In this document: piece by piece, positions 1 to 64,000 of the stretch | How the letters are laid out: each line of letters begins with the position of its first letter | Numbering within the stretch: position 1 is the first letter of the stretch | NCBI RefSeq assembly: GCF_016889425.1 | Contig: NZ_CP069513.1 | Location: 248,001 to 312,000, forward strand | Direction of reading: 5' to 3' | DNA length: 64,000 nt | DNA from: Corynebacterium amycolatum | GTDB taxonomy: Bacteria > Actinomycetota > Actinomycetes > Mycobacteriales > Mycobacteriaceae | The notes under the pieces: model-generated | The model's database searches: none | Seen by the model: the letters and a program-made list of their open reading frames with translations, nothing else | What the model was told of the DNA's origin: nothing | Made by a program: the position numbers and the translations under genes

Positions 1-1
1 T

Positions 2-667
2 CTGATGGTTCCGGAAACTCTACCGCCAGAGCGACGCTCCACAGGCTCTCTGCGCAATCTCCTGCCCAATATCGGCAGGCTGCTACAGCGGCCCGTATTT
101 GTCGGCTACTTGTTAGCTTTCGCTGGTGGCTTCTCGGTGATGTTCTCCTATATCGCTGCGTCACCCTTTATCTTCCAGGAGCTGCTGGGGCTCACCCCTA
201 CTCAGTTCTCTCTCGTGTTCGCATCCAATGCAGCGATGTTGACCTTTGTGTCAATCCTCAACGGCAAGATGATCAACCGGCTTCATCCCCGCAAGGGCAT
301 TTTAGTTGCACTCACGGTCATGCTCGTGACGTCGATAGGCCTGATTGTTAATGCCATAGTCGGGATTAACTTCTTCACTACTTGGCTGTTGCTGTTCATT
401 ACGGTACCGATGATGCCGCTGATCTTCGCCAATGCCACAGCACTCGGAATTGAGGAGGTTCGAGATATCGGAATTGGCTCAGGTTCCGGCCTCATGGGCT
501 TCGCACAGTTCCTCGCGGCCGCCACGGTTTCCCCGTTGGTGGGGCTTGGTTCCAATCTGCCTTTATCAATGGCCATATCAATGTTGACCTGCGCGCTGAT
601 TGCGCTGATCGCGGTATTGACATTGACGCACGACGGCCTCCGCAAACACCCACATAAGCTGGCATAA
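2..667 (+). CDS. Bcr/CflA-type MFS drug efflux transporter, C-terminal part
   Basis: The 5' end lies outside the window; about 221 codons remain, ending in TAA. The visible part has about six hydrophobic segments, matching the second half of a 12-helix major facilitator. The stretch from FVGYLLAFAGGFSVMFSYIA through SPFIFQELLGLTPTQFSLVF is typical of the Bcr/CflA multidrug group, which exports drugs such as bicyclomycin or chloramphenicol by proton antiport. The family is judged from these motifs; the substrate cannot be told. The next gene follows in the same direction after about 130 bases without a clear terminator. Confidence 0.75.
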   Translation: MMVPETLPPERRSTGSLRNLLPNIGRLLQRPVFVGYLLAFAGGFSVMFSYIAASPFIFQELLGLTPTQFSLVFASNAAMLTFVSILNGKMINRLHPRKGILVALTVMLVTSIGLIVNAIVGINFFTTWLLLFITVPMMPLIFANATALGIEEVRDIGIGSGSGLMGFAQFLAAATVSPLVGLGSNLPLSMAISMLTCALIALIAVLTLTHDGLRKHPHKLA

Positions 668-796
668 AACTACATACGAGAGGACTGCCCTCGTTTCACT
701 TCACTGGTTGAGAATGTGCCCGAATCGGCATTAAATCGATGGTGAGGCCTCGTACCACCCGTAGGCGTGAGGCTGACATGGGAGAAAGGTCCTGCC

Positions 797-1513
797 ATGA
801 CCACGTACGCGCATCCTCATGAACCGCATAAGTCTTCTGAGACGTCGAAGCTCAACTGGCTTCGCGCCGGAGTCCTCGGAGCCAACGACGGCATCGTCTC
901 CACTGCTCTAATCTTGCTCAGCGTGATTGCAGCAGGTTCTTCTCGCGAAGCCATTCTGACTGCTGGTGCCGCCGCCGTTATCGCTGGTGCTATCTCGATG
1001 GCTCTGGGGGAATACGTCTCGGTTTCAACTCAGCGCGATACTGAGCGAGCACTGATTGCCAAAGAAAAGGCCGAGCTCAAGGACTTTCCAGATGAAGAGC
1101 ATAAGGAGCTCGTGGGGATTCTCTCTGGCTACGGCATCCCACAACATATCGCCGAAGATGCTGCCCACGGCATCGCACAAAATGATCCGCTGGCAGCTCA
1201 CCTAAAGCTGGAATTGGGCATTGACGGCGAGGAACTTACCAACCCCTGGGCGGCTGCTGGTTCTTCGGCACTGTCGTTCCTACTCGGCGCCATCCTGCCG
1301 ATGATTGCGGCTCTGGTGTTCACCGGCCCCACCTCCGGCGCGATTGCGGTCACCGTTGTCACCATCGTGACGTTGGCCTTGACCGGCTACATCAGCGCCA
1401 AGCTCAGCTCCACGCACTCCGGCAAGGCTGCGCTACGTCTGGTCATCGGTGGCGCGCTCGGTTTGATTGTGTCCTACTTCGTCGGCCTGCTCTTCGGGCA
1501 GGCCGTCGGATAG
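797..1513 (+). CDS. VIT1/CCC1-family iron/manganese transporter
   Basis: A membrane protein of 238 residues. The N-terminal half carries the family signature region (LRAGVLGANDGIVSTALIL, then GAISMALGEYVSVSTQ), followed by a charged cytoplasmic stretch rich in Glu/Lys (about residues 85-145) and three C-terminal hydrophobic helices. Members of this family export Fe2+ or Mn2+ from the cytoplasm, and the acidic middle stretch is where metal is bound in plant and yeast relatives. ATG at 797 was chosen over an in-frame upstream start at 767 because GAAAGG sits at a suitable distance and homology begins just after it. The last codons plus stop are duplicated 24 bases downstream. The gene converges on the formate/nitrite channel gene. 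Confidence 0.8.
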   Translation: MTTYAHPHEPHKSSETSKLNWLRAGVLGANDGIVSTALILLSVIAAGSSREAILTAGAAAVIAGAISMALGEYVSVSTQRDTERALIAKEKAELKDFPDEEHKELVGILSGYGIPQHIAEDAAHGIAQNDPLAAHLKLELGIDGEELTNPWAAAGSSALSFLLGAILPMIAALVFTGPTSGAIAVTVVTIVTLALTGYISAKLSSTHSGKAALRLVIGGALGLIVSYFVGLLFGQAVG

Positions 1514-1537
1514 CCCTTGAGATAGGTCGTCGGATAG
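1505..1537 (+). repeat. Direct repeat of GTCGGATAG over a stop codon
   Basis: GTCGGATAG at 1505-1513 contains the last codons and the stop of the VIT1-like gene. The same nine bases recur at 1529-1537, 24 bases later and therefore in frame. It resembles other stop-codon duplications in this window. Confidence 0.6.
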
Positions 1538-1557
1538 GCTCCGGCAAAGCTCAAAAG

Positions 1558-2340
1558 CTAATCAACATAGCTGGTCTTCGTCTGGTTCAACCAGGCGTAG
1601 ACCGCGCCAATTCCCAGGCCACCGCCTACGAAGTTGCCCAACCACACTGCCACCCAGTTGCCTGTAATGTGCAGGCCATCGAAGCCGGCAGGACGCGGAT
1701 CGGCGAAAAAGGCCAAGGAAAACAGCGAGAAGTTCGCAATCACATGCTCAAGCCCGAGCCCAACGAACACCGCAATAATCGGCAGAATCACAGCGAACTT
1801 CGAAATGATTTCTTTGGCTTGTAGCGCGCCTAAAACAGCCATATTGACCACGAAGTTCGCGCCCATCGCCTCTACGAAAGCACCGAAGAACGGCTTGGCC
1901 AGCTTCCCCTCGGTCAAGGTGGAAATCAGATGTGTGTCATCAATCCCACCGAGTTTGGCGCTCTGGCTTAGCACCAGCGCCACAATCGCGGCACCGATGA
2001 AGTTGTAGAACGTGGCGACGGCCACCATCCGAAGAGCCACTCCCCACGGCATGCGACCGCGTGCAGCGGACCAGGACACAAACATCATGCTGCCAGTCGC
2101 CAGCTCTGCACCGAGCACCACAATGGCGAACAGTCCAAGCCCGAACAGGCACGCAAAGACCAGTCCCCCAGTGCCCGGAGCAACAGCTTCGGCCACTTGG
2201 CCAGCTACCGCTGCAAAGGCCGTTCCCAACGTCAGATACATGCCCGCCAGGACCGCTCGAACCGCAAAACGCCCGTAGTCCTGCGTCATCAGTTCCTGTT
2301 TTTTGTCACCAGCCGTATCCAGCGTTTCGTATAGCGTCAC
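1558..2340 (-). CDS. Formate/nitrite transporter family (FocA/NirC-like) channel
   Basis: A protein of 260 residues with six hydrophobic segments, the usual size for the FNT family of pentameric anion channels. Family hallmarks include a Gly/Ala-rich helix near residue 30 (AVLAGMYLTLGTAFA), the loop LGAELATGSMM near residue 78 and the motif YNFIGAAIVAL. It carries formate, nitrite or a related small anion across the cytoplasmic membrane; the exact substrate cannot be settled here. The gene converges with the VIT1-like gene and lies downstream of the methyltransferase gene. No neighbouring formate or nitrite enzyme is visible. Confidence 0.85.
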   Translation of the reverse strand: MTLYETLDTAGDKKQELMTQDYGRFAVRAVLAGMYLTLGTAFAAVAGQVAEAVAPGTGGLVFACLFGLGLFAIVVLGAELATGSMMFVSWSAARGRMPWGVALRMVAVATFYNFIGAAIVALVLSQSAKLGGIDDTHLISTLTEGKLAKPFFGAFVEAMGANFVVNMAVLGALQAKEIISKFAVILPIIAVFVGLGLEHVIANFSLFSLAFFADPRPAGFDGLHITGNWVAVWLGNFVGGGLGIGAVYAWLNQTKTSYVD

Positions 2341-2420
2341 CGCCGAAGCCTTCCCTGCGTGCCGTTAATTGCAGTTATTCGCATAAAAGAATAACGATAG
2401 TCCGGCACGGAATCGCAACC

Positions 2421-2431
2421 GCTTTACGACG
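2421..2431 (+). repeat. GCTTTACGACG motif, copy 1
   Basis: Exact copy of the dispersed 11-mer, in the gap between the methyltransferase and FNT genes. It begins 11 bases beyond the methyltransferase stop codon and is followed by A. Confidence 0.8.
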
Positions 2432-2442
2432 ATCACAGCTCT

Positions 2443-3090
2443 CTACCCCCGTTCAAGCACTGCAACCAGGAACTGAGACTCATCCTCAAACGGACGAAGA
2501 TCCCACGTCGAATAACGCTGAATCACGGTGAGCCCCGCCTCCTGCGCAGTGGTTTCAAAATCCGCAAAGTCCCAGCCACGGCCGGCACCGAAGCCGATGA
2601 TGGCACGACCGCCCTCCGGATTCAGTGCCGCTGCGAAGGCCTGCAGTACCTTCGTGCGGTCTTCTGGCGCTACGAAGGTCAGGACATTGCCGGGGCAAAT
2701 GATGACATCGAAAGCGGATGCCGTGTCATCGTGGGGCGTGTTCTCGAGGCCGTCGTCAAGCACGTGCGCCAATTGCGCCAAATCCCCTACCAACCACGTC
2801 GCGTCCGGGAACTGGCGTTTCGCCTCATCGATGAGATAGGGGTCGACATCGACGCCCATGACTCGGTGCCCAGCCTTCGCCAGGTAACCGCCCACGCGCC
2901 CCTGTCCGCAGCCGGCATCTAGAATTCGAGCGTGGCGTGGCGCCATCGCATCCACCAGCCGCGCCTCGCCATCGATATCGCGGCCCTCGCGCACGAATCC
3001 CCGCCACCGGTTGGCGTAGCGCCGAGAATGCTGCGGATCGGCGGCAATAATTTCTTTCCAAGTGCGGTGATTGTGGGTGCCATTGCTCAT
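2443..3090 (-). CDS. Class I SAM-dependent methyltransferase
   Basis: A protein of 215 residues with the Rossmann methyltransferase motif I (ILDAGCGQGRVGGYLAKAG), the acidic end of beta-2 (VMGVDVDP) and motif post-I/IV (FDVIICPGNVLTFV). It should transfer a methyl group from S-adenosylmethionine, but the acceptor is unknown; the FDVIICPGNVL segment differs from the NPPY motif of base methylases, so a small-molecule substrate is more likely. ATG at 3090 is preferred to the in-frame starts at 3117 and 3099 because homology starts with NHRTWKEI and GGTGG lies just upstream. It is transcribed away from mgtE on the same strand, without an obvious operon link. Confidence 0.75.
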   Translation of the reverse strand: MSNGTHNHRTWKEIIAADPQHSRRYANRWRGFVREGRDIDGEARLVDAMAPRHARILDAGCGQGRVGGYLAKAGHRVMGVDVDPYLIDEAKRQFPDATWLVGDLAQLAHVLDDGLENTPHDDTASAFDVIICPGNVLTFVAPEDRTKVLQAFAAALNPEGGRAIIGFGAGRGWDFADFETTAQEAGLTVIQRYSTWDLRPFEDESQFLVAVLERG

Positions 3091-3152
3091 GGCCACCATT
3101 ATGGCGCAGCTGGACACTTTTTATGTATCGGTGCAGCTGCGCACCGTGGGGT

Positions 3153-4502
3153 CTAAATCCCCAGTACCGACTTAGCGATCAGGAAGTAGATAATCAGACC
3201 GGAGGCATCAACAAGCGTCGTAATAAACGGGTTCGCGAAGACTGCTGGGTCAATGCCGAACTTCTTACCAATCAGCGGCATGATGCCACCGACGGTTGCC
3301 GCGAGGGTACAAATACCCAGCAGCGTCAGGCCGATAACGAGGCCGATGTCCCAACCGTAGAACAATCCAGCCAATAGTAGGCCTAGAGAACCAAGCAATA
3401 GACCGAGGAACGCGCCGACCCTCACCTCTCGGAGAATGACCTTGAATATATCTCGCGGTTGGACATCCCCCAGCGCCAACGCACGCGTAATCGTAGTTGC
3501 AGCCTGGTTACCGGTATTGCCACCTGTACCAATCAGCAGCGGTACGAACACTGAGAGAACGACCATCTGAGACAGAGTCTCTTCGAAGGTTTCCAGGACT
3601 TGCACGGTCAATGTCGCACCGATTGCCAGCACGAGCAACCAGACCACACGAGAGCGAACAATCTCAAAGATTGGCGTAGCAAGGTACGGCAAGCGCAGTG
3701 GCTCAGAACCGGAAATACGAGCTTGGTCCTCGGAATCTGCTTCCTCCAGAATCCGGAGTGCGTCGTCCACCGTGAGCAGGCCGATAACACGCTGCTTGCT
3801 ATCGACGATCGGTAGAGCTAAGCGCTTACGATTGGCGCACATGCGAGCCACCTTCTCTTCGGACTCGGTGGCCTCTGCGTAGTCGGCCTTCCTCAAAATT
3901 GCCGACACATGGATATCACGGTCGGCGCGCATCAAATCACGAAGACTTACCACGCCCATCAGTCGGCGATTCCGGTTCGACACCGGCAAGGTGTAGATAG
4001 ACTCGGCATCATCCAGATGCTTGCAGACGGTCTCGAGGGCTTTCCCCACCGTCATGTCGTCGTGAAGCGATACCAGCTCCGGGCTCATACGGCGGCCAAT
4101 GGAACCGTCGGGGTAGCCGAGAACAATGTTGGTGAGCTCGCGCTCATCATCCGGCAAATCGGCCAGCAGCTTTGAAGCAACCGAGGCTGGTAGCTCATCG
4201 AGCAACTCAGCTCGGTCGTCCGGTTCCATCTCCGCAAAGACTGCGGTGACTTCAGGATCACGGAGGCTGTCGATCAGATGCGCCTGCAGCGCTGAGTCCA
4301 GCTCATCGAAGGTTTCAACCGCCGTGTCTTTCGGCAGTGTGCGGTAGAACAGCGCACGTTCCTCATGGCTGAGGCGGCGCATCTTTCGAGCGGCAGCTTT
4401 GGGCTCAACATCAGTTAAGAGCCGCGACAATGTCGCCACGTCGTGTGAGCGAAGCGCGGACTCCAGGTCTCGATCATCAATCCTGGTCACGTCAGTAGTC
4501 AC
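3153..4502 (-). CDS. mgtE: MgtE-type magnesium transporter
   Basis: A protein of 449 residues with the full MgtE architecture: an N-terminal helical domain (about 1-125, with LLADLPDDERELTNIVLGYP), two CBS domains (about 130-250, including YTLPVSNRNRRLMGVVSL and ALPIVDSKQRVIGLLT), and five C-terminal membrane helices with the pore signature PLLIGTGGNTGNQAATTI. MgtE is a Mg2+-selective channel gated by cytoplasmic Mg2+ through the N and CBS domains. A GTG start at 4502 is chosen because the protein then begins at the usual position and GAGGGGAGAA lies a few bases upstream; the upstream ATG at 4526 adds residues with no family match. The stop codon lies inside a small GGGG/CCCC hairpin (3148-3162). 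Confidence 0.92.
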   Translation of the reverse strand: MTTDVTRIDDRDLESALRSHDVATLSRLLTDVEPKAAARKMRRLSHEERALFYRTLPKDTAVETFDELDSALQAHLIDSLRDPEVTAVFAEMEPDDRAELLDELPASVASKLLADLPDDERELTNIVLGYPDGSIGRRMSPELVSLHDDMTVGKALETVCKHLDDAESIYTLPVSNRNRRLMGVVSLRDLMRADRDIHVSAILRKADYAEATESEEKVARMCANRKRLALPIVDSKQRVIGLLTVDDALRILEEADSEDQARISGSEPLRLPYLATPIFEIVRSRVVWLLVLAIGATLTVQVLETFEETLSQMVVLSVFVPLLIGTGGNTGNQAATTITRALALGDVQPRDIFKVILREVRVGAFLGLLLGSLGLLLAGLFYGWDIGLVIGLTLLGICTLAATVGGIMPLIGKKFGIDPAVFANPFITTLVDASGLIIYFLIAKSVLGI

Positions 4503-4616
4503 CGAACTTCTCCCCTCACAAAGCACAAATCGTCGCCAATGCTATCAGAGATAAAACCCAGCAAACCTGCACTGAAGAGACTAGAAACACGAAGAAACAT
4601 GGCTTGCCAAAAACAA

Positions 4617-4660
4617 AACCCCGCCACAGAACACACTTGCGTGTTTCCCGCGGCGGGGTT
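4617..4660 (-). terminator. Rho-independent terminator of the S10 operon
   Basis: AACCCCGCC (4617-4625) pairs with GGCGGGGTT (4652-4660). Read on the minus strand, the stem is followed by TTTTGTTTTT. It lies 40 bases beyond the rpsQ stop and supports rpsQ as the last gene of the operon. Confidence 0.85.
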
Positions 4661-4700
4661 CTCGTTGTAAAGCCCTAGCTGTCTAGTTAGCCAACGGGTC

Positions 4701-4979
4701 TTACTTAGCCTTCTCGACGATCTCGATCAGGCGGTAGTGCTTGTCCTTGGAGAGCGGACGGCACTCTTCGATGCGGACGCGGTCGCCCACGCCAGCCTCT
4801 TCGTTCTCGTCGTGCGCCTTGACCTTGGAGTTCGTGCGCATGATCTTGCCGTACAGGGCGTGCTGCTTGCGGTCCTCGAGCTCGACAACGATGGTCTTCT
4901 GCATCTTGTCGGACACGACGTAACCGGTGCGCACCTTACGTGCGCCAGCCTCGGTGGTGTTCATGTTTTCCTCACTCAT
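4701..4979 (-). CDS. rpsQ: 30S ribosomal protein S17
   Basis: A protein of 92 residues with the S17 OB-fold core ([19 protein letters not shown], then [20 protein letters not shown]). S17 binds 16S rRNA early in 30S assembly. The short N-terminal extension before RKVRTGYVV is common in actinobacteria. The start overlaps the rpmC stop by four bases, so the two are translationally coupled. It is the last gene of this S10 operon: rplN and the spc genes do not follow, and a strong terminator does, which agrees with the split S10/spc layout of corynebacteria. Confidence 0.97.
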
Positions 4980-5212
4980 GCTGCATCACCATCGGTTGGT
5001 GCAGCAGACAGGCCGAGCTCGCGCTCACGCATAACGGTGTAAATGCGAGCAATATCCTTGCGGACAGTGCGGAGACGGCGGTTGTTGGTCAGCTGACCGG
5101 TAGCGCTCTGGAAACGGAGGTTGAACAGCTCCTCCTTAGACTCCTTGAGCTTGGCAACCAGGTCATCGTTATCCAGCGAGCGAAGCTCGTGGGCGGGAAT
5201 GCCGTTCGACAT
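4976..5212 (-). CDS. rpmC: 50S ribosomal protein L29
   Basis: A protein of 78 residues with the helical hairpin of L29 ([20 protein letters not shown], then [20 protein letters not shown] and [12 protein letters not shown]). L29 lies at the polypeptide exit tunnel and contributes to binding of signal recognition particle and trigger factor. The first base of its start codon is the last base of the rplP stop, and its end overlaps rpsQ by four bases, so translation is coupled on both sides. The C-terminal tail ([13 protein letters not shown]) is a short unconserved extension. Confidence 0.97.
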
Positions 5213-5628
5213 CAGTACTGATCCTCCTTCCGAACGATTCGGGTCTTAATCGGCAGCTTAGCGCCTGCGCGCTTCAGTGCCTCGATAGCAACTGCCTCGT
5301 CCGGGTAGGACATCTCGAACATGATGCGACCCGGCTTGACGTTTGCAACCCACTTTTCGACCGGGCCCTTACCGGAACCCATACGAACACCCAGTGGCTT
5401 CTGGGTCAGCGGGCGGTCCGGAAAAATCTGGATCCAGACCTTACCACCACGCTTGACGTGGCGGTTGATGGCAATACGCGCTGCCTCAATCTGACGGTTG
5501 GTGATGTAGGCCGGCTCGAGAGCCTGGAGACCGTATTCACCGAAAGTCACCTTGTTGCCGCCCTTGGACATACCAGAACGGGTCGGGCGGTGCTGACGAC
5601 GGAACTTAACGCGCTTCGGGATGAGCAT
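5212..5628 (-). CDS. rplP: 50S ribosomal protein L16
   Basis: A protein of 138 residues, the normal length. It begins [14 protein letters not shown] and contains [40 protein letters not shown] and the conserved [14 protein letters not shown] loop that reaches the peptidyl transferase centre. L16 helps position the A-site tRNA acceptor end and is needed for late 50S assembly. It lies three bases after rpsC and overlaps rpmC by one base. Confidence 0.97.
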
Positions 5629-5631
5629 GAA

Positions 5632-6372
5632 TTAGCCCTCCTTCTTCTCAGATGCACGCTGACGACGCTTGCCACCGCGACGCGGGCGGTCGTTGCCGCG
5701 ACGCTGGCGGGCGTTGCCGGCGTTGATCTCGGACTCGCGACGGCCACCGATCACGTCACCCTTGTAGATCCACACCTTGACGCCAATGCGACCGAAGGTG
5801 GTGTGAGCTTCGTGGGTGCCGTAGTCGATCTCCGCACGCAGGGTGTGCAGCGGAACGCGACCCTCGTGGTAGCGCTCGGTGCGGCCCATCTCGGCACCGC
5901 CGAGACGACCGGAGCAGACAACCTTGATGCCCTTGACGTGCGGCTGACGCATTGCAGACTGGATAGCCTTGCGCATTGCACGACGGAAAGCGACACGGTT
6001 GGCGAGCTGCTCAGCGATGGACTGAGCAACCAGCTTCGCATCCGCGTCAATGTTCTTGACCTCGAGGATGTTCAGCTGAACCTGCTTGCCGGTGAGCTTC
6101 TCGAGCTGGCCGCGAATGCGGTCAGCCTCGGAGCCACGACGACCGATAACGATGCCCGGGCGTGCGGTGTGGATGTCGACGCGCACGCGGTCACGGGTGC
6201 GCTCGATAACGACATCGGAGATGCCGGCGCGTTCAAGACCGGTGGACAGCAGATCGCGGATCTTGATGTCCTCGGCCAGGTAGTCAGCGTACTGCTTGTC
6301 GGCGTACCAGCGGGACTTCCAGTCGCTGGAAATACCGAGGCGAAGACCGTGTGGATGGATCTTCTGTCCCAC
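5632..6372 (-). CDS. rpsC: 30S ribosomal protein S3
   Basis: A protein of 246 residues with the S3 N-terminal domain ([14 protein letters not shown]), a KH type 2 domain (about 40-110, with the GxxG-like loop [13 protein letters not shown]) and a C-terminal domain with [21 protein letters not shown]3 sits at the mRNA entry channel and takes part in mRNA unwinding by the ribosome. The Arg/Lys-rich tail ([20 protein letters not shown]) is typical of actinobacteria. The start codon overlaps the rplV stop by one base. Confidence 0.97.
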
Positions 6373-6734
6373 TATCGGTCACCTTCCTTCTGGCTCTCGA
6401 CGACCACGGTGATGTGGCTGGTGCGCTTGCGGACGTGGAAAGCACGGCCCTGCGCACGCGGGCGGAAGCGCTTCATGGTCGGTCCCTCGTTGGCGTAAGC
6501 CTCGGAGATGACCAGAGTACGACGGTCCAGGCCGAAGTTGTTCTCAGCATTTGCAGCTGCAGACGCAACAACCTTGGCAACTGGATCAGCAGCACCCTGC
6601 GGTGCGTACTCCAGGATGTTCAGTGCCTCGTCGACGGACTTACCGCGAACGGTGTCCAGGACGCGACGTGCCTTCATCGGAGTAACGCGGACGAAGCGCG
6701 CAGTTGCGCGTGCAGAAGTAATGTCGTTGCTCAT
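6372..6734 (-). CDS. rplV: 50S ribosomal protein L22
   Basis: A protein of 120 residues with the L22 core [20 protein letters not shown], the region [20 protein letters not shown] and the tunnel-lining hairpin [20 protein letters not shown]. The beta-hairpin reaches into the exit tunnel near where macrolides bind, and no deletion of it is seen. It is separated from rpsS by three bases and overlaps rpsC by one. Confidence 0.97.
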
Positions 6735-6737
6735 GGC

Positions 6738-7016
6738 TTATCGACGTCCCTTCTTGTCATCCTTGACGTGACCCTTGAAGGTCTTGGTCGGGGCGAATTC
6801 GCCCAGCTTGTGGCCGACCATAGAGTCATCCACGAACACCGGCACGTGCTTGCGACCGTCGTGAACGGCGAAGGTGTGGCCGATGAAATCGGGGAGAATC
6901 GTGGAGCGGCGAGACCAGGTCTTGATGACCTGCTTGGTGCCCTTCTCGTTCTGTGCATCGACCTTCGCGAGGAGGTGCTCATCGACGAACGGGCCCTTCT
7001 TAAGGCTGCGTGGCAT
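6738..7016 (-). CDS. rpsS: 30S ribosomal protein S19
   Basis: A protein of 92 residues starting [19 protein letters not shown], followed by [20 protein letters not shown] and the conserved [18 protein letters not shown]19 forms part of the 30S head with S13 and contacts the A-site finger bridge. The start has a GGAGG-like site in the 14-base gap after rplB. It is in its normal operon position between rplB and rplV. Confidence 0.97.
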
Positions 7017-7030
7017 TCTCAGTTCCCTCC

Positions 7031-7873
7031 TTAGCGCTTCTTATTCTTGTTGGTACGACGGCGACGAACGATCAGCTGGTCGCTCGGGCGGTTCGGCTTA
7101 CGGGTGCGGCCTTCCTTCTGGCCCCACGGGGAAACCGGGTGGCGACCACCGGAGGTCTTACCCTCACCACCACCGTGCGGGTGGTCGACCGGGTTCATGA
7201 CAACACCGCGGACAGTCGGGCGCCAGCCCTTCCAGCGCATACGGCCGGCCTTGCCCCAACGAATGTTGATCTGATCCTGATTTCCGACCTCACCGACGGT
7301 TGCGCGGCAACGAGCGTCAACGCGACGAATCTCAGAAGAAGGCATACGCAGAACTGCGTACTTGCCTTCCTTACCGAGAAGCTGAATAGAAGCACCAGCA
7401 GAACGTGCCAGCTGTGCACCGGCACCCGGCTTGAGCTCCACGCAGTGAATGGTGGAACCGGTCGGGATGTTACGCAGCGGCAGGTTGTTGCCAACCTTGA
7501 TGTCGGCATTAGCGCCAGACTCAACGATGGCACCCTGCTTCAGGTTCTTCGGAGCGATGATGTAGCGCTTCTCACCGTCTGCGTAGTGCAACAGTGCGAT
7601 GTTGGCGGTACGGTTCGGGTCGTACTCGATGTGAGCGACCTTTGCCGGAATGCCGTCCTTGTCATTACGACGGAAGTCGATGACACGGTACTGGCGCTTG
7701 TGTCCGCCACCCTTGTGGCGAGTGGTGATGTGGCCGTGTACGTTACGGCCACCAGTCTTCGACAGCGGGCGCAGCAGAGACTTCTCAGGAGTCGAGCGAG
7801 TAACCTCGCTGAACTCGGAGACGGAGCTCTGGCGGCGACCCGGCGTAGTCGGCTTGTACTTACGAATAGCCAT
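7031..7873 (-). CDS. rplB: 50S ribosomal protein L2
   Basis: A protein of 280 residues, a standard length. It starts [14 protein letters not shown] and contains [20 protein letters not shown], the SH3-like RNA-binding domain ([20 protein letters not shown]) and the C-terminal signature [20 protein letters not shown] with the conserved His residues near the peptidyl transferase centre. L2 is needed for subunit joining and peptidyl transfer. The gap from rplW is 37 bases. Confidence 0.97.
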
Positions 7874-7910
7874 ACTCTTGCTCTTCCTTAACTTCCTCGT
7901 CGGCTAGCGG

Positions 7911-8216
7911 CTAGGCTGCCGAACCGCCGAAGATGTCGATGGGATCGCTGCCGGCCGCGAGAGTCACGTAGGCGCGCTTGGTGTTCTTGCGCTTGCCGTA
8001 GCCGGTGCGGGAACGCTTGCGCTTGCCCTCACGGTTGAGGGTGTTGACGGAAGCGACCTTGACACCGAAAATCTCCTGGACCGCGATCTTGATCTGGGTC
8101 TTGTTAGCGTCGGTGTGAACCAGGAACGTGTAAACGCCCTGCTCCATGAGTCCGTAGGACTTCTCAGACACTACCGGTGCAACAATGATGTCGCGGGGAT
8201 CTGCGATGGTAGCCAT
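7911..8216 (-). CDS. rplW: 50S ribosomal protein L23
   Basis: A protein of 101 residues with [20 protein letters not shown] at the N-terminus, then [20 protein letters not shown] and the extended loop [21 protein letters not shown]23 lies at the tunnel exit and is the main docking site for trigger factor and SRP. The C-terminal tail [10 protein letters not shown] is a short actinobacterial type. The start codon overlaps the rplD stop by one base. Confidence 0.97.
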
Positions 8217-8863
8217 TACTTCTCCTCCTTACCGGCGGTGCGAGTGATGAAGTCATTAAGCGCCTGAACGGCGAAGATGACGTCATCGGCCTTCAGAACG
8301 TCGTAGGTGTTCAGCTGATCCTCAGACAGGATGTGGACACCTGGCAGGTTACGAACCGACTTCCACGAGTTGACGTCCTCGCGTGGCAGAACGACGAGCA
8401 CGTTGTTGCGCTCAGTCAGACGCTCGACGAAAGTACGAGCTGCCTTGGTGGACGGGGTCTGGCCTGGGACCAGTTCCTCGACAACGTGGATGCGGTCGTG
8501 GCGAGCACGGTCAGAGAGTGCGCCACGCAGTGCAGCTGCAATCATCTTCTTCGGGGTGCGCTGGCTGTAGTCGCGCGGCACCGGGCCGTGGACAATGCCA
8601 CCGCCGGTCCAGTGCGGAGCACGGATCGAACCCTGACGAGCGCGACCGGTACCCTTCTGGCGCCACGGCTTGCGGCCACCGCCGCGAACCTCGCCGCGGG
8701 TCTTGACCTTGTGGGTGCCCTGGCGAGCTGCTGCACGCTGCGCGACAACAACCTGGTGCATCAGGGCGATGGACACCTCCGCGTCGAACACGGAAGCAGG
8801 AAGCTCAACCGAACCGTTCACGCCGCCTTCAGCGGTGTGTACGTCTAGCTTGAGGTTGGTCAT
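8216..8863 (-). CDS. rplD: 50S ribosomal protein L4
   Basis: A protein of 215 residues with the conserved loop [20 protein letters not shown] (about residues 61-80) that extends into the exit tunnel, followed by [20 protein letters not shown]. The C-terminal globular part contains [20 protein letters not shown]. In Escherichia coli L4 also represses the S10 operon by binding its leader; whether that holds here is unknown, though the leader upstream of rpsJ is structured. The start overlaps the rplC stop by four bases. Confidence 0.97.
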
Positions 8864-9516
8864 GCGTGAGCACCACCCTTCGTGGCAGTCTTAACAACCA
8901 GCAGGCCGCCGCGTGCACCCGGAACTGCGCCCTTGATGAGCAGCAGGTTCGCGTCAGCGTCAACCTTCTGGATCTTCAGGTTCTGGGTTGTGACCCGGTC
9001 GTTACCCATGCGGCCTGCCATGCGCTTGCCCTTGAAGACGCGTCCTGGCGTGGCGCAGGCGCCAATGCCACCAACACGACGGTGAGCAGCCTGGTTACCG
9101 TGAGCAGCACCCTGGCCAGCAAAGCCGTGGCGCTTCATACCACCGGCAAAGCCGTGGCCCTTGGAGGTACCAGTGACGTCGACGTACTCAATTTCGCCAA
9201 AGATGTCGACACCAACGGACTGGCCGACCTCGTAAGAGGAAGCGTCCGGGGTGCGAATCTCGACGCTGTGGCGACGCGGGGTCACACCGGCCTTCTTGAA
9301 GTGGCCGGCCTCCGGCTTGTTGACCTTACGTGGGTCAATTTCGCCGTATGCAATCTGGACGGCGTCGTAGCCGTCGGTTTCCTTAGTGCGCACCTGAGTC
9401 ACTACGCACGGCCCAGCCTCAACGACGGTAACCGGAACAACGCGGTTTTCCTCGTCGAAGATCTGAGTCATACCGAGCTTCGTGCCCAGGATGCCCTTGA
9501 TCTCGTTTTCACTCAT
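8860..9516 (-). CDS. rplC: 50S ribosomal protein L3
   Basis: A protein of 218 residues. It begins with [20 protein letters not shown] and has the central extension [20 protein letters not shown], then [20 protein letters not shown] and [20 protein letters not shown], all hallmarks of L3. L3 starts 50S assembly and its loop approaches the peptidyl transferase centre. It follows rpsJ by 31 bases and overlaps rplD by four. Confidence 0.97.
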
Positions 9517-9547
9517 TTATCTTGTCTCCGCTACCAAAAGTCCAGGA

Positions 9548-9853
9548 TCACTGAATGTTCACATCGACACTTGCCGGAAGGTCAATGCGCATAAGTGCAT
9601 CGACGGTCTTCGGCGTTGGATCGAGAATGTCGATCAGACGCTTGTGAGTGCGCATCTCGAAGTGCTCGCGCGAGTCCTTGTACTTGTGCGGCGAACGGAT
9701 AACGCAGTAAACGTTCTTTTCGGTTGGCAACGGCACCGGGCCAACGACGCGTGCACCCGTACGGGTAACGGTCTCCACGATCTTTCGCGCAGAAGCGTCG
9801 ATAGCCTCGTGGTCGTAGGCCTTGAGCCTGATGCGGATCTTCTGTCCGGCCAC
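9548..9853 (-). CDS. rpsJ: 30S ribosomal protein S10 (NusE)
   Basis: A protein of 101 residues beginning [20 protein letters not shown], with [20 protein letters not shown] and the loop [21 protein letters not shown]10 is part of the 30S head and, as NusE, joins NusB and NusG in antitermination and transcription-translation coupling. It is the first gene of the S10 operon, preceded by a non-coding leader of roughly 590 bases after the tuf terminator. Confidence 0.97.
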
Positions 9854-10445
9854 GCTTGTCCTCTCCTCGGTCGGCGCGCCCCAATTAAAGGGGCGTCGAC
9901 CCTGTCAATGTTTCTCGACGCCGTCAGCAACTATGGCCAGCGCCAGAAATTAAAACTGGGTTGTGCATTACTTCAAAGCGATTTCGTCTTCGATCGTCAT
10001 GGCAAATTAACTTTTGGCCATGACCCGAGCGGACGAATAACGCCTTGCACTCAAATCCCAGTGGAAAACAAGTCCCCCCTCGTGGGGCTCTTCATTTTGC
10101 CTACTGCCGCTGTTAATTTGCCATGCCACCTCCGACCCCCGCGGTCGGGCGTGTCGCCCGTTTTCTCCGTGAGGCACGATTGGGAAGAAACTTCCCTACG
10201 TGGTCATGCTCGCCTTACCATAGGCGCTAAGTCCAATTTCGTACTGGTTCCCAGCTGGGCCTGATACAACAATTGGCGCGAACGCCTTTGTTAAAGCAAC
10301 CTCCGTATTAAAGCACGACCACACTGCAAATGTAAAATCGCGATTCCAAAGTGCAACGTACATCACACCCATTACGGAACAGTCTGCTTAACGACGGCTA
10401 TTGCGCCGGTCCCATCCCGTCTAATGTCGGCTATGTACAGATACA
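9854..10445 (-). promoter_or_regulatory. S10 operon leader/promoter region with several inverted repeats
   Basis: No gene is supported here. A perfect 13-bp inverted repeat joins ATGGCAAATTAAC (9999-10011) with GTTAATTTGCCAT (10112-10124). Downstream of it on the plus strand lie CCGACC/GGTCGG (10132-10148), overlapping CGGGCG-TGT-CGCCCG (10146-10160, followed by TTTT on the plus strand), and GGGAAG-AAA-CTTCCC (10182-10196). A perfect TTGACA on the minus strand (9903-9908) has only a poorly spaced -10, so the promoter itself is not assigned. The upstream terminator of tuf shows that this operon must have its own promoter. A GCTTAACGACG copy lies at 10386. Confidence 0.5.
10386..10396 (+). repeat. 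GCTTAACGACG motif (A variant), copy 2
   Basis: The W position is A. It lies in the non-coding gap between the tuf terminator and the S10 leader and is followed by G. Confidence 0.65.
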
Positions 10446-10484
10446 AAGAATCCCGACTTCCGCTTACGCGGAGTCGGGATTCTT
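10446..10484 (-). terminator. Rho-independent terminator of tuf
   Basis: AAGAATCCCGACT (10446-10458) is perfectly complementary to AGTCGGGATTCTT (10472-10484), with an inner CCGC/GCGG pair. The minus-strand 3' side is U-rich (TTCTTTGT). It lies 40 bases beyond the tuf stop. Confidence 0.85.
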
Positions 10485-10524
10485 CTAAGACCTAGCTAAA
10501 GCATTTCCCCATTGGGGAGAAGAC

Positions 10525-11715
10525 TTACTTAATGATCTTGGTAACGCGGCCAGCGCCGACGGTGCGGCCACCCTCGCGGATAGCGAAGCGCAGGCCCTCG
10601 TCCATTGCGACCGGCTGGATCAGCTTGACAGACATGTCAACGTTGTCGCCCGGCATGACCATCTCGACACCTTCCGGCAGGGAAACGACGCCGGTGACGT
10701 CGGTGGTGCGGAAGTAGAACTGCGGACGGTAGTTGTTGAAGAACGGGGTGTGGCGGCCGCCCTCATCCTTGGACAGGATGTAGACGGAACCCTCGAACTC
10801 GGTGTGCGGGGTGTAAGCGCCCGGCTTAGCAACGATCTGACCGCGCTCGATGTCCTCACGCTTGGTACCGCGGAGCAGCAGACCACAGTTGTCGCCAGCC
10901 TCAGCGGAATCCAGCAGCTTGCGGAACATCTCGATACCGGTAACGGTGGTCTTCTGGGACTTCTCCTTGATGCCCAGAATCTCCACCTCGTCGTTGACGT
11001 TCAGAACGCCGCGCTCAACACGACCGGTAGCAACGGTGCCGCGACCGGTAATGGTGAAGATGTCCTCAATCGGCATCAGGAACGGCTTGTCGGTCTCGCG
11101 GACCGGGTCCGGGATGTTGTCGTCACAAGCCTGCATGAGCTCGACGATGGACTCTGCCCACTTCTCGTCGCCCTCAAGAGCCTTCAGAGCGGAGATGTGA
11201 ACAATCGGAGCCTCTTCGTCGTAGTCCTGCTCAGCCAGCAGCTCGCGAATCTCCATCTCGACGAGTTCGATGATCTCTTCATCGTCAACCATGTCGCACT
11301 TGTTCAGTGCAACGAGGATGTACGGAACGCCAACCTGGCGAGCCAGGAGAACGTGCTCACGGGTCTGCGGCATCGGACCGTCGGTAGCGGCGACAACCAG
11401 AATCGCGCCGTCCATCTGAGCAGCACCGGTGATCATGTTCTTGATGTAGTCGGCGTGGCCCGGAGCGTCGACGTGAGCGTAGTGACGCTTCTCGGTCTGG
11501 TACTCAACGTGCGAGACGTTGATGGTAATACCGCGCTCCCGCTCTTCCGGCGCCTTGTCAATAGCGTCGAAAGCGAACGACTGGTTCAGGTCCGGGTACT
11601 TGTCAGCCAGAACCTTGGTGATAGCGGCGGTAGTGGTGGTCTTACCGTGGTCAACGTGACCAATGGTACCGATGTTGACGTGCGGCTTCGTACGCTCGAA
11701 CTTCGCCTTTGCCAC
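10525..11715 (-). CDS. tuf: Elongation factor Tu
   Basis: A protein of 396 residues. The GTPase domain has G1 GHVDHGKT, the switch II element DAPGHADY and NKCD, and domains 2 and 3 follow ([19 protein letters not shown], then [11 protein letters not shown]). EF-Tu brings aminoacyl-tRNA to the ribosomal A site. A GTG start at 11715 is chosen: GGAGG lies eight bases upstream and the product then begins [20 protein letters not shown], with the first residue read as Met, as in relatives. An upstream ATG at 11775 would add 20 unmatched residues. It is transcribed alone, with its own promoter candidate and terminator, between fusA and rpsJ. Confidence 0.97.
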
Positions 11716-12218
11716 TTTTAGTCCTCCTGGAGGTCTAGGTGGCCACGACTCTCGCAGCCACAATTTTGTGGTCACTCAATCCGCCTTCACAACATCAGAA
11801 GCTTTCAAGCTGTTCGCTTACGACTTCGGAACGTGCGCGCGCAAAAGAGCACTATTCTTTCACTGTGCCAGTTACTCGATACTAGGGCAGGATACTGGAG
11901 TTTTCCAAACCAGACCAACCCCCTAGTTAAGGGTGGGTAACGGCCAGCAACTCACATCGTCATTTACCTGCATAAATACTAGATATTTGAGTTGCGATCT
12001 AAAATCGCCCAACGATATGAATTGCGAGCAGCTACCCCAAGAGCTTGCCTGTGCTAACACGAGCCAAGAGTCTGGCGACATCTCAGCACAGTCAAATCTT
12101 AAGGGAATCTACTAAAAAGCTGCAGACCCTCGCACTGCACCGTCTAAAAAGAGTGACAGCGCAGTGCGCACAGAGATGGGGTCAGCCCTGATAGAGCGCC
12201 CCACCCTGCCGATGCAAT
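11716..12218. other. fusA-tuf intergenic region
   Basis: About 500 bases without a supported gene. It holds the tuf promoter candidate and, near the fusA stop, an 8-bp inverted repeat CGCACTGC/GCAGTGCG (12131-12138 and 12161-12168) that has no U-run and so is only a weak terminator candidate. The open frame at 11933-12115 has no recognisable features. Confidence 0.5.
11879..11908 (-). promoter_or_regulatory. Candidate tuf promoter
   Basis: On the minus strand, TTGGAA (11903-11908) and TAGTAT (11879-11884) are separated by 18 bases. This would give a leader of about 160 bases. The call is by pattern only. Confidence 0.35.
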
Positions 12219-14351
12219 TTAAGCGCCGGTGCGCGCTGCAATGATCTCCTCGGCCACGGAGGAAGGAACCTCAGCGTAGGAGTCGAAGATCATGGTGTAG
12301 TTAGCGCGACCCTGGGTCTTGGAACGCAGGTCACCAACGTAGCCAAACATCTCGGACAGCGGAACCAGAGCCTTAACAGCCTTGACGCCCGTACGGTCCT
12401 CCATGGAGTTAACCTGACCACGACGGGAGTTGATGTCACCGATGACCTCACCCATGTACTCTTCCGGAGTAATGACCTCAACGGCCATCATCGGCTCAAG
12501 CAGGACCGGCTTAGCCTTCTGGACAGCTTCCTTCAGAGCCTGCTGACCAGCAATCTTGAAGGCCATTTCAGAGGAGTCAACCTCGTGGTAAGCACCGTCG
12601 AGCAGGGTTGCCTGGATGTTCACCAGCGGGTAGCCAGCCAGGGTACCGTACTGCATTGCGTCCTGAATACCAGCGTCGACAGATGGAATGTATTCCTTCG
12701 GAACACGGCCACCGGTCACCTCGTTGACGAACTTGTAAGTGGTGGACTCACCCTCTTCAACCTCGTCAGTAGACGGAGCGTAAGGCTCCAGAGCAATGAT
12801 GACGCGGGCGAACTGACCCGAACCACCGGTCTGCTTCTTGTGGGTGTACTCGAACTTCTCGACCGGCTTGCGGATGGTCTCGCGGTAAGCAACCTGCGGG
12901 TTACCGATGTTTGCTTCGACCTTGAACTCGCGCTTCATGCGGTCAACCAGGACGTCAAGGTGGAGCTCGCCCATACCGCCGATAACGGTCTGGCCGGTTT
13001 CCTCATCCAGGCGAACGGTGAAGGTCGGGTCCTCTTCAGCAAGACGCTGAATAGCGGTACTCAGCTTCTCCTGGTCAGCCTTGGACTTCGGCTCAATAGC
13101 AACGGAGATAACCGGATCCGGGAAGGACATGGACTCCAGAACGATTGGAGCATCCTGTGCACACAGGGTGTCACCAGTGGTGGTGTCCTTCAGACCAATG
13201 AAGGCGTAGATGTTACCTGCCACTGCCTCGTCAACAGGGTTCTCCTTGTTGGCGTGCATCTGGAACAGCTTACCGACGCGCTCCTTCTTGTCCTTGGTGG
13301 AGTTCAGGACCTGCTGGCCCGGCTCCACGCGACCGGAGTAAACGCGGACGAAGGTCAGCTTACCGAAGAACGGGTGAGCAGCGATCTTGAATGCAAGAGC
13401 AGAGAACGGCTCATCCTTAGACGGCTTACGAACCATATCGACGTCCTCGTCGCCCATCTGGTGGCCGTGCACCTCACCGATGTCCAGCGGATTCGGCAGG
13501 AAGTCAATGACAGCGTCGAGCAGCGGCTCAACACCCTTGTTCTTGTAAGCGGTACCACAGTAGACCGGGTAGACCTCAGAGTTCAGAACCATCTTGCGGA
13601 TGGCGCCCTTAATCTCGTCCATGGTCAGCTCTTCGCCACCGAAGTACTTTTCCATGAGCTCCTCGTCGGACTCAGCGACGGTCTCAATGAGCTTCTCACG
13701 GTACTCGTTAGCCTTGTCGACCAGGTCAGCCGGAATCTCCTCGACCTGCGCAGGAGTGCCAATCTCGACCTTGCCCGGCCACATGAGGGCCTTCATCTCC
13801 AGCAGGTCAACAACGCCGTCGAAGTCATCCTCAGCGCCAATCGGCAGCTGCATAACCAACGGCTTAGCGCCCAGGCGGTCAACGATGGTGCCAACGGTGT
13901 AGTAGAAGTCAGCGCCCAGCTTGTCCATCTTGTTGACGAAGCAAATACGTGGGACATCGTACTTCTGAGCCTGACGCCAAACCTGCTCAGACTGCGGCTC
14001 GACACCTTCCTTACCGTCGAAGACTGCGACGGCACCGTCGAGCACACGCAAGGAACGCTCGACCTCAACGGTGAAGTCGACGTGACCCGGGGTATCGATG
14101 ATGTTGATCTGGTTGTCGTTCCAGAAACAGGTCACAGCAGCGGAGGTAATGGTAATACCGCGCTCCTTCTCCTGCTCCATCCAGTCGGTTGTGGACGCAC
14201 CATCGTGAGTCTCGCCGACCTTGCGGTTAATACCCGTGTAGTACAGGATGCGCTCGGTCGTAGTCGTCTTACCAGCATCGATGTGCGCCATGATGCCGAT
14301 GTTGCGGACCTTGTGGAGGTCCTTCTTAACGGGAAGTGCACCTTCAGCCAC
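12219..14351 (-). CDS. fusA: Elongation factor G
   Basis: A protein of 710 residues. Domain I has [20 protein letters not shown], the switch II element IDTPGHVDF and [10 protein letters not shown]; domain II and III follow, then domain IV ([31 protein letters not shown]) and domain V ([20 protein letters not shown]). EF-G drives ribosomal translocation and, with RRF, recycling. A GTG start at 14351 is chosen because the preceding GGGGAA is well placed and the product then has the usual length; an ATG at 14420 would add 23 residues. It belongs to the rpsL-rpsG-fusA group but is 298 bases downstream of rpsG. Confidence 0.97.
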
Positions 14352-14608
14352 TTGATTCCCCACTCGTTTCAAATCGGTTTGGCGGTGAGGCTCAATTACG
14401 GGATTGCAATTGGCCGTCAAATCCGCCGTCGGTCGGGTTTGCTTTATCTATAATGCCACCGTCTTGGCGCGAAGTCGCGCCGTGACGTACACCTTTTGCG
14501 TAAATTCTACGCAAGACATCAGGTGTAAGCGCCGGGCTGGCCCTATTTGAGTGACCCTTAAAGATCCGTGGACCGCGACCGACGCGCGCCGTTGACATAC
14601 CGGCAGCT

Positions 14609-14619
14609 GCTTTACGACG
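14609..14619 (+). repeat. GCTTTACGACG motif, copy 3
   Basis: Exact copy between rpsG and fusA, about 30 bases beyond the rpsG stop codon; followed by G. The rest of this 298-base gap shows no convincing terminator. Confidence 0.8.
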
Positions 14620-14649
14620 GTGACCACTCGCGGCCCCGTCGATAAGCGA

Positions 14650-15120
14650 TTACCAGCGGTAGTGAGCGAATGCGCGGTTTGCTTCCGCCATCTTGTGAGT
14701 GTCCTCACGACGCTTGACGGATGCACCCAGGCCGTTGGATGCATCGAGGATCTCGTTAGCGAGACGCTCGGTCATGGTGTTCTCACGACGCTGACGCGAG
14801 AACATCAGCAGCCAGCGCAGCGCCAGAGTGGTGCCACGGCCCGGACGAACCTCGACCGGGACCTGGTAGGTGGCGCCACCGACACGACGGGAACGAACCT
14901 CAAGAGCCGGCTTGACGTTCTCGATTGCGCGCTTCAGAGTCAGCACCGGGTCAGTACCGGTCTTCTCTTCGCACAGCTCAAGTGCACCGTAGACGATGCG
15001 CTCTGCGGTCGACTTCTTACCGTCAATCAGAACCTTGTTGACCAGCTGCGACACCAGAGGGGAGCCGTAGACCGGGTCGTTGACGACAGGACGCTTCTGT
15101 ACTGGGCCCTTACGTGGCAT
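14650..15120 (-). CDS. rpsG: 30S ribosomal protein S7
   Basis: A protein of 156 residues starting [20 protein letters not shown], with [20 protein letters not shown] and [20 protein letters not shown]. The C-terminus ([16 protein letters not shown], then [18 protein letters not shown]) is the normal S7 end. S7 nucleates the 30S head and contacts E-site tRNA. It begins three bases after the rpsL stop, so the pair is clearly co-transcribed. Confidence 0.97.
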
Positions 15121-15123
15121 GGC

Positions 15124-15495
15124 TTACTTCTCCTTCTTTGCGCCGTAGCGGGAACGAGCCTGCTTGCGGTCCTTGACACCCTGGGTGTCGAGGGAACCAC
15201 GGACGATCTTGTAGCGGACACCCGGGAGGTCCTTAACACGACCACCGCGGACGAGCACCATGGAGTGCTCCTGCAGGTTGTGGCCCTCGCCCGGGATGTA
15301 AGCGGAGACCTCGACGCCGGAGGTCAGGCGCACACGAGCGACCTTACGAAGAGCCGAGTTCGGCTTCTTCGGGGTGGTGGTGTAAACACGGGTGCAAACG
15401 CCGCGACGCTGAGGGGAACCCTTCAGAGCTGCGGTTGCAACCTTAGCCTTCTTGTCATGGCGGCCCTTACGGACCAGCTGCTGAATAGTGGGCAT
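15124..15495 (-). CDS. rpsL: 30S ribosomal protein S12
   Basis: A protein of 123 residues with [34 protein letters not shown] and [21 protein letters not shown]12 lies at the decoding centre. The two regions where streptomycin-resistance changes usually arise (TPKKPNS and GRVKDLPG) have the wild-type Lys residues. It is the first gene of the str group; the non-coding region upstream must hold the promoter. Confidence 0.97.
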
Positions 15496-15832
15496 GAAGC
15501 CTCTTTCTTCTTTCTCTCGCCGCCTGAGATTCTCGTGCCCGATGCCGACCGCAGCGGAGTAACCACCATCCGTGTGAATGCTTCACAAGAAAAGTTATTA
15601 CTCATCCAGTGGTGAGCCCATCGGTTTAACACGAGAAAAGCGGAGGGATTTTGAACGTGCGAAACCCAGTCAGCCGCTCTCGCTGGCCTACTGGGTAATG
15701 TCTCAAGTTCCCAATTCTTTTCTGGGATCGTTGTATAACAGTACGCGAGCTGGGGCTTTACTCCAAACACCCAGGTAATAGCGTAAAAATTTCAGCCACT
15801 TTGATCAGTGCGAAGGCCGACTCACAAATTAT

Positions 15833-15843
15833 CGTCGTAAAGC
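15833..15843 (-). repeat. GCTTTACGACG motif, copy 4 (left arm of an inverted pair)
   Basis: Read on the plus strand as CGTCGTAAAGCA, it is complementary over 12 bases to the copy at 15892-15903, with about 48 bases between. Confidence 0.8.
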
Positions 15844-15892
15844 ACGGCGCGCCTCCCCACGCGCTCTCTTTCGTCACTGCAGTCACGCGCAT

Positions 15893-15903
15893 GCTTTACG
15901 ACG
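15893..15903 (+). repeat. GCTTTACGACG motif, copy 5 (right arm of an inverted pair)
   Basis: Lies 39 bases past the lipoprotein stop codon. With copy 4 it could form a stem behind the gene, although no U-run follows. Confidence 0.8.
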
Positions 15904-15942
15904 ACTAGTTCTGTGGCCTTATTTATAGCCGGTTTTACGCCT

Positions 15943-16431
15943 CTAATTCACTTCGATGACACAGTTGCCGGCGAGCCCCACTCGCCCATCGGCTTCCACC
16001 TGAATGTTCGGAATGGTGTCGTTGGGGATGTCTGTTGGAATTTGCATCTCGGTCAGCGTGCTCGAAAGCTCAAACCCTTGGGTTTCTGCTTCTCGCTCCG
16101 GACTATTGCTATTAATGGTCAGCTTGATGTGGTCACCAGGCTGACCGTGATATGTGATCCGCGCTGTGGGCTTTTCGTGGTCGATTGCGATGACGCTTTC
16201 ATCACAGGCGCCATTAGGCCCGATATTGCCCAGAATCGGCTCATCGGGCTTTCTGCTGTGCGCATTATTAGCACTCGGGGCAGGCGTTGTAGGTGCCTCC
16301 GACTGCGTATCATGACTGCCGTCATCGGCCTCACGGCCGACCTGTTGCTGGTCCTGTCCCCCACAACCAGCCAGGGCAGCCGCACATACAACTGCCGATA
16401 ATGCGATTACGCCAACTTTTTCTACCTTCAT
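15943..16431 (-). CDS. Putative secreted lipoprotein of unknown function
   Basis: A protein of 162 residues with a lipoprotein signal: basic start MKVEK, a hydrophobic stretch (GVIALSAVVCAAALAGC) and a lipobox LAGC with the modified Cys near residue 23. Then follows a low-complexity Gln/Asp/Ser/Pro linker (about 25-75) and a globular end with two Cys residues (NGACDESVIAID and LAGNCVIEVN) that could form a disulfide. I do not recognise a named domain. It should be anchored on the outer face of the membrane. It is on the same strand as tmsB but 50 bases downstream, so co-transcription is possible. Confidence 0.7.
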   Translation of the reverse strand: MKVEKVGVIALSAVVCAAALAGCGGQDQQQVGREADDGSHDTQSEAPTTPAPSANNAHSRKPDEPILGNIGPNGACDESVIAIDHEKPTARITYHGQPGDHIKLTINSNSPEREAETQGFELSSTLTEMQIPTDIPNDTIPNIQVEADGRVGLAGNCVIEVN

Positions 16432-16481
16432 ATACTTTCAGGCTAGCTAGCGGACATGAGAATTATCGACGCTTAAGACAA

Positions 16482-17786
16482 TTAGTCTTTCCACCACTGA
16501 CGCTGCGGGACATCACCACGGGAGCCGTCCGGGAACACCTTTACACCCAGAACCTGGTGCAGCTGGATCTGGTTACATGCGAAGTTGTACTCGGAACCAG
16601 CCATGTACATGCCCCACAGCTTTGCGGTCTGCTCACCAACCAGCTCGACGGCCTTGTCCCAATCCTTGTCCAGTCGTTCACACCAGTCATAGAGAGTGTG
16701 CTCGTAGTCGAAACGCAGGTTCTGCTGATCGAGCATCTCAAAGCCCTGATCCTGCATTGCTCGCATGATAGTTCCGACACCGGTGAGCTCACCGTCTGGG
16801 AAGATGTAACGGTCGATGAAGGTGCCCTTGCGGGTGCGGTGGTTATCCCAGTAGGTGATGCAGTGGTTCAGCATCAAACCGCCTTCTTTCAACTTGCCAT
16901 AGAGGAAGCCGAAGAAGCTCGGGTAGTTCTCCACACCGATGTGCTCCAAAAGACCGATTGCGGAGATGGCATCGAAGCCTTCTTCAGGAACATCGCGGTA
17001 GTCCTGGAAGCGCACCTCAGCAAGATCTTCCAGGCCCTCTTCCTTAATCTTGGCCTGTGCGTACTCTGCCTGCTGCTTCGACAGAGTCACGCCGATGGCC
17101 TTAACGCCGCGCCTTGCCGCATAGAGAACCATGCCGCCCCAACCACAGCCAACGTCGAGAAGCCTATCGCCTTCCTTCAGGCGCAACTTATCGAATACCA
17201 GGCGGTACTTGTTTTCCTGTGCCTCTTCGAGCGTGGAGTTCTCATTCGGGTAGTAGGCGCAGGTGTACGTCATCGATGGGCCCAGGATGATCTCGTAGAA
17301 TTCATTACTGACGTCGTAATGCGACGAAATCGAGTCTGCGTCGCGTTCCTTAGAGTGACGTGCTAGACCGTTTTGCAGGCGCTTCTTCCACCATGCAGTA
17401 CGTTCAATCTCGGGCACAACAGGAACATATGGCAGCCCCATCGAACGCAGGGAGCGAACAATCTTCGCCAAAGTTGCTGCAGGTGGCATCACGAATTGTT
17501 CGTGCAATTTCATCAGAGCGTCGAACGCTTCAATTGGGTGTCCGAGACGGACGCGAGTCAGCTCGATCTCACCGGTGACGAATGCGCGACCGAATCCGAC
17601 ATCATCACGCAGATGAGTAACGATGTAGTTCAGCGCATCGAGCGAGCGGACGTTCAAGCCTACTTTTGCATCGTCGGGGCCAGCGACTGAACCATCAAAA
17701 GCCGTCAGGCGAATTGGCAGAGGCTTCTCCGAGGTATCGATGAAGGCCTCGAAAATCTCTGCAACGTTCATTGGAGTAAATGCCAT
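16482..17786 (-). CDS. tmsB: Fatty acid methyltransferase of the cyclopropane synthase family (TmsB/BfaB-like)
   Basis: A protein of 434 residues. The C-terminal two thirds form the cyclopropane-fatty-acyl-phospholipid synthase domain: SSHYDVSNEFYEIILGPSMT, the SAM motif LLDVGCGWGGMVLYAARRGV, and GLLEHIGVENYPSFFGFLYG. The neighbouring FAD enzyme points to the TmsB/BfaB type, which methylates C10 of oleoyl chains in phospholipids on the way to tuberculostearic acid, rather than to a plain cyclopropane synthase. It starts at ATG 17786 with AAGGA upstream, 72 bases after the FAD gene. The assignment to the 10-methyl pathway is inference from the pair; the methyltransferase family itself is certain. 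Confidence 0.8.
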   Translation of the reverse strand: MAFTPMNVAEIFEAFIDTSEKPLPIRLTAFDGSVAGPDDAKVGLNVRSLDALNYIVTHLRDDVGFGRAFVTGEIELTRVRLGHPIEAFDALMKLHEQFVMPPAATLAKIVRSLRSMGLPYVPVVPEIERTAWWKKRLQNGLARHSKERDADSISSHYDVSNEFYEIILGPSMTYTCAYYPNENSTLEEAQENKYRLVFDKLRLKEGDRLLDVGCGWGGMVLYAARRGVKAIGVTLSKQQAEYAQAKIKEEGLEDLAEVRFQDYRDVPEEGFDAISAIGLLEHIGVENYPSFFGFLYGKLKEGGLMLNHCITYWDNHRTRKGTFIDRYIFPDGELTGVGTIMRAMQDQGFEMLDQQNLRFDYEHTLYDWCERLDKDWDKAVELVGEQTAKLWGMYMAGSEYNFACNQIQLHQVLGVKVFPDGSRGDVPQRQWWKD

Positions 17787-17858
17787 GGTGAATCCTTGCT
17801 ATTAACTGGCTATTTCGAAGAATTGGAGAAAAGCCGCTTGAAGTGGTTGGGCTTCTAG

Positions 17859-19397
17859 TTAGGCACCAGTGACGGTCTTGTCATACAGCCGCGGGAACCG
17901 GGAATCAGGGTCGTAGATTGCTTTGAGCTCATCGGGTAGGTTGCCACCGTAGAGTGCTCCGAATTGTTCTGGTGAGTAGAACGCCTCGGAATACAGTGAC
18001 TTGTGACCGCCCAAATCGCTGACCTTGGCCTCAATAACGCGGTTGAACGCGCCGAGGCGAGTATCTCCTGGGACATGGTTGTTCGGCACTGCAGACCAGA
18101 ACCCGACATTGATCCAGGTGGTCTCGGGATCTAGCGGATACAGTGGCCAAGCACTGCTGCTGCCAGCGAGCTTGTCGCCAGTACCAATTAGCTCGCTGGA
18201 GCCATCACGAAGGTGAATCGGGCATAGCCACACAGGCTGGATATCGCAGGCTTGGAAAAACCAATCCAGGTATTCAGCCAAGTGGTCAACAGTGACCTCG
18301 ATATCTTGGACGACGCGCTCATTGGCCGGCAGGCCTTTTCGTGCTTTCATTTTCGCGTCAATGTCGTACTTGCGATCGAGGCCGACGAACTTCCAATACA
18401 CCGAGGATCGTTTGAGCTCGCGCGGCCACATTGCACGAACTGCGGGATTTTGGGTACCGAAGGCTCTAGAGCACCAGAACCAGTCAATATCCCAGCGCCA
18501 GATGTAATCGCGAATCTTCAGGCGATCTCGAGTAACGCCGGAGGGGTGCTGCAGGGACCTGTAGTAGATCTTGTCTCGGGAGTAGTCCGAGACGGGACCT
18601 TCCTCATCAGTTTTGCGTCCCAGCACCAGGTAAATCTCATTCGGCGAGAAAGCGACACCGTCAAGGAAGTGAACAGGCTCGCCTTGGAACTCCTTTTCCA
18701 CGGAAATCTTTGCCAGATCCTCTGCCGCTTCCGTCGTGGAGTTGTACCGAACGTGTCGCAGCTCGACGTATGGAAGTGCTTCTTCGAGCTCGATTTTTAA
18801 CCGTACGGTGTAGCCGAGGGAACCATAGGAGTTTGGAAAGCCACGGAAAAGATCGACATTTTCCGTGCGCGAGCAGGTCACAATTTCGCCGGTACCGACT
18901 AGGACATCCATCTCGATGACGGACTCATGTGGCAGGCCGTTACGGAAACTCGTTGACTCCACGCCAATACCGGTCACAGCTCCACCGAGCGTAATTGTCT
19001 TTAGCTCTGGCACAACCAAAGGCATCAGACCGTAGGGCAAAGTGGCATCTACCAGGTCTTCGTAGGTACACATTCCCTGCACGTCGGCAGTCTTTTCAAC
19101 TGGATCGACGGCGATTACTCCGCCGAGACCGCTGACATCTAGACCTGGTACGAGAGTTTTACTACGCCCGCGAAAAAGGTTTGATGTGCGCTTCGCCAAC
19201 CTGACCCGCTGGTCAGCAGGAATAGCTTGAAAGCTATCAACTAGCTTCCGCACGCCTTCTTCATGCGCATGCCAGCCCACAGGCTCAATGCGCACTGAAT
19301 CAATTCCTCGCCCCGGCGCCATTTGCGCCACCGTAGAAGTAATTTTTCCGATTAGTCGTGGCAACGTGCCGACATCAGAATTTGGTCGATGAGCCAT
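17859..19397 (-). CDS. tmsA: FAD-binding oxidoreductase, TmsA/BfaA-like
   Basis: A protein of 512 residues with an FAD-binding PCMH-type domain: KTLVPGLDVSGLGGVIAVDP, then GLMPLVVPELKTITLGGAVT and GIGVESTSFRNGLPHESVIE, followed by a DprE1-like C-terminal domain (FWCSRAFGTQNPAVRAMWP). In mycobacteria and relatives a protein of this kind reduces the 10-methylene intermediate made by the adjacent methyltransferase to the 10-methyl acid. The gene is directly upstream of tmsB on the same strand, the usual order of the pair. DprE1 itself is unlikely because its partner dprE2 is absent here. The Shine-Dalgarno sequence is weak, so the exact start is less certain. Confidence 0.75.
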   Translation of the reverse strand: MAHRPNSDVGTLPRLIGKITSTVAQMAPGRGIDSVRIEPVGWHAHEEGVRKLVDSFQAIPADQRVRLAKRTSNLFRGRSKTLVPGLDVSGLGGVIAVDPVEKTADVQGMCTYEDLVDATLPYGLMPLVVPELKTITLGGAVTGIGVESTSFRNGLPHESVIEMDVLVGTGEIVTCSRTENVDLFRGFPNSYGSLGYTVRLKIELEEALPYVELRHVRYNSTTEAAEDLAKISVEKEFQGEPVHFLDGVAFSPNEIYLVLGRKTDEEGPVSDYSRDKIYYRSLQHPSGVTRDRLKIRDYIWRWDIDWFWCSRAFGTQNPAVRAMWPRELKRSSVYWKFVGLDRKYDIDAKMKARKGLPANERVVQDIEVTVDHLAEYLDWFFQACDIQPVWLCPIHLRDGSSELIGTGDKLAGSSSAWPLYPLDPETTWINVGFWSAVPNNHVPGDTRLGAFNRVIEAKVSDLGGHKSLYSEAFYSPEQFGALYGGNLPDELKAIYDPDSRFPRLYDKTVTGA

Positions 19398-19713
19398 GGT
19401 GAATACCGCAACGGCATTTCACAGGTATTTTCTACGCGAATTCGCCCTAATTTTGTCTTTTTGGAAAAACTAAGGGCCTCTGCTGGGCTACCAATATCGA
19501 AAAATACCCGGATTGAACAGGTAAATTACGTCTACATATATAACTTGATTTAGGACGACTTAACTAGGCGTTCTTGTACCCTGCAAATGGGGTGGCAAGA
19601 AGTACGCCTCGCCATACTCAGCGCTCACCGTTCGTCGCTCACCGTTCGTCATGTTCACTGCCAGCGAAGGCAACTGCATTGCTAGTACCAGCGAGCTGAC
19701 GTATAGGTGGGGC
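19398..19713. other. Divergent intergenic region tmsA / SDR gene
   Basis: About 316 bases with no supported gene, AT-rich around 19520-19560 (minus-strand TATATAT) where a promoter for tmsA could lie. A perfect 14-bp tandem repeat GCTCACCGTTCGTC fills 19623-19636 and 19637-19650, just upstream of the SDR gene. Confidence 0.45.
19623..19650 (+). repeat. Two-copy 14-bp tandem repeat
   Basis: GCTCACCGTTCGTC occurs twice with no gap, about 64 bases upstream of the SDR start codon. Confidence 0.7.
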
Positions 19714-20361
19714 ATGGCTAAAAAAGTTATTGTTATCGGCGGCCACGGCAAGGTGGCCCAAATCGCTACTCCCCTACTCATCAATGAAGGCTACGAAGTA
19801 ACCTCAGTTATTCGTAACCCTGATCAGGTCTCGGACATTGAAGCGCTCGGTGCCACCCCAGCTGTCTATGACATCACCGAGCTCTCGACCGAGAAGTTCG
19901 CTGACCTGCTACGCGGCAATGATGCCGTCGTTTGGTCCGCTGGCGCAGGCGGCGGTTCATCAGAGCGCACCTACGCAATCGACCGCGATGCCGCAATCAC
20001 CTCGATGGCAGCTGCCAAGGCCGCCGGAGTTAACCGCTACGTAATGGTGTCCTACTTTGGTGCCGGCCCGAACCACGGAGTTCCTGAGGATAATTCCTTC
20101 TTTGCCTACGCCGAGGCCAAGGCCGCCGCGGATACAGCTTTGCGCGAATCTGACTTGGACTGGACAATCCTGGGACCGAGCACGCTGACCTTCGACGAAG
20201 GCCAGGATTCCATTGACACCGATGCCACAAAGGCCACAAAGGTTGCCCGTGCAACGGTTGCCAATGTCATCGCGCAGACCGTATTCAACGATCAAACGAT
20301 TGGTCGCACCATTAACTTCAATGAGGGCGATACCCCCATCTCAGAGGCGCTAAAGGCCTAG
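19714..20361 (+). CDS. NAD(P)-binding atypical SDR (NmrA/YwnB-like)
   Basis: A protein of 215 residues. The N-terminus has the nucleotide-binding motif VIVIGGHGKVAQIATPLLIN (GxxGxxG-type), then VIRNPDQVSDIEALGATPAV and VVWSAGAGGGSSE, with a YVMVSYFGA segment and the C-terminal EAKAAADTALRESDLDWTIL found in atypical short-chain reductases of the NAD(P)H-binding NmrA/YwnB type. The substrate is unknown. ATG at 19714 (AGGTGGGG upstream) is used in place of an in-frame ATG at 19651 that would precede the Rossmann start by 21 residues. It converges on the NCS1 permease gene. Confidence 0.8.
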   Translation: MAKKVIVIGGHGKVAQIATPLLINEGYEVTSVIRNPDQVSDIEALGATPAVYDITELSTEKFADLLRGNDAVVWSAGAGGGSSERTYAIDRDAAITSMAAAKAAGVNRYVMVSYFGAGPNHGVPEDNSFFAYAEAKAAADTALRESDLDWTILGPSTLTFDEGQDSIDTDATKATKVARATVANVIAQTVFNDQTIGRTINFNEGDTPISEALKA

Positions 20362-20370
20362 CGCCTCCTC

Positions 20371-22065
20371 TCAGGACGTTCGCACTGATGCGCTACGCCC
20401 CCGCCGCGATTGAGCCGGCATAACATGTCGGCCGTCGCGGTCCATTGTCAGTGCGAGCGAGGATATGTACTGCTCCGCGCCATCGTCGCCACGCTCCGCC
20501 GAAAGGATTACATCAGGTCGTTCGACCTGTTCACCGGTGATGACACAGGTGAAAGACTCATTGGATGGGTTCCCGTGCTCGTCGAAAAGCGGTGCGGCGA
20601 TGCCGTCGTCAAAGCGACGTCGGTAGTAGCGCCCCTTAGTCAGAATTGCCATCGTCGGCGTGACGACGAAGGCGATTGCTGCGGCGACGAGTGCGGAGTA
20701 CGGCACCAAGCTCTCGCCGAAAGCGCCGAAGTACATGGCGATTGAGATTGTCGCGGAAGCAACGAGCGAGGTAATGCCGACGGGGTTGAAGTCGTGAATC
20801 ATTCCGCGTCGGTAGTCGGGATAAATCGGCGAGATCTTCAGGACCCACTTGTTAATTGCAATGTCCGTAGCCACTGTGAAAATCCACGCAATGGCGAGGT
20901 TTGAGTAGAACCCCAGAACCGCATTGAGCATGGAGAACATGTCGAACTCCATAAGCGCCAGTGCGATGCCGAGATTGACGAAGACGAAGACAATGCGTCC
21001 CGGATAGGACTTTGCCACTCGCGTGTAGGCGTTAGTCCACGCCAGCGAGCCAGAGTATGCATTCGTGGCGTTGATCTTGATTTGGCTCATCACCACCAAG
21101 ACGACCGCCAGCGTGATTGCCAGCCACGTGGGCACCATTTCCTGGTACACCGTCATGAACTGATGCACTGGCTCAACGGCTTCGGTCATGCCGCCGCCGA
21201 CCACCGAAATCATGTAGACCGCGAGAAACACACCGATAATCTGCTTAGCTGCACCGAAGATAACCCATCCCGGCCCAGCCATGATGACCGAGGCCCACCA
21301 CGACGTGGCGTTGTCCTTTGTCTTCGGCGGCATGAAACGGATGTAGTCAATGTTCTCGGCAATCTGCGCCACCAGCGCCAAACACACACCGGCAGAAGCC
21401 ATCATTGCCGCCAGGCTAGGACCTTCTCCCTGCCCCTGATAATGCAAGAAAGCGTCCACGGAGTCAGGGTGCCTGACGACGAGATACACCATCGGTAGCA
21501 CCATCATGACTAGCCAGAGTGGGTTGGTCCACGTCTGCATCTTCTGTAGCGTCTTCATTCCGAAAACCACTACGGGGATGATGATGAGCACGCTCACCAG
21601 GTATCCCAGCCAAAGTGGTATCCCGAGCCCGAGCTTTAGGCCCTGGGCCATAATTGCGCCTTCGGTGGCGAAGAAGATGAATGTAAAAGTCGCGAAAATG
21701 ACGTTGGTGATTACGGAGCCGTAGTAGCCAAAGCCGGAACCGCGTGTGATGAGGTCGAGGTCGAGATTGAACTTTGCGGCGTAGATTGCCAGCGGCGCGC
21801 TGGAGAGAAAAATCAAGACTGCGGCGATGAGAATGCCAACCACAGCGTTTGTTGTTCCGTGAGCAATGCCGATTCCAGCACCGATGGAGAAGTCAGCCAA
21901 GTAGGCCATTCCTCCCAGTGCCGAGCCGGCAACTGCTACTGGTGTCCACGTTCGGTAGTGTCGTGGCGCGAATCGGAGCGGATAGTCGTCACCCAACTTC
22001 GATGACGACCCAGTATTTCCCGCCCTCCGCTTTCCCTGCTTAGCGTCGGCCATTGTGGTCGTCAT
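20371..22065 (-). CDS. NCS1-family nucleobase/allantoin-type permease
   Basis: A protein of 564 residues with about 12 hydrophobic segments. After a charged N-terminus (DDYPLRFAPRHYRTWTP), the motifs FSIGAGIGIAHGT, GSGFGYYGSVITNVIFATFT and KINATNAYSGSLAWTNAYTR are characteristic of NCS1 sodium- or proton-coupled symporters for purines, pyrimidines, allantoin or hydantoins. The C-terminal tail is cytoplasmic and ends in a basic stretch. The gene is divergent from the urease operon with 267 bases between, so it may import a urea-yielding or other nitrogen compound. That link is inference. Confidence 0.8.
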   Translation of the reverse strand: MTTTMADAKQGKRRAGNTGSSSKLGDDYPLRFAPRHYRTWTPVAVAGSALGGMAYLADFSIGAGIGIAHGTTNAVVGILIAAVLIFLSSAPLAIYAAKFNLDLDLITRGSGFGYYGSVITNVIFATFTFIFFATEGAIMAQGLKLGLGIPLWLGYLVSVLIIIPVVVFGMKTLQKMQTWTNPLWLVMMVLPMVYLVVRHPDSVDAFLHYQGQGEGPSLAAMMASAGVCLALVAQIAENIDYIRFMPPKTKDNATSWWASVIMAGPGWVIFGAAKQIIGVFLAVYMISVVGGGMTEAVEPVHQFMTVYQEMVPTWLAITLAVVLVVMSQIKINATNAYSGSLAWTNAYTRVAKSYPGRIVFVFVNLGIALALMEFDMFSMLNAVLGFYSNLAIAWIFTVATDIAINKWVLKISPIYPDYRRGMIHDFNPVGITSLVASATISIAMYFGAFGESLVPYSALVAAAIAFVVTPTMAILTKGRYYRRRFDDGIAAPLFDEHGNPSNESFTCVITGEQVERPDVILSAERGDDGAEQYISSLALTMDRDGRHVMPAQSRRGRSASVRTS

Positions 22066-22160
22066 GAGATACCCCTGATGTCAGTTCACGACAGCTACTT
22101 CCTTCAGCTACCCCACACCAGCCGCCCAACTATAGGCCGGTCATCAGCTGTAATGCTGCC

Positions 22161-22259
22161 CAGCAAATTGCTGCCTCAGCGCCGAAAACCCATACGGCTG
22201 GCTTAGGCATAGCCTGCAAGTAACCAGTCATGATTCGGTAGTGCAGCAATTATTTGCTG
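22161..22259. promoter_or_regulatory. Two palindromes in the permease-urease divergent promoter region
   Basis: CAGCAAATTGCTG (22161-22173) is a perfect palindrome around a central A, and CAGCAATTATTTGCTG (22244-22259) repeats the same half-sites with a longer spacer. The second lies just upstream of TATAGT (22270-22275), a possible ureA -10 element. The arrangement looks like an operator pair for one regulator serving both divergent genes. Confidence 0.45.
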
Positions 22260-22332
22260 TGAAATCAGATATAGTACGAACTGGCGTTGAGTCTCAATGA
22301 GCACACATTTTGAGCAGTTAGGCAGGTAACAC

Positions 22333-22641
22333 ATGCGCCTCACCCCGCGCGAGCAAGATAAACTCATGCTCTTTCTTGCAGCTCGTGTCGCCGAGCGACG
22401 AAAGAACCGCGGTCTAAAACTCAACCGGCCCGAAGCAGTAGCACTGATTAGCGATGCCGTCGTCGAAGCCGCCAGAGATGGTGTGACCGTGTCCGAAGCC
22501 ATGACCATTGGCACCGAGGTACTCGGACCTGACGATGTCCTCGATGGTGTCCGCGAGGCAATCATGCTGGTACAGGTCGAGGCCACCTTCACCGATGGCA
22601 CAAAGCTCGTATCCGTCCATGACCCAATTGGCGGCAAATAG
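22333..22641 (+). CDS. ureA: Urease gamma subunit
   Basis: A protein of 102 residues starting [20 protein letters not shown], followed by [20 protein letters not shown] and [20 protein letters not shown], the normal gamma-subunit sequence throughout. UreA is a structural chain of the (alpha-beta-gamma)3 urease that splits urea to ammonia and carbamate in the cytoplasm. AGGCAGG lies upstream of the ATG. Its TAG stop is immediately followed by the ATG of the CbiX-like gene, with no base between, so the two are translationally coupled. Confidence 0.95.
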
Positions 22642-23571
22642 ATGGCAGCCCAGACCCCACGTATCCTCATCGCTCACTGCGGAGTCGATGCCAGCCCAGA
22701 GTTCATCACCACCGCAGTAGAGGGCCTCGACACTTTTGATCAGACCATCGTGACCTCCACAGGCACCGAGCTGCGCAGCACACTGGCGGATTTGGGCCGC
22801 GAGGACACCGAGAATCTCCATATCGTCGTTATGCCCATGACAAGTGGCCGCAATCTGCCACTCATCGCCGACACGGCCAAGACTTGTCAGTGGTTCAAGC
22901 GCAATCACTCGAATGTGCGCATTGCACTCGCGGCACCGCCGCTGGGTGCCACCACCACGCTGGCGTTTCTACGCGCAACGCTCCGGCGCGAGACCTCGGC
23001 CGACGATATCGCGGTCATATGTTCCGCTGCCATCGATCCGTTCGCGGACGCGGAGCTGTTCCGTATCGCTCGTCTGGCGTGGACGCACAGTTCTGGCGCC
23101 GATGTAGTGGTCGCGTTCGACGATGTCTACCCATCCGTCTCGCAGACGCTGGCACCGTATAAAGCCACGCTTGACGACGAGTCCTTGCGCCCAACCCGTC
23201 GGAGCACAGTAATCCGCGCTGATTTGCAGACAGCCGAGAATCAAAAACCACTCATCACCAGTACTGCACTGGCGACGGCCATCTCCCAGTCTGCTAAAAC
23301 CGCTCTGCATCTTTTGCAGTCGCATGATGATGACGGCATTGAGGCAGCATTACTTGCCGATCATGAGCACGGTTATGCCCATAGTCACGGCGAGGAGGAT
23401 GGCGGCCATGGACACAGTCACGGCCACGTGCATGGCCACGGTCATCATCACCACGGCCACGTGCATGGGCACAGTCACGGTCATGGTCACAACCATCATC
23501 ACCACCATCACAGCGCAGATGTCCACACTGAGTTTGACCTAGGAAATATCGATGCAGATGCAACCGAGTAA
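22642..23571 (+). CDS. CbiX-like (sirohydrochlorin chelatase fold) protein with His-rich tail, in urease operon
   Basis: A protein of 309 residues that I do not know from any described urease cluster. Residues 1-115 resemble the first half of CbiX/CfbA-type chelatases: [15 protein letters not shown] with a His at residue 12 where the metal-binding His sits, then [12 protein letters not shown] and [18 protein letters not shown]. Residues 120-230 look like a second, degenerate copy ([20 protein letters not shown]). From about 240 to 291 runs a tail with about 27 His residues in some 55, mixed with Gly and Ser. The second His expected after the SGR segment of classical CbiX appears to be Asn. 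It starts right after ureA and overlaps ureBC by 20 bases, and the operon lacks ureE. A nickel-binding or nickel-inserting role is inferred. Confidence 0.7.
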
Positions 23572-25684
23572 CAACACAGATTGTCGACAAATAGTTCTGA
23601 ATAAAGGCCGCCGCGCTCTGCGACTAAAGGTGGCCAATACCGGCGACCGCGCAATCCAGGTCGGTTCTCACTATCACTTCTTCGAAGCCAATGCGGCCCT
23701 TTGCTTTGATCGCCATCAGGCCTGGGGAATGCACCTAAATATCCCCGCCGGCCTGGCAGTGCGCTTTGAACCCGGCGATACCAAGACGGTCACACTGGTC
23801 GACTTCGGTGGAGACCGCATTATCCACGGCTTCGCGGGGATGACTGAGGGCCCGCTGGATGATGAAGCCACTCGGGAAGCTGCCTTTCAGCGAATTGCCG
23901 ACTACGGTTTTGCGCACGAGCCTGCAGAACCGATGCCAGTTGCCGCGGATGAGGAAACGACGATCAGCTCGTCGAGATACGCGGAGCTCTCCGGCCCCAC
24001 AACCGGCGATGTAGTACCGCTGGCGGATACCAATCTGGTCATTCGAATCGAGAAGGACTACACGGCCAACTTCCCCGGCGACGAGTCCATCTATGGCGGC
24101 GGTAAGTCCATCCGTGACGGCATGGCCCAAGATCCGCAGGCAACTCGCGCACAAGGCACGCCCGATACGGTTATTACGAGCGCGATTATTGTTGATGCTC
24201 TCCTGGGCGTCGTCAAGGCAGACGTGGGTCTGCGAGATGGCAAGATTGTCGCAATTGGTAAGTCGGGCAACCCGCATACGCAGGACGGAGTTCACCCCGA
24301 CCTGGTCATTGGTGCTGGTACCGAGGTTATTGCCGGTGAGCATCGACTGCTGACGGCCGGTGGCATCGATACGCACATCCACTACCTGGCACCGCAGCAG
24401 GCCGAAGAGGGTCTCTCCAACGGCATTACGACGTTCTTCGGTGGCGGTACCGGGCCTGCGGAGGGGTCAAAGGGCACGACGTGTACGCCTGGTCAATTCC
24501 ATATTCACACCATGCTGCGCGCGGCAGAGGGTCTGCCGGTCAATGCTGGTTTCCTGGGCAAGGGTTCGGGCAGTCAGCCGGACGCGCTGGTTGAACAGCT
24601 ACTCGCTGGCGCTGCCGGGCTCAAGATTCACGAGGACTGGGGCGCGACACCTGCGACTATTCACAATGCGCTGGACATCTGCGATAAGTACGACGTTCAG
24701 CTGGCCATCCACACGGATACGCTCAACGAGTCAGGTTTCTTCGAGGACACGCGCAAAGCCATTGGTGACCAGACCATCCACACCTTCCACTCTGAAGGCG
24801 CCGGTGGCGGTCACGCCCCGGACATTTTGAAGGTCACGGCGATTCCGAATGTTCTGCCGGCTTCGACGAACCCGACGCTGCCCTACTCCATCAACAGCGC
24901 CGAAGAACTGCTGGATATGGTGATGGTCTGTCATCACCTTTCCCACTCGGTGCCGGAAGATGTCGCTTTTGCCGATTCGCGTGTTCGACCTGAGACCATC
25001 GCAGCTGAAACCGTGCTCCATGACATGGGCATCATTTCCATTTTCTCCTCCGATTCGCAGGCGATGGGACGAGTCGGCGAGTCCTTCACGCGCGCATTCC
25101 AGACTGCTCATCACTGCCGCGCCCAGCTCGGCCCACTTCCCGGTGCTGATGAAACCAATGGCGATGACAATGAACGCGTCCTGCGCTACTTGGCGAAGCT
25201 GACCATCAATCCCGCCATTTCCGCTGGAATTGATGACTATCTGGGTTCGGTGGAAGTCGGCAAGATTGCGGATTTGGTGCTGTGGCCAATCGATTCCTTT
25301 GCCGCAAAACCGGATGTGGTTCTGCGCTCCGGGGTAATCTGCTGGTCACAAATGGGCGATCCCAATGCATCCATCCCGACTCCTGAACCCTGCTATTTCC
25401 GCAATATGTTCGGCAATTACGGTTCCGCTCTCACGGCTACTCGCATTACCTTCATGTCCCAGGCCGCAATTGATGCCGGTGTGCCGGAAGAGCTCGGTTT
25501 GCAAAGCCGTGTTCTGCCGGTAAAGGACTGCCGCGGAATTGGCAAGGCAAACATGGTGCGAAACAACACTCTGGCCAAGATTGACGTCGATCCGGAAACC
25601 TATGTGGTCACCGTCGATGGCGAGCCCGTCAGCATCGAGCCTGCCCAGGAGCTTCCGCTAACGCGCCTGCACTATCTCTTCTAG
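23552..25684 (+). CDS. ureBC: Fused urease beta-alpha subunit (UreB-UreC)
   Basis: A single open frame of 710 residues. Residues about 10-95 are the beta chain ([20 protein letters not shown], then [17 protein letters not shown]). After a linker of about 40 residues the alpha chain begins ([20 protein letters not shown]). All metal and catalytic residues are present: H275 and H277 in DTHIH, carbamylated Lys K358 and H360 in [10 protein letters not shown]387 in AIHTDT, the His in TFHSEG, the catalytic His in VCHHLS (461/462), and D501 in SSDSQAMG. Separate ureB and ureC are the rule in actinobacteria; Helicobacter fuses gamma to beta instead. The gene overlaps the preceding one by 20 bases. 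A second ATG lies two codons in. Confidence 0.93.
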
Positions 25685-25693
25685 GCTCTGGTG

Positions 25694-26401
25694 ATGAGCT
25701 TGACTTCGTCGTTTTACCAGGCCTTGCAGTGGTCTGACACCGCATTCCCCTCCGGTCGCTATACGCTGTCGCATGGTCTCGAGGGGCTGGTCGCCGAGGG
25801 GATCGTCGGCAAGCGTGACGAGGCAGCACTTGCCACCGTCGCCGAGGACATGTTGCGTTATTCCTTCGCGCCGGTCGATCTGGCTGCGCATTTTCGCACG
25901 TGGGAGCAGGATTCGGTCGCTGGGATAATGCGAATCGACGCGATGGTGCATGCGGCACGACCGACGTTTTCGCAGCGGAGGGGCAGCGTGCGCGTCGGCA
26001 AGCAGATGCTGTTTATGGCGCGTGAGTTAGGGCTTGACGACGATACCCTGCGCGCGTATTCGAAAGCGGTGAGCAGCCCGGATGCGTCCAGCCGCTTGGC
26101 GTATGGGCACAGCCCGGTGGTGATGGCGTTGATTCATCGGTCCGCTGGACTGGATTCCGATGAGGCGGCGCAGGCCGAGGCCTTTGGTTTCGTCTCTGCT
26201 GTGGCATCAGCGGCGGTGCGATTGCAGGTGGCTGATTTTGTCGGTGCGCAGCGTCTGATTCGACAGCTGGCTCCAGTGGTCACGGAGGTTGTTGAGACTT
26301 CGCGGACGATTGGCACCGACGATATTGGTGCCTGTACGCCGCTGTTAGATATTGCCTCTGCGCGCCACGAGACTGCGGCGGCCCGATTGTTTATTACCTA
26401 A
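25694..26401 (+). CDS. ureF: Urease accessory protein UreF
   Basis: A protein of 235 residues, slightly longer than average. It has the UreF opening FYQALQWSDTAFPSGRYTLS, followed by HGLEGLVAEGIV and, near the C-terminus, VVTEVVETSRTIGTDDIGAC with CTPLLDIASARHET. UreF joins UreD and UreG in the complex that delivers carbon dioxide and nickel to apo-urease. ATG at 25694 is used; a GTG three bases upstream is an alternative. It follows ureBC after nine bases and precedes ureG by 63. Confidence 0.9.
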   Translation: MSLTSSFYQALQWSDTAFPSGRYTLSHGLEGLVAEGIVGKRDEAALATVAEDMLRYSFAPVDLAAHFRTWEQDSVAGIMRIDAMVHAARPTFSQRRGSVRVGKQMLFMARELGLDDDTLRAYSKAVSSPDASSRLAYGHSPVVMALIHRSAGLDSDEAAQAEAFGFVSAVASAAVRLQVADFVGAQRLIRQLAPVVTEVVETSRTIGTDDIGACTPLLDIASARHETAAARLFIT

Positions 26402-26464
26402 AGCTCGGCTTTTGGCCTCTGACAAGCAACTAGCAAGTTAACTATTAAGAAGGAATTTTTGACA

Positions 26465-27100
26465 ATGGTTTTTCACGTTGGCATTGGTGGACCAGTCGGC
26501 TCCGGCAAGACGGCCTTGATTGAAACGCTCGTACCTGAGCTGATTTCCCGTGGTTTCACACCGGGCATCATTACCAATGACATCTACACCCAAGAGGATG
26601 CTCATCACATCCGGCAGGCGCTGGACGGCGTGGTCGACTCCTCGCGCATTATCGGTGTGGAGACAGGCTCGTGCCCACACACTGCGGTGCGCGATGATCC
26701 CACTATGAACCTCATGGCCAGCGCCGAGTTGCTGGAGGAGCACCCAGATATCGACATTGTTTTCTACGAATCCGGTGGCGATAACCTCACGCTGACTTTC
26801 TCACCTGCACTGGCGGACCTATTTGTCTTTGTGCTCGATACCGCCGAGGGGCAGAAGATGCCGAAGAAGCGTGGCCCTGGCATCACGGACTCCGATGTTC
26901 TTGTCATTAACAAGATTGACATCGCGCCCTATGTCCGCTGCGATGTGGACCAGATGCACACTGATGCGCTTGCCGTGCGCTCTGACAAGCCGGTCATGCT
27001 GACCAATTGTCTAGACGGCTCCGGCATTGCGGAGTTCGCCGATCTCATTGAGGCTGCGGCGAAGTCTGCGTCGGTTGATTCCTCCTCTGACCAGGCATAA
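26465..27100 (+). CDS. ureG: Urease accessory GTPase UreG
   Basis: A protein of 211 residues with the SIMIBI-type P-loop GGPVGSGKTALIETLV (about residue 8), the metal-site CPH motif in GVETGSCPHTAVRDDPTMN, ESGGDNLTLTFSPAL and the base-specificity motif VINKIDIAPYV. UreG hydrolyses GTP to power nickel insertion; the CPH Cys and His bind nickel between two UreG chains. ATG at 26465 has AAGGA nine bases upstream; a TTG at 26459 is unlikely. Without ureE, nickel must come to UreG from another donor, perhaps the His-rich CbiX-like protein. Confidence 0.95.
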   Translation: MVFHVGIGGPVGSGKTALIETLVPELISRGFTPGIITNDIYTQEDAHHIRQALDGVVDSSRIIGVETGSCPHTAVRDDPTMNLMASAELLEEHPDIDIVFYESGGDNLTLTFSPALADLFVFVLDTAEGQKMPKKRGPGITDSDVLVINKIDIAPYVRCDVDQMHTDALAVRSDKPVMLTNCLDGSGIAEFADLIEAAAKSASVDSSSDQA

Positions 27101-27102
27101 CC

Positions 27103-27930
27103 ATGCTACGACCTGGCAAGGACGGCTTACTCGACCTGGAGATTCTGCCTGCTGGCCCCGGTACCCGGCGTGTTCGTGCACCGCTGTCTCTGGGGCGCAT
27201 TCTCCATTCCGACCCGTCCTTCCCCGATGCCCACGTGGTCTATATTCGTGCCACCGGCGGCGGTCTCGCCCAGGGCGACCATGTTCGCCAGCGGATACAG
27301 GTTCGAAGTGGCGCACATGCGATTGTCACCTCTCAGGCGGCTACTCGAGTGCACTCAATGACCAGCGGCTACGCCGAACAGCTGACTGAATTCACGGTTG
27401 AGCCGGATGCCGTCCTCGAATACCTGCCGGACCCGGCAATTCCTTCGCGTGATTGCCACTTCCGCCAGCACACAAAGGTGACTGTCTCCCCCGGTGCTAC
27501 TGCAATTGTCGGCGACTGCTTTACCGCTGGTCGCGTCGCTCACGGAGAGCTCCACGATGCCGCCGAGATTGATCTGCGTGCAGAGTTACACGCGCACGAC
27601 AGTGTTCCCGCATTTATCGAAAAGGCTCACTATCTCGGCAAACGCGACCTCTCCTCGCCCATCGCGCATGGCAACTACCGCGCCTGGGCAAACCTCTGGG
27701 TCATATGTTCGCCACCGCTTGTCGACGATGTCCTTACCTCTTGGCAGGACTATCCACACAGCGACACTGCCCCGCTTATCGGCGCGTCTTCACTTCCCGA
27801 TGGCCTTGGCATCTGGGCCAGGTTCATGGGCAATTCAATCGAGCATGTAACAGACGCTCAACATGATTACTGGAATCTAGCGCGGCGCATAGTCCTTAAT
27901 GCACCGGCGTTTTCGCTGCGCAAGATGTAG
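27103..27930 (+). CDS. ureD: Urease accessory protein UreD
   Basis: A protein of 275 residues with the UreD motifs YIRATGGGLAQGDHVRQRIQ, IVTSQAATRVHSMTSGYAEQ and YLPDPAIPSRDCHFRQHTKV, then GRVAHGELHDAAEID. UreD binds apo-urease and forms a tunnel that carries nickel from UreG. It starts two bases after the ureG stop and is the last urease gene, in the final position usual for actinobacteria. A nested inverted repeat follows its stop. Confidence 0.9.
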   Translation: MLRPGKDGLLDLEILPAGPGTRRVRAPLSLGRILHSDPSFPDAHVVYIRATGGGLAQGDHVRQRIQVRSGAHAIVTSQAATRVHSMTSGYAEQLTEFTVEPDAVLEYLPDPAIPSRDCHFRQHTKVTVSPGATAIVGDCFTAGRVAHGELHDAAEIDLRAELHAHDSVPAFIEKAHYLGKRDLSSPIAHGNYRAWANLWVICSPPLVDDVLTSWQDYPHSDTAPLIGASSLPDGLGIWARFMGNSIEHVTDAQHDYWNLARRIVLNAPAFSLRKM

Positions 27931-27995
27931 CACGTCGCGAGTGCCGCGGTAGTCATCTGCTTTCCCGCCCCCACCGCGGCCCCGGGGTGCGTGCT
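27929..27995. terminator. Nested inverted repeat between ureD and the amidotransferase gene
   Basis: AGCACG (27929-27934) pairs with CGTGCT (27990-27995) and, inside, CCGCGGT (27944-27950) pairs with ACCGCGG (27973-27979). It lies between convergent genes, fitting a shared terminator, but no U-run is present. Confidence 0.4.
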
Positions 27996-28016
27996 GTGTC
28001 TAATCAGGCAGCCTGC

Positions 28017-28742
28017 TTAGACACCCGCATCAACACTGCAGGCACGCTTGGGCTGATTGGCACCCACCTGCTCGACGAATGCCGCAATCAACGCACGCCC
28101 ATTGGCTTCCACCTGCTTATCGACGGCTCGGAGCTTGGCCACAATCGCCTCCGAATCCGTGCCATTGGTCTTTGACCATTCCTCCACTAACTCTGGGGTG
28201 GCCTCTGGGTGGAACTGCACACCGACGATGCTGCCAAGCCGGAAGGCTTGGACGGGGCATGGCTCACCAGTGGCCAGTAACGTCGCCTGCGGTGGGAGTA
28301 CATCGACTGCGTCAAAGTGGGACTCTGCCACCTCGAAGGTTGTAGGTAGCGCACCGAGAAGTGGATCGCACGCACCTTCCGAGGTCAACGTGACCTCCGC
28401 TGCGCCTTCTTGACCTTGACCAGGTGCTGCCACTGTCACCGTACCGCCAAAGCAATTGGCAATGATTTGGTGTCCGAGGCAGATACCGATAACGGGAATG
28501 TGGGTGGTAAGAGCGTCGTCAAGCAGTGTGCGTAGTGCGGGCAGCCACGGTGCCTTTTCTTCATTGAGGGCGTCCATTGCGCCGCCCAGAATGATAATGC
28601 CCTCGCCGCAGTCAGTGATTGCCGGAACTGGTTCGCGACATAGGCGGACGGTGGTGTACGTTGCTCCGATTTCTTCGAGCCATGGTGCGATTCGGCCGAT
28701 GGGGACTGTCGGATCGGGTTGGATGATGGTGATTTCAGTCAT
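28017..28742 (-). CDS. Class I glutamine amidotransferase domain protein
   Basis: A protein of 241 residues made of a single GATase1 domain. The nucleophile elbow is VIGICLGHQIIANCFGG and the catalytic His-Glu pair lies in VGVQFHPEATPELVEEW. It resembles free-standing GMP-synthase-like amidotransferases found near amino-acid or glutathione-type metabolism; the acceptor substrate is unknown. ATG at 28742 has GAGAGG about eight bases upstream and is preferred to a GTG three codons earlier. A GTACG-AA-CGTAC palindrome lies about 40 bases upstream. It converges on ureD. Confidence 0.8.
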   Translation of the reverse strand: MTEITIIQPDPTVPIGRIAPWLEEIGATYTTVRLCREPVPAITDCGEGIIILGGAMDALNEEKAPWLPALRTLLDDALTTHIPVIGICLGHQIIANCFGGTVTVAAPGQGQEGAAEVTLTSEGACDPLLGALPTTFEVAESHFDAVDVLPPQATLLATGEPCPVQAFRLGSIVGVQFHPEATPELVEEWSKTNGTDSEAIVAKLRAVDKQVEANGRALIAAFVEQVGANQPKRACSVDAGV

Positions 28743-28777
28743 GGCGGGCACCTCTCATGCGCGCTGCTATGTCTACC

Positions 28778-28789
28778 GTACGAACGTAC
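28778..28789. promoter_or_regulatory. Possible operator GTACGAACGTAC
   Basis: Five-base arms GTACG and CGTAC around AA, located 36 bases upstream of the amidotransferase start. The form is common for TetR-type operators, but there is no local regulator gene. Confidence 0.3.
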
Positions 28790-28852
28790 TGTTTATTGTA
28801 GCCACAAATTACGCATTTCAATAGCAAATTACTTAAGTAAATAGCAAAAAAT

Positions 28853-28910
28853 CCCCCAACACCTTTTGGCTAGCTGTTTAAAAACAACTGACCAACTGTG
28901 GTGTCGGGGG
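28853..28910 (-). terminator. Rho-independent terminator downstream of rpoC
   Basis: CCCCCAACACC (28853-28863) pairs with GGTGTCGGGGG (28900-28910), with one G-T pair. On the minus strand the stem is followed by ATTTTTTGC. It lies about 150 bases beyond the rpoC stop. Confidence 0.8.
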
Positions 28911-29058
28911 AATTTTTGGGTTGCCGCCTAATGTCGGGCTCGGTTAACCGCGTATTGCTAACCAGTAAGCCCTGTTAGGAGCGTGGCTCTGCTCAGCGGT
29001 GAACTGGGGGATCTCAAAGGATTGCCACCCCCAGCCGCGGCCGCAAAGCTATTGATTT

Positions 29059-32000
29059 TTACTCGAAGGTTCCGATGTCATCCAGCGGAACTGCGGAACC
29101 AACCTGGTCGATGCCGTAGGTGTCCTCGGCACCGTAGAAGCCCTCACCGAAGGAGGCAAATGGTGCGGCTGCCTGGCGGGCAGCTTCCTCAGTCGGCTCA
29201 ACAGTGATGTTGCGGTAGCGCGAGATACCCGTACCAGCCGGGATTAGCTTACCGATGATCACGTTCTCCTTCAGGCCGATGAGCTTATCCGAGCGCTTGT
29301 TGATAGCGGCGTCGGTAAGCACGCGCGTCGTCTCCTGGAAGGAGGCCGCGGACAGCCAGGACTCGGTGGCCAGCGATGCCTTGGTAATACCCATCAGCAC
29401 GCGACGGCCCTCGATGACGCTGCCGCCGGAGGCAACAATCTCGCGGTTCTTAGCCATGACCGTGGAGCGCTCGACCAATGCGCCTGGCAGCAGGTCGGAG
29501 TCACCCGGCTTGGACACAATCACGCGGCGCAGCATCTGGCTGACAATAACCTCGATGTGCTTGTCGTGAATGGCCACACCCTGGTCACGGTAGACCGACT
29601 GGACTTCCTCAATGAGGTGACGCTGGACACCGCGGCGCCCCAGGACCTCGAGGACCTCGTGCGGATCGGCAGCGCCCTTGAGCAGCTGCTGCCCCTTAAC
29701 CACATGGTCACCATCGCGGATGGCGCGACGACGGCCATCGACGGTGATTTCAGCCAGACCCTGACGCTTGGCCAGCTTGTCGTAGACGACCTCGTCCTCG
29801 CTGTTGGCATCCGGGATGAGGGTGAGCGTGTAGAAGTGCTCGTCCTCCTCCAGGCGCACGCGACCGTTTTCGCGAACCAGTGGAGCCTTGTTCTTCGGCA
29901 CTCGGGCCTCGAACAGCTCCTGGACACGCGGCAGACCACCGGTAATGTCGCCACCGACACCACCCTGGTGGAACGTACGCATGGTCAGCTGGGTACCCGG
30001 CTCACCAATGGACTGCGCAGCGACAATACCGACAGCCTCTCCGATGTCGACCAGCTTGCCGGTTGCCATCGAACGACCGTAGCACTTGGCACAGACACCG
30101 GTTGCGGTGGAACAGGTCAGAACCGAGCGGACCTTGACTTCCTTGACACCGTGGCTGAGAGCCAGGGTGATGTGGTCGTCGTTCAGGTCGGTGTCAGCCT
30201 CGATAAGGACATTGCCCTCAGCGTCGGTGACATCTGCTGCCAGTACGCGAGCAATCGCGGCGGTCTCGACGTACTTCGCACGACGGATCTCGCCGGTCGG
30301 GTTGCCGGTTGCGTCCAGAACATCCTCGCCAATCTCGACAACGACACCGTCGTGGGTGCCACAGTCCTCTTCGCGAACGATGACGTCCTGTGCAACGTCG
30401 ACCAGACGACGGGTCAGGTAACCCGAGTCAGCGGTACGAAGCGCGGTATCGGCCAGACCCTTACGGGAACCGTGCGAGTTGTTGAAGTACTCGAGAACCG
30501 ACAGGCCTTCGCGGAAGGAGGTCTTAATCGGGCGGGTGATGTATTCACCACGCGGGTTCGTAACCATGCCCTTCATGCCGGCCAGCGAGTGAATCTGGCC
30601 CATGTTACCGGCAGCACCCGACTTCACGATCATCGGAATCGGGTTGTCATCCGGGTACAGAGCCTCGACCTTTTCACCGACCTCAGCCGTCGCAGCCTTC
30701 CACAGGTTAACCAGCGACTCGTGACGCTCAGCGGCCGAGAGCTTACCGCGGCGGAACTTCTTCTCCACCGTGGCGGCCTTCTCTTCGTAGCCGTTCAGGA
30801 TCTCACGCTTGTTCGGGAGAACCAGCACGTCAGACATAGCAATGGTGACACCAGAACGGGTAGCCCAGTAGAAACCAGCATCCTTGAGCTTGTCGACGGT
30901 CTGAGCGACCGTAATCATCGGGTACTTGGCAGCCAAGTCGTTGATGATCGCAGCCTGCGGCTTCTTAGCCATAACGCCTTCGACGTATGGGTAGTTCCAC
31001 GGCAGCAGGTCGTTGAACATAACGCGGCCCAGCGTGGTGGAAGCCAGCCAGGTATCGCCCTTGTTCCAACCATCTGGAAACTGCTCGGACTCAATCTCGG
31101 CCGGCGGACGCAGGTGGCTGATGCGAACCTTAATTGGGCTCTGCAGGCCAATTGCACCGCGGTCGTAAGCCATGATGGCCTCGGCCGGGCTGGTGTAAAT
31201 ACCCTGCTCCGGTGCGTCCTCGGTGGCATCCTGGTGGCCACCCGGCAGCTCCGGCTTCTCCAGTGTCAGGAAGTACAGGCCAGTGACCATATCCAGACGC
31301 GGCATAGCCAGCGGCTTACCGGAAGCCGGCGACAGAATGTTGTTCGAGGACAGCATCAGGACGCGAGCCTCGGCCTGTGCTTCAGCGGACAGCGGCAGGT
31401 GAACTGCCATCTGGTCACCGTCGAAGTCGGCGTTGAAAGCCTCACATGCCAGTGGGTGCAGCTGAATTGCCTTACCCTCAACCAGGACCGGCTCGAACGC
31501 CTGAATACCCAGGCGGTGCAGCGTAGGTGCACGGTTCAGCAGGACCGGGTGTCCGGTAATGACATCTTCGAGGACGTCCCACACCTCTGGGCGCTGACGC
31601 TCAACCATGCGCTTCGCGCTCTTGATGTTCTGCGCGTAGCTCTTGGCCACGAGCTCCTTCATAACGAACGGCTTGAACAGCTCAAGAGCCATCAGCTTCG
31701 GCAGACCACACTGGTGCAGCTTCAGCTGCGGGCCGACGATAATAACCGAACGGCCGGAGTAGTCAACACGCTTACCCAGCAGGTTCTGACGGAAACGACC
31801 CTGCTTGCCCTTGAGCAGGTCGCTCAGGGACTTCAGCGGGCGGTTACCCGGACCAGTGACCGGGCGGCCACGACGTCCGTTGTCAAACAGTGCGTCAACG
31901 GATTCCTGAAGCATGCGCTTCTCGTTGTTGACGATGATTTCCGGAGCGCCCAGGTCAATCATGCGCTTCAGGCGGTTGTTTCGGTTGATGACACGACGGT

Positions 32001-33030
32001 AGAGGTCGTTCAAGTCCGAGGTCGCAAAGCGGCCACCGTCGAGCTGCACCATCGGGCGCAGCTCCGGCGGAATCACCGGAATGCAGTCGAGCACCATAGC
32101 GGCCGGGTCGTTGCCGGACTGCAGGAATGCAGTGACAACCTTCAGGCGCTTGAGGGCGCGCATCTTCTTCTGTCCCTTGCCGTCGCGAATAATCTCGCGC
32201 AGCTCCTCGGCCTCCTTGGCCAGGTCGAAGTTGCGGATCAGGGTCTGAATAGCCTCAGCACCCATACCACCGGTGAAGTAATCCTCGTAGCGGTCGACGA
32301 GTTCGGTGTAAATACCCTCGTCGATAATCATCTGCTTCGGCTCGAGCTTGATGAAGGTGTTCCAAATCTCGTCGAGACGATCCAGCTCGCGCTGGGCGCG
32401 CTCACGGATGTGGCGCATCTCGCGCTCGGCTGCGGACTGAACCTTCTTACGGGCATCAGCCTTGGCACCCGCTGCCTCGAGTTCAGCCAGATCCTCTTCC
32501 AGGGTCTGGGCACGCTCGGCCAGCTCCTGGTCACGATCGTCCTCAACCAGCTTCTTGTCCACGAGCATGTCTGCTTCGAGGGTTTCCTGGTCGTTGTGGC
32601 GAGCCTCTTCATCCACGGAGGTGATGATGTTGGCAGCGAAGTAGATGATCTTTTCCAGATCCTTCGGAGCCAGGTCGAGCAGGTAGCCGAGGCGGGACGG
32701 CACACCCTTGAAGTACCAGATGTGAGTGACCGGAGCGGCCAGCTCAATGTGGCCCATGCGCTCACGGCGAACCTTCGACTTGGTCACCTCAACGCCACAG
32801 CGTTCACAGATGATGCCCTTGAAGCGAACGCGCTTGTACTTACCACAAGCACACTCCCAGTCACGGGTCGGGCCGAAGATACGCTCACAGAAAAGGCCAT
32901 CCTTTTCCGGCTTCAGCGTACGGTAGTTAATCGTCTCGGGCTTCTTGACCTCACCGCGAGACCAGCGGCGGATGTCGTCGGCGGTAGCGAGCCCAATCCG
33001 GAGCTCGTCAAAGTTGTTGACGTCGAGCAC
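29059..33030 (-). CDS. rpoC: RNA polymerase beta' subunit
   Basis: A protein of 1323 residues. It starts [20 protein letters not shown] and has the zinc-binding motif ([20 protein letters not shown]), the active-site Mg2+ loop [12 protein letters not shown], the bridge helix/trigger loop region ([20 protein letters not shown]) and the C-terminal [14 protein letters not shown]. It is an actinobacterial-length beta' chain. It follows rpoB after 148 bases, which hold a GCTTAACGACG copy. A strong terminator follows. Confidence 0.97.
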
Positions 33031-33161
33031 CTGTTTTCCCTTTCCCTCCGCATCGAAGTAATGCGGAAACCAAATTCTCTGCGGAGGTTTTTGTACGTTG
33101 TCGTCTGTGTTGGGTTATTCGCGAGTTAGGGCTTCCCGCCCCTGATACTCACGCAATGTTT

Positions 33162-33172
33162 CGTCGTTAAGC
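33162..33172 (-). repeat. GCTTAACGACG motif (A variant), copy 6
   Basis: Lies between rpoB and rpoC, six bases beyond the rpoB stop codon, read as CGTCGTTAAGC on the plus strand. Confidence 0.65.
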
Positions 33173-33178
33173 GAGAAA

Positions 33179-36100
33179 CTATGCGGAGTCAGCGTCGGAA
33201 CGCTCATCGCGGGACAGGTTAATGCCGAGGGAAGCGGTCGCGTGGTCGAGTTCCTCATCGTCGGAGGAGCCCAACTCAACCGGAACGCCGTCGGCCGAAA
33301 GGACCTCAACGTTCAGGCAGAGCGACTGCAGTTCCTTCAGAAGCACCTTGAACGACTCCGGAATACCCGGATCCGGAATGTTGTCGCCCTTCACGATTGC
33401 CTCGTAGACCTTGACGCGGCCAACCACGTCATCGGACTTGATGGTGAGCAGCTCCTGCAGGGTGTAGGCAGCGCCGTATGCCTGCATTGCCCACACCTCC
33501 ATCTCACCGAAGCGCTGACCACCGAACTGAGCCTTACCACCCAGCGGCTGCTGGGTAATCATGGAGTACGGACCGGTGGAACGAGCGTGAATCTTCTCGT
33601 CGACCAGGTGGTGCAGCTTCAGCATGTACATGTAGCCCACCGAAACCGGGAACGGGAACTTTTCGCCAGAGCGGCCGTCGAACAGCGTGGCCTTACCGTC
33701 AGCGTTGACCAGCACCTCGCCGTCACGGTTCGGGCGGGACGACGCGAGCAGACCAGCGAGTTCCTCGTTCTCAGCACCGTCGAACACTGGGGTTGCAACC
33801 AGGGAGTCGGACGGAACGTCGTGCAGGTCGGCCGGAAGACGCTTAGCCCAATCCGGGTCGCCCTCAATGCTCCAGCCGGCCTTCGCCAGCCAGCCGAGGT
33901 GAACCTCGAGGACCTGGCCGATGTTCATACGACGCGGAACACCGTGGGTGTTCAGAATGATGTCGACCGGGGTGCCGTCCGGCAGGAACGGCATGTCCTC
34001 CTGCGGCAGGATCTTGCCGATAACGCCCTTGTTACCGTGGCGACCTGCCATCTTGTCGCCGTCCTGGATCTTGCGCTTCTGCGCAACGTACACGCGGACC
34101 ATCTCGTTGACACCCGGTGCCAGGTCGTCATCGTCTTCACGGGAGAAGACACGGACGCCGATGACCTTGCCGGACTCACCGTGCGGAACACGCATGGAAG
34201 TGTCACGGACCTCGCGGGACTTCTCGCCGAAGATAGCGCGCAGCAGGCGCTCCTCCGGAGTCAGCTCAGTCTCACCCTTCGGCGTGGTCTTAGCGACCAG
34301 GATGTCACCGTCGCGAACGTCGGCACCGATGCGGACGATGCCGCGTTCATCCAGATCCTTCAGCATCTCCTCGGACGCGTTCGGGATGTCACGGGTGATT
34401 TCCTCCGGACCCAGCTTGGTGTCGCGGGCGTCGATCTCGTGCTCCTCGATGTGAATCGAGGTCAAGATGTCCTCCTCAACCATGCGCTGGTTCAGGATGA
34501 TGGCGTCCTCGTAGTTGTGACCTTCCCACGGCATGAATGCCACGAGCAGGTTCTTACCAAGTGCCATCTCACCGTTGTCGGTACCCGGACCGTCAGCGAT
34601 GACCTGGCCGGCCTCAACACGCTGGCCCTCGTCAACCAGTGGCTTCTGGTTGTAGCAGGTGCCCTGGTTGGTGCGCTCGAACTTGCGCAGCAGGTAGGTG
34701 TGGCGCTGGCCTTCATCGTCCATGATGGTGATGAAGTCTGCCGACACGGTCTCGACCACACCGGCGGCCGAAGCGACAATGACATCGCCCGCGTCGTAAG
34801 CAGCACGCTGCTCCATACCGGTACCGACGAACGGAGCCTCCGAACGCAGTAGCGGCACAGCCTGACGCTGCATGTTCGCACCCATCAGGGCACGGTTAGC
34901 GTCGTCGTGCTCGAGGAACGGAATCATGGCAGTAGCCACGGAGACCATCTGACGCGGGGAAACATCGAGGTAGTCGACCTCATCAGCGCGGACGGACTCG
35001 ACGTCACCACCCTTCTTACGAACAGACAGGGTCTCCTGAACGAAGTGGCCGTTCTCGTCGATCGGAGTGTTGGCCTGCGCAACGACGTAGCGGTCTTCCT
35101 CATCAGCGGTGAGGTAGTCGACCTCATCGGTGATGACACCATCGCGGACGCGACGGTACGGAGTCTCAATGAAACCGAACGGGTTCACGCGTGCGTAGCA
35201 GGACAGCGAACCAATCAGGCCAATGTTCGGACCCTCTGGGGTCTCAATTGGACACATGCGGCCGTAGTGGGACGGGTGAACGTCTCGAACCTCGAGACCA
35301 GCACGGTCACGGGTCAGACCACCCGGACCCAGTGCGGACAGACGACGCTTGTGGGTCAGACCCGACAGCGAGTTGTTCTGGTCCATGAACTGGGACAGCT
35401 GGGAAGTACCGAAGAACTCACGGATAGCCGCGGAGACCGGGCGCACGTTAATCAGAGTGGTCGGCTGGATCGACTCCACGTCCTGAGTGGTCATGCGCTC
35501 ACGAACCACGCGTTCCATGCGGGACAGACCCACGCGAACCTGGTTCTGAATCAGCTCGCCTACGGTACGCAGACGACGGTTACCGAAGTGGTCGATATCG
35601 TCGGTCTCAACCGGAATCTCGACCCCTTCCGGCGAGGTCATAACATTCTCGCCGTCGTGCAGGCGCACGAGGTATTCAATGGTGGTAGCGATATCCTGTT
35701 CGGTCAGGACCATCTCGCCAGAGACCTCAGTACCCAGGCCCAGCTTGCGGTTGACCTTGTAGCGACCGACCTTGGCCAGGTCGTAGCGCTTCGGCTTGAA
35801 GAAGTTGTTCTCCAGCAGAGCCAGCGCGGACTCGCGCGTCGGCGGCTCACCCGGGCGCTGCTTGCGGTAAATCTCCAGCAGAGCCTCGTCGGTGTTTGCA
35901 ACACCGTCCTTCTCCAGGGTGGCCATCATGATCTCAGAGAAGCCGAAGCGCTCCTTGATTTCCTCAGTGGTCCAGCCGAAAGCCTTCAGCAGAACCGTGA
36001 CCGGCTGGCGACGCTTACGGTCAATACGAACGCCGACGGTGTCCCGCTTGTCGACGTCGAACTCCAGCCACGCACCGCGCGACGGAATAATCTTCACCGA

Positions 36101-36667
36101 GTGCAGCGGGCGCTCGGTGGACTTGTCGATGGTCTCATCGAAGTAGACGCCCGGAGAGCGCACCAGCTGAGAAACAACGACACGCTCAGTTCCGTTGACG
36201 ATGAACGTACCCTTGTCCGTCATCATCGGGAAGTCACCGATGAAGACAGTCTGGCTCTTGATCTCACCGGTCTCGCGGTTGGTGAACTCCGCGGTGACGT
36301 AGAGGGGAGCCGAGTAGTTGATGTCCTTATCCTTGGACTCATCCACGGTGTTCTTGACGGAGTCGAACCATGGGTCCGACAGCGTCAGGGACATCTTCTG
36401 GGAGTAGTCCTCGATCGGAGAGAGCTCTTCTAGAATATCTTCGAGACCGCTGGTAACCCGAGCGTCTTCTCCGAGCTCCTCCTGGCGACGAGCGCGCCAC
36501 TCAGGCGTGCCAATGAGCCATGCGAAAGACTCACGCTGCAGGTCGAGCAGACCAGGAACCGCAATCGGCTCCTGAATCTTTGCAAACGAGTACCTCTTCG
36601 AAGCTCCGGGAATACCGGTTACTGCCTTGGTCTGGCGGGAGACTGCCAAGATGCGTCCTTCCAGCAC
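33179..36667 (-). CDS. rpoB: RNA polymerase beta subunit
   Basis: A protein of 1162 residues starting [18 protein letters not shown]. The rifampicin region reads [18 protein letters not shown] followed by [14 protein letters not shown], with the sensitive-type Asp, His and Ser residues, so rifampicin susceptibility is predicted. Other landmarks are [20 protein letters not shown] and the C-terminal [20 protein letters not shown]. It forms the catalytic core with beta'. The leader upstream is about 435 bases and separates it from the DUF3068 gene. Confidence 0.97.
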
Positions 36668-37102
36668 CTCACGCGGTGGAGCACACCGGCAACCGGTGGT
36701 GCGCTCCGCCCGCTTGGTTTATACGCGATTCAAGTTGCAGGAATTATTTCTGTTGCGCACCGGGATACTTTGCGTCTAACCTTTGGTCACACACGAAAGT
36801 GATTCCCCCGCCACTTGGCCTCCAAGACCAGCCTTTAAAAGGCGAGCCCCCGAGCCCTAACGGCGGCGCCGCGGCAACTCCTTTAACAGCTAGATGCACG
36901 AAAAACGGTGCTACATAATAGCCCCGAGCCCCGAGCGCAAACTATAAAAGAGCTGGCGACAGATACACTAATTCCAGCGCAACGATTTAGCCTATATCAA
37001 AAACTGGCAGTTGTCTAGTACAACTTGACAAATCGGGCGTGTCGCATTCACCCGTCACCGATATAAAGGGGGAGGCCTGGGCGCTATGGCCGTCGTAAAG
37101 CG
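36668..37102 (-). promoter_or_regulatory. rpoB upstream region with candidate promoter
   Basis: No gene is supported in these 435 bases. A promoter candidate on the minus strand is TAGACA (37012-37017), 17-base spacer, TAGGCT (36989-36994), which would give a leader of about 310 bases. A second -10-like TATTAT lies at 36915-36920. A 13-base palindrome GCCTTTAAAAGGC spans 36831-36843 within the leader. The upstream end carries the hairpin made by two copies of the 11-mer. Confidence 0.4.
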
Positions 37103-37121
37103 TTACTCTGCTTTACGACGG
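37090..37121. repeat. Perfect inverted pair of the GCTTTACGACG motif (copies 7 and 8)
   Basis: CCGTCGTAAAG (37090-37100) and CTTTACGACGG (37111-37121) are perfectly complementary over 11 bases around a 10-base loop that holds the DUF3068 stop codon (37103-37105). The right copy also encodes the protein's last residues. It could act as a terminator hairpin, but no U-run is seen. Confidence 0.8.
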
Positions 37122-38068
37122 GTCGAAGGACGCACGATGCCCACGATTGCGATGAATACCAGAATCGAACCGGACGTAATGAGACCGATTGACCACGGCT
37201 CTAGAGCCGGGCGCTGGAAATTCTGTATTGCGCCGAAGAGAAGCTGATTGGAAAGGCCTTCGTCCATCTTTCCGTTGAAGCGCAGGTAGTCCATGATCGG
37301 CTCGCCATCGCGAGTCTCCCACCAAAGGTGGATGTCCTCGGCCATATCGATGACCGAGCCAGACTTCGGCTCAACCCAAAAATCACGGGTGCCCTGGTAC
37401 TGGAGGAACCCGGATTTGTCATCCTGAGTTAGCTGAGAGACGTAAGAACGGTACTTCTGGGCGAGATTCGTCTTCTCAATATCCTGACGGAAATGCAGAA
37501 CGCGGTTGCCGCCGCGTTCCTCTTCCCCGACAAACTTTGCTGGCAGGGAATCGTGGAGGAAATCATCAAAGATCAGATATTCCTTTTCCTCCGTGTCGGC
37601 CGGGAGCTTCACCCAGTTCCCCTCGAAAGCCACAGACCGCGGAACGCCCGCCATGCGGTCGACAAGCGTCGCAGGAGCCAGCGCCTCGCCGGTGAGTCGG
37701 TCGATGGTCACTGTCCAGATATTGGCCTCGATAAGCTCGGTCAGCGGGTCGGTGCCCATGACCTCCGGGGGAAGCTCACGCATTTCAGTCACACCGACAC
37801 GGAGCGAAACCTTGTCCGCATCGGCAGGTTCGATGAGTACGCCGTGGAGCTGTCTCTGCAGCGGCGAGTGCACTTCTTCGCGCTTGCCTTCTTCGTTAAT
37901 CCTGGTGGATACGCTGTCTTCCGCCCGCAGGGTGTACGACACCGGCGGCAGGTTAAGCGGCATTTTGGGATCAACATTGAGCACTTTGGGCAGCAAGATG
38001 CCAGCAGCAAGCAGTGCAGTGCCTAGACCCAATAGAAGGATAGACAAAATTCTCGGCCGTGAGAGCAT
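37103..38068 (-). CDS. DUF3068 membrane-anchored protein
   Basis: A protein of 321 residues with an N-terminal hydrophobic helix (ILSILLLGLGTALLAAGIL), a large extracytoplasmic part (about 30-290) and a C-terminal membrane helix (IGLITSGSILVFIAIVGIV). The body contains LPPVSYTLRAEDSVSTR and GSVIDMAEDIHLWWETRDG, as in the actinobacterial DUF3068 family (sometimes labelled porin PorA family). Its function is not established. ATG at 38068 is used; no strong ribosome-binding site is seen, and an upstream ATG at 38098 is possible. It lies between rplL and rpoB. Confidence 0.75.
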   Translation of the reverse strand: MLSRPRILSILLLGLGTALLAAGILLPKVLNVDPKMPLNLPPVSYTLRAEDSVSTRINEEGKREEVHSPLQRQLHGVLIEPADADKVSLRVGVTEMRELPPEVMGTDPLTELIEANIWTVTIDRLTGEALAPATLVDRMAGVPRSVAFEGNWVKLPADTEEKEYLIFDDFLHDSLPAKFVGEEERGGNRVLHFRQDIEKTNLAQKYRSYVSQLTQDDKSGFLQYQGTRDFWVEPKSGSVIDMAEDIHLWWETRDGEPIMDYLRFNGKMDEGLSNQLLFGAIQNFQRPALEPWSIGLITSGSILVFIAIVGIVRPSTRRKAE

Positions 38069-38205
38069 GTTAGATACTTTACAGGCCAATAAGGGCAATC
38101 AAGACAATGAGTGGGCTGGTTTTTGCCCCAACTTCCTGTGACGGGTGAGATTAGTGAGGTTTTGCCCGGGTCAGGCGGGTTGGCAAAGGCCCCAGAAACA
38201 AAAGA

Positions 38206-38242
38206 ACCGCCAACCCCGGGCAAGAAGCCCAGAATTGGCGGT
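38206..38242 (-). terminator. Rho-independent terminator of rplJ-rplL
   Basis: ACCGCCAA (38206-38213) pairs with TTGGCGGT (38235-38242), extended by inner GCCC/GGGC pairing. The minus-strand 3' side reads TCTTTTGTTTC. It is about 50 bases beyond the rplL stop. Confidence 0.85.
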
Positions 38243-38291
38243 CAGAATTGGCAGCTTTAGGCCACTACCGGGGCCGAAGCAAGTAACTGAA

Positions 38292-38675
38292 TTACTTGAG
38301 GGAGACCTTTGCGCCAGCCTCTTCCAGCTTAGCCTTAGCAGCCTCAGCGTCGTCCTTAGAAGCACCCTCCAGGATAGCCTTCGGAGCGGACTCAACCATC
38401 TCCTTAGCCTCCTTCAGGCCCAGGCCGGAGACGATCTCGCGGACAGCCTTAATAACGCCGATCTTCTTAGCGCCAGCGTCCTCGAGGACGACGTCGAACT
38501 CGTCCTTCTCCTCAGCAGCAGCCTCGCCGCCAGCAGCGCCTGCAGCAGCAACTGCGACCGGAGCAGCAGCGGTGACGTCGAACTCTTCCTCGAAAGCCTT
38601 CTTGAACTCGGTGAGCTCAACGAGGGTCATTTCCTTGAAAGCCTCGAGCAGTTCCTCAGTGGTGTACTTAGCCAT
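38292..38675 (-). CDS. rplL: 50S ribosomal protein L7/L12
   Basis: A protein of 127 residues. The N-terminal dimer domain ([20 protein letters not shown]) is followed by an Ala/Gly-rich hinge ([20 protein letters not shown]) and the C-terminal domain ([40 protein letters not shown]). Multiple copies form the ribosomal stalk on L10 and recruit translation GTPases. It lies 124 bases after rplJ. Confidence 0.97.
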
Positions 38676-38799
38676 GGATATTCTCCTATGAGTGTGGTGC
38701 GGCCGCTCCCCTCAGAGATCCCTGGGGTCGAAGCCGTCAAAGTGATATTTAAAAGTTTTTCGCGTGATTTAGTTCGCGTAGTTCGCGAGCCGCTCGGGA

Positions 38800-39312
38800 T
38801 TACTTCTTTTCCTCGAGTGCCGCAGCAAGGCGGGCAACCGAGGAGGTCGGAGCATCGAGCAGGCCAGCGACGTTCGCCAGAACGCCGTTGAAGGCACCAG
38901 CCAGCTTTGCCAGCGTGGTCTCACGGTTATCCATATCCGCAAGAGCCTCGAACTGTGCTGCATCGATTGCAGCACCGTCCATGTAGCCGCCCTTGATCAC
39001 GAGGTTCTTGTTGTCACCGGCGAACTTCTTAATCGCCTTAGCCGCATCCACAGCCTCGCCCTTGATGAAGGCGACTGCAGTCGGGCCGTTCAGGTGCTCA
39101 TCAAGACCCTCAATCCCTGCCTCGTCGGCAGCGATCTTGATCATGGTGTTCTTGGCGACGGAGTACTTAACATCAGCACCGAGGGCGCGACGCAGTTCCG
39201 TGATTTCCGCAACGGACAGGCCGCGGTACTCAGTCAGCACGATAGCGTTGGACTCTTCGACGTCCTGCTTCAGCGCTGCAACAGCTGCAATCTTCTCAGT
39301 ATTTGCTGCCAT
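38800..39312 (-). CDS. rplJ: 50S ribosomal protein L10
   Basis: A protein of 170 residues with [20 protein letters not shown], then [20 protein letters not shown] and the C-terminal helix that binds L7/L12 dimers. L10 is the base of the stalk. ATG at 39312 is chosen because the product then begins MAANTEK as in relatives, with GGAGG upstream; the open frame continues a further 71 codons upstream but through the leader hairpin region. Cotranscribed with rplL. Confidence 0.95.
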
Positions 39313-39391
39313 GTGTACTCTCGCCTCCTTCCTGGTCTTTGCAATTTTCCGCTCGGCCAAGTGAAGGATTCTTTTGCGCAAATACAACAAA

Positions 39392-39420
39392 CGCCCCAAT
39401 CCTCGCACAAGGATGGGGCG
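39392..39420 (-). promoter_or_regulatory. Hairpin in the rplJ leader, possible attenuator
   Basis: CGCCCCAATCC (39392-39402) pairs with GGATGGGGCG (39411-39420) with one bulged base. On the minus strand it is followed by the U-rich TTTGTTGTATTTG, then the rplJ start 80 bases on. The intergenic region to the unknown gene upstream is 387 bases and contains no supported gene. Confidence 0.45.
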
Positions 39421-39699
39421 CACAATTCTTTTGGCATGTTCCACTTCAACTCCGCCGACCCCAGGGCCAGCAGGTGAAGCCAAACTGCGCAAGCGCTTCC
39501 AAGTCCTCCTGCGTGGGCCGCTCACTGTATTCCTACAATGAAACCTTCAATCCGCTTCTTTCAAAGCGAATGACCGACGGTCTTCGGTGAAACTTGAGTA
39601 CCAACCTCCATCGTCCCAACTTAATGTTGGTGCCGATTGGAAGCCGGTCAAACTTCGTGAAGAAACTCTATACCAGACCCAGGCAATTAATCAAATCGC

Positions 39700-40332
39700 C
39701 TATCCAAAGCGCGCCGCACCAGGCTCTCCAAAGCGGCCGAACTCCAGGTCCTTCTCACGTTGCTGCACAATCATCTCGAGCTCGGCAAAGTACGCATTCA
39801 GGTCATCGTCGGCAAGCCAGAGCACTTGGTCTGCATAGTCGAGTACTACGCGCACCATGTCGTCGGGATGCGCGTCCAACCTGGCGGCATCGAGAATATC
39901 CACGGTGAGTGTCAATGCCACACGCACGACCGGCGGGATCTGCGATGCCAGGCACTGCTGCGCCACGGCGTTGCGAAGCTCCACGGCCTCCATCCGCGCA
40001 ATGATGCGCAGCAACCGCACGACCACGACCTGCGCCGCCCGAGCTTGCAGAGCTTCCTCCTCGCTCATCCCCGCAAGCACCACAGAATCCTGGATATTGC
40101 GGCGAAGCACCTCAGCTACGCGCTCGTCCTCCCCTAGCCCCGTCAGTACCTCGCCCAGCAGCGTCTGCCCCGCGATGCGCAGGCAAGGCATGTCATAGGC
40201 GTCGTCGCCCAACGAGTCGAGGTACGAGATGAGCTGCGGTTCAATAATTCCGGAACCGTCGTCGAGCTGCGCCAGGCGATTAATCTCGCCAAGCGCCTCC
40301 AGCCCTTCTTCGGGTTCCAAAATCAACGTCAT
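39700..40332 (-). CDS. Conserved-looking hypothetical protein
   Basis: A protein of 210 residues that I do not recognise. It is acidic and appears all-helical, with no signal peptide or membrane segment. Repeated helical stretches such as PCLRIAGQTLLGEVLTGLG, VVVRLLRIIARMEAVELRNA and DYADQVLWLADDDLNAYFAE suggest a helical-repeat fold. The coding pattern is normal for the window. ATG at 40332 is assumed, but no good ribosome-binding site is seen and 40353 is an alternative. It lies between rplA and rplJ on the same strand, after the rplA terminator. Confidence 0.6.
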   Translation of the reverse strand: MTLILEPEEGLEALGEINRLAQLDDGSGIIEPQLISYLDSLGDDAYDMPCLRIAGQTLLGEVLTGLGEDERVAEVLRRNIQDSVVLAGMSEEEALQARAAQVVVVRLLRIIARMEAVELRNAVAQQCLASQIPPVVRVALTLTVDILDAARLDAHPDDMVRVVLDYADQVLWLADDDLNAYFAELEMIVQQREKDLEFGRFGEPGAARFG

Positions 40333-40405
40333 AGTCGCGATTTTAAGCAACAAACTTTGGCTGTGAGTCCATTTCGGCTCGATTAGTTCTTTGGATTAGC
40401 AATTC

Positions 40406-40416
40406 GCTTTACGACG
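40406..40416 (+). repeat. GCTTTACGACG motif, copy 9
   Basis: Exact copy in the gap between the rplA terminator and the unknown gene; followed by T, the only copy without a purine there. Confidence 0.75.
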
Positions 40417-40467
40417 TCTACCGCGCCCAAACCCCCACCGCGCTATCGGTATCCCTTATGAGAATGC

Positions 40468-40516
40468 AAAACCGCCGCCTCACACACCGGGAGAAAGTGC
40501 GCGTGGCGGCGGTTTT
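40468..40516 (-). terminator. Terminator of rplK-rplA
   Basis: AAAACCGCCGCC (40468-40479) and GGCGGCGGTTTT (40505-40516) form a 12-bp stem with A/T ends, usable in both directions. It lies 70 bases beyond the rplA stop. Confidence 0.85.
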
Positions 40517-40586
40517 AAAGAGCTTGGCTCTGAGTCACCCTCGAGCGACTTGTGAAGAGCACACTCGCCTATCGGCTGATGCTGAT

Positions 40587-41291
40587 TTAGGCGGTGTAGT
40601 CCTTGATCACGCTGGTGTCAACCGGGATGCCCGGGCCATTGGTGGCGGAGACGGTGATCTTCTTCAGGTACTTACCCTTAGCAGCGGATGGCTTGAGACG
40701 CATCAGCTCGTCGATAAGCGCACCGTAGTTCTCGGCCAGCTTCTCGGCGTCGAAGGAAGCCTTACCGATAACAGCCTGCAGGTTTGCAGCCTTATCAACG
40801 CGGAAGGAAATCTTACCGCCCTTAATCTCGGTGACAGCCTTAGCGACATCCGGGGTAACGGTGCCGGTCTTCGGGTTCGGCATCAGACCACGCGGGCCGA
40901 GGATACGAGCCACGCGACCAACCTTGGCCATCTGGTCCGGGGTCGCGATTGCAGCATCGAAGTCGGTCCAGCCACCCTGAATCTTTTCGATCAGTTCCTC
41001 GGAACCGACGAAGTCAGCGCCGGCCTCTTCAGCCTTGGTGGCGTTCTCGCCAGCGGCGAAAACGACGACTCGAACGGTCTTACCGGTGCCGTTCGGCAGG
41101 GAGACAGTGCCGCGAACCAGCTGGTCAGCCTTGCGCGGGTCAACGCCCAGGCGGATAGCAACGTCAATCGTGGCGTCGTAGTTCTTGGAGGAGGTCTCCT
41201 TGGCCAGGTTAGCGGCCTCGAGTGGAGAGTAGATGCGGCCGGCGTCGATCTTCTCGGCGGCGGCGCGGTATGCCTTAGAGTTCTTGCTCAT
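40587..41291 (-). CDS. rplA: 50S ribosomal protein L1
   Basis: A protein of 234 residues with [40 protein letters not shown], and [20 protein letters not shown], the L1 signature. L1 forms the mobile stalk by the E site and in many bacteria represses its own operon by binding the rplK leader. It follows rplK by 101 bases. Confidence 0.97.
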
Positions 41292-41392
41292 GAAAAGTCC
41301 AATCTCAATTAAGTGAAATGGTTGGATTGTGGTGTTTAGCGGGCCGAAGCTGGCCCTACCACTTGATGAAGGTGCAGCTAAACGCTGACGGT

Positions 41393-41830
41393 TTACTTAG
41401 CGCCCTCGACGGTGATGCCCATGGAGCGAGCGGTACCGGCGATGATGCGTGCACCCATCTCGATGTCGTTAGCGTTCAGGTCCGGCTTCTTCAGCTCGGC
41501 GATTTCCTTGCACTGCTCCCAGGTCACGGAACCGACCTTGTTGGTGTGCGGAACGCCAGAGCCCTTCTGAATGCCAGCGGCCTTCAGCAGCAGCTTAGCT
41601 GCCGGCGGGGTCTTCAGAACGAAGGTGAAGGAGCGGTCTTCGTAGACGGAGATTTCAACCGGGACAACGTTGCCACGCTGGTTCTCAGTTGCTGCGTTGT
41701 AAGCCTTGCAGAACTCCATGATGTTGACACCATGGGCACCCAGTGCCGGACCAACCGGCGGAGCCGGGTTAGCCTGACCAGCCTGGATCTGCAGCTTAAT
41801 GATCGCAGAAAGCTTCTTCTTCGGAGCCAT
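41393..41830 (-). CDS. rplK: 50S ribosomal protein L11
   Basis: A protein of 145 residues starting [20 protein letters not shown], then [20 protein letters not shown] and the C-terminal RNA-binding domain ([20 protein letters not shown]). L11 binds the GTPase-associated centre of 23S rRNA and is the site of thiostrepton action. The upstream gap of 333 bases contains the nusG terminator, then a GCTTTACGACG copy and presumably the rplKA promoter. Confidence 0.97.
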
Positions 41831-41905
41831 CGGATTAACCTACTTCCTAGTTACCGGGGCACGCCGCCCCGATGAAAAGGCGACTCACCCCGTCCGGATG
41901 CCGAC

Positions 41906-41916
41906 GCTTTACGACG
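41906..41916 (+). repeat. GCTTTACGACG motif, copy 10
   Basis: Exact copy in the nusG-rplK gap, 76 bases upstream of the rplK start; followed by A. Confidence 0.8.
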
Positions 41917-42020
41917 ACCCTTGCGCCCACGACCATCATGGCCGCTGGCGCTGGTCATCGAGTTGGTGCCAGCCACCGGGGATACGAATTACTTGGCACA
42001 TCTGTGCTCAAGGCACAAAA

Positions 42021-42060
42021 ATGCACGCCTGGCTACGTTACCGCAGCGTATGGCGTGCAT
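42021..42060 (-). terminator. Rho-independent terminator of secE-nusG
   Basis: ATGCACGCC (42021-42029) pairs with GGCGTGCAT (42052-42060), with an inner TACG/CGTA pair. On the minus strand it ends in ATTTTTGTGCC. About 100 bases beyond the nusG stop. Confidence 0.85.
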
Positions 42061-42132
42061 CAAAATCCGTTACCAGATTGGTTGCTCGAGAGAGCTAGCT
42101 GGTGCCTTTGCTCGGCGCTTGGCTTGCCGCCC

Positions 42133-42162
42133 GGCTTAGTGCGAGGTCCGCTTAGTGCGAGG
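42133..42162 (-). repeat. Two-copy 16-bp repeat next to the nusG stop
   Basis: CTTAGTGCGAGG occurs at 42135-42146 and 42151-42162 (period 16), ending one base before the nusG stop codon at 42164-42166. Confidence 0.65.
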
Positions 42163-42163
42163 C

Positions 42164-43027
42164 CTAGTTCAGCTTCTCGACCTCATCGATGCCCAGCTCG
42201 ACCGGGGTCTCACGGCCGAAGATGGAAACCAGGGCCTTCATGCGGCCGGTGTCCGGGTCGATCTCGGAGATGGTCGCAGCCACAGATGCGAACGGGCCGG
42301 ACAGGATGGTGACGGACTCGCCGACCTCGTAGTCGATGGCTACGGCCTTCTTCTCTGCCTGCGGAGCCGCTGCGACAGCCAGCTCACCGTCGGCATTTGC
42401 AGCTTCCTCAGCGGCGTCCGCGGTGATGGTCTCCTTCGGCATGAGGAACTTAGCGACCTCACGAATCTTGACCTTGGACGGCTGACCCTCGCTACCGACG
42501 AAGGAAGTAACACCCGGGGTGTCGCGGACGACGGACCAGGACGGGTCATCCAGGCTCATGCGGACCAGAACGTAGCCCGGCAGCAGCTTGCGCTTAACGA
42601 TTTTCTTCTTGCCGTCGTCCTTGCGCTCTTCGACTTCCTCAACCGGAACGATGACCTCGTGAATCTGCTCATCGACCCCCATGGTCTGGGCACGCATTTC
42701 CAGGTTGGTCTTCACCTTGTTCTCGTAGCCGGAGTAGCACTGGATGATGTACCAGTCGCCCGGACGACGCTTGAGCTCACGCTGGAACTCGCGCAGGCGC
42801 TTACGGTACTCGGCGTCTGCGTCAGCAGCTGCTTGCGCCTCAGCGTCAGCGGCGGTCTCCTCTGCCGGCGCTGCTTCTGCTGCGGCAGTGTTAGCTGCGG
42901 CTGCGTCGGCTGCGGCTGCACCCTCGGCCGGAGCTTCTACCTGAGCCGGTGCGCCCTGCGCATCCTGCTCAGTTGCGGCAGCATCCGCGGACTGGGCGTC
43001 GGAGAAAATATTCTGACCATCATTCAT
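42164..43027 (-). CDS. nusG: Transcription termination/antitermination factor NusG
   Basis: A protein of 287 residues. The NGN domain starts at about residue 90 ([57 protein letters not shown]) and the KOW domain is near the end ([20 protein letters not shown]). NusG binds RNA polymerase and couples it to ribosomes or Rho. The first 85 residues are an Ala/Glu/Asp-rich, probably disordered extension, and about 35 Ala/Glu-rich residues ([20 protein letters not shown]) sit between NGN and KOW; both are actinobacterial features, the first being long here. It follows secE by 191 bases. Confidence 0.95.
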
Positions 43028-43157
43028 GTCGTGCTAACCCCTCTTGTATCTACATCAACGGTTCGCGACATTGGCATCTTCGCTCAAAGAGTCTTAAGAG
43101 CCAATATGCCATCCGCAATCACTTCGCACAGCAAGACACCAGCTGCGCTAACGAATA

Positions 43158-43187
43158 ATCCCGCCGTCCGGAACTCGGAGGCGGGAT
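43158..43187 (-). terminator. Hairpin after secE
   Basis: ATCCCGCC (43158-43165) pairs with GGCGGGAT (43180-43187), 32 bases beyond the secE stop. The downstream T content is modest, so it may only attenuate transcription into nusG. Confidence 0.45.
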
Positions 43188-43218
43188 GAAAAGCATCACT
43201 GCGAAACAGTATAACCGA

Positions 43219-43527
43219 TTACTTGCCCAACACCGATCGGACACCCAGACCGGCCAGCGTGTCCACACCCCACACGAGAGCAATCATGGCAATCAGGAAC
43301 AGGATCACGATGATGCTGTAGGTGACCATCTGGCGGCCGGTCGGCCAAATCACCTTGCGCAGCTCGTCAACAACCTGCTTGATGAAAACCAAAGGGTTAC
43401 GAGTCGAAAGCTCGTTGGTCTCCTTCTCACGCGCAGGCTTCTTCGACACGGTGGTCTGCGCGCCCGTCGCCTGGCGCTTACCGGACGGGCGAGCCGCCGC
43501 CTGGAAAGTCTGGTTTTCCTCAGACAC
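43219..43527 (-). CDS. secE: Preprotein translocase subunit SecE
   Basis: A protein of 102 residues with a long polar N-terminus (about 1-45, typical of actinobacteria), then the SecE amphipathic helix RNPLVFIKQVVDELRKVIWP and one membrane helix (MVTYSIIVILFLIAMIALVW). SecE clamps SecY in the protein-export channel. It is upstream of nusG and downstream of tRNA-Trp, the conserved corynebacterial position. Confidence 0.93.
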   Translation of the reverse strand: MSEENQTFQAAARPSGKRQATGAQTTVSKKPAREKETNELSTRNPLVFIKQVVDELRKVIWPTGRQMVTYSIIVILFLIAMIALVWGVDTLAGLGVRSVLGK

Positions 43528-44038
43528 GATGCTCCTTCGCTACTTCGTGCATATGAGACCTAAAGATACTGCACAGTGAAACTCAAACGTGAATTCTTCA
43601 AGAGCAAACTCCAGGGACAATCTCCGGAGCCGAGCCCCCACTGTGCAGAGCAAGTCTGGTTCAGTGCGTAAATTCTAGCCGATTATCCACACTATCGAAG
43701 AAATGCGCTTCGTGGGAACCGCAGGCTTCGAGATTCGATTCCGCTGCTGGCCGCAGCGATACTCACTGACGGCCGCTTCACTGCTGCTTCGCCCTAGCTC
43801 GTGCTGCAAGCCTGGACTGCTCGCTCGTGCTGCAAGCTTGGGCTGCAAAAAGGACGACCCACCAGACTACGGGCTGCAAATGTGAAACTGTGCGAGTTTA
43901 TGACACTTTCAAGCCATTTTTCGAGCCATTTTTGACATAACCGCAGTCAGTAACTCGCATTGACCCACCGCCGCCGAATATAAACGAAAAACCCGCCACC
44001 CAGACGCATTTTCATACGCCCTGGATGACGGGTACTTG
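43528..44038. other. Intergenic region between tRNA-Trp and secE
   Basis: About 510 bases without a supported gene; the secE promoter should lie here but I could not fix it. It contains short imperfect repeats of CTCGTGCTGCAAGC around 43798-43840 and a decayed palindromic element at 43890-43960. Confidence 0.5.
43890..43960. repeat. Imperfect palindromic element, relative of the one at 52070
   Basis: TGCGAGTT (43891-43898) pairs with AACTCGCA (43952-43959). Inside are TTTATGACA (43897-43905), CC-N-TTTTTCGA and TTGACATAACCGCAGTCAGT, in the same order as the perfect palindrome near menD. The reverse complement of the right arm matches the left arm of that element, apart from a few changes. Confidence 0.6.
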
Positions 44039-44111
44039 CAGGGGCGACAGGACTCGAACCTGCAACCTGCGGTTTTGGAGACCGCTGCTCTACCAATTGA
44101 GCCACGCCCCT
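44039..44111 (-). tRNA. trpT: tRNA-Trp (CCA)
   Basis: A 73-base cloverleaf: acceptor AGGGGCG/CGCCCCT, D-arm GGCTCAATTGGTAGAGC, anticodon CCA in TCTCCAAAA, T-loop GGTTCGAGTCC. Located upstream of secE. Confidence 0.95.
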
Positions 44112-44214
44112 TCACCACCAGCAAAAGAGCTTTCCAGCCCTTAGCTGACAATGTCCCACCTTACTGCATTGCTGCATAATCAAGGCGGGGTTCGACGAAC
44201 ATCACTGTCCGTAG

Positions 44215-44288
44215 TAGCGATGGGGGGGATCGAACCCCCGACCTCACGATTATGAGTCGTGCGCTCTCACCATCTGAGCTACATCGCC
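44215..44288 (-). tRNA. tRNA-Met (CAT)
   Basis: A 74-base cloverleaf with acceptor GGCGATG/CATCGCT, D-arm TAGCTCAGATGGTGAGAGCG, anticodon CAT in CTCATAATC and T-arm GGGGGTTCGATCCCCC. The first acceptor pair is G-U and there is no sign of an initiator-type C-A mismatch, so elongator Met is favoured. Confidence 0.92.
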
Positions 44289-44327
44289 CCTATTCTCTAC
44301 CGGACATAAGTCCGTATAAAAGAACAG

Positions 44328-44400
44328 AGCCCCCTGACAGAATCGAACTGTCGACCTTTTCCTTACCATGGAAACGCTCTGCCGACTGAGCTAAGGGGGC
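44328..44400 (-). tRNA. tRNA-Thr (GGT)
   Basis: A 73-base cloverleaf with acceptor GCCCCCT/AGGGGGC, anticodon GGT in TCCATGGTAAGG and T-arm GACAGTTCGATTCTGTC. It lies 39 bases upstream of tRNA-Met and may share its transcript. Confidence 0.94.
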
Positions 44401-44584
44401 ATCAGCATCCATTGAACTCAGCACGTAACTCCGTGGCCAATTGTTGACCGCTTCGTTTCGCTCTGTGCTCTCCGTGAAGCCTTGCAAAGATTAACCCGAA
44501 ATCACCACTGAGCACAAATCAGCAGGTAGGCAGCGGTATTTCTTGTCACGTTTGCTGACATTTTGGCGCGCACTTATGGATAAT

Positions 44585-44637
44585 CTATTCACTTATCGAT
44601 GAGCCCCAGCGGAACCATAAGTGAATAGCTCATCGAT
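44585..44637. repeat. Interleaved double inverted repeat between tRNA-Tyr and tRNA-Thr
   Basis: CTATTCACTTAT (44585-44596) is complementary to ATAAGTGAATAG (44617-44628), and ATCGATGAGC (44595-44604) to GCTCATCGAT (44628-44637). The order A-B-A'-B' means that the two stems interlock, as in a pseudoknot, or exclude one another. The gap 44401-44761 otherwise holds no gene, only a CTAGCCCGAACC(C) tandem repeat (about 44649-44687) and the tRNA-Tyr terminator. Confidence 0.65.
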
Positions 44638-44648
44638 GGGTGGCCGCC

Positions 44649-44687
44649 CCTAGCCCGAACCTCTAGCCCGAACCCCTAGCCCGAACC
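44649..44687. repeat. Three-copy 12-13 bp tandem repeat
   Basis: CTAGCCCGAACC with small length changes occurs three times in a row, next to the interleaved repeat. Confidence 0.6.
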
Positions 44688-44724
44688 CTGCCCCGTATCC
44701 CCACCAACAGCTCCTACAAACAAA

Positions 44725-44756
44725 AAATCACCGCGAGAAAAATCTCGCGGTGATTT
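44725..44756 (-). terminator. Rho-independent terminator after tRNA-Tyr
   Basis: AAATCACCGCGAGA (44725-44738) and TCTCGCGGTGATTT (44743-44756) form a 14-bp perfect stem with an AAAA loop. The minus-strand end has a TTTTTT run. Confidence 0.9.
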
Positions 44757-44761
44757 CACTG

Positions 44762-44843
44762 TGCCAGATGATGGATTCGAACCAACGAAGGCAATGCCGA
44801 CGGATTTACAATCCGCTCCCTTTGGCCGCTCGGGCAATCTGGC
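44762..44843 (-). tRNA. tRNA-Tyr (GTA)
   Basis: An 82-base tRNA with acceptor GCCAGAT/ATCTGGC, D-arm GCCCGAGCGGCC, anticodon GTA in ATTGTAAATCC, a long variable arm and T-loop GGTTCGAATCC. Its own terminator follows. Confidence 0.94.
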
Positions 44844-45022
44844 GTGCACTCTTAAACGGTGCGAATGGAATGCTACCCACTACTCTGTCATTTACACAAA
44901 TCGGCAGGTAAGGAGGACATTTTCCTACTTGGATTCACCCCTCAGCAGGGCTCACCCCCAGCAGGGCCCAACTCTCAGCAGAGCTCGCCCCTAGGTTCGT
45001 CTCGACAGTGGAGCTCAATCCA

Positions 45023-46078
45023 CTACCCCACGCGCTCCACGGTGTAGCGAGCAACGTGACGCAGAGCATCCTTGGCCGCACAGTCGGGAAGGTCAGCGAT
45101 GACGCGGTCGGACTCATCCAGCAGTTCATTGACCTTCTCCATCGCGCGAGCCACGCCGTTGGTCTGAGCCAGGAGCTCGAGGGCCTCGTCGACAAGCGCG
45201 TCCTCGGAGACTGGGCCGACGAGAATCTCACGGAGACGGTCAGCGGCTGGGGTGTCCTCCTGCAGCGCGTAGAGAACCGGTAGCGTGAAGACGCCCTCGC
45301 GCAAGTCAGTGCCCGGAGTCTTGCCGGACTGATCTGTGTTGGAGGAGATGTCGATGATGTCGTCGACGATCTGGAAAACGATGCCGATTAGTTCGCCATA
45401 GCGGCGCAGTGCGTTGGAAATATCGGCGGACGCACCGGCGTGATAGGCACCGAGATAACCAGCCGATGCGATGAGCACACCGGTCTTTTCGGCAATGACC
45501 TTCAGGTAGCGCTCGATGCGCTCTTCAATCGGCAGGTCCAAGTCGTTGAGGCACTCACGCATCTGACCTGTGACAAGAACACCGAAGGTCTCGGCGAAGT
45601 GGGCTACGCTCTCGGAACCGAGCTCCGCCAGCAGGCGGGATGCAGCAGCGAAGAGGTAGTCACCGGCCAGAATGGCGACGGTGTTGTCCCAGCGCGAGTT
45701 TGCGGAGGGCACACCGCGACGCTTGTCCGCTTCATCCATAACGTCGTCGTGGTAGAGCGTCGCCAGGTGCGTCAACTCCAGCACAGTCGCAGCCGTGATG
45801 ACGTTATCGCTCTCGGGCTGCTCACCGAACTGCGCGGACAGCATGGTAAACATTGGGCGGAAGCGCTTACCACCAGCCTGAGCTAGGTGGGAAACCCGCT
45901 CGGCTAGGAAGTCCTCGCCGCGCCCCAGCTCAGTAATCAGGAGGTCCTCGCTCTTGCGCATTCCCTCGGTGATTGTTGCTTCCAGCGCCTCATCAACGAA
46001 GTGAGAACTAGTGGCGGTGTGCTCACCAGTGCCCTGAGCACTTCCGGAACTAAGCCCGGAGTAGTCTCCAGTACGCAT
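45023..46078 (-). CDS. grcC1: Polyprenyl diphosphate synthase (menaquinone side chain)
   Basis: A protein of 351 residues with the trans-prenyltransferase motifs: GGKRFRPMF near residue 70, the first Asp-rich motif DDVMDEADKRR and the second DDIIDISSN, plus GDYLFAAAS. It extends isopentenyl diphosphate chains, here probably to the octa- or nonaprenyl length for menaquinone. The first 30 residues are Ser/Thr/Gly-rich and unconserved, so a later start is possible. It is divergent from menJ with about 118 bases between, matching M. tuberculosis Rv0562/Rv0561c. Confidence 0.88.
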   Translation of the reverse strand: MRTGDYSGLSSGSAQGTGEHTATSSHFVDEALEATITEGMRKSEDLLITELGRGEDFLAERVSHLAQAGGKRFRPMFTMLSAQFGEQPESDNVITAATVLELTHLATLYHDDVMDEADKRRGVPSANSRWDNTVAILAGDYLFAAASRLLAELGSESVAHFAETFGVLVTGQMRECLNDLDLPIEERIERYLKVIAEKTGVLIASAGYLGAYHAGASADISNALRRYGELIGIVFQIVDDIIDISSNTDQSGKTPGTDLREGVFTLPVLYALQEDTPAADRLREILVGPVSEDALVDEALELLAQTNGVARAMEKVNELLDESDRVIADLPDCAAKDALRHVARYTVERVG

Positions 46079-46196
46079 TCGAGACCTGCCTAACTGACGA
46101 TAAAAGATAAGAAACTGCTAAATAAACTACCCTACGAGCATAGTGGCTAGCAGACCAGTTCCCATATTTGTTTCAACGTCGTTATACGCTGGGGCA

Positions 46197-47549
46197 ATGA
46201 CCTCAAGCCCGATTTCGCGAGTTTCCCCCACGTTCGACGGCGCCGTCGCTCTACCCAGCAGCACTGACGTGCTCATTGTTGGCGCTGGCCCCACCGGCTC
46301 CGCAGCCGCAATTCACGCCGCCCGCGCCGGTTTTTCGGTCACTGTGGTCGACTCGCAGCGCTTCCCGCGCGACAAGACTTGTGGCGACGGACTCACTCCT
46401 CGCGCTATCGCTGAGCTACATCGCCTAGGGCTTGACGACGAGCTCCTGCGCCGCAACCGTAACCGCGGACTCAAGCTGCACGGCTTCGGCGGCTCCATCA
46501 CCGCACCTTGGCCAGATGATGCCTCCGGCACTTTTCCCGCTGTCGGATCCGCGATGCCGCGTGTTGAGCTCGACACTTTCTTGCTCAATGCCGCCGCTGA
46601 TGCCGGAGCACAAGTCTTTGATGGGGTCACTGCGCGGAAGGTGGTTCTCGGAGCGCTAAGCAGTGGTGGCACGCGGGGTCACGGCGTGCGCGAGGTGGAA
46701 CTTTCCGACCGCGAAGGCAAGCCACACACCATCTCGGCCCGCTGGCTGCTCGTGGCCGATGGGGTCCGAAGTACCGTCGGTAAGCAGCTGGGGCGTGCGT
46801 GGCATCGCGACAGCGTCTTTGGCGTGGCCGCGCGGTCATACGTCAGCTTCGACAGCGCGGACGTAGCGGATGGCTGGATTCACTCGCACCTGGAACTGCG
46901 CGACTCCGAGGGGCAGACGCACCCGGGCTATGGCTGGATTTTCCCGCTGGGAGAAGGCCGGGCGAACGTGGGGTGCGGGGCGCTGGCGACGTCGGCACGC
47001 CCGGCGCGCGCGAACGTGAAGAAGTTGCTACGCGAGTACCACGGGCAGGTGCGTGAGCAGTGGCAGATGAGCGAACCGGAGCACGTGACGTCGGCGCTGC
47101 TACCGATGGGTGGTGCCGTGTCGAATGTGGCGGGGCCGAACTGGGCGTTGCTCGGTGATGCTGCGTGCCTGGTCAACCCGCTCAACGGCGAGGGCATTGA
47201 CTACGGCATGGAGTCGGCGCGGCTAGCGGTGGAGCTGATGAGTTCGATTGGTGCGGGTCGCGATGGGCTGACTCACTCCTGGCCCGCCCTGCTTCGCGAA
47301 CACTACGGCACCGGCTTCTCGCTGGCTCGCAAGTTGGCACTGACGTTGACGTACCCGAGCTTCCTGCCGACCGTCGGCCCGATAACCATCGGCGCCCCGT
47401 GGGGCGGCCAGTTCATGGGTGTTGCCGCACGCCTGATGGGAAACCTGGTCACGGAACACGACCGGGATGTGGTAGCGCGACTGTGGCGCGCTTCGGGGCA
47501 GGCGGCGCTGGCCTCCGATAAGTGGTTTGGACGCCAGCCCTGGCGGTAA
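46197..47549 (+). CDS. menJ: Menaquinone reductase of the geranylgeranyl reductase family
   Basis: A protein of 450 residues with an N-terminal FAD-binding motif (DVLIVGAGPTGSAAAIHAAR), the family PxxKxCG site (FPRDKTCGDGLTPRAI), and the second FAD motif (LLGDAACLVNPLNGEGIDYG). In mycobacteria MenJ saturates one isoprene unit of menaquinone. ATG at 46197 (GGGG upstream) is used in place of an in-frame ATG at 46143, since the added 18 residues have no family match. A GCTTTACGACG copy lies 5 bases past its stop. It converges on menG. Confidence 0.88.
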   Translation: MTSSPISRVSPTFDGAVALPSSTDVLIVGAGPTGSAAAIHAARAGFSVTVVDSQRFPRDKTCGDGLTPRAIAELHRLGLDDELLRRNRNRGLKLHGFGGSITAPWPDDASGTFPAVGSAMPRVELDTFLLNAAADAGAQVFDGVTARKVVLGALSSGGTRGHGVREVELSDREGKPHTISARWLLVADGVRSTVGKQLGRAWHRDSVFGVAARSYVSFDSADVADGWIHSHLELRDSEGQTHPGYGWIFPLGEGRANVGCGALATSARPARANVKKLLREYHGQVREQWQMSEPEHVTSALLPMGGAVSNVAGPNWALLGDAACLVNPLNGEGIDYGMESARLAVELMSSIGAGRDGLTHSWPALLREHYGTGFSLARKLALTLTYPSFLPTVGPITIGAPWGGQFMGVAARLMGNLVTEHDRDVVARLWRASGQAALASDKWFGRQPWR

Positions 47550-47554
47550 AAACT

Positions 47555-47565
47555 GCTTTACGACG
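47555..47565 (+). repeat. GCTTTACGACG motif, copy 11
   Basis: Exact copy five bases beyond the menJ stop, between the convergent menJ and menG genes; followed by G. Confidence 0.8.
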
Positions 47566-47600
47566 GGCCCCGCGCCCCAGCCCGATTGCGAGCTCGCGAG

Positions 47601-48293
47601 CTACTGCGCGGGCTTGGTTGCCGAGTGCAGCGCCGCGATGCCAAAGGTGAGATTCTGCCAACCAGCATCCTCCCAGCCCGAGGCATTGATGTCGCGGGCG
47701 AGCTGCGGCTGATTTGGCCAGGCGCGAATCGACTCCGCCAAGTACACGTAGGCCTCCGGGTTCGAGGAGACGACCTTGGCGATCTGCGGCAGTGCCCGCA
47801 TCAAGTACTCCTTGTAGAAAGTGCTAAACACTGGCACCACAGGGGTGGAGAACTCACAGACTGTTAGCTGGCCACCGGGCTTGGTCACGCGGGCTAGTTC
47901 GGCGAGGCCCGCCTTGTAGTCCACGATGTTGCGAAGACCGAAGCTGATGGTCACCGCGTCGAAGGTGTTGTCCGGGAATGGCAGCTTCATGCCGTCACCG
48001 CAGACCTTGGGAACATTGCGGTGCGCACCGGCCTTGAGCATGCCTCGGGAGAAGTCACAGGCAACGACGTACGCGCCAGACTTTGCCAACTCCACTGAGG
48101 AAACAGCCGTACCGGCGGCCAGGTCGAGAACCTTCTGGCCAGGCTGCAGGTTCAGGCGCTTTGCCGTGCGCACGCGCCAGTAGTGGTCAATACCACCGGT
48201 GAGCACGGTATTGGTGATGTCGTAATTCTTTCCCACGCCGTCGAACATCGAGGCGACTTCGCTGGGATTTTTCGTTAAATCAGCCCTAGACAC
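47601..48293 (-). CDS. menG: Demethylmenaquinone methyltransferase
   Basis: A protein of 230 residues of the UbiE/MenG type: [23 protein letters not shown] motif [19 protein letters not shown], and [20 protein letters not shown] with [14 protein letters not shown]. It methylates demethylmenaquinone in the last step of menaquinone synthesis. A GTG start at 48293 is chosen because homology begins with [13 protein letters not shown] and GGACAG lies upstream; the open frame reaches back to 48434 inside mgtA. It follows mgtA by 10 bases. Confidence 0.93.
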
Positions 48294-48303
48294 GCTGTCC
48301 AGA

Positions 48304-49512
48304 TTACGCGACCGACTTCTGACGCGTAGCAGCACCTGTACGGGAAGCGTCCATCGTATCTGCTGCGACCTTGCTTGACGTCTCGGCCGCGGAGACCCCA
48401 GAAACCTCCTCATAGTGGCGAACAAGGTCTGCACACAGCGCTCCCCAGGTACGTTCGGTCACGGTGTCGCGGCAGCGGTTGCGCAGCTGCTTGCGAGCCA
48501 GCTCATCGTCGACGAGCAGCAGCTTGTCGACCGCCTCAGACAGATCGCGGGTGAAAGTCTTGGGCTCCAGCAGATAGCCGTTGACATCGTTAGTAATCAG
48601 GTCGCGCGGGCCACCTGCGTTCGGAGCGATGGCCGGAACACCGGAAGCGTGGGCTTCCTGTACGGCCTGGCAGAAGGTTTCAAAGTCACCGGTGTGGACG
48701 AACACGTCCAGGCTGGCGAATGCCGCTGCCAACTTATCGCCGGTGAGCTGCCCGGTAAAGACGGCATTCGGCATCTGCTTCTGCAGCTTCGGCAGCTCCG
48801 GGCCATTACCAACAATGACCACCTGGATATCATCGCGGCCGTTCAGCGCTGCCAGCCGCTCCACGGATTTCTCCGCCGCCAGCCTGCCGACATAACCAAC
48901 AATCGGCTTGCCCTCCGGGCTCCACTGCTTCCTGAGCTCTTCACTACGCTTTGTCGGAGTAAAGCGAACCGCATCAACACCACGACCCCAGCGGTAGACG
49001 TCACGAATCTTGTGATTCTGCAGGTCCTCAATAGTCGGTGACGACGGCGCCAGCGTTCGGGCGCAGGAGTTGTGAATCACGCGCGTCCACAACCACGCGG
49101 CCGTGGAGAGCCCCGCCAACTTGTAGTTCTTGGCAAAACCCGCAACGTCCGTCTGATAGATAGCCACAGCCGGGATGCCCAGCGCCTTGGCGGTCAGCGC
49201 GCCCGCACCACCGAGCACAAACGGTGAGGCCAGGTGAACCACGTCCGGCTTAAACTGCGTCAGCGCCGACGCTACCCTGCGGTTCGGCACACCAATCGGT
49301 AGCGAATCAATCAACGGCACCATCACGGTGGGCACACGCTCAATGCGGTAGTCGCAGTAGAACTCTGCTTCTTCTTGCCAGTCCCGAGCACCCGGCGCAA
49401 TCACCAGCGCCTCGTGCCCCTCACGGCGTAAGTGTTCCAACACCCGCAGCACGGAGTTTGTCACTCCATTGATGTTGGGCAAGAAGCTTTCAGCAATGAT
49501 GGCAACGCGCAT
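48304..49512 (-). CDS. mgtA: GDP-mannose-dependent alpha-mannosyltransferase
   Basis: A protein of 402 residues with a GT-B glycosyltransferase family 4 fold: [20 protein letters not shown] at the N-terminus, [19 protein letters not shown] in the middle, and the nucleotide-sugar motif [20 protein letters not shown]. The place between menD/DUF3592 and menG matches Rv0557 and C. glutamicum MgtA, which start mannosylation of glucuronosyl- or phosphatidylinositol glycolipids (lipomannan-type molecules). The last 25 residues are an unconserved tail. It overlaps no neighbour; four bases separate it from the DUF3592 gene. Confidence 0.85.
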
Positions 49513-49516
49513 GGTG

Positions 49517-50008
49517 CTAGTTTTCCATCTCGTCGGAAAGCGAAAGTGACCCTCTGTTTACCTTTTGGGGATCTCTTTGTAAACGACGGGTTGCGCGCAA
49601 CGACAACCACCACAACGGCGCGACGACGATAAACGCAACCACAGCGATGCTGGCAGCCGGGAGAAGCGACAGCGTCCAAGTGCGTCCGGCGACGCGGACG
49701 ACATTGGGGTCAGTGCGGTCGTATTCGACGCGGACGCGCTGCCCCTCTTCCAGACCAACGGGATAGAGCAAGCCGGTTGGTGGCGACTGAAAGTCACCAT
49801 TCTCGTCGACGAAATCGACCGTGGTGCGAAGAAGCTCGACCGAGCGCACATTGGCTACGGACTGCCCCATGTTCGACTCGATATTGCGGTCATTAATGAA
49901 GCAGCCAACCACCATGGCCAGGCACGAAAGTAACAGGCAAATAATTACAAAGAGCAGCACCTGACGAAGGAAGCGCGGCCAATTGGCCAGGGCAGTTTTC
50001 CACTGCAT
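49517..50008 (-). CDS. DUF3592-type membrane protein (Rv0556-like)
   Basis: A protein of 163 residues with two hydrophobic helices (VLLFVIICLLLSCLAMVVGC near residue 20 and LLPAASIAVVAFIVVAPLWW near 120) flanking an extracytoplasmic region. The latter has the DUF3592 pattern (VDFVDENGDFQSPPTGLLYP, then VRVEYDRTDPNVVRVAG). Its function is unknown. Position between menD and mgtA equals that of Rv0556. ATG at 50008 has GGAGG upstream; the open frame extends back into menD but without homology. Confidence 0.8.
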   Translation of the reverse strand: MQWKTALANWPRFLRQVLLFVIICLLLSCLAMVVGCFINDRNIESNMGQSVANVRSVELLRTTVDFVDENGDFQSPPTGLLYPVGLEEGQRVRVEYDRTDPNVVRVAGRTWTLSLLPAASIAVVAFIVVAPLWWLSLRATRRLQRDPQKVNRGSLSLSDEMEN

Positions 50009-50072
50009 GACGGTCGCGACCTCCTTATTCTTCTGTCCTTGATTGTTTCCAGCTCTAATCTGATGCTGCCGG

Positions 50073-50137
50073 CCAGCTAGTTCTTGTCCAGCGAGCCTTG
50101 CCCAGCTAGTGCTTGTCCAGCTAGTGCTTGTCCAGCA
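50073..50137 (-). repeat. Tandem 15-bp repeats covering the menD stop codon
   Basis: CCAGCTAGTGCTTGT (plus strand) occurs at 50102-50116 and 50117-50131 exactly, with more diverged units at 50073-50101. On the coding strand each unit reads CTGGACAAGCACTAG, that is Leu-Asp-Lys-His-stop, so the end of menD is repeated. Confidence 0.75.
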
Positions 50138-52028
50138 CCCCAATCTCCGCATTGTATGCCAGCTTGTGATGCAACTGCCGACGTGTCGCACGCGTGGTCG
50201 CCACCTCGATGACGCGAATGCCGTCGACGTCGGTATCCGGGTGCAGCTGCGCGAGCAGATCTGGGAGGCGGTCAACGCGCACGTGCTCGACCCCGTAAGC
50301 CTGGCAGATGCCCTCAAAATCCACGTCCTGCGGGGTGCCGAAGATGCGCTCAAAGCTTCCCCGCAGAGCCGGGCTGCCCGCTTCCAGCGTCTCGAAAATA
50401 CCGCCACCGGCATCATTGGCCACCACGATGGTGAGGTTTTCCGGCCTCGGCTCCAGCGGCCCAATCGCTAGCGCTGCGGAGTCGTGCTGGAACGTCAGGT
50501 CCCCCATGAGCGCAATCGTCCTTGGCGGGCGGATCTCGTCGGCATGCTCGCGGTCGGACGCCAGCGCAATACCAATCGCCGTCGCCACCGTGCCGTCGAT
50601 GCCCGCGGCACCTCGTCCCGCATACGTGTTCACCCCCGGGAAAGGCAGGCCCGTGTACGACGCATCGCGCACCGGGTTCGACGCGCCTAACACCACATTG
50701 TCACCCGTGCGCAGGCTATCCGTCAGAGCCGCCGCTACATGAAATCCGGTCAGTGGCTCCTCCGCTTCAATCGACTCGGTAAGCGTCTCCCGCACGGACT
50801 TCACCGCCAATTCGCTGGCGGCCTCACAGATTTTCGTCCACTGCGGGTCCTGGTCCCCCACAGTCTGCACATGCTTTACGACGGCCCTTGCGTTCGCTGT
50901 CACATCCGGGAACTCCACTCCAAAGCCGTGGTTTTCCGCATCCGAGACAACCGTCAACTCGATATCAGGATTGGCCAGCAGCTTAGAGATTCCTCGGTGC
51001 AGCGTCGGCCTGCCGACTAATACAATCTGCTCCGGCGGAATCTGCGCAAAAGTACCCGCCGCAAGCGGGTGAACCGGGTGCGCCGGCGCATATGCATTCG
51101 GCTCAGCGATGGTTGGCAAATCCTCCAACTCTGGCAGATGCGGGGCATTCGAGCCCGCAATCACGAGTGTGCGGCGGCTGATGTCAATTGTGGCTGTGCT
51201 AGCTGCGTCGGCCGGGCTGGTAGGGGCCGAGTTGGCTGAGTGGGCTGCGATGGCAGCTGCGCCGACGTTGTTGCTGTTGGTAGGCGCAATCGTGGTCCAG
51301 GGGCCGCCGTCTGCGCGGCCCTCGGGGATGTCGGCGACGGAGTCGTCGCCAGGCACGAGCGGTTCGACAAAACGAACGTTGAGGTGGCCGGCGCCGGATG
51401 CCATGGCAGCGACGACGCGGTCGATGCGGGCACGAATCTGCGCGGCGGTGGCCTTCGTGACCGGGGCGGTGCCGTCCAGATCGAACTCGACGACGGAAGC
51501 ATCGGCGAACAGGCGGTCCTGGACGATGGTCTGGTTCGCGCCGGTGCCGCGATAATGCGCGGGGCGGTCAGCGGTCAGTGCCAGCAGCGGAATACCCGAC
51601 GCGGTGGCTTCCACCATGGCGGGAACGAGGTTCGCCACCGCCGTGCCGGACGTTGTAATTACCGGGGTCACCTTGCGGGTGCGCGAGGCCAGGCCGAGGG
51701 CGAGGAAGGCGGCGGAGCGTTCATCGATGCGCACATGGAGGCGGACCTTCGCCGCATCGGCGGCCTGGACCAGAGCGCGGGCCAGCGGGGCGGACCGGGA
51801 ACCCGGGCACACTACGGCATCGACCATGCCGAGACGCAGCAGCTCATCGACGATGAGGCCCGCTACCACTGCGGATGGGGCCGTGGGGGCTGTATGGGCT
51901 GCGGAGGTGTGGGGCGTGGCGTCGGTTGCCGAGGCTGGGGTGCCAGCATCGGTGCCGGCGGCATTGGTGATGTTGGCGCCCTGAGCGTGCGAAGTCTGGG
52001 AGGTGTCCTGGTTGTCGTTCACACTCAA
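50121..52028 (-). CDS. menD: SEPHCHC synthase MenD
   Basis: A protein of 635 residues, longer than the usual 540-570 because of a 50-residue Thr/Ala/Ser-rich N-terminal stretch and a similar insert near residue 250 (AAAIAAHSANSAPTSPADAA). ThDP enzyme motifs are present: IDERSAAFLALGLA with the catalytic Glu, VVCPGSRSAPLARAL, and GDLTFQHDSAALAIGP near residue 515. MenD joins 2-oxoglutarate-derived succinic semialdehyde to isochorismate. One dispersed motif copy (50873) lies inside it. It follows menC by 176 bases. Confidence 0.92.
   Translation of the reverse strand: MSVNDNQDTSQTSHAQGANITNAAGTDAGTPASATDATPHTSAAHTAPTAPSAVVAGLIVDELLRLGMVDAVVCPGSRSAPLARALVQAADAAKVRLHVRIDERSAAFLALGLASRTRKVTPVITTSGTAVANLVPAMVEATASGIPLLALTADRPAHYRGTGANQTIVQDRLFADASVVEFDLDGTAPVTKATAAQIRARIDRVVAAMASGAGHLNVRFVEPLVPGDDSVADIPEGRADGGPWTTIAPTNSNNVGAAAIAAHSANSAPTSPADAASTATIDISRRTLVIAGSNAPHLPELEDLPTIAEPNAYAPAHPVHPLAAGTFAQIPPEQIVLVGRPTLHRGISKLLANPDIELTVVSDAENHGFGVEFPDVTANARAVVKHVQTVGDQDPQWTKICEAASELAVKSVRETLTESIEAEEPLTGFHVAAALTDSLRTGDNVVLGASNPVRDASYTGLPFPGVNTYAGRGAAGIDGTVATAIGIALASDREHADEIRPPRTIALMGDLTFQHDSAALAIGPLEPRPENLTIVVANDAGGGIFETLEAGSPALRGSFERIFGTPQDVDFEGICQAYGVEHVRVDRLPDLLAQLHPDTDVDGIRVIEVATTRATRRQLHHKLAYNAEIGVLDKH
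50873..50883 (+). repeat. GCTTTACGACG motif, copy 12
   Basis: Exact copy inside menD; followed by G. Confidence 0.75.
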
Positions 52029-52069
52029 TAGGCTACTTGTCAGGCCGGATATCGGGCTCGTTGGGAGTT

Positions 52070-52134
52070 ACTGACCCCGTTTATGACAGTTTGGAGCCGT
52101 TTTTCGAACTCAAAGTGTCATAAACGGGGTCAGT
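52070..52134. repeat. Perfect 19-bp palindromic element upstream of menD
   Basis: ACTGACCCCGTTTATGACA (52070-52088) and its exact complement (52116-52134) enclose 27 bases with CCGTTTTTCGA. It lies between menC and menD. No U-run follows, so it is not a standard terminator. Confidence 0.8.
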
Positions 52135-52173
52135 ATCTCTGGATGCTCCGTGAGTTGGAGCAGATCGTGAGCC

Positions 52174-52199
52174 GCCACTGCACTGCGCCACTGCACTGC
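52174..52199 (-). repeat. Two-copy 13-bp tandem repeat next to the menC stop
   Basis: GCCACTGCACTGC occurs twice with no gap, ending five bases before the menC stop codon at 52204-52206. Confidence 0.7.
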
Positions 52200-52203
52200 G
52201 CCG

Positions 52204-53220
52204 CTACAGGTGCACATACGCCGCGCGGAGACGGTCGAACCACCAATCGCGGCGGGGACCCGGCGCGGCGAGCTCGGCCAGGCGGGAAGGGTCGGGCGCG
52301 GGGTTGGTGACGGGCAGACGGCCATCGATAAGTGGCCGGGGCTCGATGACGTCCTCAATAAACAGCGACGACGTGGCCAAACCCGCCGCGTTTGGCTCCG
52401 GCTGCAGCTCGGTGGCAGGCAGGGCCGCCGCCGTGAACAATCCCGCGGCCATGCCAACACCGGTGTCCAAGGCGCTGGCGACGGTCACCTTTATCGCCAG
52501 CTCCTCGGCCAACCGAAGCAAACGGCGTGGCCCGCCAAGCGGTGCGACCTTCATTACGCCCACGTCCGCCGCCTGTTCGCGCGCAACCAAATACGGATCC
52601 TCGGCCTTGCGAATCGACTCATCGGCAGCAATCGGGCAAAACTCCCCCACTGCGTCGCGGACCTCGCGAAGCTCGGCGACAGTCGCAACTGGCTGCTCCA
52701 TATATTCCAGCGGGCCCAACTCATGGGCGGCGCGGATGGCCTGCTCCACCGACCAGCCACGATTCGCATCCACCCGCACCACAGGTTCATAGCCATAGGC
52801 TTCGGCCACTGAGGTGCGGACGGCGGCTACGCGCTCGATGTCGTCGTTAAGCGATTGGCCGCTCTCTGCGACCTTGACCTTGAACGTGCGACACCTGGGG
52901 TAACGCCCCACGACCTCCGGCACCTGCTCGGGCGTGACGGCGGGGATGGTGGCGTTGACCTCGACAAACTCGCGCTTCGGGGTGGGCAGGCCAACGTATG
53001 CGCATTCGATGGCCGAGCGCAGCCACGCGGCAGCTTCGGGCGCCTCGTACTCCAGGAAGGGCGCGAACTCGCCCCAGGTGGCGGGGCCGTCGATGAGGAG
53101 TGCCTCGCGGGTGGTGACGCCGCGGAATTTCACCGCCATGGGTAGCGCCACGACGTGGGCGCGGTCGAGAATGCCATCGATTGGCGGAAACTGGATGTTG
53201 GGCGCAGCGGACACAGACAT
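52204..53220 (-). CDS. menC: o-Succinylbenzoate synthase MenC
   Basis: A protein of 338 residues of the enolase superfamily: TFKVKVAESGQSLNDDIERV with the catalytic Lys, VVRVDANRGWSVEQAI with the metal Asp, and CPIAADESIRKAED, VMKVAPLGG. It dehydrates SHCHC to o-succinylbenzoate. ATG at 53220 has GAGGGG upstream; the open frame runs on to 53346 inside the opposite gene's leader. It is divergent from menB with only about 34 bases between start codons. Confidence 0.9.
   Translation of the reverse strand: MSVSAAPNIQFPPIDGILDRAHVVALPMAVKFRGVTTREALLIDGPATWGEFAPFLEYEAPEAAAWLRSAIECAYVGLPTPKREFVEVNATIPAVTPEQVPEVVGRYPRCRTFKVKVAESGQSLNDDIERVAAVRTSVAEAYGYEPVVRVDANRGWSVEQAIRAAHELGPLEYMEQPVATVAELREVRDAVGEFCPIAADESIRKAEDPYLVAREQAADVGVMKVAPLGGPRRLLRLAEELAIKVTVASALDTGVGMAAGLFTAAALPATELQPEPNAAGLATSSLFIEDVIEPRPLIDGRLPVTNPAPDPSRLAELAAPGPRRDWWFDRLRAAYVHL
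52842..52852 (-). repeat. GCTTAACGACG motif (A variant), copy 13
   Basis: Read as CGTCGTTAAGC on the plus strand, inside menC; the next base in motif orientation is A. Confidence 0.6.
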
Positions 53221-53254
53221 ACCCCTCATGCTAGAGACCTTTATGCTGGAAGCC

Positions 53255-54223
53255 ATGACTGATACCGCGAAGTACTCGACCGATAACCCCTTCCGCCCCG
53301 AGCAGTGGAAGACGGTTGATGGTTTTGAGGATTTGACCGACATCACCTACCACCGCCACGTCGGCGAGGGCCGCGAGAACGGCATTGTGCGTATTGCGTT
53401 TGATCGCCCGGAGGTTCGTAACGCATTCCGCCCGCATACCGTCGATGAGCTCTACCGCGCGCTCGACCACGCGCGTCGCACTCCGGATGTCGGCGTTGTG
53501 CTGCTGACCGGTAACGGCCCGAGCACCAAGGACGGTGGCTGGGCATTCTGTTCGGGCGGCGACCAGCGCATTCGTGGTCGTTCCGGTTACCAGTACGCAA
53601 CGTCTCACGAGCATGACGACGCCACCGCGGACGCATCCACCATCGATACCGCGCGAGCCAAGGTCGAGGGAGGTCGCCTGCACATCCTGGAGGTGCAGCG
53701 CCTAATTCGCACTATGCCGAAGGTTGTCATTGCCGTGGTCAACGGTTGGGCCGCAGGTGGCGGACACTCCCTGCACGTGGTGTGTGACCTGACGCTCGCA
53801 TCGCGCCAGGAGGCCCGCTTTAAGCAGACCGACGCTGACGTGGGATCTTTCGACGCCGGCTATGGCTCGGCCTACCTGGCAAAGCAGGTTGGTCAGAAGT
53901 TTGCCCGCGAGATTTTCTTCCTCGGCCGCTCCTACGACGCTGAGACCATGCACCGCATGGGCGCCGTGAACGAGGTCGCCGACCACGCTGAGTTGGAAGA
54001 TGTCGCGGTCGAGTGGGGTCGCATGATCAACGGTAAGTCCCCGACGGCGCAGCGCATGCTGAAGTTCGCCTTCAACCTAACCGACGACGGCCTGATGGGC
54101 CAGCAGGTCTTCGCGGGCGAGGCTACTCGCCTGGCCTACATGACCGACGAAGCCGTCGAGGGCAAGGAAGCGTTCTTGGAGAAGCGTGCCCCGAACTGGG
54201 AAGAATTCCCGTTCTATTACTAG
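53255..54223 (+). CDS. menB: 1,4-Dihydroxy-2-naphthoyl-CoA synthase
   Basis: A protein of 322 residues of the crotonase family. Landmarks are ITYHRHVGEGRENGIVRIAF, DRPEVRNAFRPHTVDELYRA, CSGGDQRIRGRSGYQY with the MenB-specific SGGDQ, and VVNGWAAGGGHSLHVVCDLT, followed by QTDADVGSFDAGYGSAYLAK. It closes the naphthoate ring from o-succinylbenzoyl-CoA. ATG at 53255 is preferred; an ATG at 53243 is possible. It converges on pdxY. Confidence 0.95.
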   Translation: MTDTAKYSTDNPFRPEQWKTVDGFEDLTDITYHRHVGEGRENGIVRIAFDRPEVRNAFRPHTVDELYRALDHARRTPDVGVVLLTGNGPSTKDGGWAFCSGGDQRIRGRSGYQYATSHEHDDATADASTIDTARAKVEGGRLHILEVQRLIRTMPKVVIAVVNGWAAGGGHSLHVVCDLTLASRQEARFKQTDADVGSFDAGYGSAYLAKQVGQKFAREIFFLGRSYDAETMHRMGAVNEVADHAELEDVAVEWGRMINGKSPTAQRMLKFAFNLTDDGLMGQQVFAGEATRLAYMTDEAVEGKEAFLEKRAPNWEEFPFYY

Positions 54224-54227
54224 GCGC

Positions 54228-54242
54228 GGGGGCTGAGCCCCC
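54228..54242. terminator. GGGGGCT-G-AGCCCCC hairpin between menB and pdxY
   Basis: A perfect 7-bp stem five bases beyond the menB stop, between convergent genes. A one-base loop cannot form as such, so the stem would open to five pairs, and no U-run follows. Confidence 0.35.
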
Positions 54243-54269
54243 CAGCCCTACTGCACCCCAGCCCTACTG
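54243..54269 (-). repeat. Direct repeat of CAGCCCTACTG over the pdxY stop
   Basis: The 11-mer occurs at 54243-54253 and 54259-54269 (period 16); the latter copy includes the last codon and TAG stop of pdxY. Confidence 0.65.
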
Positions 54270-55190
54270 AACCTTCGTAACCTCAAACCGCTGCTCCGGG
54301 TTGACGTAGGCCTCCTGCGCACGAACGAGCTCCAGCTCGCCAGAGCCGGACTCGTGCGTGACCTTCAGCAGTTCAAAGATGCTGGCCGCTGTGTTGCCCA
54401 GTGCGACCGAAAGGTCACCGTCAATACCGCGACCACGCAGCAGGTTACCCGCGAACAGCGCGGCCGTGACATCACCGGAACCGTTGCGCTTCAGCGGCAG
54501 GTACGGTGTCGCCACCAGCCATGCGCCCGAACCGTTGACGGCGAGCATCTCAATCTCGCCCTCCTTGCGCTCCGGACGCAGCACGCTGGTGACCAGCACG
54601 GCCTCCGGGCCCATCTCACGAGCAGCATGGGCTGCCGCAATGGTGGACTCCAGGTCGCTGACCTCGCGGCCTGTCAGGTATCCCAGCTCAAACTGGTTCG
54701 GCGTAATCACGTCTGCCACCGGCACGACCTTGTCGCGCAGCAGCGGCGGAATGTCATCCGAGACGTGGCAGCCACTCTTGGCATTTCCCATCACCGGGTC
54801 ACACGAGTAAATGGCCTTCGGGTTGCGCTCCTTGGCCAGCGCCACGGCCTCGATGATGACATCCGCAATATCGCTACCGCCCTGGTAGCCAGAGATAATC
54901 GCATCGACGTCGTCAAGCTTGCCCAGCTCATCGATACCCTTGATAACCTCGCGCACATCCGTGGCCGGAATCATCGGGCCGCGCCACTGGCCATAGCCGG
55001 TGTGGTTGGAGAAATCGACGGTGTGGACCGGCCACACTTCAAAACCTGCGCGCTGCAGCGGGAAAACGGCAGCGGAGTTACCCACATGGCCGTAGCTCAC
55101 ATGCGACTGGATGGACAGGATCGAGGGCACGCGGTTGAACTCCGCGACGGCTTCAGCTGCCTTTTCGGTAGGGGCCTGATTTTCGCTCAT
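54264..55190 (-). CDS. pdxY: Pyridoxal kinase PdxY/PdxK-like
   Basis: A protein of 308 residues of the ribokinase fold: ILSIQSHVSYGHVGNSAAVF, LQRAGFEVWPVHTVDFSNHT, YSCDPVMGN, VITPNQFELGYLTGREV, and the anion-hole motif KRNGSGDVTAALFAGNLL with the catalytic Asp. It phosphorylates pyridoxal for the vitamin B6 salvage route. ATG at 55190 has AGAGGA upstream and is preferred to a start at 55205. Direct repeat at its stop. It converges on menB and follows the ArfB gene on the same strand by 41 bases. Confidence 0.9.
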   Translation of the reverse strand: MSENQAPTEKAAEAVAEFNRVPSILSIQSHVSYGHVGNSAAVFPLQRAGFEVWPVHTVDFSNHTGYGQWRGPMIPATDVREVIKGIDELGKLDDVDAIISGYQGGSDIADVIIEAVALAKERNPKAIYSCDPVMGNAKSGCHVSDDIPPLLRDKVVPVADVITPNQFELGYLTGREVSDLESTIAAAHAAREMGPEAVLVTSVLRPERKEGEIEMLAVNGSGAWLVATPYLPLKRNGSGDVTAALFAGNLLRGRGIDGDLSVALGNTAASIFELLKVTHESGSGELELVRAQEAYVNPEQRFEVTKVQ

Positions 55191-55231
55191 TCCTCTATAT
55201 TGCAACGAATGCGTGAAAATCCCATATTCCC

Positions 55232-55675
55232 CTAGTAGGAGCTGGGTCGGCGCCTGCTGGCTTTGAGCTCAGAGCGGCGTTGCTTCTGCGCTTTACGACG
55301 GGCAATCGAGGCCCGACTTGGTCGAGTCCGCCGGCGTCTCGGAGGCGGTGGCTGCACGGCTTCCCGAATGAGTTCCGCCAAGCGACGCCGGGCTTCCGCG
55401 CGGTTGCGCACTTGGGAGCGCTGGGTGGTGACGGACACTGTGAGTGTCGTGCCGTCGAGTCGGTGGCTAAGGTTCTGGAGAGCGCGGCGGCGGTGGACGT
55501 CGGAAAGCACGGTGAGCTCGGCAATATCGACCGATAGCTGCACCTTGGAGTCGGTGGTGTTAACGCCCTGACCGCCCGGTCCACCGGAGCGCGCGAAGCG
55601 TTCGGTGAGTTCCGCCGCGGGGATGACGAGGCCCTTTGGGATGCCGGGACCTGGTGGAATCTTCAGGGGTTTCAT
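55232..55675 (-). CDS. arfB: Alternative ribosome rescue factor ArfB (YaeJ-like)
   Basis: A protein of 147 residues. The catalytic loop is FARSGGPGGQGVNTTDSKVQ with the universal GGQ tripeptide, and the C-terminus is a long Arg/Lys-rich tail (PPPPRRRRTRPSRASIARRK, then basic to the end). ArfB hydrolyses peptidyl-tRNA on stalled ribosomes, its basic tail entering the empty mRNA channel. ATG at 55675 begins the known domain (MKPLKIPPG). One dispersed motif copy (55290) lies in the tail codons. Confidence 0.9.
   Translation of the reverse strand: MKPLKIPPGPGIPKGLVIPAAELTERFARSGGPGGQGVNTTDSKVQLSVDIAELTVLSDVHRRRALQNLSHRLDGTTLTVSVTTQRSQVRNRAEARRRLAELIREAVQPPPPRRRRTRPSRASIARRKAQKQRRSELKASRRRPSSY
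55290..55300 (+). repeat. GCTTTACGACG motif, copy 14
   Basis: Exact copy inside arfB in the codons of ARRKAQ; followed by G. Confidence 0.75.
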
Positions 55676-55814
55676 GGTGGCCAGTGTAGAGGGCGCGTTT
55701 GTAATCAGGGCGCGTTTCCCCCAATCCGCTGTTAAACAACAAATGCTCATCTAAGCTGGCGAATAACATTTATCCACTTATAAAAACAGCAGGAAAAGAC
55801 AGGATTGAGGCGCT

Positions 55815-56597
55815 ATGGCTACTTCTGATTCCCCGTCCATTTTCATCTCCGGCGGCGCGCAGGGCATTGGCCGCGCGGTGGCCGAGAAGTTCCTGGCCGC
55901 GGGCTGGACCGTAGGCGTCTACGACATCAACGAGGATGCCCTGGCGAAGCTTAAGGCTGAGCGCCCGGAGGTAATCGTCGGCAAGCTGGACGTGACGGAC
56001 TTTAAGCAGTGGGAGGACGCGCTTGCGGACTTCACCTCCCACACCGGCGGCAAGCTGACGGTGCTGGACAATAACGCGGGCATCATCGGCGATGGCGATA
56101 TCACTGACCAGTCGCCGGAGATTATTCACGCGCAGGTGGACATCAACTGCACCGGCCTGACGCTGGGTGCGAAGGCGGCGCATCCGTACCTGAAGCGCAC
56201 CAAGGGGTCTCACCTGGTCAACATGGGTTCGGCTTCGGGTATCTACGGTCAGCCGCACATCGCGCCGTACTCTGCGTCGAAGTTCTACGTCTCGGGTCTA
56301 ACGCAAGCTCTGGATTTGGAATGGCGCAAGGACAAGATCCGCGTCGTCGCCATCATGCCGCTGTGGGCGAAGACCAAGCTGGCGGACGTTTCCGCTGGTT
56401 CGACCCGCCGTCTTGGCGTGCGCATCACGCCGGATCAGGTCGCAGATGCCGTGTGGAAGGCAACGCATCCGCAGAACTTCATTGAGCGCCAGCGGCACTT
56501 CTACTCGGTGTCGGCAGCGGACTTTATCCTGCGCTACCTGGGCAAGATTGGTCCGCAGTTCCTGTCCCGCCCGGTTAACGCAATCATCGCGGGTTAA
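55815..56597 (+). CDS. Classical short-chain dehydrogenase/reductase
   Basis: A protein of 260 residues with the SDR cofactor motif IFISGGAQGIGRAVAEKFLA, the structural NNAGI motif and the catalytic YSASK (with Ser in NMGSASGIYG). Asp in VYDINEDAL points to NAD preference. The C-terminal extension (FYSVSAADFILRYLGKIGPQ) suggests a lipophilic substrate. The substrate is unknown. The AlkB-like gene follows 16 bases later on the same strand, so the two are probably cotranscribed. Confidence 0.85.
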   Translation: MATSDSPSIFISGGAQGIGRAVAEKFLAAGWTVGVYDINEDALAKLKAERPEVIVGKLDVTDFKQWEDALADFTSHTGGKLTVLDNNAGIIGDGDITDQSPEIIHAQVDINCTGLTLGAKAAHPYLKRTKGSHLVNMGSASGIYGQPHIAPYSASKFYVSGLTQALDLEWRKDKIRVVAIMPLWAKTKLADVSAGSTRRLGVRITPDQVADAVWKATHPQNFIERQRHFYSVSAADFILRYLGKIGPQFLSRPVNAIIAG

Positions 56598-56613
56598 GAG
56601 GCAAACTAGACCT

Positions 56614-57294
56614 ATGCTCTTCGATCAGCTCCCGCGCGACGATGCCCGCATCACGCCGGGAGTTGTTCATCTTCCGGGGTGGCTTCCATTGGAGCGGCAG
56701 GCCGGCATCATCACGCAACTCCGCGACATCGCCCGCGACGTTGCCGGCACTCCCCTGGCCATGACTCGCCCGCAGCTCAAAAGTGGTCAGATGCAGGTCT
56801 TCATGCTGCATCTGGGGCGCATGTGGGCCACGAATCCGTACCGCTACGTCACGCACGCAGGCGGCGTTCGCGTCCCGCCTGTGCCTGACAATCTGCTGCA
56901 GCTCGCCACCGAAGCACTTCGTGCCGCCGCGCTTTACGACGAATCCCTCAGCCAGTGGCCTGCCACTTTTCGGCCCGACATGGCGTTGGTCAACTACTAC
57001 CCACCCGGGGCCACCATGGGGATGCACCAGGATCGCAACGAAAACTCCCCTGCCCCAATTGTGTCGCTCTCTATCGGTGACGAGGCCCTGTTCCGCATTG
57101 GCGGGACTGAAAACCGCAACAAACCCTGGGATGACGTGACTCTCGCCAGCGGGGATGTGATTGTGTTTGGTGGTCCCAAGCGGCTTGCGTTTCATGGTGT
57201 GCCCAAGACTCGTCCGGACACTTTGCCGGAGGGGTGCGGGCTTAAAGAGGGCCGCATCAATATCACTTTTCGGCAAGTGGAAAACTCACACTAA
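56614..57294 (+). CDS. alkB: AlkB-like 2-oxoglutarate/Fe(II) dioxygenase
   Basis: A protein of 226 residues. It has the AlkB core: MALVNYYPPGATMGMHQDRN with the HxD iron motif, FRIGGTENRNKPWDDVTLAS, FGGPKRLAFHGVPK with the distal iron His, and RINITFRQVENSH with the 2-oxoglutarate Arg. AlkB removes methyl groups from 1-methyladenine and 3-methylcytosine in DNA or RNA. The open frame extends upstream to 56413 inside the SDR gene, but ATG at 56614 begins the known domain. One dispersed motif copy (56931) lies inside it. Confidence 0.85.
   Translation: MLFDQLPRDDARITPGVVHLPGWLPLERQAGIITQLRDIARDVAGTPLAMTRPQLKSGQMQVFMLHLGRMWATNPYRYVTHAGGVRVPPVPDNLLQLATEALRAAALYDESLSQWPATFRPDMALVNYYPPGATMGMHQDRNENSPAPIVSLSIGDEALFRIGGTENRNKPWDDVTLASGDVIVFGGPKRLAFHGVPKTRPDTLPEGCGLKEGRINITFRQVENSH
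56931..56941 (+). repeat. GCTTTACGACG motif, copy 15
   Basis: Exact copy inside the alkB-like gene, in codons for AALYDE; followed by A. Confidence 0.7.
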
Positions 57295-57327
57295 ACCGCG
57301 CAAGTCACCGACCGCTAGCCTAGACAC

Positions 57328-58581
57328 ATGCAGCGCACCATTGCTCCTACACCCGCGCAGTCTGCCACCGCGCAGACTCCTGCCCCACTCGACTGGCACA
57401 GCCGGGTGCGTTACTTCGTCGGCTCGTTCCCAGCTGCCGATCTCGCTATTGCGGCTGCTTTCCTGCTGTGCTGTTGGTTGAGCACGACGCCGCTATTTAC
57501 TTATGGCCCGAGCTTCACTTATGTCACCAATCTGGTTCTGTCCGCGATGATTGCCGGCGCCGCAGCGTTTCGTCGTAAAGCAGTGCGCGCATCGTTTGTG
57601 GTTACATACAGTGCCCTAGCGGGCCTCGCCTTGCTGGTGTGGCTATCCCCGGTGAACCTTGGGGTAGACCCTATTATTGTTGCCGCCCCATTATCGTTAT
57701 GGGCTGTGACCAGGTGGGAACAGAATCGCACCTGGGGCATAGTTGGGCTCTTTTTAGGGTTGATTGGCAGTTTCCTCAACCCAGCGGTTCCAGCCTTCGG
57801 TTTTACTCCGGAACGGCTGTTGGTCTTCGGTCTGCCCGCGGTGCTCATCACGGCGAGCGCGTACGCAGTGCCGCTGTGGCTGCGCATCAACGCCGAGGAA
57901 CATGCCGCGGAGTTGGAGAACGTCGTGGCGCTCAACAAGTTGGAGTTGTCCCGGGAGCTTCACGATGTCGTGGGTCACGGACTCACCTCTATTAAAGTTC
58001 AGGCCCAAACCGCACTGTACCTGGCGGAGATGAATGACTCACGAGCGGAACGCGCTGCTGAAAAGACCACGCTGGAAGGTATTGCCGAGACCGCAGAACA
58101 ATCGTTGCGAGATGTGCATGCGCTTGTCGATGCACTACGTGAAGGCGGCGAGATTAGCGCTGACCCGAATGAGATTCCACGTCTGGTTGCGGCTGTTTGT
58201 CCGCCGGGTCGCGATGTTTCGGTGACTCTGCCGGAGTCTTATGAGGCGCTGGCGGATTGGCCACTCGCGAAGCGTTTGACTCTGGTGCGGGCAGTGACGG
58301 AGTTGGCCGCGAATATGGCCAAGCACTCATCGGGCGCTGGTCAGTTCACGTTGACGATTGAATCGCCTACTGAGTCGCCTATTGCCCCATCTGCCGATGC
58401 CGATATCAGCCCGGCGCGGGTTCATTTGGTGACCGCAAATCGGGCTGTGAGCGACGCCTTGGCACACAGGAAGCGAGCTGGTGCTGGCCTGATTGGTCTG
58501 GATGAACGCGTGGCGCAGCTCGGTGGCGAGATGACTTATGGTGAAAGCGACGGTATGTTCCGCGTCAGCATTCAGCTATAA
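57328..58581 (+). CDS. NarL-type sensor histidine kinase
   Basis: A protein of 417 residues. The N-terminal half has about five hydrophobic helices and almost no extracellular loops, typical of intramembrane-sensing kinases. The HisKA_3 phosphorylation box is SRELHDVVGHGLTSIKVQAQ with the phospho-His in ELHDVVGH, and the ATP-binding domain has ELAANMAKHS and GAGLIGLDERVAQLGGEM. The next gene is its likely response regulator, followed by an ABC exporter; such groups usually answer to cell-envelope stress or peptide antibiotics. A dispersed motif copy lies at 57571. Confidence 0.88.
   Translation: MQRTIAPTPAQSATAQTPAPLDWHSRVRYFVGSFPAADLAIAAAFLLCCWLSTTPLFTYGPSFTYVTNLVLSAMIAGAAAFRRKAVRASFVVTYSALAGLALLVWLSPVNLGVDPIIVAAPLSLWAVTRWEQNRTWGIVGLFLGLIGSFLNPAVPAFGFTPERLLVFGLPAVLITASAYAVPLWLRINAEEHAAELENVVALNKLELSRELHDVVGHGLTSIKVQAQTALYLAEMNDSRAERAAEKTTLEGIAETAEQSLRDVHALVDALREGGEISADPNEIPRLVAAVCPPGRDVSVTLPESYEALADWPLAKRLTLVRAVTELAANMAKHSSGAGQFTLTIESPTESPIAPSADADISPARVHLVTANRAVSDALAHRKRAGAGLIGLDERVAQLGGEMTYGESDGMFRVSIQL
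57571..57581 (-). repeat. GCTTTACGACG motif, copy 16
   Basis: Read as CGTCGTAAAGC on the plus strand, inside the histidine kinase gene; the next base in motif orientation is A. Confidence 0.7.
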
Positions 58582-58633
58582 GTGCTTTGGCCAAAGCAGG
58601 TCTAACTATTGACACTGCATAGAAAGACGAGCA

Positions 58634-59341
58634 ATGGGTGTAATTCGAGTTTTAGTCGCTGAAGATCAAGCGCTGATTCGGCAGTCTTTTGCGCAGCTTA
58701 TTGATGCCCACCCGCAGATGAAAGTCATTGGCGCCGTGGGCGACGGTGCTGAGGCTGTGCGTCTTGCCTCCGGCGCAGATGTGGTCGTCATGGACATTCG
58801 TATGCCAGTGATGGACGGTATCGAGGCCACGCGGCAAATCGTGCGAGGGGCATCGTCCGGAGGCGCGACCCACGCATCCGCTCCGAAAGTCCTGGTACTG
58901 ACCACCTTCCGCGAAGAATCCCTCGTACTTGGCGCTTTAGAGGCTGGAGCCGCAGGCTTTTTACTCAAAGACTCCGATCCCCGTGAGTTACTTTCGGCCA
59001 TCATGCGTATCCACCGCGGTGAAGGAGTCATCGATCCGAAGGTGACGCCAATGGTGTTGCGACACGTTTCACCGCGCACAACCCACTTCGAGCAGTCAGC
59101 AAGCGCTTCCTCGACACATGGCGATGGCTCAGACCCCACTGACGCAGAAACCCAGTTCACACCCCGAGAACAGGAGATTTTGGACCTCGTCTGCCAGGGG
59201 CTTTCCAATGATGAGATCGCTCGCAGGTTGGTGGTCGCCACGACGACCGTGAAAACCCATGTGAAAGCGCTACTAACAAAAACGGGCTCACGCAGTCGCG
59301 TGAATCTTGTCATTTGGGCTGCGAAAAACGGGATGCTTTAG
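58634..59341 (+). CDS. NarL/LuxR-family response regulator
   Basis: A protein of 235 residues. The receiver domain has acidic residues in VAEDQALIRQ, the phospho-acceptor Asp in VVVMDIRMPVMDGIEATRQI, a Thr in LTTFREES and Lys in FLLKDSDPRELLSAI. The C-terminal LuxR-type HTH is FTPREQEILDLVCQGLSNDE with VVATTTVKTHVKALLTKTG. A Ser/Thr/Asp-rich linker (about 140-165) joins them. It lies 52 bases after the kinase and should control the ABC genes and perhaps itself. Confidence 0.9.
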   Translation: MGVIRVLVAEDQALIRQSFAQLIDAHPQMKVIGAVGDGAEAVRLASGADVVVMDIRMPVMDGIEATRQIVRGASSGGATHASAPKVLVLTTFREESLVLGALEAGAAGFLLKDSDPRELLSAIMRIHRGEGVIDPKVTPMVLRHVSPRTTHFEQSASASSTHGDGSDPTDAETQFTPREQEILDLVCQGLSNDEIARRLVVATTTVKTHVKALLTKTGSRSRVNLVIWAAKNGML

Positions 59342-59457
59342 ATTCTCCTCGCTGGTGCCGTCACCCTCGCTAGCGCCTCCTCCCTGGGGAGGATATTTCC
59401 ACCAACTCATCCTCAGGGAGGGCGCGAACCGCTCCAAGCACTCCTATTACTTAAGGC

Positions 59458-60201
59458 ATGAACGCACCAACTCCTACCCCAGGCCCTTCCGCAGATGCCG
59501 CTGCTCCTCTCCTCCAACTGCGCGACATCACCGTCGCCTACGGCAAGAACGAACCGGTCCTGAACGGTCTCGACATGAGCGTTCGCGCCGGTGAGGTCTA
59601 CGGACTATTGGGACTCAACGGCGCAGGTAAGTCCACGCTGATGAGTACTGTGCTTGGCCTTGTTCCCTACTCCGGTGAAATCAGTATTGCGGGACGCCCG
59701 TGGTCCATTGCCGACCTAGACCACATCGGCGCCTCTATCAATGGCCCGGCGTTCTACCCGCAACTCTCGGCCACCGACAACCTCAAAGTGCACGCACACT
59801 TGACCGGCACGGACAGGAGCCGTATCGCCGAAGTCCTCAACTTGGTCGGGCTTCATGCTGGTAACAAGCGTGTCCGCGCTTTCTCAACGGGCATGAAGGT
59901 TCGTCTCTCACTGGCGATGGCGCTGCTCACCGACCCCGACATTGTGCTTCTCGACGAACCCACTAACGGCCTCGACCCCGAAGCTATCGTGAGCCTGCGT
60001 ACCTTGTTGCGGAATCTCGCCGATAGCGGCAAAGCAGTTGTGGTGTCTTCGCATCAGCTCGGTGAGGTCGAAAAGAGTGTTGACCACCTGGGAGTTCTCG
60101 CTGGTGGCCGGCTGGTCTACGAAGGCCCGCTGACGGACTTTGCGGCTGCTGGTCAATCCCTCGAGCAGGCTTTCTTTGCCGCAGTAGGTGTTGCCCGATG
60201 A
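59458..60201 (+). CDS. ABC transporter ATP-binding protein
   Basis: A protein of 247 residues of the drug/lantibiotic-export type: Walker A GLNGAGKST, signature AFSTGMKVRLSLAMALL, Walker B PDIVLLDEPTNGLDPEAIV and the switch His in VVSSHQLGEVEKS. The signature motif has STGMK rather than the usual SGGQ, as in the BcrA/CcmA-like group. It pairs with the permease that overlaps its end by four bases. The substrate may be a peptide antibiotic, by analogy with LanF/BcrA pumps next to TCS genes. Confidence 0.9.
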   Translation: MNAPTPTPGPSADAAAPLLQLRDITVAYGKNEPVLNGLDMSVRAGEVYGLLGLNGAGKSTLMSTVLGLVPYSGEISIAGRPWSIADLDHIGASINGPAFYPQLSATDNLKVHAHLTGTDRSRIAEVLNLVGLHAGNKRVRAFSTGMKVRLSLAMALLTDPDIVLLDEPTNGLDPEAIVSLRTLLRNLADSGKAVVVSSHQLGEVEKSVDHLGVLAGGRLVYEGPLTDFAAAGQSLEQAFFAAVGVAR

Positions 60202-61631
60202 GCGCTCAACCGCACACACGCACTTTTAACACGCGCGCTGTTCCTACGCGACACTACTTCCGCGCCGAACTACTGCGGGCGAAGTGGTCGCTCACCATGT
60301 TCCTGCCCATCATCATGGTGGCAATCGCTCTGGTCAGCATGGTCTTTTCTACAGGCGTTGATGCCACCGCCATGGCGAGCGCCCACATCTACTCGCTTAT
60401 CCTGCTCCCTCCCCTGGCTGCTATTACGTCCGTCATTGGCCAAAAACGTGAAGAAAAGCTCCGCCAAGGTGGCCTAATCTGGCGCAATATTTCGAGCATT
60501 CGGGTACTCCTGGCACGCGCAGCCACTGTCATCGCCTCCACGGCCCTCGGCCACGCACTGATGGCCACTCTCCTTGCCCGGAGCGTGAGCACCGCATTGC
60601 AATTCACGATCTTCAACACGTTGTCATTCTTCGTGTTCTGGGCATTCGGCCTTGCCCTATGGCGCCTTGTGCCACGCGCAGCTCTCTTCCTTGCTCCGCT
60701 CGCTGCCATCGCTTGGGCCATCGCAGGAACACTGGATGCCATGAGCCCAAACTGGCAAGTTCTCCCGTGGACCTGGGCAATCCGCCCAACGTTACCTATC
60801 CACGGAGTGCAGGCTAATTCCATCACGGCTCCCGCAGACAGCGAAATCTGGGACATTGCCATCCTGCCGCCCGCGCTGCTGCATTTACTCCTCGGGCTAG
60901 GCTTCTTTGTCATCGCATTGGCTGCGCACGGAAAATCTCTCAGCTTGCCGACGGGCCGGGAACGCAGCACTTCGTCGTTAAGCCATGGCATGAGCGCGAC
61001 CCTGCCCTGGCGCACCTGGTGGAGCCTCGCAGCGCTGATGCTTGCCGGGCTTGCGGTCGTGCGTGTGGTGTGGAACCCGGAGTATGCGATGGGGTTGCTG
61101 AGTTTCGTCTGCGTGCCGACGGCCGCAACCGTGGTCGCCATCATGACGTGGACCTCGCAAGCTGATGCCTGGCCAGCGCTGATGTATCGACGCTCGCGGG
61201 GGAGCATCACGCTCCGGCTGTTTGCCTTGGATATGGCGTTTCTCGTACCGGTGCTCGTGGTTGCGGTGATTATCAGTGGCGCGGGCGGCGAAGCCAGCAG
61301 CGAGACCGACATCAACCCTTGGCCGTACCAGGCGGTCATCGCGCCTCTTGTGGCCGCAATGATTGTGGCCGTGACCGGATTGATTGCGCGTCGAAGTGTG
61401 GCAGCGGCGATTTTTGCCTCGGTCGCGCTCGGCGGTTGGGCGGTGCTGGTTGGCGGTGATGTCCTCAGTGCTTCACCGCTGTGGTGGACCTCGGAATGGG
61501 GATGGACCTGGGTGGTCCGTGATTACCCCGAGCGGTGGCCGTTGATGGTTCTCGTATCCACCATTGTGACCGGGGCATTCGTGGCCTGGGCGCGGGCAAC
61601 GTCGCTGAAAGCCATCCGATTCCTGAGCTGA
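60198..61631 (+). CDS. ABC-2-type permease
   Basis: A protein of 477 residues with some 11-12 hydrophobic segments; it is long enough to act as a complete membrane half on its own or as a homodimer. It starts MSAQPHTRTFNTRAVPTRHY and contains a first cytoplasmic coupling region near IGQKREEKLRQGGLIWRNI. No named substrate motif is recognised. The start codon overlaps the stop of the ATP-binding gene by four bases. A dispersed motif copy (60973) lies inside it. Confidence 0.82.
   Translation: MSAQPHTRTFNTRAVPTRHYFRAELLRAKWSLTMFLPIIMVAIALVSMVFSTGVDATAMASAHIYSLILLPPLAAITSVIGQKREEKLRQGGLIWRNISSIRVLLARAATVIASTALGHALMATLLARSVSTALQFTIFNTLSFFVFWAFGLALWRLVPRAALFLAPLAAIAWAIAGTLDAMSPNWQVLPWTWAIRPTLPIHGVQANSITAPADSEIWDIAILPPALLHLLLGLGFFVIALAAHGKSLSLPTGRERSTSSLSHGMSATLPWRTWWSLAALMLAGLAVVRVVWNPEYAMGLLSFVCVPTAATVVAIMTWTSQADAWPALMYRRSRGSITLRLFALDMAFLVPVLVVAVIISGAGGEASSETDINPWPYQAVIAPLVAAMIVAVTGLIARRSVAAAIFASVALGGWAVLVGGDVLSASPLWWTSEWGWTWVVRDYPERWPLMVLVSTIVTGAFVAWARATSLKAIRFLS
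60973..60983 (-). repeat. GCTTAACGACG motif (A variant), copy 17
   Basis: Read as CGTCGTTAAGC on the plus strand, inside the ABC permease gene; the next base in motif orientation is A. Confidence 0.6.
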
Positions 61632-61665
61632 CAGCGACGCTGACTGCAGCCACGCGCCAGCCCGC

Positions 61666-62847
61666 CTACTCCTCGATAGCCTCACGGACCTCTTCGACGC
61701 TGAGGTTGGAGTCTTCGATTTCCTTGCGAGCTTCCTTCTTCCGACCACGGCGAACAAGGCGGAAGATGCGCTTACGGCGGGAAGTCTCTTCGCTGATACG
61801 CTCACGACCGCGCAGCCAAGCAACGAGCATGACGGTAATGAGCAAAAGACCGATGTAGCCCAGGATTGGGTAGACCCAACCGATTAGGTTCTGGAAGCCC
61901 ATAAAGCTCAAGGCGAAACCGAGCAGGACCAGAGCAACGTAGACAATCTTGAATTTTTCCGGGTGATTTGCGGTGACGCGACGCCCCAGTGCGTAGAACA
62001 TGCCAAGTGCCGTGTTGAAGATCATGCCAAGGATTACCACGGCCATGGCCTGGCCCAGCCACGGGTGCAAGCGGTTAATAACGGTGAGCATCGGCACGGC
62101 ATCGGTTGCGACAGTACCAACGGTGTGGAACAGCGTGATGGTGGTAATCAGCAGCATTGCGGAGTACACCAAACCGCCGACAAAGCCACCGGCTCCTGCA
62201 GCGCGGGGGTTGAACAGGCTGCCGCCAATAACAATCGCCATGGAGACCGCAACCATCAGGTTAAAGCCCACGTAGTTCACCGCGGCGACAACCCAGTTCG
62301 GCAGAGTGGTCGGGACTTCCGCAACGGCAGCTGCCTGCTCCGCGGCTGGGGTGGCATCGGTAAACGCCAGCGTATAAATACTGGCCAGCAGGATAAAACC
62401 GACGATAAACGGCGTAATCGAACCAATCACGGTGGTCACGCGATCGACGTCGAGGAAACCAGCCGCGATGGTCACCAGCATCATAATCACGGCACCAATC
62501 CACACGGGGATGCCCCACTGCTGCTCCATGTTGGCACCCGCACCGGCGAACATGACGAACCCCGTGGCGAAGAGCGTGATAATCACGCCGATGTCCAGTA
62601 CGCGCGAAAAGATGGGATGCGATACGCGTCGGAAAACTTCGCCGTGCTCGCTGGCCTGGAAATAGCTTCCCAGCTGCAAAATGATCATCGCCATCAGGCT
62701 CATAATCACCGCTGAGAGAACGGCACCCCAGACACCATTGATGCCAAAGGCGACGAAGTATTGCATGATTTCCTGACCCGTCGCAAAGCCCGCGCCGACG
62801 ACTACGCCGACAAAAGCAAATGCAACGCGCAGTACTTGCTTCACCAC
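61666..62847 (-). CDS. YkvI-like membrane transporter
   Basis: A protein of 393 residues with 10-11 membrane helices. It starts VKQVLRVAFAFVGVVVGAGF, a family feature (GAGFATGQEI) shared with the YkvI group and related to amino-acid/Na+ symporters of the LeuT fold. The C-terminus is a charged cytoplasmic tail (RKRIFRLVRRGRKKEARKEI). The substrate is unknown. It converges on the ABC permease and is followed by msrA on the same strand. Confidence 0.75.
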   Translation of the reverse strand: MVKQVLRVAFAFVGVVVGAGFATGQEIMQYFVAFGINGVWGAVLSAVIMSLMAMIILQLGSYFQASEHGEVFRRVSHPIFSRVLDIGVIITLFATGFVMFAGAGANMEQQWGIPVWIGAVIMMLVTIAAGFLDVDRVTTVIGSITPFIVGFILLASIYTLAFTDATPAAEQAAAVAEVPTTLPNWVVAAVNYVGFNLMVAVSMAIVIGGSLFNPRAAGAGGFVGGLVYSAMLLITTITLFHTVGTVATDAVPMLTVINRLHPWLGQAMAVVILGMIFNTALGMFYALGRRVTANHPEKFKIVYVALVLLGFALSFMGFQNLIGWVYPILGYIGLLLITVMLVAWLRGRERISEETSRRKRIFRLVRRGRKKEARKEIEDSNLSVEEVREAIEE

Positions 62848-62946
62848 AAGGGTTCACTCCTATTCAACTATCTGATTGATATAACCACCTTACTTTTCTC
62901 AGTGAGTTTTACTAATCGCGATTAAGCGTTCTACGAAATTTCGCCT

Positions 62947-63603
62947 TTAAATCCCGCAGGCCACGCCGGTTGAATGCACCGGGCAGTAGCCGTTCGGATT
63001 CTTAAACAAGTACTGCTGGTGCTCGTCCTCGGCTCGGTAGTACTCCCCTGCCGGAGTCTCCGCGAGTGGCTTAATCTCCGTGGTAATGGGCCCCAGGCCA
63101 GCATCGGCAAGCTTCGGCGCGTACGCATCGGAGATTTCCTGCGCCCGGCGCGCCTGCTCGGGCGTCGTCGTGTAAATCGCGGAACGGTACTGCGTGCCGA
63201 CATCATTACCCTGACGGTAGCCCTGAGTGGGATCGTGGGCCTCGAAGGCCTTCGCGATCAGCTGGTCGAAGCTAATCTGCTCCGGGTCGTAGACAACCTC
63301 CACAATCTCAGTGTGGTTGGTCCGACCGGTGCAGGACTCTCGGTAAGTGGGATTTGGCGTCACGCCACCGGCGAACCCGACCGACGTACTGAGCACGCCC
63401 GGGGTTTCCCAAAACAGCTTCTCAGCACCCCAGTAGCAGCCGATACCGATGTAGACAACCTCCTGGCCATCCTCCCATGGGCCGGTAATAGGCGTGCCGA
63501 GCACCGCATGCGGCTTCGGATTCTCCAGCACCGGGTGCGAGCCGCCCTTTAGCGCCTCACCTTCCGGCACAAGCTCCGCCGACCTACCAAAAAACCAACC
63601 CAT
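62947..63603 (-). CDS. msrA: Peptide-methionine (S)-S-oxide reductase
   Basis: A protein of 218 residues. The catalytic Cys is in YIGIGCYWGAEKLFWETPGV (GCFWG motif with Tyr for Phe), followed by GVLSTSVGFAGGVTPNPTYR and THNEI-like NHTEIVEVVYDPE. The resolving region near the C-terminus is YQQYLFKNPNGYCPVH-like (HQQYLFKNPNGYCPVHSTGV) with a second Cys. It repairs oxidised methionine at the expense of thioredoxin. It is divergent from menE, with 134 bases between. Confidence 0.93.
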   Translation of the reverse strand: MGWFFGRSAELVPEGEALKGGSHPVLENPKPHAVLGTPITGPWEDGQEVVYIGIGCYWGAEKLFWETPGVLSTSVGFAGGVTPNPTYRESCTGRTNHTEIVEVVYDPEQISFDQLIAKAFEAHDPTQGYRQGNDVGTQYRSAIYTTTPEQARRAQEISDAYAPKLADAGLGPITTEIKPLAETPAGEYYRAEDEHQQYLFKNPNGYCPVHSTGVACGI

Positions 63604-63737
63604 CTTCGATGCCTTTCTATCTATGACTTCCTATGCTCTGCGCAACGCGTCCGCGGCGACGATTGTTCCGCCCGTCACCACCGCCACACTCACGTTTCAC
63701 ACGCCTCGTCACCAGAAACTACGGCACAACACGGGCT

Positions 63738-64000
63738 ATGGTTTGGATTGTGCGTACGCTCAGCCTGCTTTCCGTCAATCCCCACGACTCGACCGATATC
63801 CTGCCCGACCTCCGTGCCGCGCTGGACGGCGAGGTCTCTTTGCTCCCCGTTCCGCTTCACGACGGCACGCGAGCCTCAATCTTGCGGAACTCGCAACGCG
63901 CAGGTGAGCCAATTGATGAGTCCATCGCACTTGTTGTCGGCACCTCCGGTTCCACCGGCACACCGAAGGGTGCACAGCTGACGGTGGATAACTTGGTCTC
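63738..64000 (+). CDS. menE: o-Succinylbenzoate-CoA ligase MenE, N-terminal part
   Basis: The open frame begins at ATG 63738 and reaches the right edge without a stop (about 87 codons). It contains LVVGTSGSTGTPKGAQLTVD, the AMP-binding P-loop of the acyl-CoA ligase superfamily, placed early as in the short MenE proteins of actinobacteria. It activates o-succinylbenzoate for MenB. The assignment to menE rests on the menaquinone neighbourhood and the very short lead-in before the P-loop. GCTTCACGACG at 63853-63863 inside it is a coding near-match to the dispersed motif. Confidence 0.75.
   Translation, partial: MVWIVRTLSLLSVNPHDSTDILPDLRAALDGEVSLLPVPLHDGTRASILRNSQRAGEPIDESIALVVGTSGSTGTPKGAQLTVDNLV

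Follow-up and report, generated by a model that had tools for sequence, protein, structure and literature searches.

A gapped word dispersed through Corynebacterium chromosomes is a probable DNA uptake sequence

The window analysed here, a 64-kb stretch of the Corynebacterium amycolatum chromosome, carries a short DNA word scattered within and between its genes (Table 1). A first-pass annotation had listed 17 copies of an 11-mer, GCTTWACGACG, and every coordinate and strand that it gave was correct; shuffled sequences led to an expectation of 0.09 copies, with a largest count of 1. This 11-mer is a fragment of a larger motif, GCTT-NN-CGACG, in which the two-base gap is rigid. Every one of the 16 possible dinucleotides is found at positions 5-6, which brings the number of GCTTNNCGACG copies in the window to 47. 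Six copies of the 11-mer, which had been placed 1-40 bases past a stop codon, lie 11, 30, 39, 6, 1 and 5 bases past one by our gene calls, and 11 of the 17 are intergenic by these calls where nine had been counted as non-coding. A purine follows 16 of the 17 copies in the window, as had been noted, but only 72 of 111 copies of this W-A form in a larger sample.

Table 1. Copies of the gapped motif in the window, with gene context taken from our own gene calls.
Sequence	Position	Strand	Context
GCTTTACGACG	2421..2431	+	intergenic, 11 bases past stop
GCTTGACGACG	2751..2761	-	in gene
GCTTCACGACG	4058..4068	-	in gene
GCTTATCGACG	6736..6746	+	at gene edge
GCTTAACGACG	10386..10396	+	intergenic by gene caller
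GCTTACCGACG	13268..13278	+	in gene
GCTTTACGACG	14609..14619	+	intergenic, 30 bases past stop; inverted to 14637
GCTTATCGACG	14637..14647	-	intergenic; inverted to 14609
GCTTTACGACG	15833..15843	-	hairpin arm with 15893
GCTTTACGACG	15893..15903	+	hairpin arm with 15833; 39 bases past stop
GCTTCTCGACG	17153..17163	-	in gene
GCTTTTCGACG	20580..20590	-	in gene
GCTTGACGACG	23169..23179	+	in gene
GCTTGCCGACG	25804..25814	-	in gene
GCTTGCCGACG	25993..26003	-	in gene; inverted to 26032
GCTTGACGACG	26032..26042	+	in gene; inverted to 25993
GCTTGTCGACG	27717..27727	+	in gene
GCTTATCGACG	28115..28125	+	in gene
GCTTGACGACG	28514..28524	-	in gene
GCTTACCGACG	29310..29320	-	in gene
GCTTGTCGACG	30888..30898	+	in gene
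GCTTAACGACG	33162..33172	-	intergenic, 6 bases past stop
GCTTGTCGACG	36046..36056	+	in gene
GCTTTACGACG	37091..37101	-	hairpin arm with 37110; 1 base past stop
GCTTTACGACG	37110..37120	+	hairpin arm with 37091; at gene end
GCTTGCCGACG	39807..39817	-	in gene
GCTTTACGACG	40406..40416	+	intergenic
GCTTATCGACG	40709..40719	-	in gene
GCTTTACGACG	41906..41916	+	intergenic
GCTTGTCGACG	45187..45197	-	in gene
GCTTGACGACG	46430..46440	+	in gene
GCTTACCGACG	46775..46785	-	in gene
GCTTTACGACG	47555..47565	+	intergenic, 5 bases past stop
GCTTTCCGACG	49531..49541	-	in gene
GCTTTACGACG	50873..50883	+	in gene
GCTTAACGACG	52842..52852	-	in gene
GCTTGACGACG	54908..54918	-	in gene
GCTTTACGACG	55290..55300	+	intergenic
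GCTTTCCGACG	55498..55508	-	intergenic
GCTTGCCGACG	55976..55986	-	in gene
GCTTTACGACG	56931..56941	+	in gene
GCTTTACGACG	57571..57581	-	in gene
GCTTCTCGACG	59946..59956	+	in gene
GCTTGCCGACG	60943..60953	+	in gene; inverted to 60973
GCTTAACGACG	60973..60983	-	in gene; inverted to 60943
GCTTTGCGACG	62779..62789	-	in gene
GCTTCACGACG	63854..63864	+	in gene

The genome-wide count, which the annotation had named beforehand as the result that could overturn its suggestion, is far above chance: the genome holds 1,539 copies (737 on the plus and 802 on the minus strand) compared with 68 for a reversed-pattern control, and 277 compared with 5 for the W-A form alone. The over-representation is about 20-fold and the density about one copy per 1.6 kb; all 41 sampled stretches contain the motif, at 0.3-1.0 copies per kb. 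In an 864-kb sample, a gap of two bases gave 550 copies versus 11-28 for gaps of 0, 1 and 3-8 bases. Against these 550 intact copies, single substitutions at the nine fixed positions were far rarer: 25 of 27 gave at most 35 copies each, and the remaining two, both at position 3, gave 52 and 99; the fixed core thus tolerates almost no change. In the C. amycolatum genome the motif reads (C/T)GCTT-NN-CGACG, with a C-rich tail on its 3′ side. Likeness among copies is limited to the core and this weak tail, and the motif is asymmetric, with no palindrome.

Motif counts are bimodal over 242 Corynebacterium genomes, of which 171 carry GCTT-NN-CGACG, at 180 to 1,964 copies per genome in corynebacteria. 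A second dialect, GCTT-NN-CGATG, is the main form in 18 (one of which has both and is counted among the 171), and neither dialect is present in 54; genome G079 holds 1,337 ATG and 352 ACG copies. In 159 genomes tested from outside the genus, the count never exceeded 2.1 times the genome's own control, and on these genomes the motif is confined to Corynebacterium. A single branch (99/99) of a 32-taxon TadA tree unites every second-dialect row, 10 strong and 2 weak, and one motif-free species sits inside the second-dialect clade.

Between lineages, one-base dialect changes proceed site by site. In a comparison of two species, 22/26 orthologous second-dialect sites that keep the remaining eight fixed bases are first-dialect in the other species, compared with 72/386 switched CGATG words outside the motif (p = 6 × 10−12), and in the reverse direction the counts are 23/28 motif sites, leaving out one further site with G, and 71/144 outside words (p = 0.0016). 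In a 200-kb comparison, another fixed base was changed at 17/50 and 25/55 aligned sites. At most of the orthologous loci examined the core is better conserved than the flanking sequence, for example 43/45 versus 278/378 identical positions to a distant relative (p = 0.0004), and was kept no better than the flanks in 4 of 20 locus comparisons (L140 with L143, core 46/64 and flanks 483/600; L141 with L144, 15/24 and 153/227; L183 with L159, 30/40 and 297/370; L141 with L142, 35/48 and 327/453).

Predicted genes contain 454 of the 550 sampled copies, and 268 are in one codon frame, 35 times the 7.7 expected from codon usage. The spacing of copies is more even than random (CV 0.80), with short and very long gaps both fewer. 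Together with the density over the 41 stretches, this even spacing would suit a binding site, matS-, parS- or KOPS-like, for a nucleoid protein or another protein that organises or segregates the chromosome, a role that we nevertheless regard as unlikely. The motif is missing from the 54 motif-free species of the same genus, including the one within the second-dialect clade, and many of its sites have been rewritten to the other dialect. It is spread over the chromosome, where matS or parS would be limited to one domain; it lacks a palindrome, and neither the strand bias expected of KOPS/AIMS polarity words nor a replication bias was seen.

On phages of the genus the motif occurs 10 times in 171 kb, and on plasmids 10 times in 192 kb. 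These densities of 0.05-0.06 per kb are about tenfold below the 0.64 per kb of the chromosome, in a small sample with unmatched hosts (records of 4 phages and 5 plasmids; 20 copies over 363 kb in all). Other slowly built chromosomal signals would also be rare on phages and plasmids. A Chi-like recombination hotspot, signalling to an end-resecting nuclease, would likewise be common on chromosomes and rare on phages, and the abundance and strictness of the motif agree with such a role. Chi, however, is strand-oriented and needs RecBCD or AddAB, whereas the motif shows no orientation (277 copies versus 273 with respect to the leading strand), and RecC (PF04257) was detected in 0/24 genomes while the E. 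coli control matched. Known Chi words also lack a fixed two-base gap, and we consider this explanation quite improbable. Still less credible is a mark of self that a DNA-modifying or restriction system recognises: the motif is rich on the chromosome and poor on mobile elements, and its bipartite form recalls Type I sites, but these are not known to have a two-base gap, restriction sites are normally avoided in genomes rather than over-represented about 20-fold, and a dialect change at single sites would be hard under restriction.

The annotation had described the 11-mer as often lying just behind genes; this holds for the W-A form, intergenic in 42/111 cases versus 48/439 for other fillings (p = 5 × 10−10, 864 kb), but not for all copies, of which 90/550 (16%) are intergenic in a sample that is about 17% non-coding by a simple gene caller. 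The inverted pairs 15833/15893 and 37091/37110 that it had reported are present and both fold as hairpins (−30.4 and −21.5 kcal/mol, respectively, folded with 5 bases on each side), and the window contains three additional inverted pairs (Table 1). In the sample, close pairs are rarer than random. Of the 23 pairs at most 120 bp apart, 16 are inverted (p = 0.09), which makes pairing a weak trait. That the motif is a family of dispersed repeats, a terminator of transcription or a regulator site that simply grew abundant is already disfavoured and barely conceivable: some copies do form hairpins after genes, but a U-run is absent from all five hairpins inspected, close pairs are not in excess, likeness ends with the core and weak tail, and most copies lie in genes with one frame favoured.

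In appearance and evolution the motif resembles the self-recognition tags by which Neisseria and Haemophilus take up their own DNA, and it is probably a DNA uptake sequence of corynebacteria, of the kind known from Neisseriaceae and Pasteurellaceae. As far as we have found, such a tag would be without precedent among Gram-positive groups. The first-pass suggestion of an uptake sequence or a genome-wide marker for a DNA-binding protein is supported by the in silico traits that the motif shares with uptake sequences: the strict core, the excess over expectation on both strands, the favoured frame that codon usage leaves unexplained, the scarcity on foreign DNA (4 phage and 5 plasmid records), the distribution of related dialects along the host phylogeny, the switching of dialect at individual sites and the competence genes of the host; gene-end pairing is weak.

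Hairpin pairs are known for the DUS of Neisseriaceae, which is read by the minor pilin ComP, and some copies of the corynebacterial motif also form hairpins, with pairing a weak trait overall. The motif resembles DUS in its short exact core, in its copy number, in having dialects that track phylogeny and are separated by one or a few bases, in a two-dialect genome (G079) and in motif-free genomes within the group. For DUS, 943 to 5,918 copies per genome, dialects, a two-dialect genome and family members without one are described (PMC3630211). Unlike DUS, the motif has a free two-base centre and an unrelated sequence, and its hosts are a Gram-positive genus with a Tad pilus locus in place of a type IVa pilus. 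With the USS of Pasteurellaceae it shares nine fixed bases, a weaker one-sided tail downstream of the core and a preferred reading frame. USS tails are T-tracts, whereas the corynebacterial tail is C-rich, and sequence and phylum differ. For H. influenzae about one USS per 1 kb is given (PMC7811141), versus 1.6 kb here, and one orientation in the reading frame is described as favoured in known uptake sequences (PMC2346458).

The annotation's remark that corynebacteria have no known competence system of that type has to be qualified, since the C. amycolatum genome encodes a Tad pilus locus alongside comEA, comEC and dprA. The host has the parts expected of a bearer of uptake sequences, namely a candidate competence pilus, ComEA, ComEC and DprA, but motif-free species have them equally: ComEC was found in 241/242 genomes, the Tad ATPase in 80/80 (47 of them motif-free), Tad pilins in 20/20 loci (judged by eye) and DprA in 24/24 (9 motif-free). 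Because motif-free species have this machinery as often as motif-bearing ones, no gene was found to track the motif. The same machinery classes occur in another actinobacterium, Micrococcus luteus, whose competence genes include two Tad ATPases, ComEA and ComEC (PMC6667448). The term "uptake sequence" is absent from the M. luteus paper (PMC6667448), and the literature searched contained no report of transformation of these corynebacterial species or of an uptake experiment.

Under the uptake reading, motif-bearing double-stranded DNA would be bound at the cell surface by a protein belonging to the uptake machine, most likely a Tad-locus minor pilin or a pilus-tip protein; the pilus would pull the bound DNA across the envelope, ComEA and ComEC would hand one strand into the cell, and DprA and RecA would recombine it. 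Because motif-bearing kin DNA would be preferentially taken up and recombined, motif alleles would be copied more often than broken ones, and the motif would therefore build up at every position that tolerates it, which within genes mostly means Leu(CTT)-Xaa(NNC)-Asp(GAC). If the receptor's preference shifted, one site after another would be converted to a new dialect. Cells would likely exchange genes preferentially with kin of the same dialect. Sequence-specific uptake has probably evolved independently in Gram-positives, through a Corynebacterium Tad-pilus machine that would read GCTT-NN-CGA(C/T)G and would have filled most genomes of the genus with it, and whose one-base dialects would place related species, for example C. 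tuberculostearicum and the C. macginleyi type, in separate gene-exchange groups. If so, uptake specificity would have arisen a third time, in an unrelated phylum and with a different motif and pilus type, and its evolution could be compared across independent cases. The finding would also be relevant to gene flow between corynebacteria of the skin and nose. Many corynebacteria, which are usually handled by electroporation or conjugation, would be predicted to be naturally transformable with motif-bearing DNA. Dialect switching site by site between related groups offers a view of specificity change in progress.

Each of the 17 copies of GCTTWACGACG that the first-pass annotation had listed in the window lies at the position claimed, and the whole genome, a single contig of 2,474,943 bases of which the window spans 248001-312000, contains 277 copies of this 11-mer compared with 5 of its reversed pattern. 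To define the motif, we used a sample of 864 kb in total, consisting of the window and 40 evenly spaced 20-kb stretches of the same genome. Because every one of the 16 possible base pairs of letters is found at positions 5-6 in this sample (3 to 114 copies each, the commonest being GC with 114, GA with 111 and TA with 73), the motif is GCTTNNCGACG, with a rigid gap of two bases, and GCTTWACGACG (the W-A form) is a subset of it. The sample contains 550 copies of the motif compared with 4-28 for seven control patterns made by reversal, swapping or alteration, variants with gaps of 0, 1 or 3-8 bases reach 11-28 copies each, and the top three by score among the 3,000 commonest 11-mers are all forms of the motif. 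Nor is the window a local accident: the genome-wide count of 1,539 copies, compared with 68 for the reversed pattern, is far above chance.

The consensus of the flanks was derived from 89 intergenic copies, in which no codon constrains the sequence. Of these, 83 have C or T immediately before the motif, 64 have A at position 6 and none has G there; on one side, 3′ of the motif, a C-rich tail that includes a weak GCG extends over approximately 18 bases. It is virtually certain that the motif is a genuine DNA word, confined to the genus and subject to sequence-specific pressure.

Among 242 Corynebacterium genomes, the counts of this form (the first dialect, GCTT-NN-CGACG) are bimodal: 171 genomes have at least 180 copies, with a maximum of 1,964, and of the remaining 71, none has 150-180, two have 120-150 and 69 have fewer. 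Of 159 genomes from outside the genus (20 from the same family and 139 from other families of the order), none exceeded 2.1 times its own control, compared with 17 times for the window's genome when both dialects are counted together. The comEC loci, each approximately 20 kb, provide examples, with 18 copies in C. pilosum, 14 in C. amycolatum, 11 each in C. tuberculostearicum and C. glaucum, 8 in C. striatum and 5 in C. flavescens (a locus of 21 kb), and 0-2 in C. parakroppenstedtii, C. meridianum, C. uropygiale and mycobacteria.

The motif is spread evenly over the genome: each of the 41 stretches has 0.3-1.0 copies per kb, and orientation is neutral relative to replication (277 compared with 273 copies in the sample, the orientation being assigned from the GC skew of each stretch). 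For the distance from one copy to the next, the coefficient of variation is 0.80; gaps shorter than 200 bases (8.4% compared with 12.8%) and longer than 4,800 bases (7 compared with approximately 19) are both fewer than a random process would give. A simple purpose-made caller predicted 728 genes in the sample (83% coding), which placed 454 copies in genes, 90 between genes and 6 at edges. Within genes, 268 of the 454 copies are read in the sense frame xxG-CTT-NNC-GAC-Gxx, for which codon usage alone predicts 7.7; of the 842 Leu-X-Asp places that could carry this encoding, 268 do so, and the motif accounts for 11.5% of the CTT codons in the sample. The pressure is on the DNA word and not on the protein. 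Because the free bases are the first two of the NNC codon, it is the W-A form that is conspicuous between genes; the proposed preference for gene ends and intergenic positions holds for this subset and fails as the main rule for the motif. Inverted pairs were rejected as a functional unit: of 23 close pairs, 16 are inverted (p 0.09), and copies lie close together less often than in a random arrangement. Two motif-paired hairpins in the window (listed in the table) may have an effect on transcript ends.

Twenty motif-poor genomes, sampled at 40 kb each, were searched for repeated words, and four of them (G006, G143, G151 and G236) yielded GCTTNNCGATG, the second dialect (GCTT-NN-CGATG). Across the genus, it reaches 1,021-1,337 copies in six genomes, compared with 12 to 165 in first-dialect and motif-free genomes. 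With thresholds of our own choosing (180 copies for the first dialect and 150 for the second), 17 of the 242 genomes carry the second dialect alone, four of them weakly (159-223 copies), and 54 are above threshold for neither; named carriers of the second dialect are C. macginleyi and Corynebacterium sp. KPL1814. One genome, G079 (locus L150), which is counted within the 171, carries both in bulk (1,337 ATG and 352 ACG copies) and may be undergoing a change of specificity. A TadA tree was built with 32 of 38 genomes, six having been dropped by the sequence filter; it places all 12 second-dialect rows on a single branch with support of 99/99, which also holds one first-dialect and one motif-free genome. 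Lineage-specific base preferences extend to motif positions 5, 6, 12 and 13, coding copies included; in the C. tuberculostearicum group, for instance, 95% of copies have C at position 13, compared with 48% in the window's genome.

A third dialect, GCTANNCGACG, one base away, was considered because 60 kb of one genome contained 6 copies, and was rejected: its maximum over the 242 genomes is 121 copies (G197, 3.2 times control), and the genome that prompted it has 41 compared with 26 for the control. We sampled 15 of the 54 motif-free genomes for other words, plus one more by 20 kb, and other repeated words are present in G084, G014, G010 and G130. In G084 (loci L071 and L072), overlapping 10-mers around GGAGTATACCAGGG form 12 repeats in 40 kb; in G014 (L073, L074) and G010 (L097, L098), spaced CGACGA repeats and CAACCCCACA are over-represented, and these words are possibly local repeats.

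We compared one 20-kb locus with C. amycolatum and two other relatives, at 9, 8 and 5 aligned sites, respectively. The nine fixed bases outside the gap are identical at 81/81 positions compared with 654/684 in the flanks for C. amycolatum (p 0.06), at 72/72 compared with 564/608 for the second relative (p 0.01), and at 43/45 compared with 278/378 for the third (p 0.0004). Among 20 locus comparisons, the core was not better kept than the flanks in four (L140/L143, L141/L142, L141/L144 and L183/L159).

Switching between dialects was followed in 200 kb each of C. tuberculostearicum FDAARGOS_993 (G005, first dialect) and the second-dialect genome G006, whose aligned parts share 79% identity; 50 of 83 sites from G005 and 55 of 90 from G006 could be aligned, and another fixed base is altered at 17 and 25 of these, respectively. 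Where the other eight fixed bases of a G005 site are intact, G006 has T in 23 of 29 cases (C in 5, G in 1), and in the reverse direction G005 has C in 22 of 26. The same base differs in 71 of 144 CGACG words outside the motif (p 0.0016 compared with motif sites, the G site excluded) and in 72 of 386 CGATG words (p 6e-12). Identity between the two genomes is 0.36-0.38 at the dialect position, 0.69-1.00 at the other fixed positions and down to 0.56 at some flanking ones. Between KPL1814 and C. tuberculostearicum SK141, nine sites align; at six of these no other fixed base is altered, and all six have switched.

Four Corynebacterium phages contain 10 copies in 171 kb compared with 109 expected at the density of the window's genome, and five plasmid records contain 10 in 192 kb compared with 122; at 0.4 per kb, 68 and 77 would be expected, respectively. 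This test compares kinds of DNA and not matched pairs, and hosts and densities vary by record. On pTP10 of C. striatum (35.9 kb fetched), all seven copies lie within 22.7-30.1 kb, five in a chromosomal-looking gene run (three of them in mshC) and two in the tetAB genes, and the remaining fetched genes have none. The run has the appearance of genes captured from a chromosome. The other plasmids carry three copies, one each in a relaxase gene, in aac(3)-XI and in a gene for a histidine kinase.

By elimination, and from traits common to known cases, the motif is best explained as a DNA uptake sequence, a function that we consider probable. Two earlier papers describe sequence-specific DNA uptake in Pasteurellaceae and Neisseriaceae (PMC7811141, PMC5031613), a further paper has the USS receptor as its subject (PMC12616744), and in the sections consulted of a survey of spaced motifs across prokaryotes, corynebacteria appear only for CRISPR pairs (PMC5217627). 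Literature searches on a corynebacterial uptake sequence, natural competence or transformation, ComEC, Tad pili and the pangenome returned nothing on point among the matches listed; they covered neither bioRxiv preprints nor most subscription papers, and a prior report elsewhere is possible. In the literature searched, 'uptake sequence' together with Corynebacteriaceae gave no match, and six papers contain the exact 11-mer, none of them titled on corynebacteria.

The window's genome encodes dprA and, adjoining comEC, a comEA with SLBB and HhH domains, as well as a Tad locus that lies beside the DECH helicase (see the table).

Features of the window, of its genome and of plasmid pTP10
Feature	Record	Coordinates	Remarks
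Motif-paired hairpin	window	15833-15903	near gene end, without U-run
Motif-paired hairpin	window	37091-37120	near gene end, without U-run
Chromosomal-looking gene run	pTP10 (L252, NC_004939.1)	22296-28162	mshC, undecaprenyl-diphosphate phosphatase, dihydroorotate dehydrogenase; on resistance plasmid
Tad ATPase, two T2SSF platform proteins	window's genome		in Tad locus
CpaE/Ssd-like protein of Tad locus	window's genome		146 bits, just below cut-off of 154
Pilins of Tad locus	window's genome		DUF4244 Flp-like, TadE, Rv3654c-type TadE-like
IS481-family transposase gene	L131	14766-15752	near Tad locus of window's genome; 92% identity to Arthrobacter plasmid copy

ComEC was found in 241 of the 242 genomes, the exception being the weak second-dialect genome G214 (90% complete); the Tad ATPase was found in 80 of 80 genomes tested (47 motif-free), a tblastn match to ComEA in 82 of 82 comEC loci, DprA in 24 of 24 genomes and RecC in none of 24. 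Presence or absence of machinery genes was rejected as the explanation for motif-free species, as none of comEC, the Tad ATPase, the Tad pilins, comEA and dprA separates them. ComEA as the reader of the dialect was likewise set aside after the ends of the 82 matches, inspected by eye, gave no clear signal. Between G006 and G005, ComEA (68% identity) and the Rv3654c-type pilin (74%) diverge more than TadE (86%), TadA (86%) and Flp (92%); in this one genome pair, their divergence between dialects offers a lead. Two cysteines of the Rv3654c-type pilin are invariant in 15 aligned sequences.

Identity of ComEC places the window in the C. amycolatum group. Among 80 named loci, from which records very near the window are possibly absent, the ComEC of the window's genome is closest to that of L151 (NZ_JVVM01000026.1), labelled C. 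vitaeruminis (92%), ahead of Corynebacterium amycolatum SK46 (89%), and the label of L151 may be wrong.
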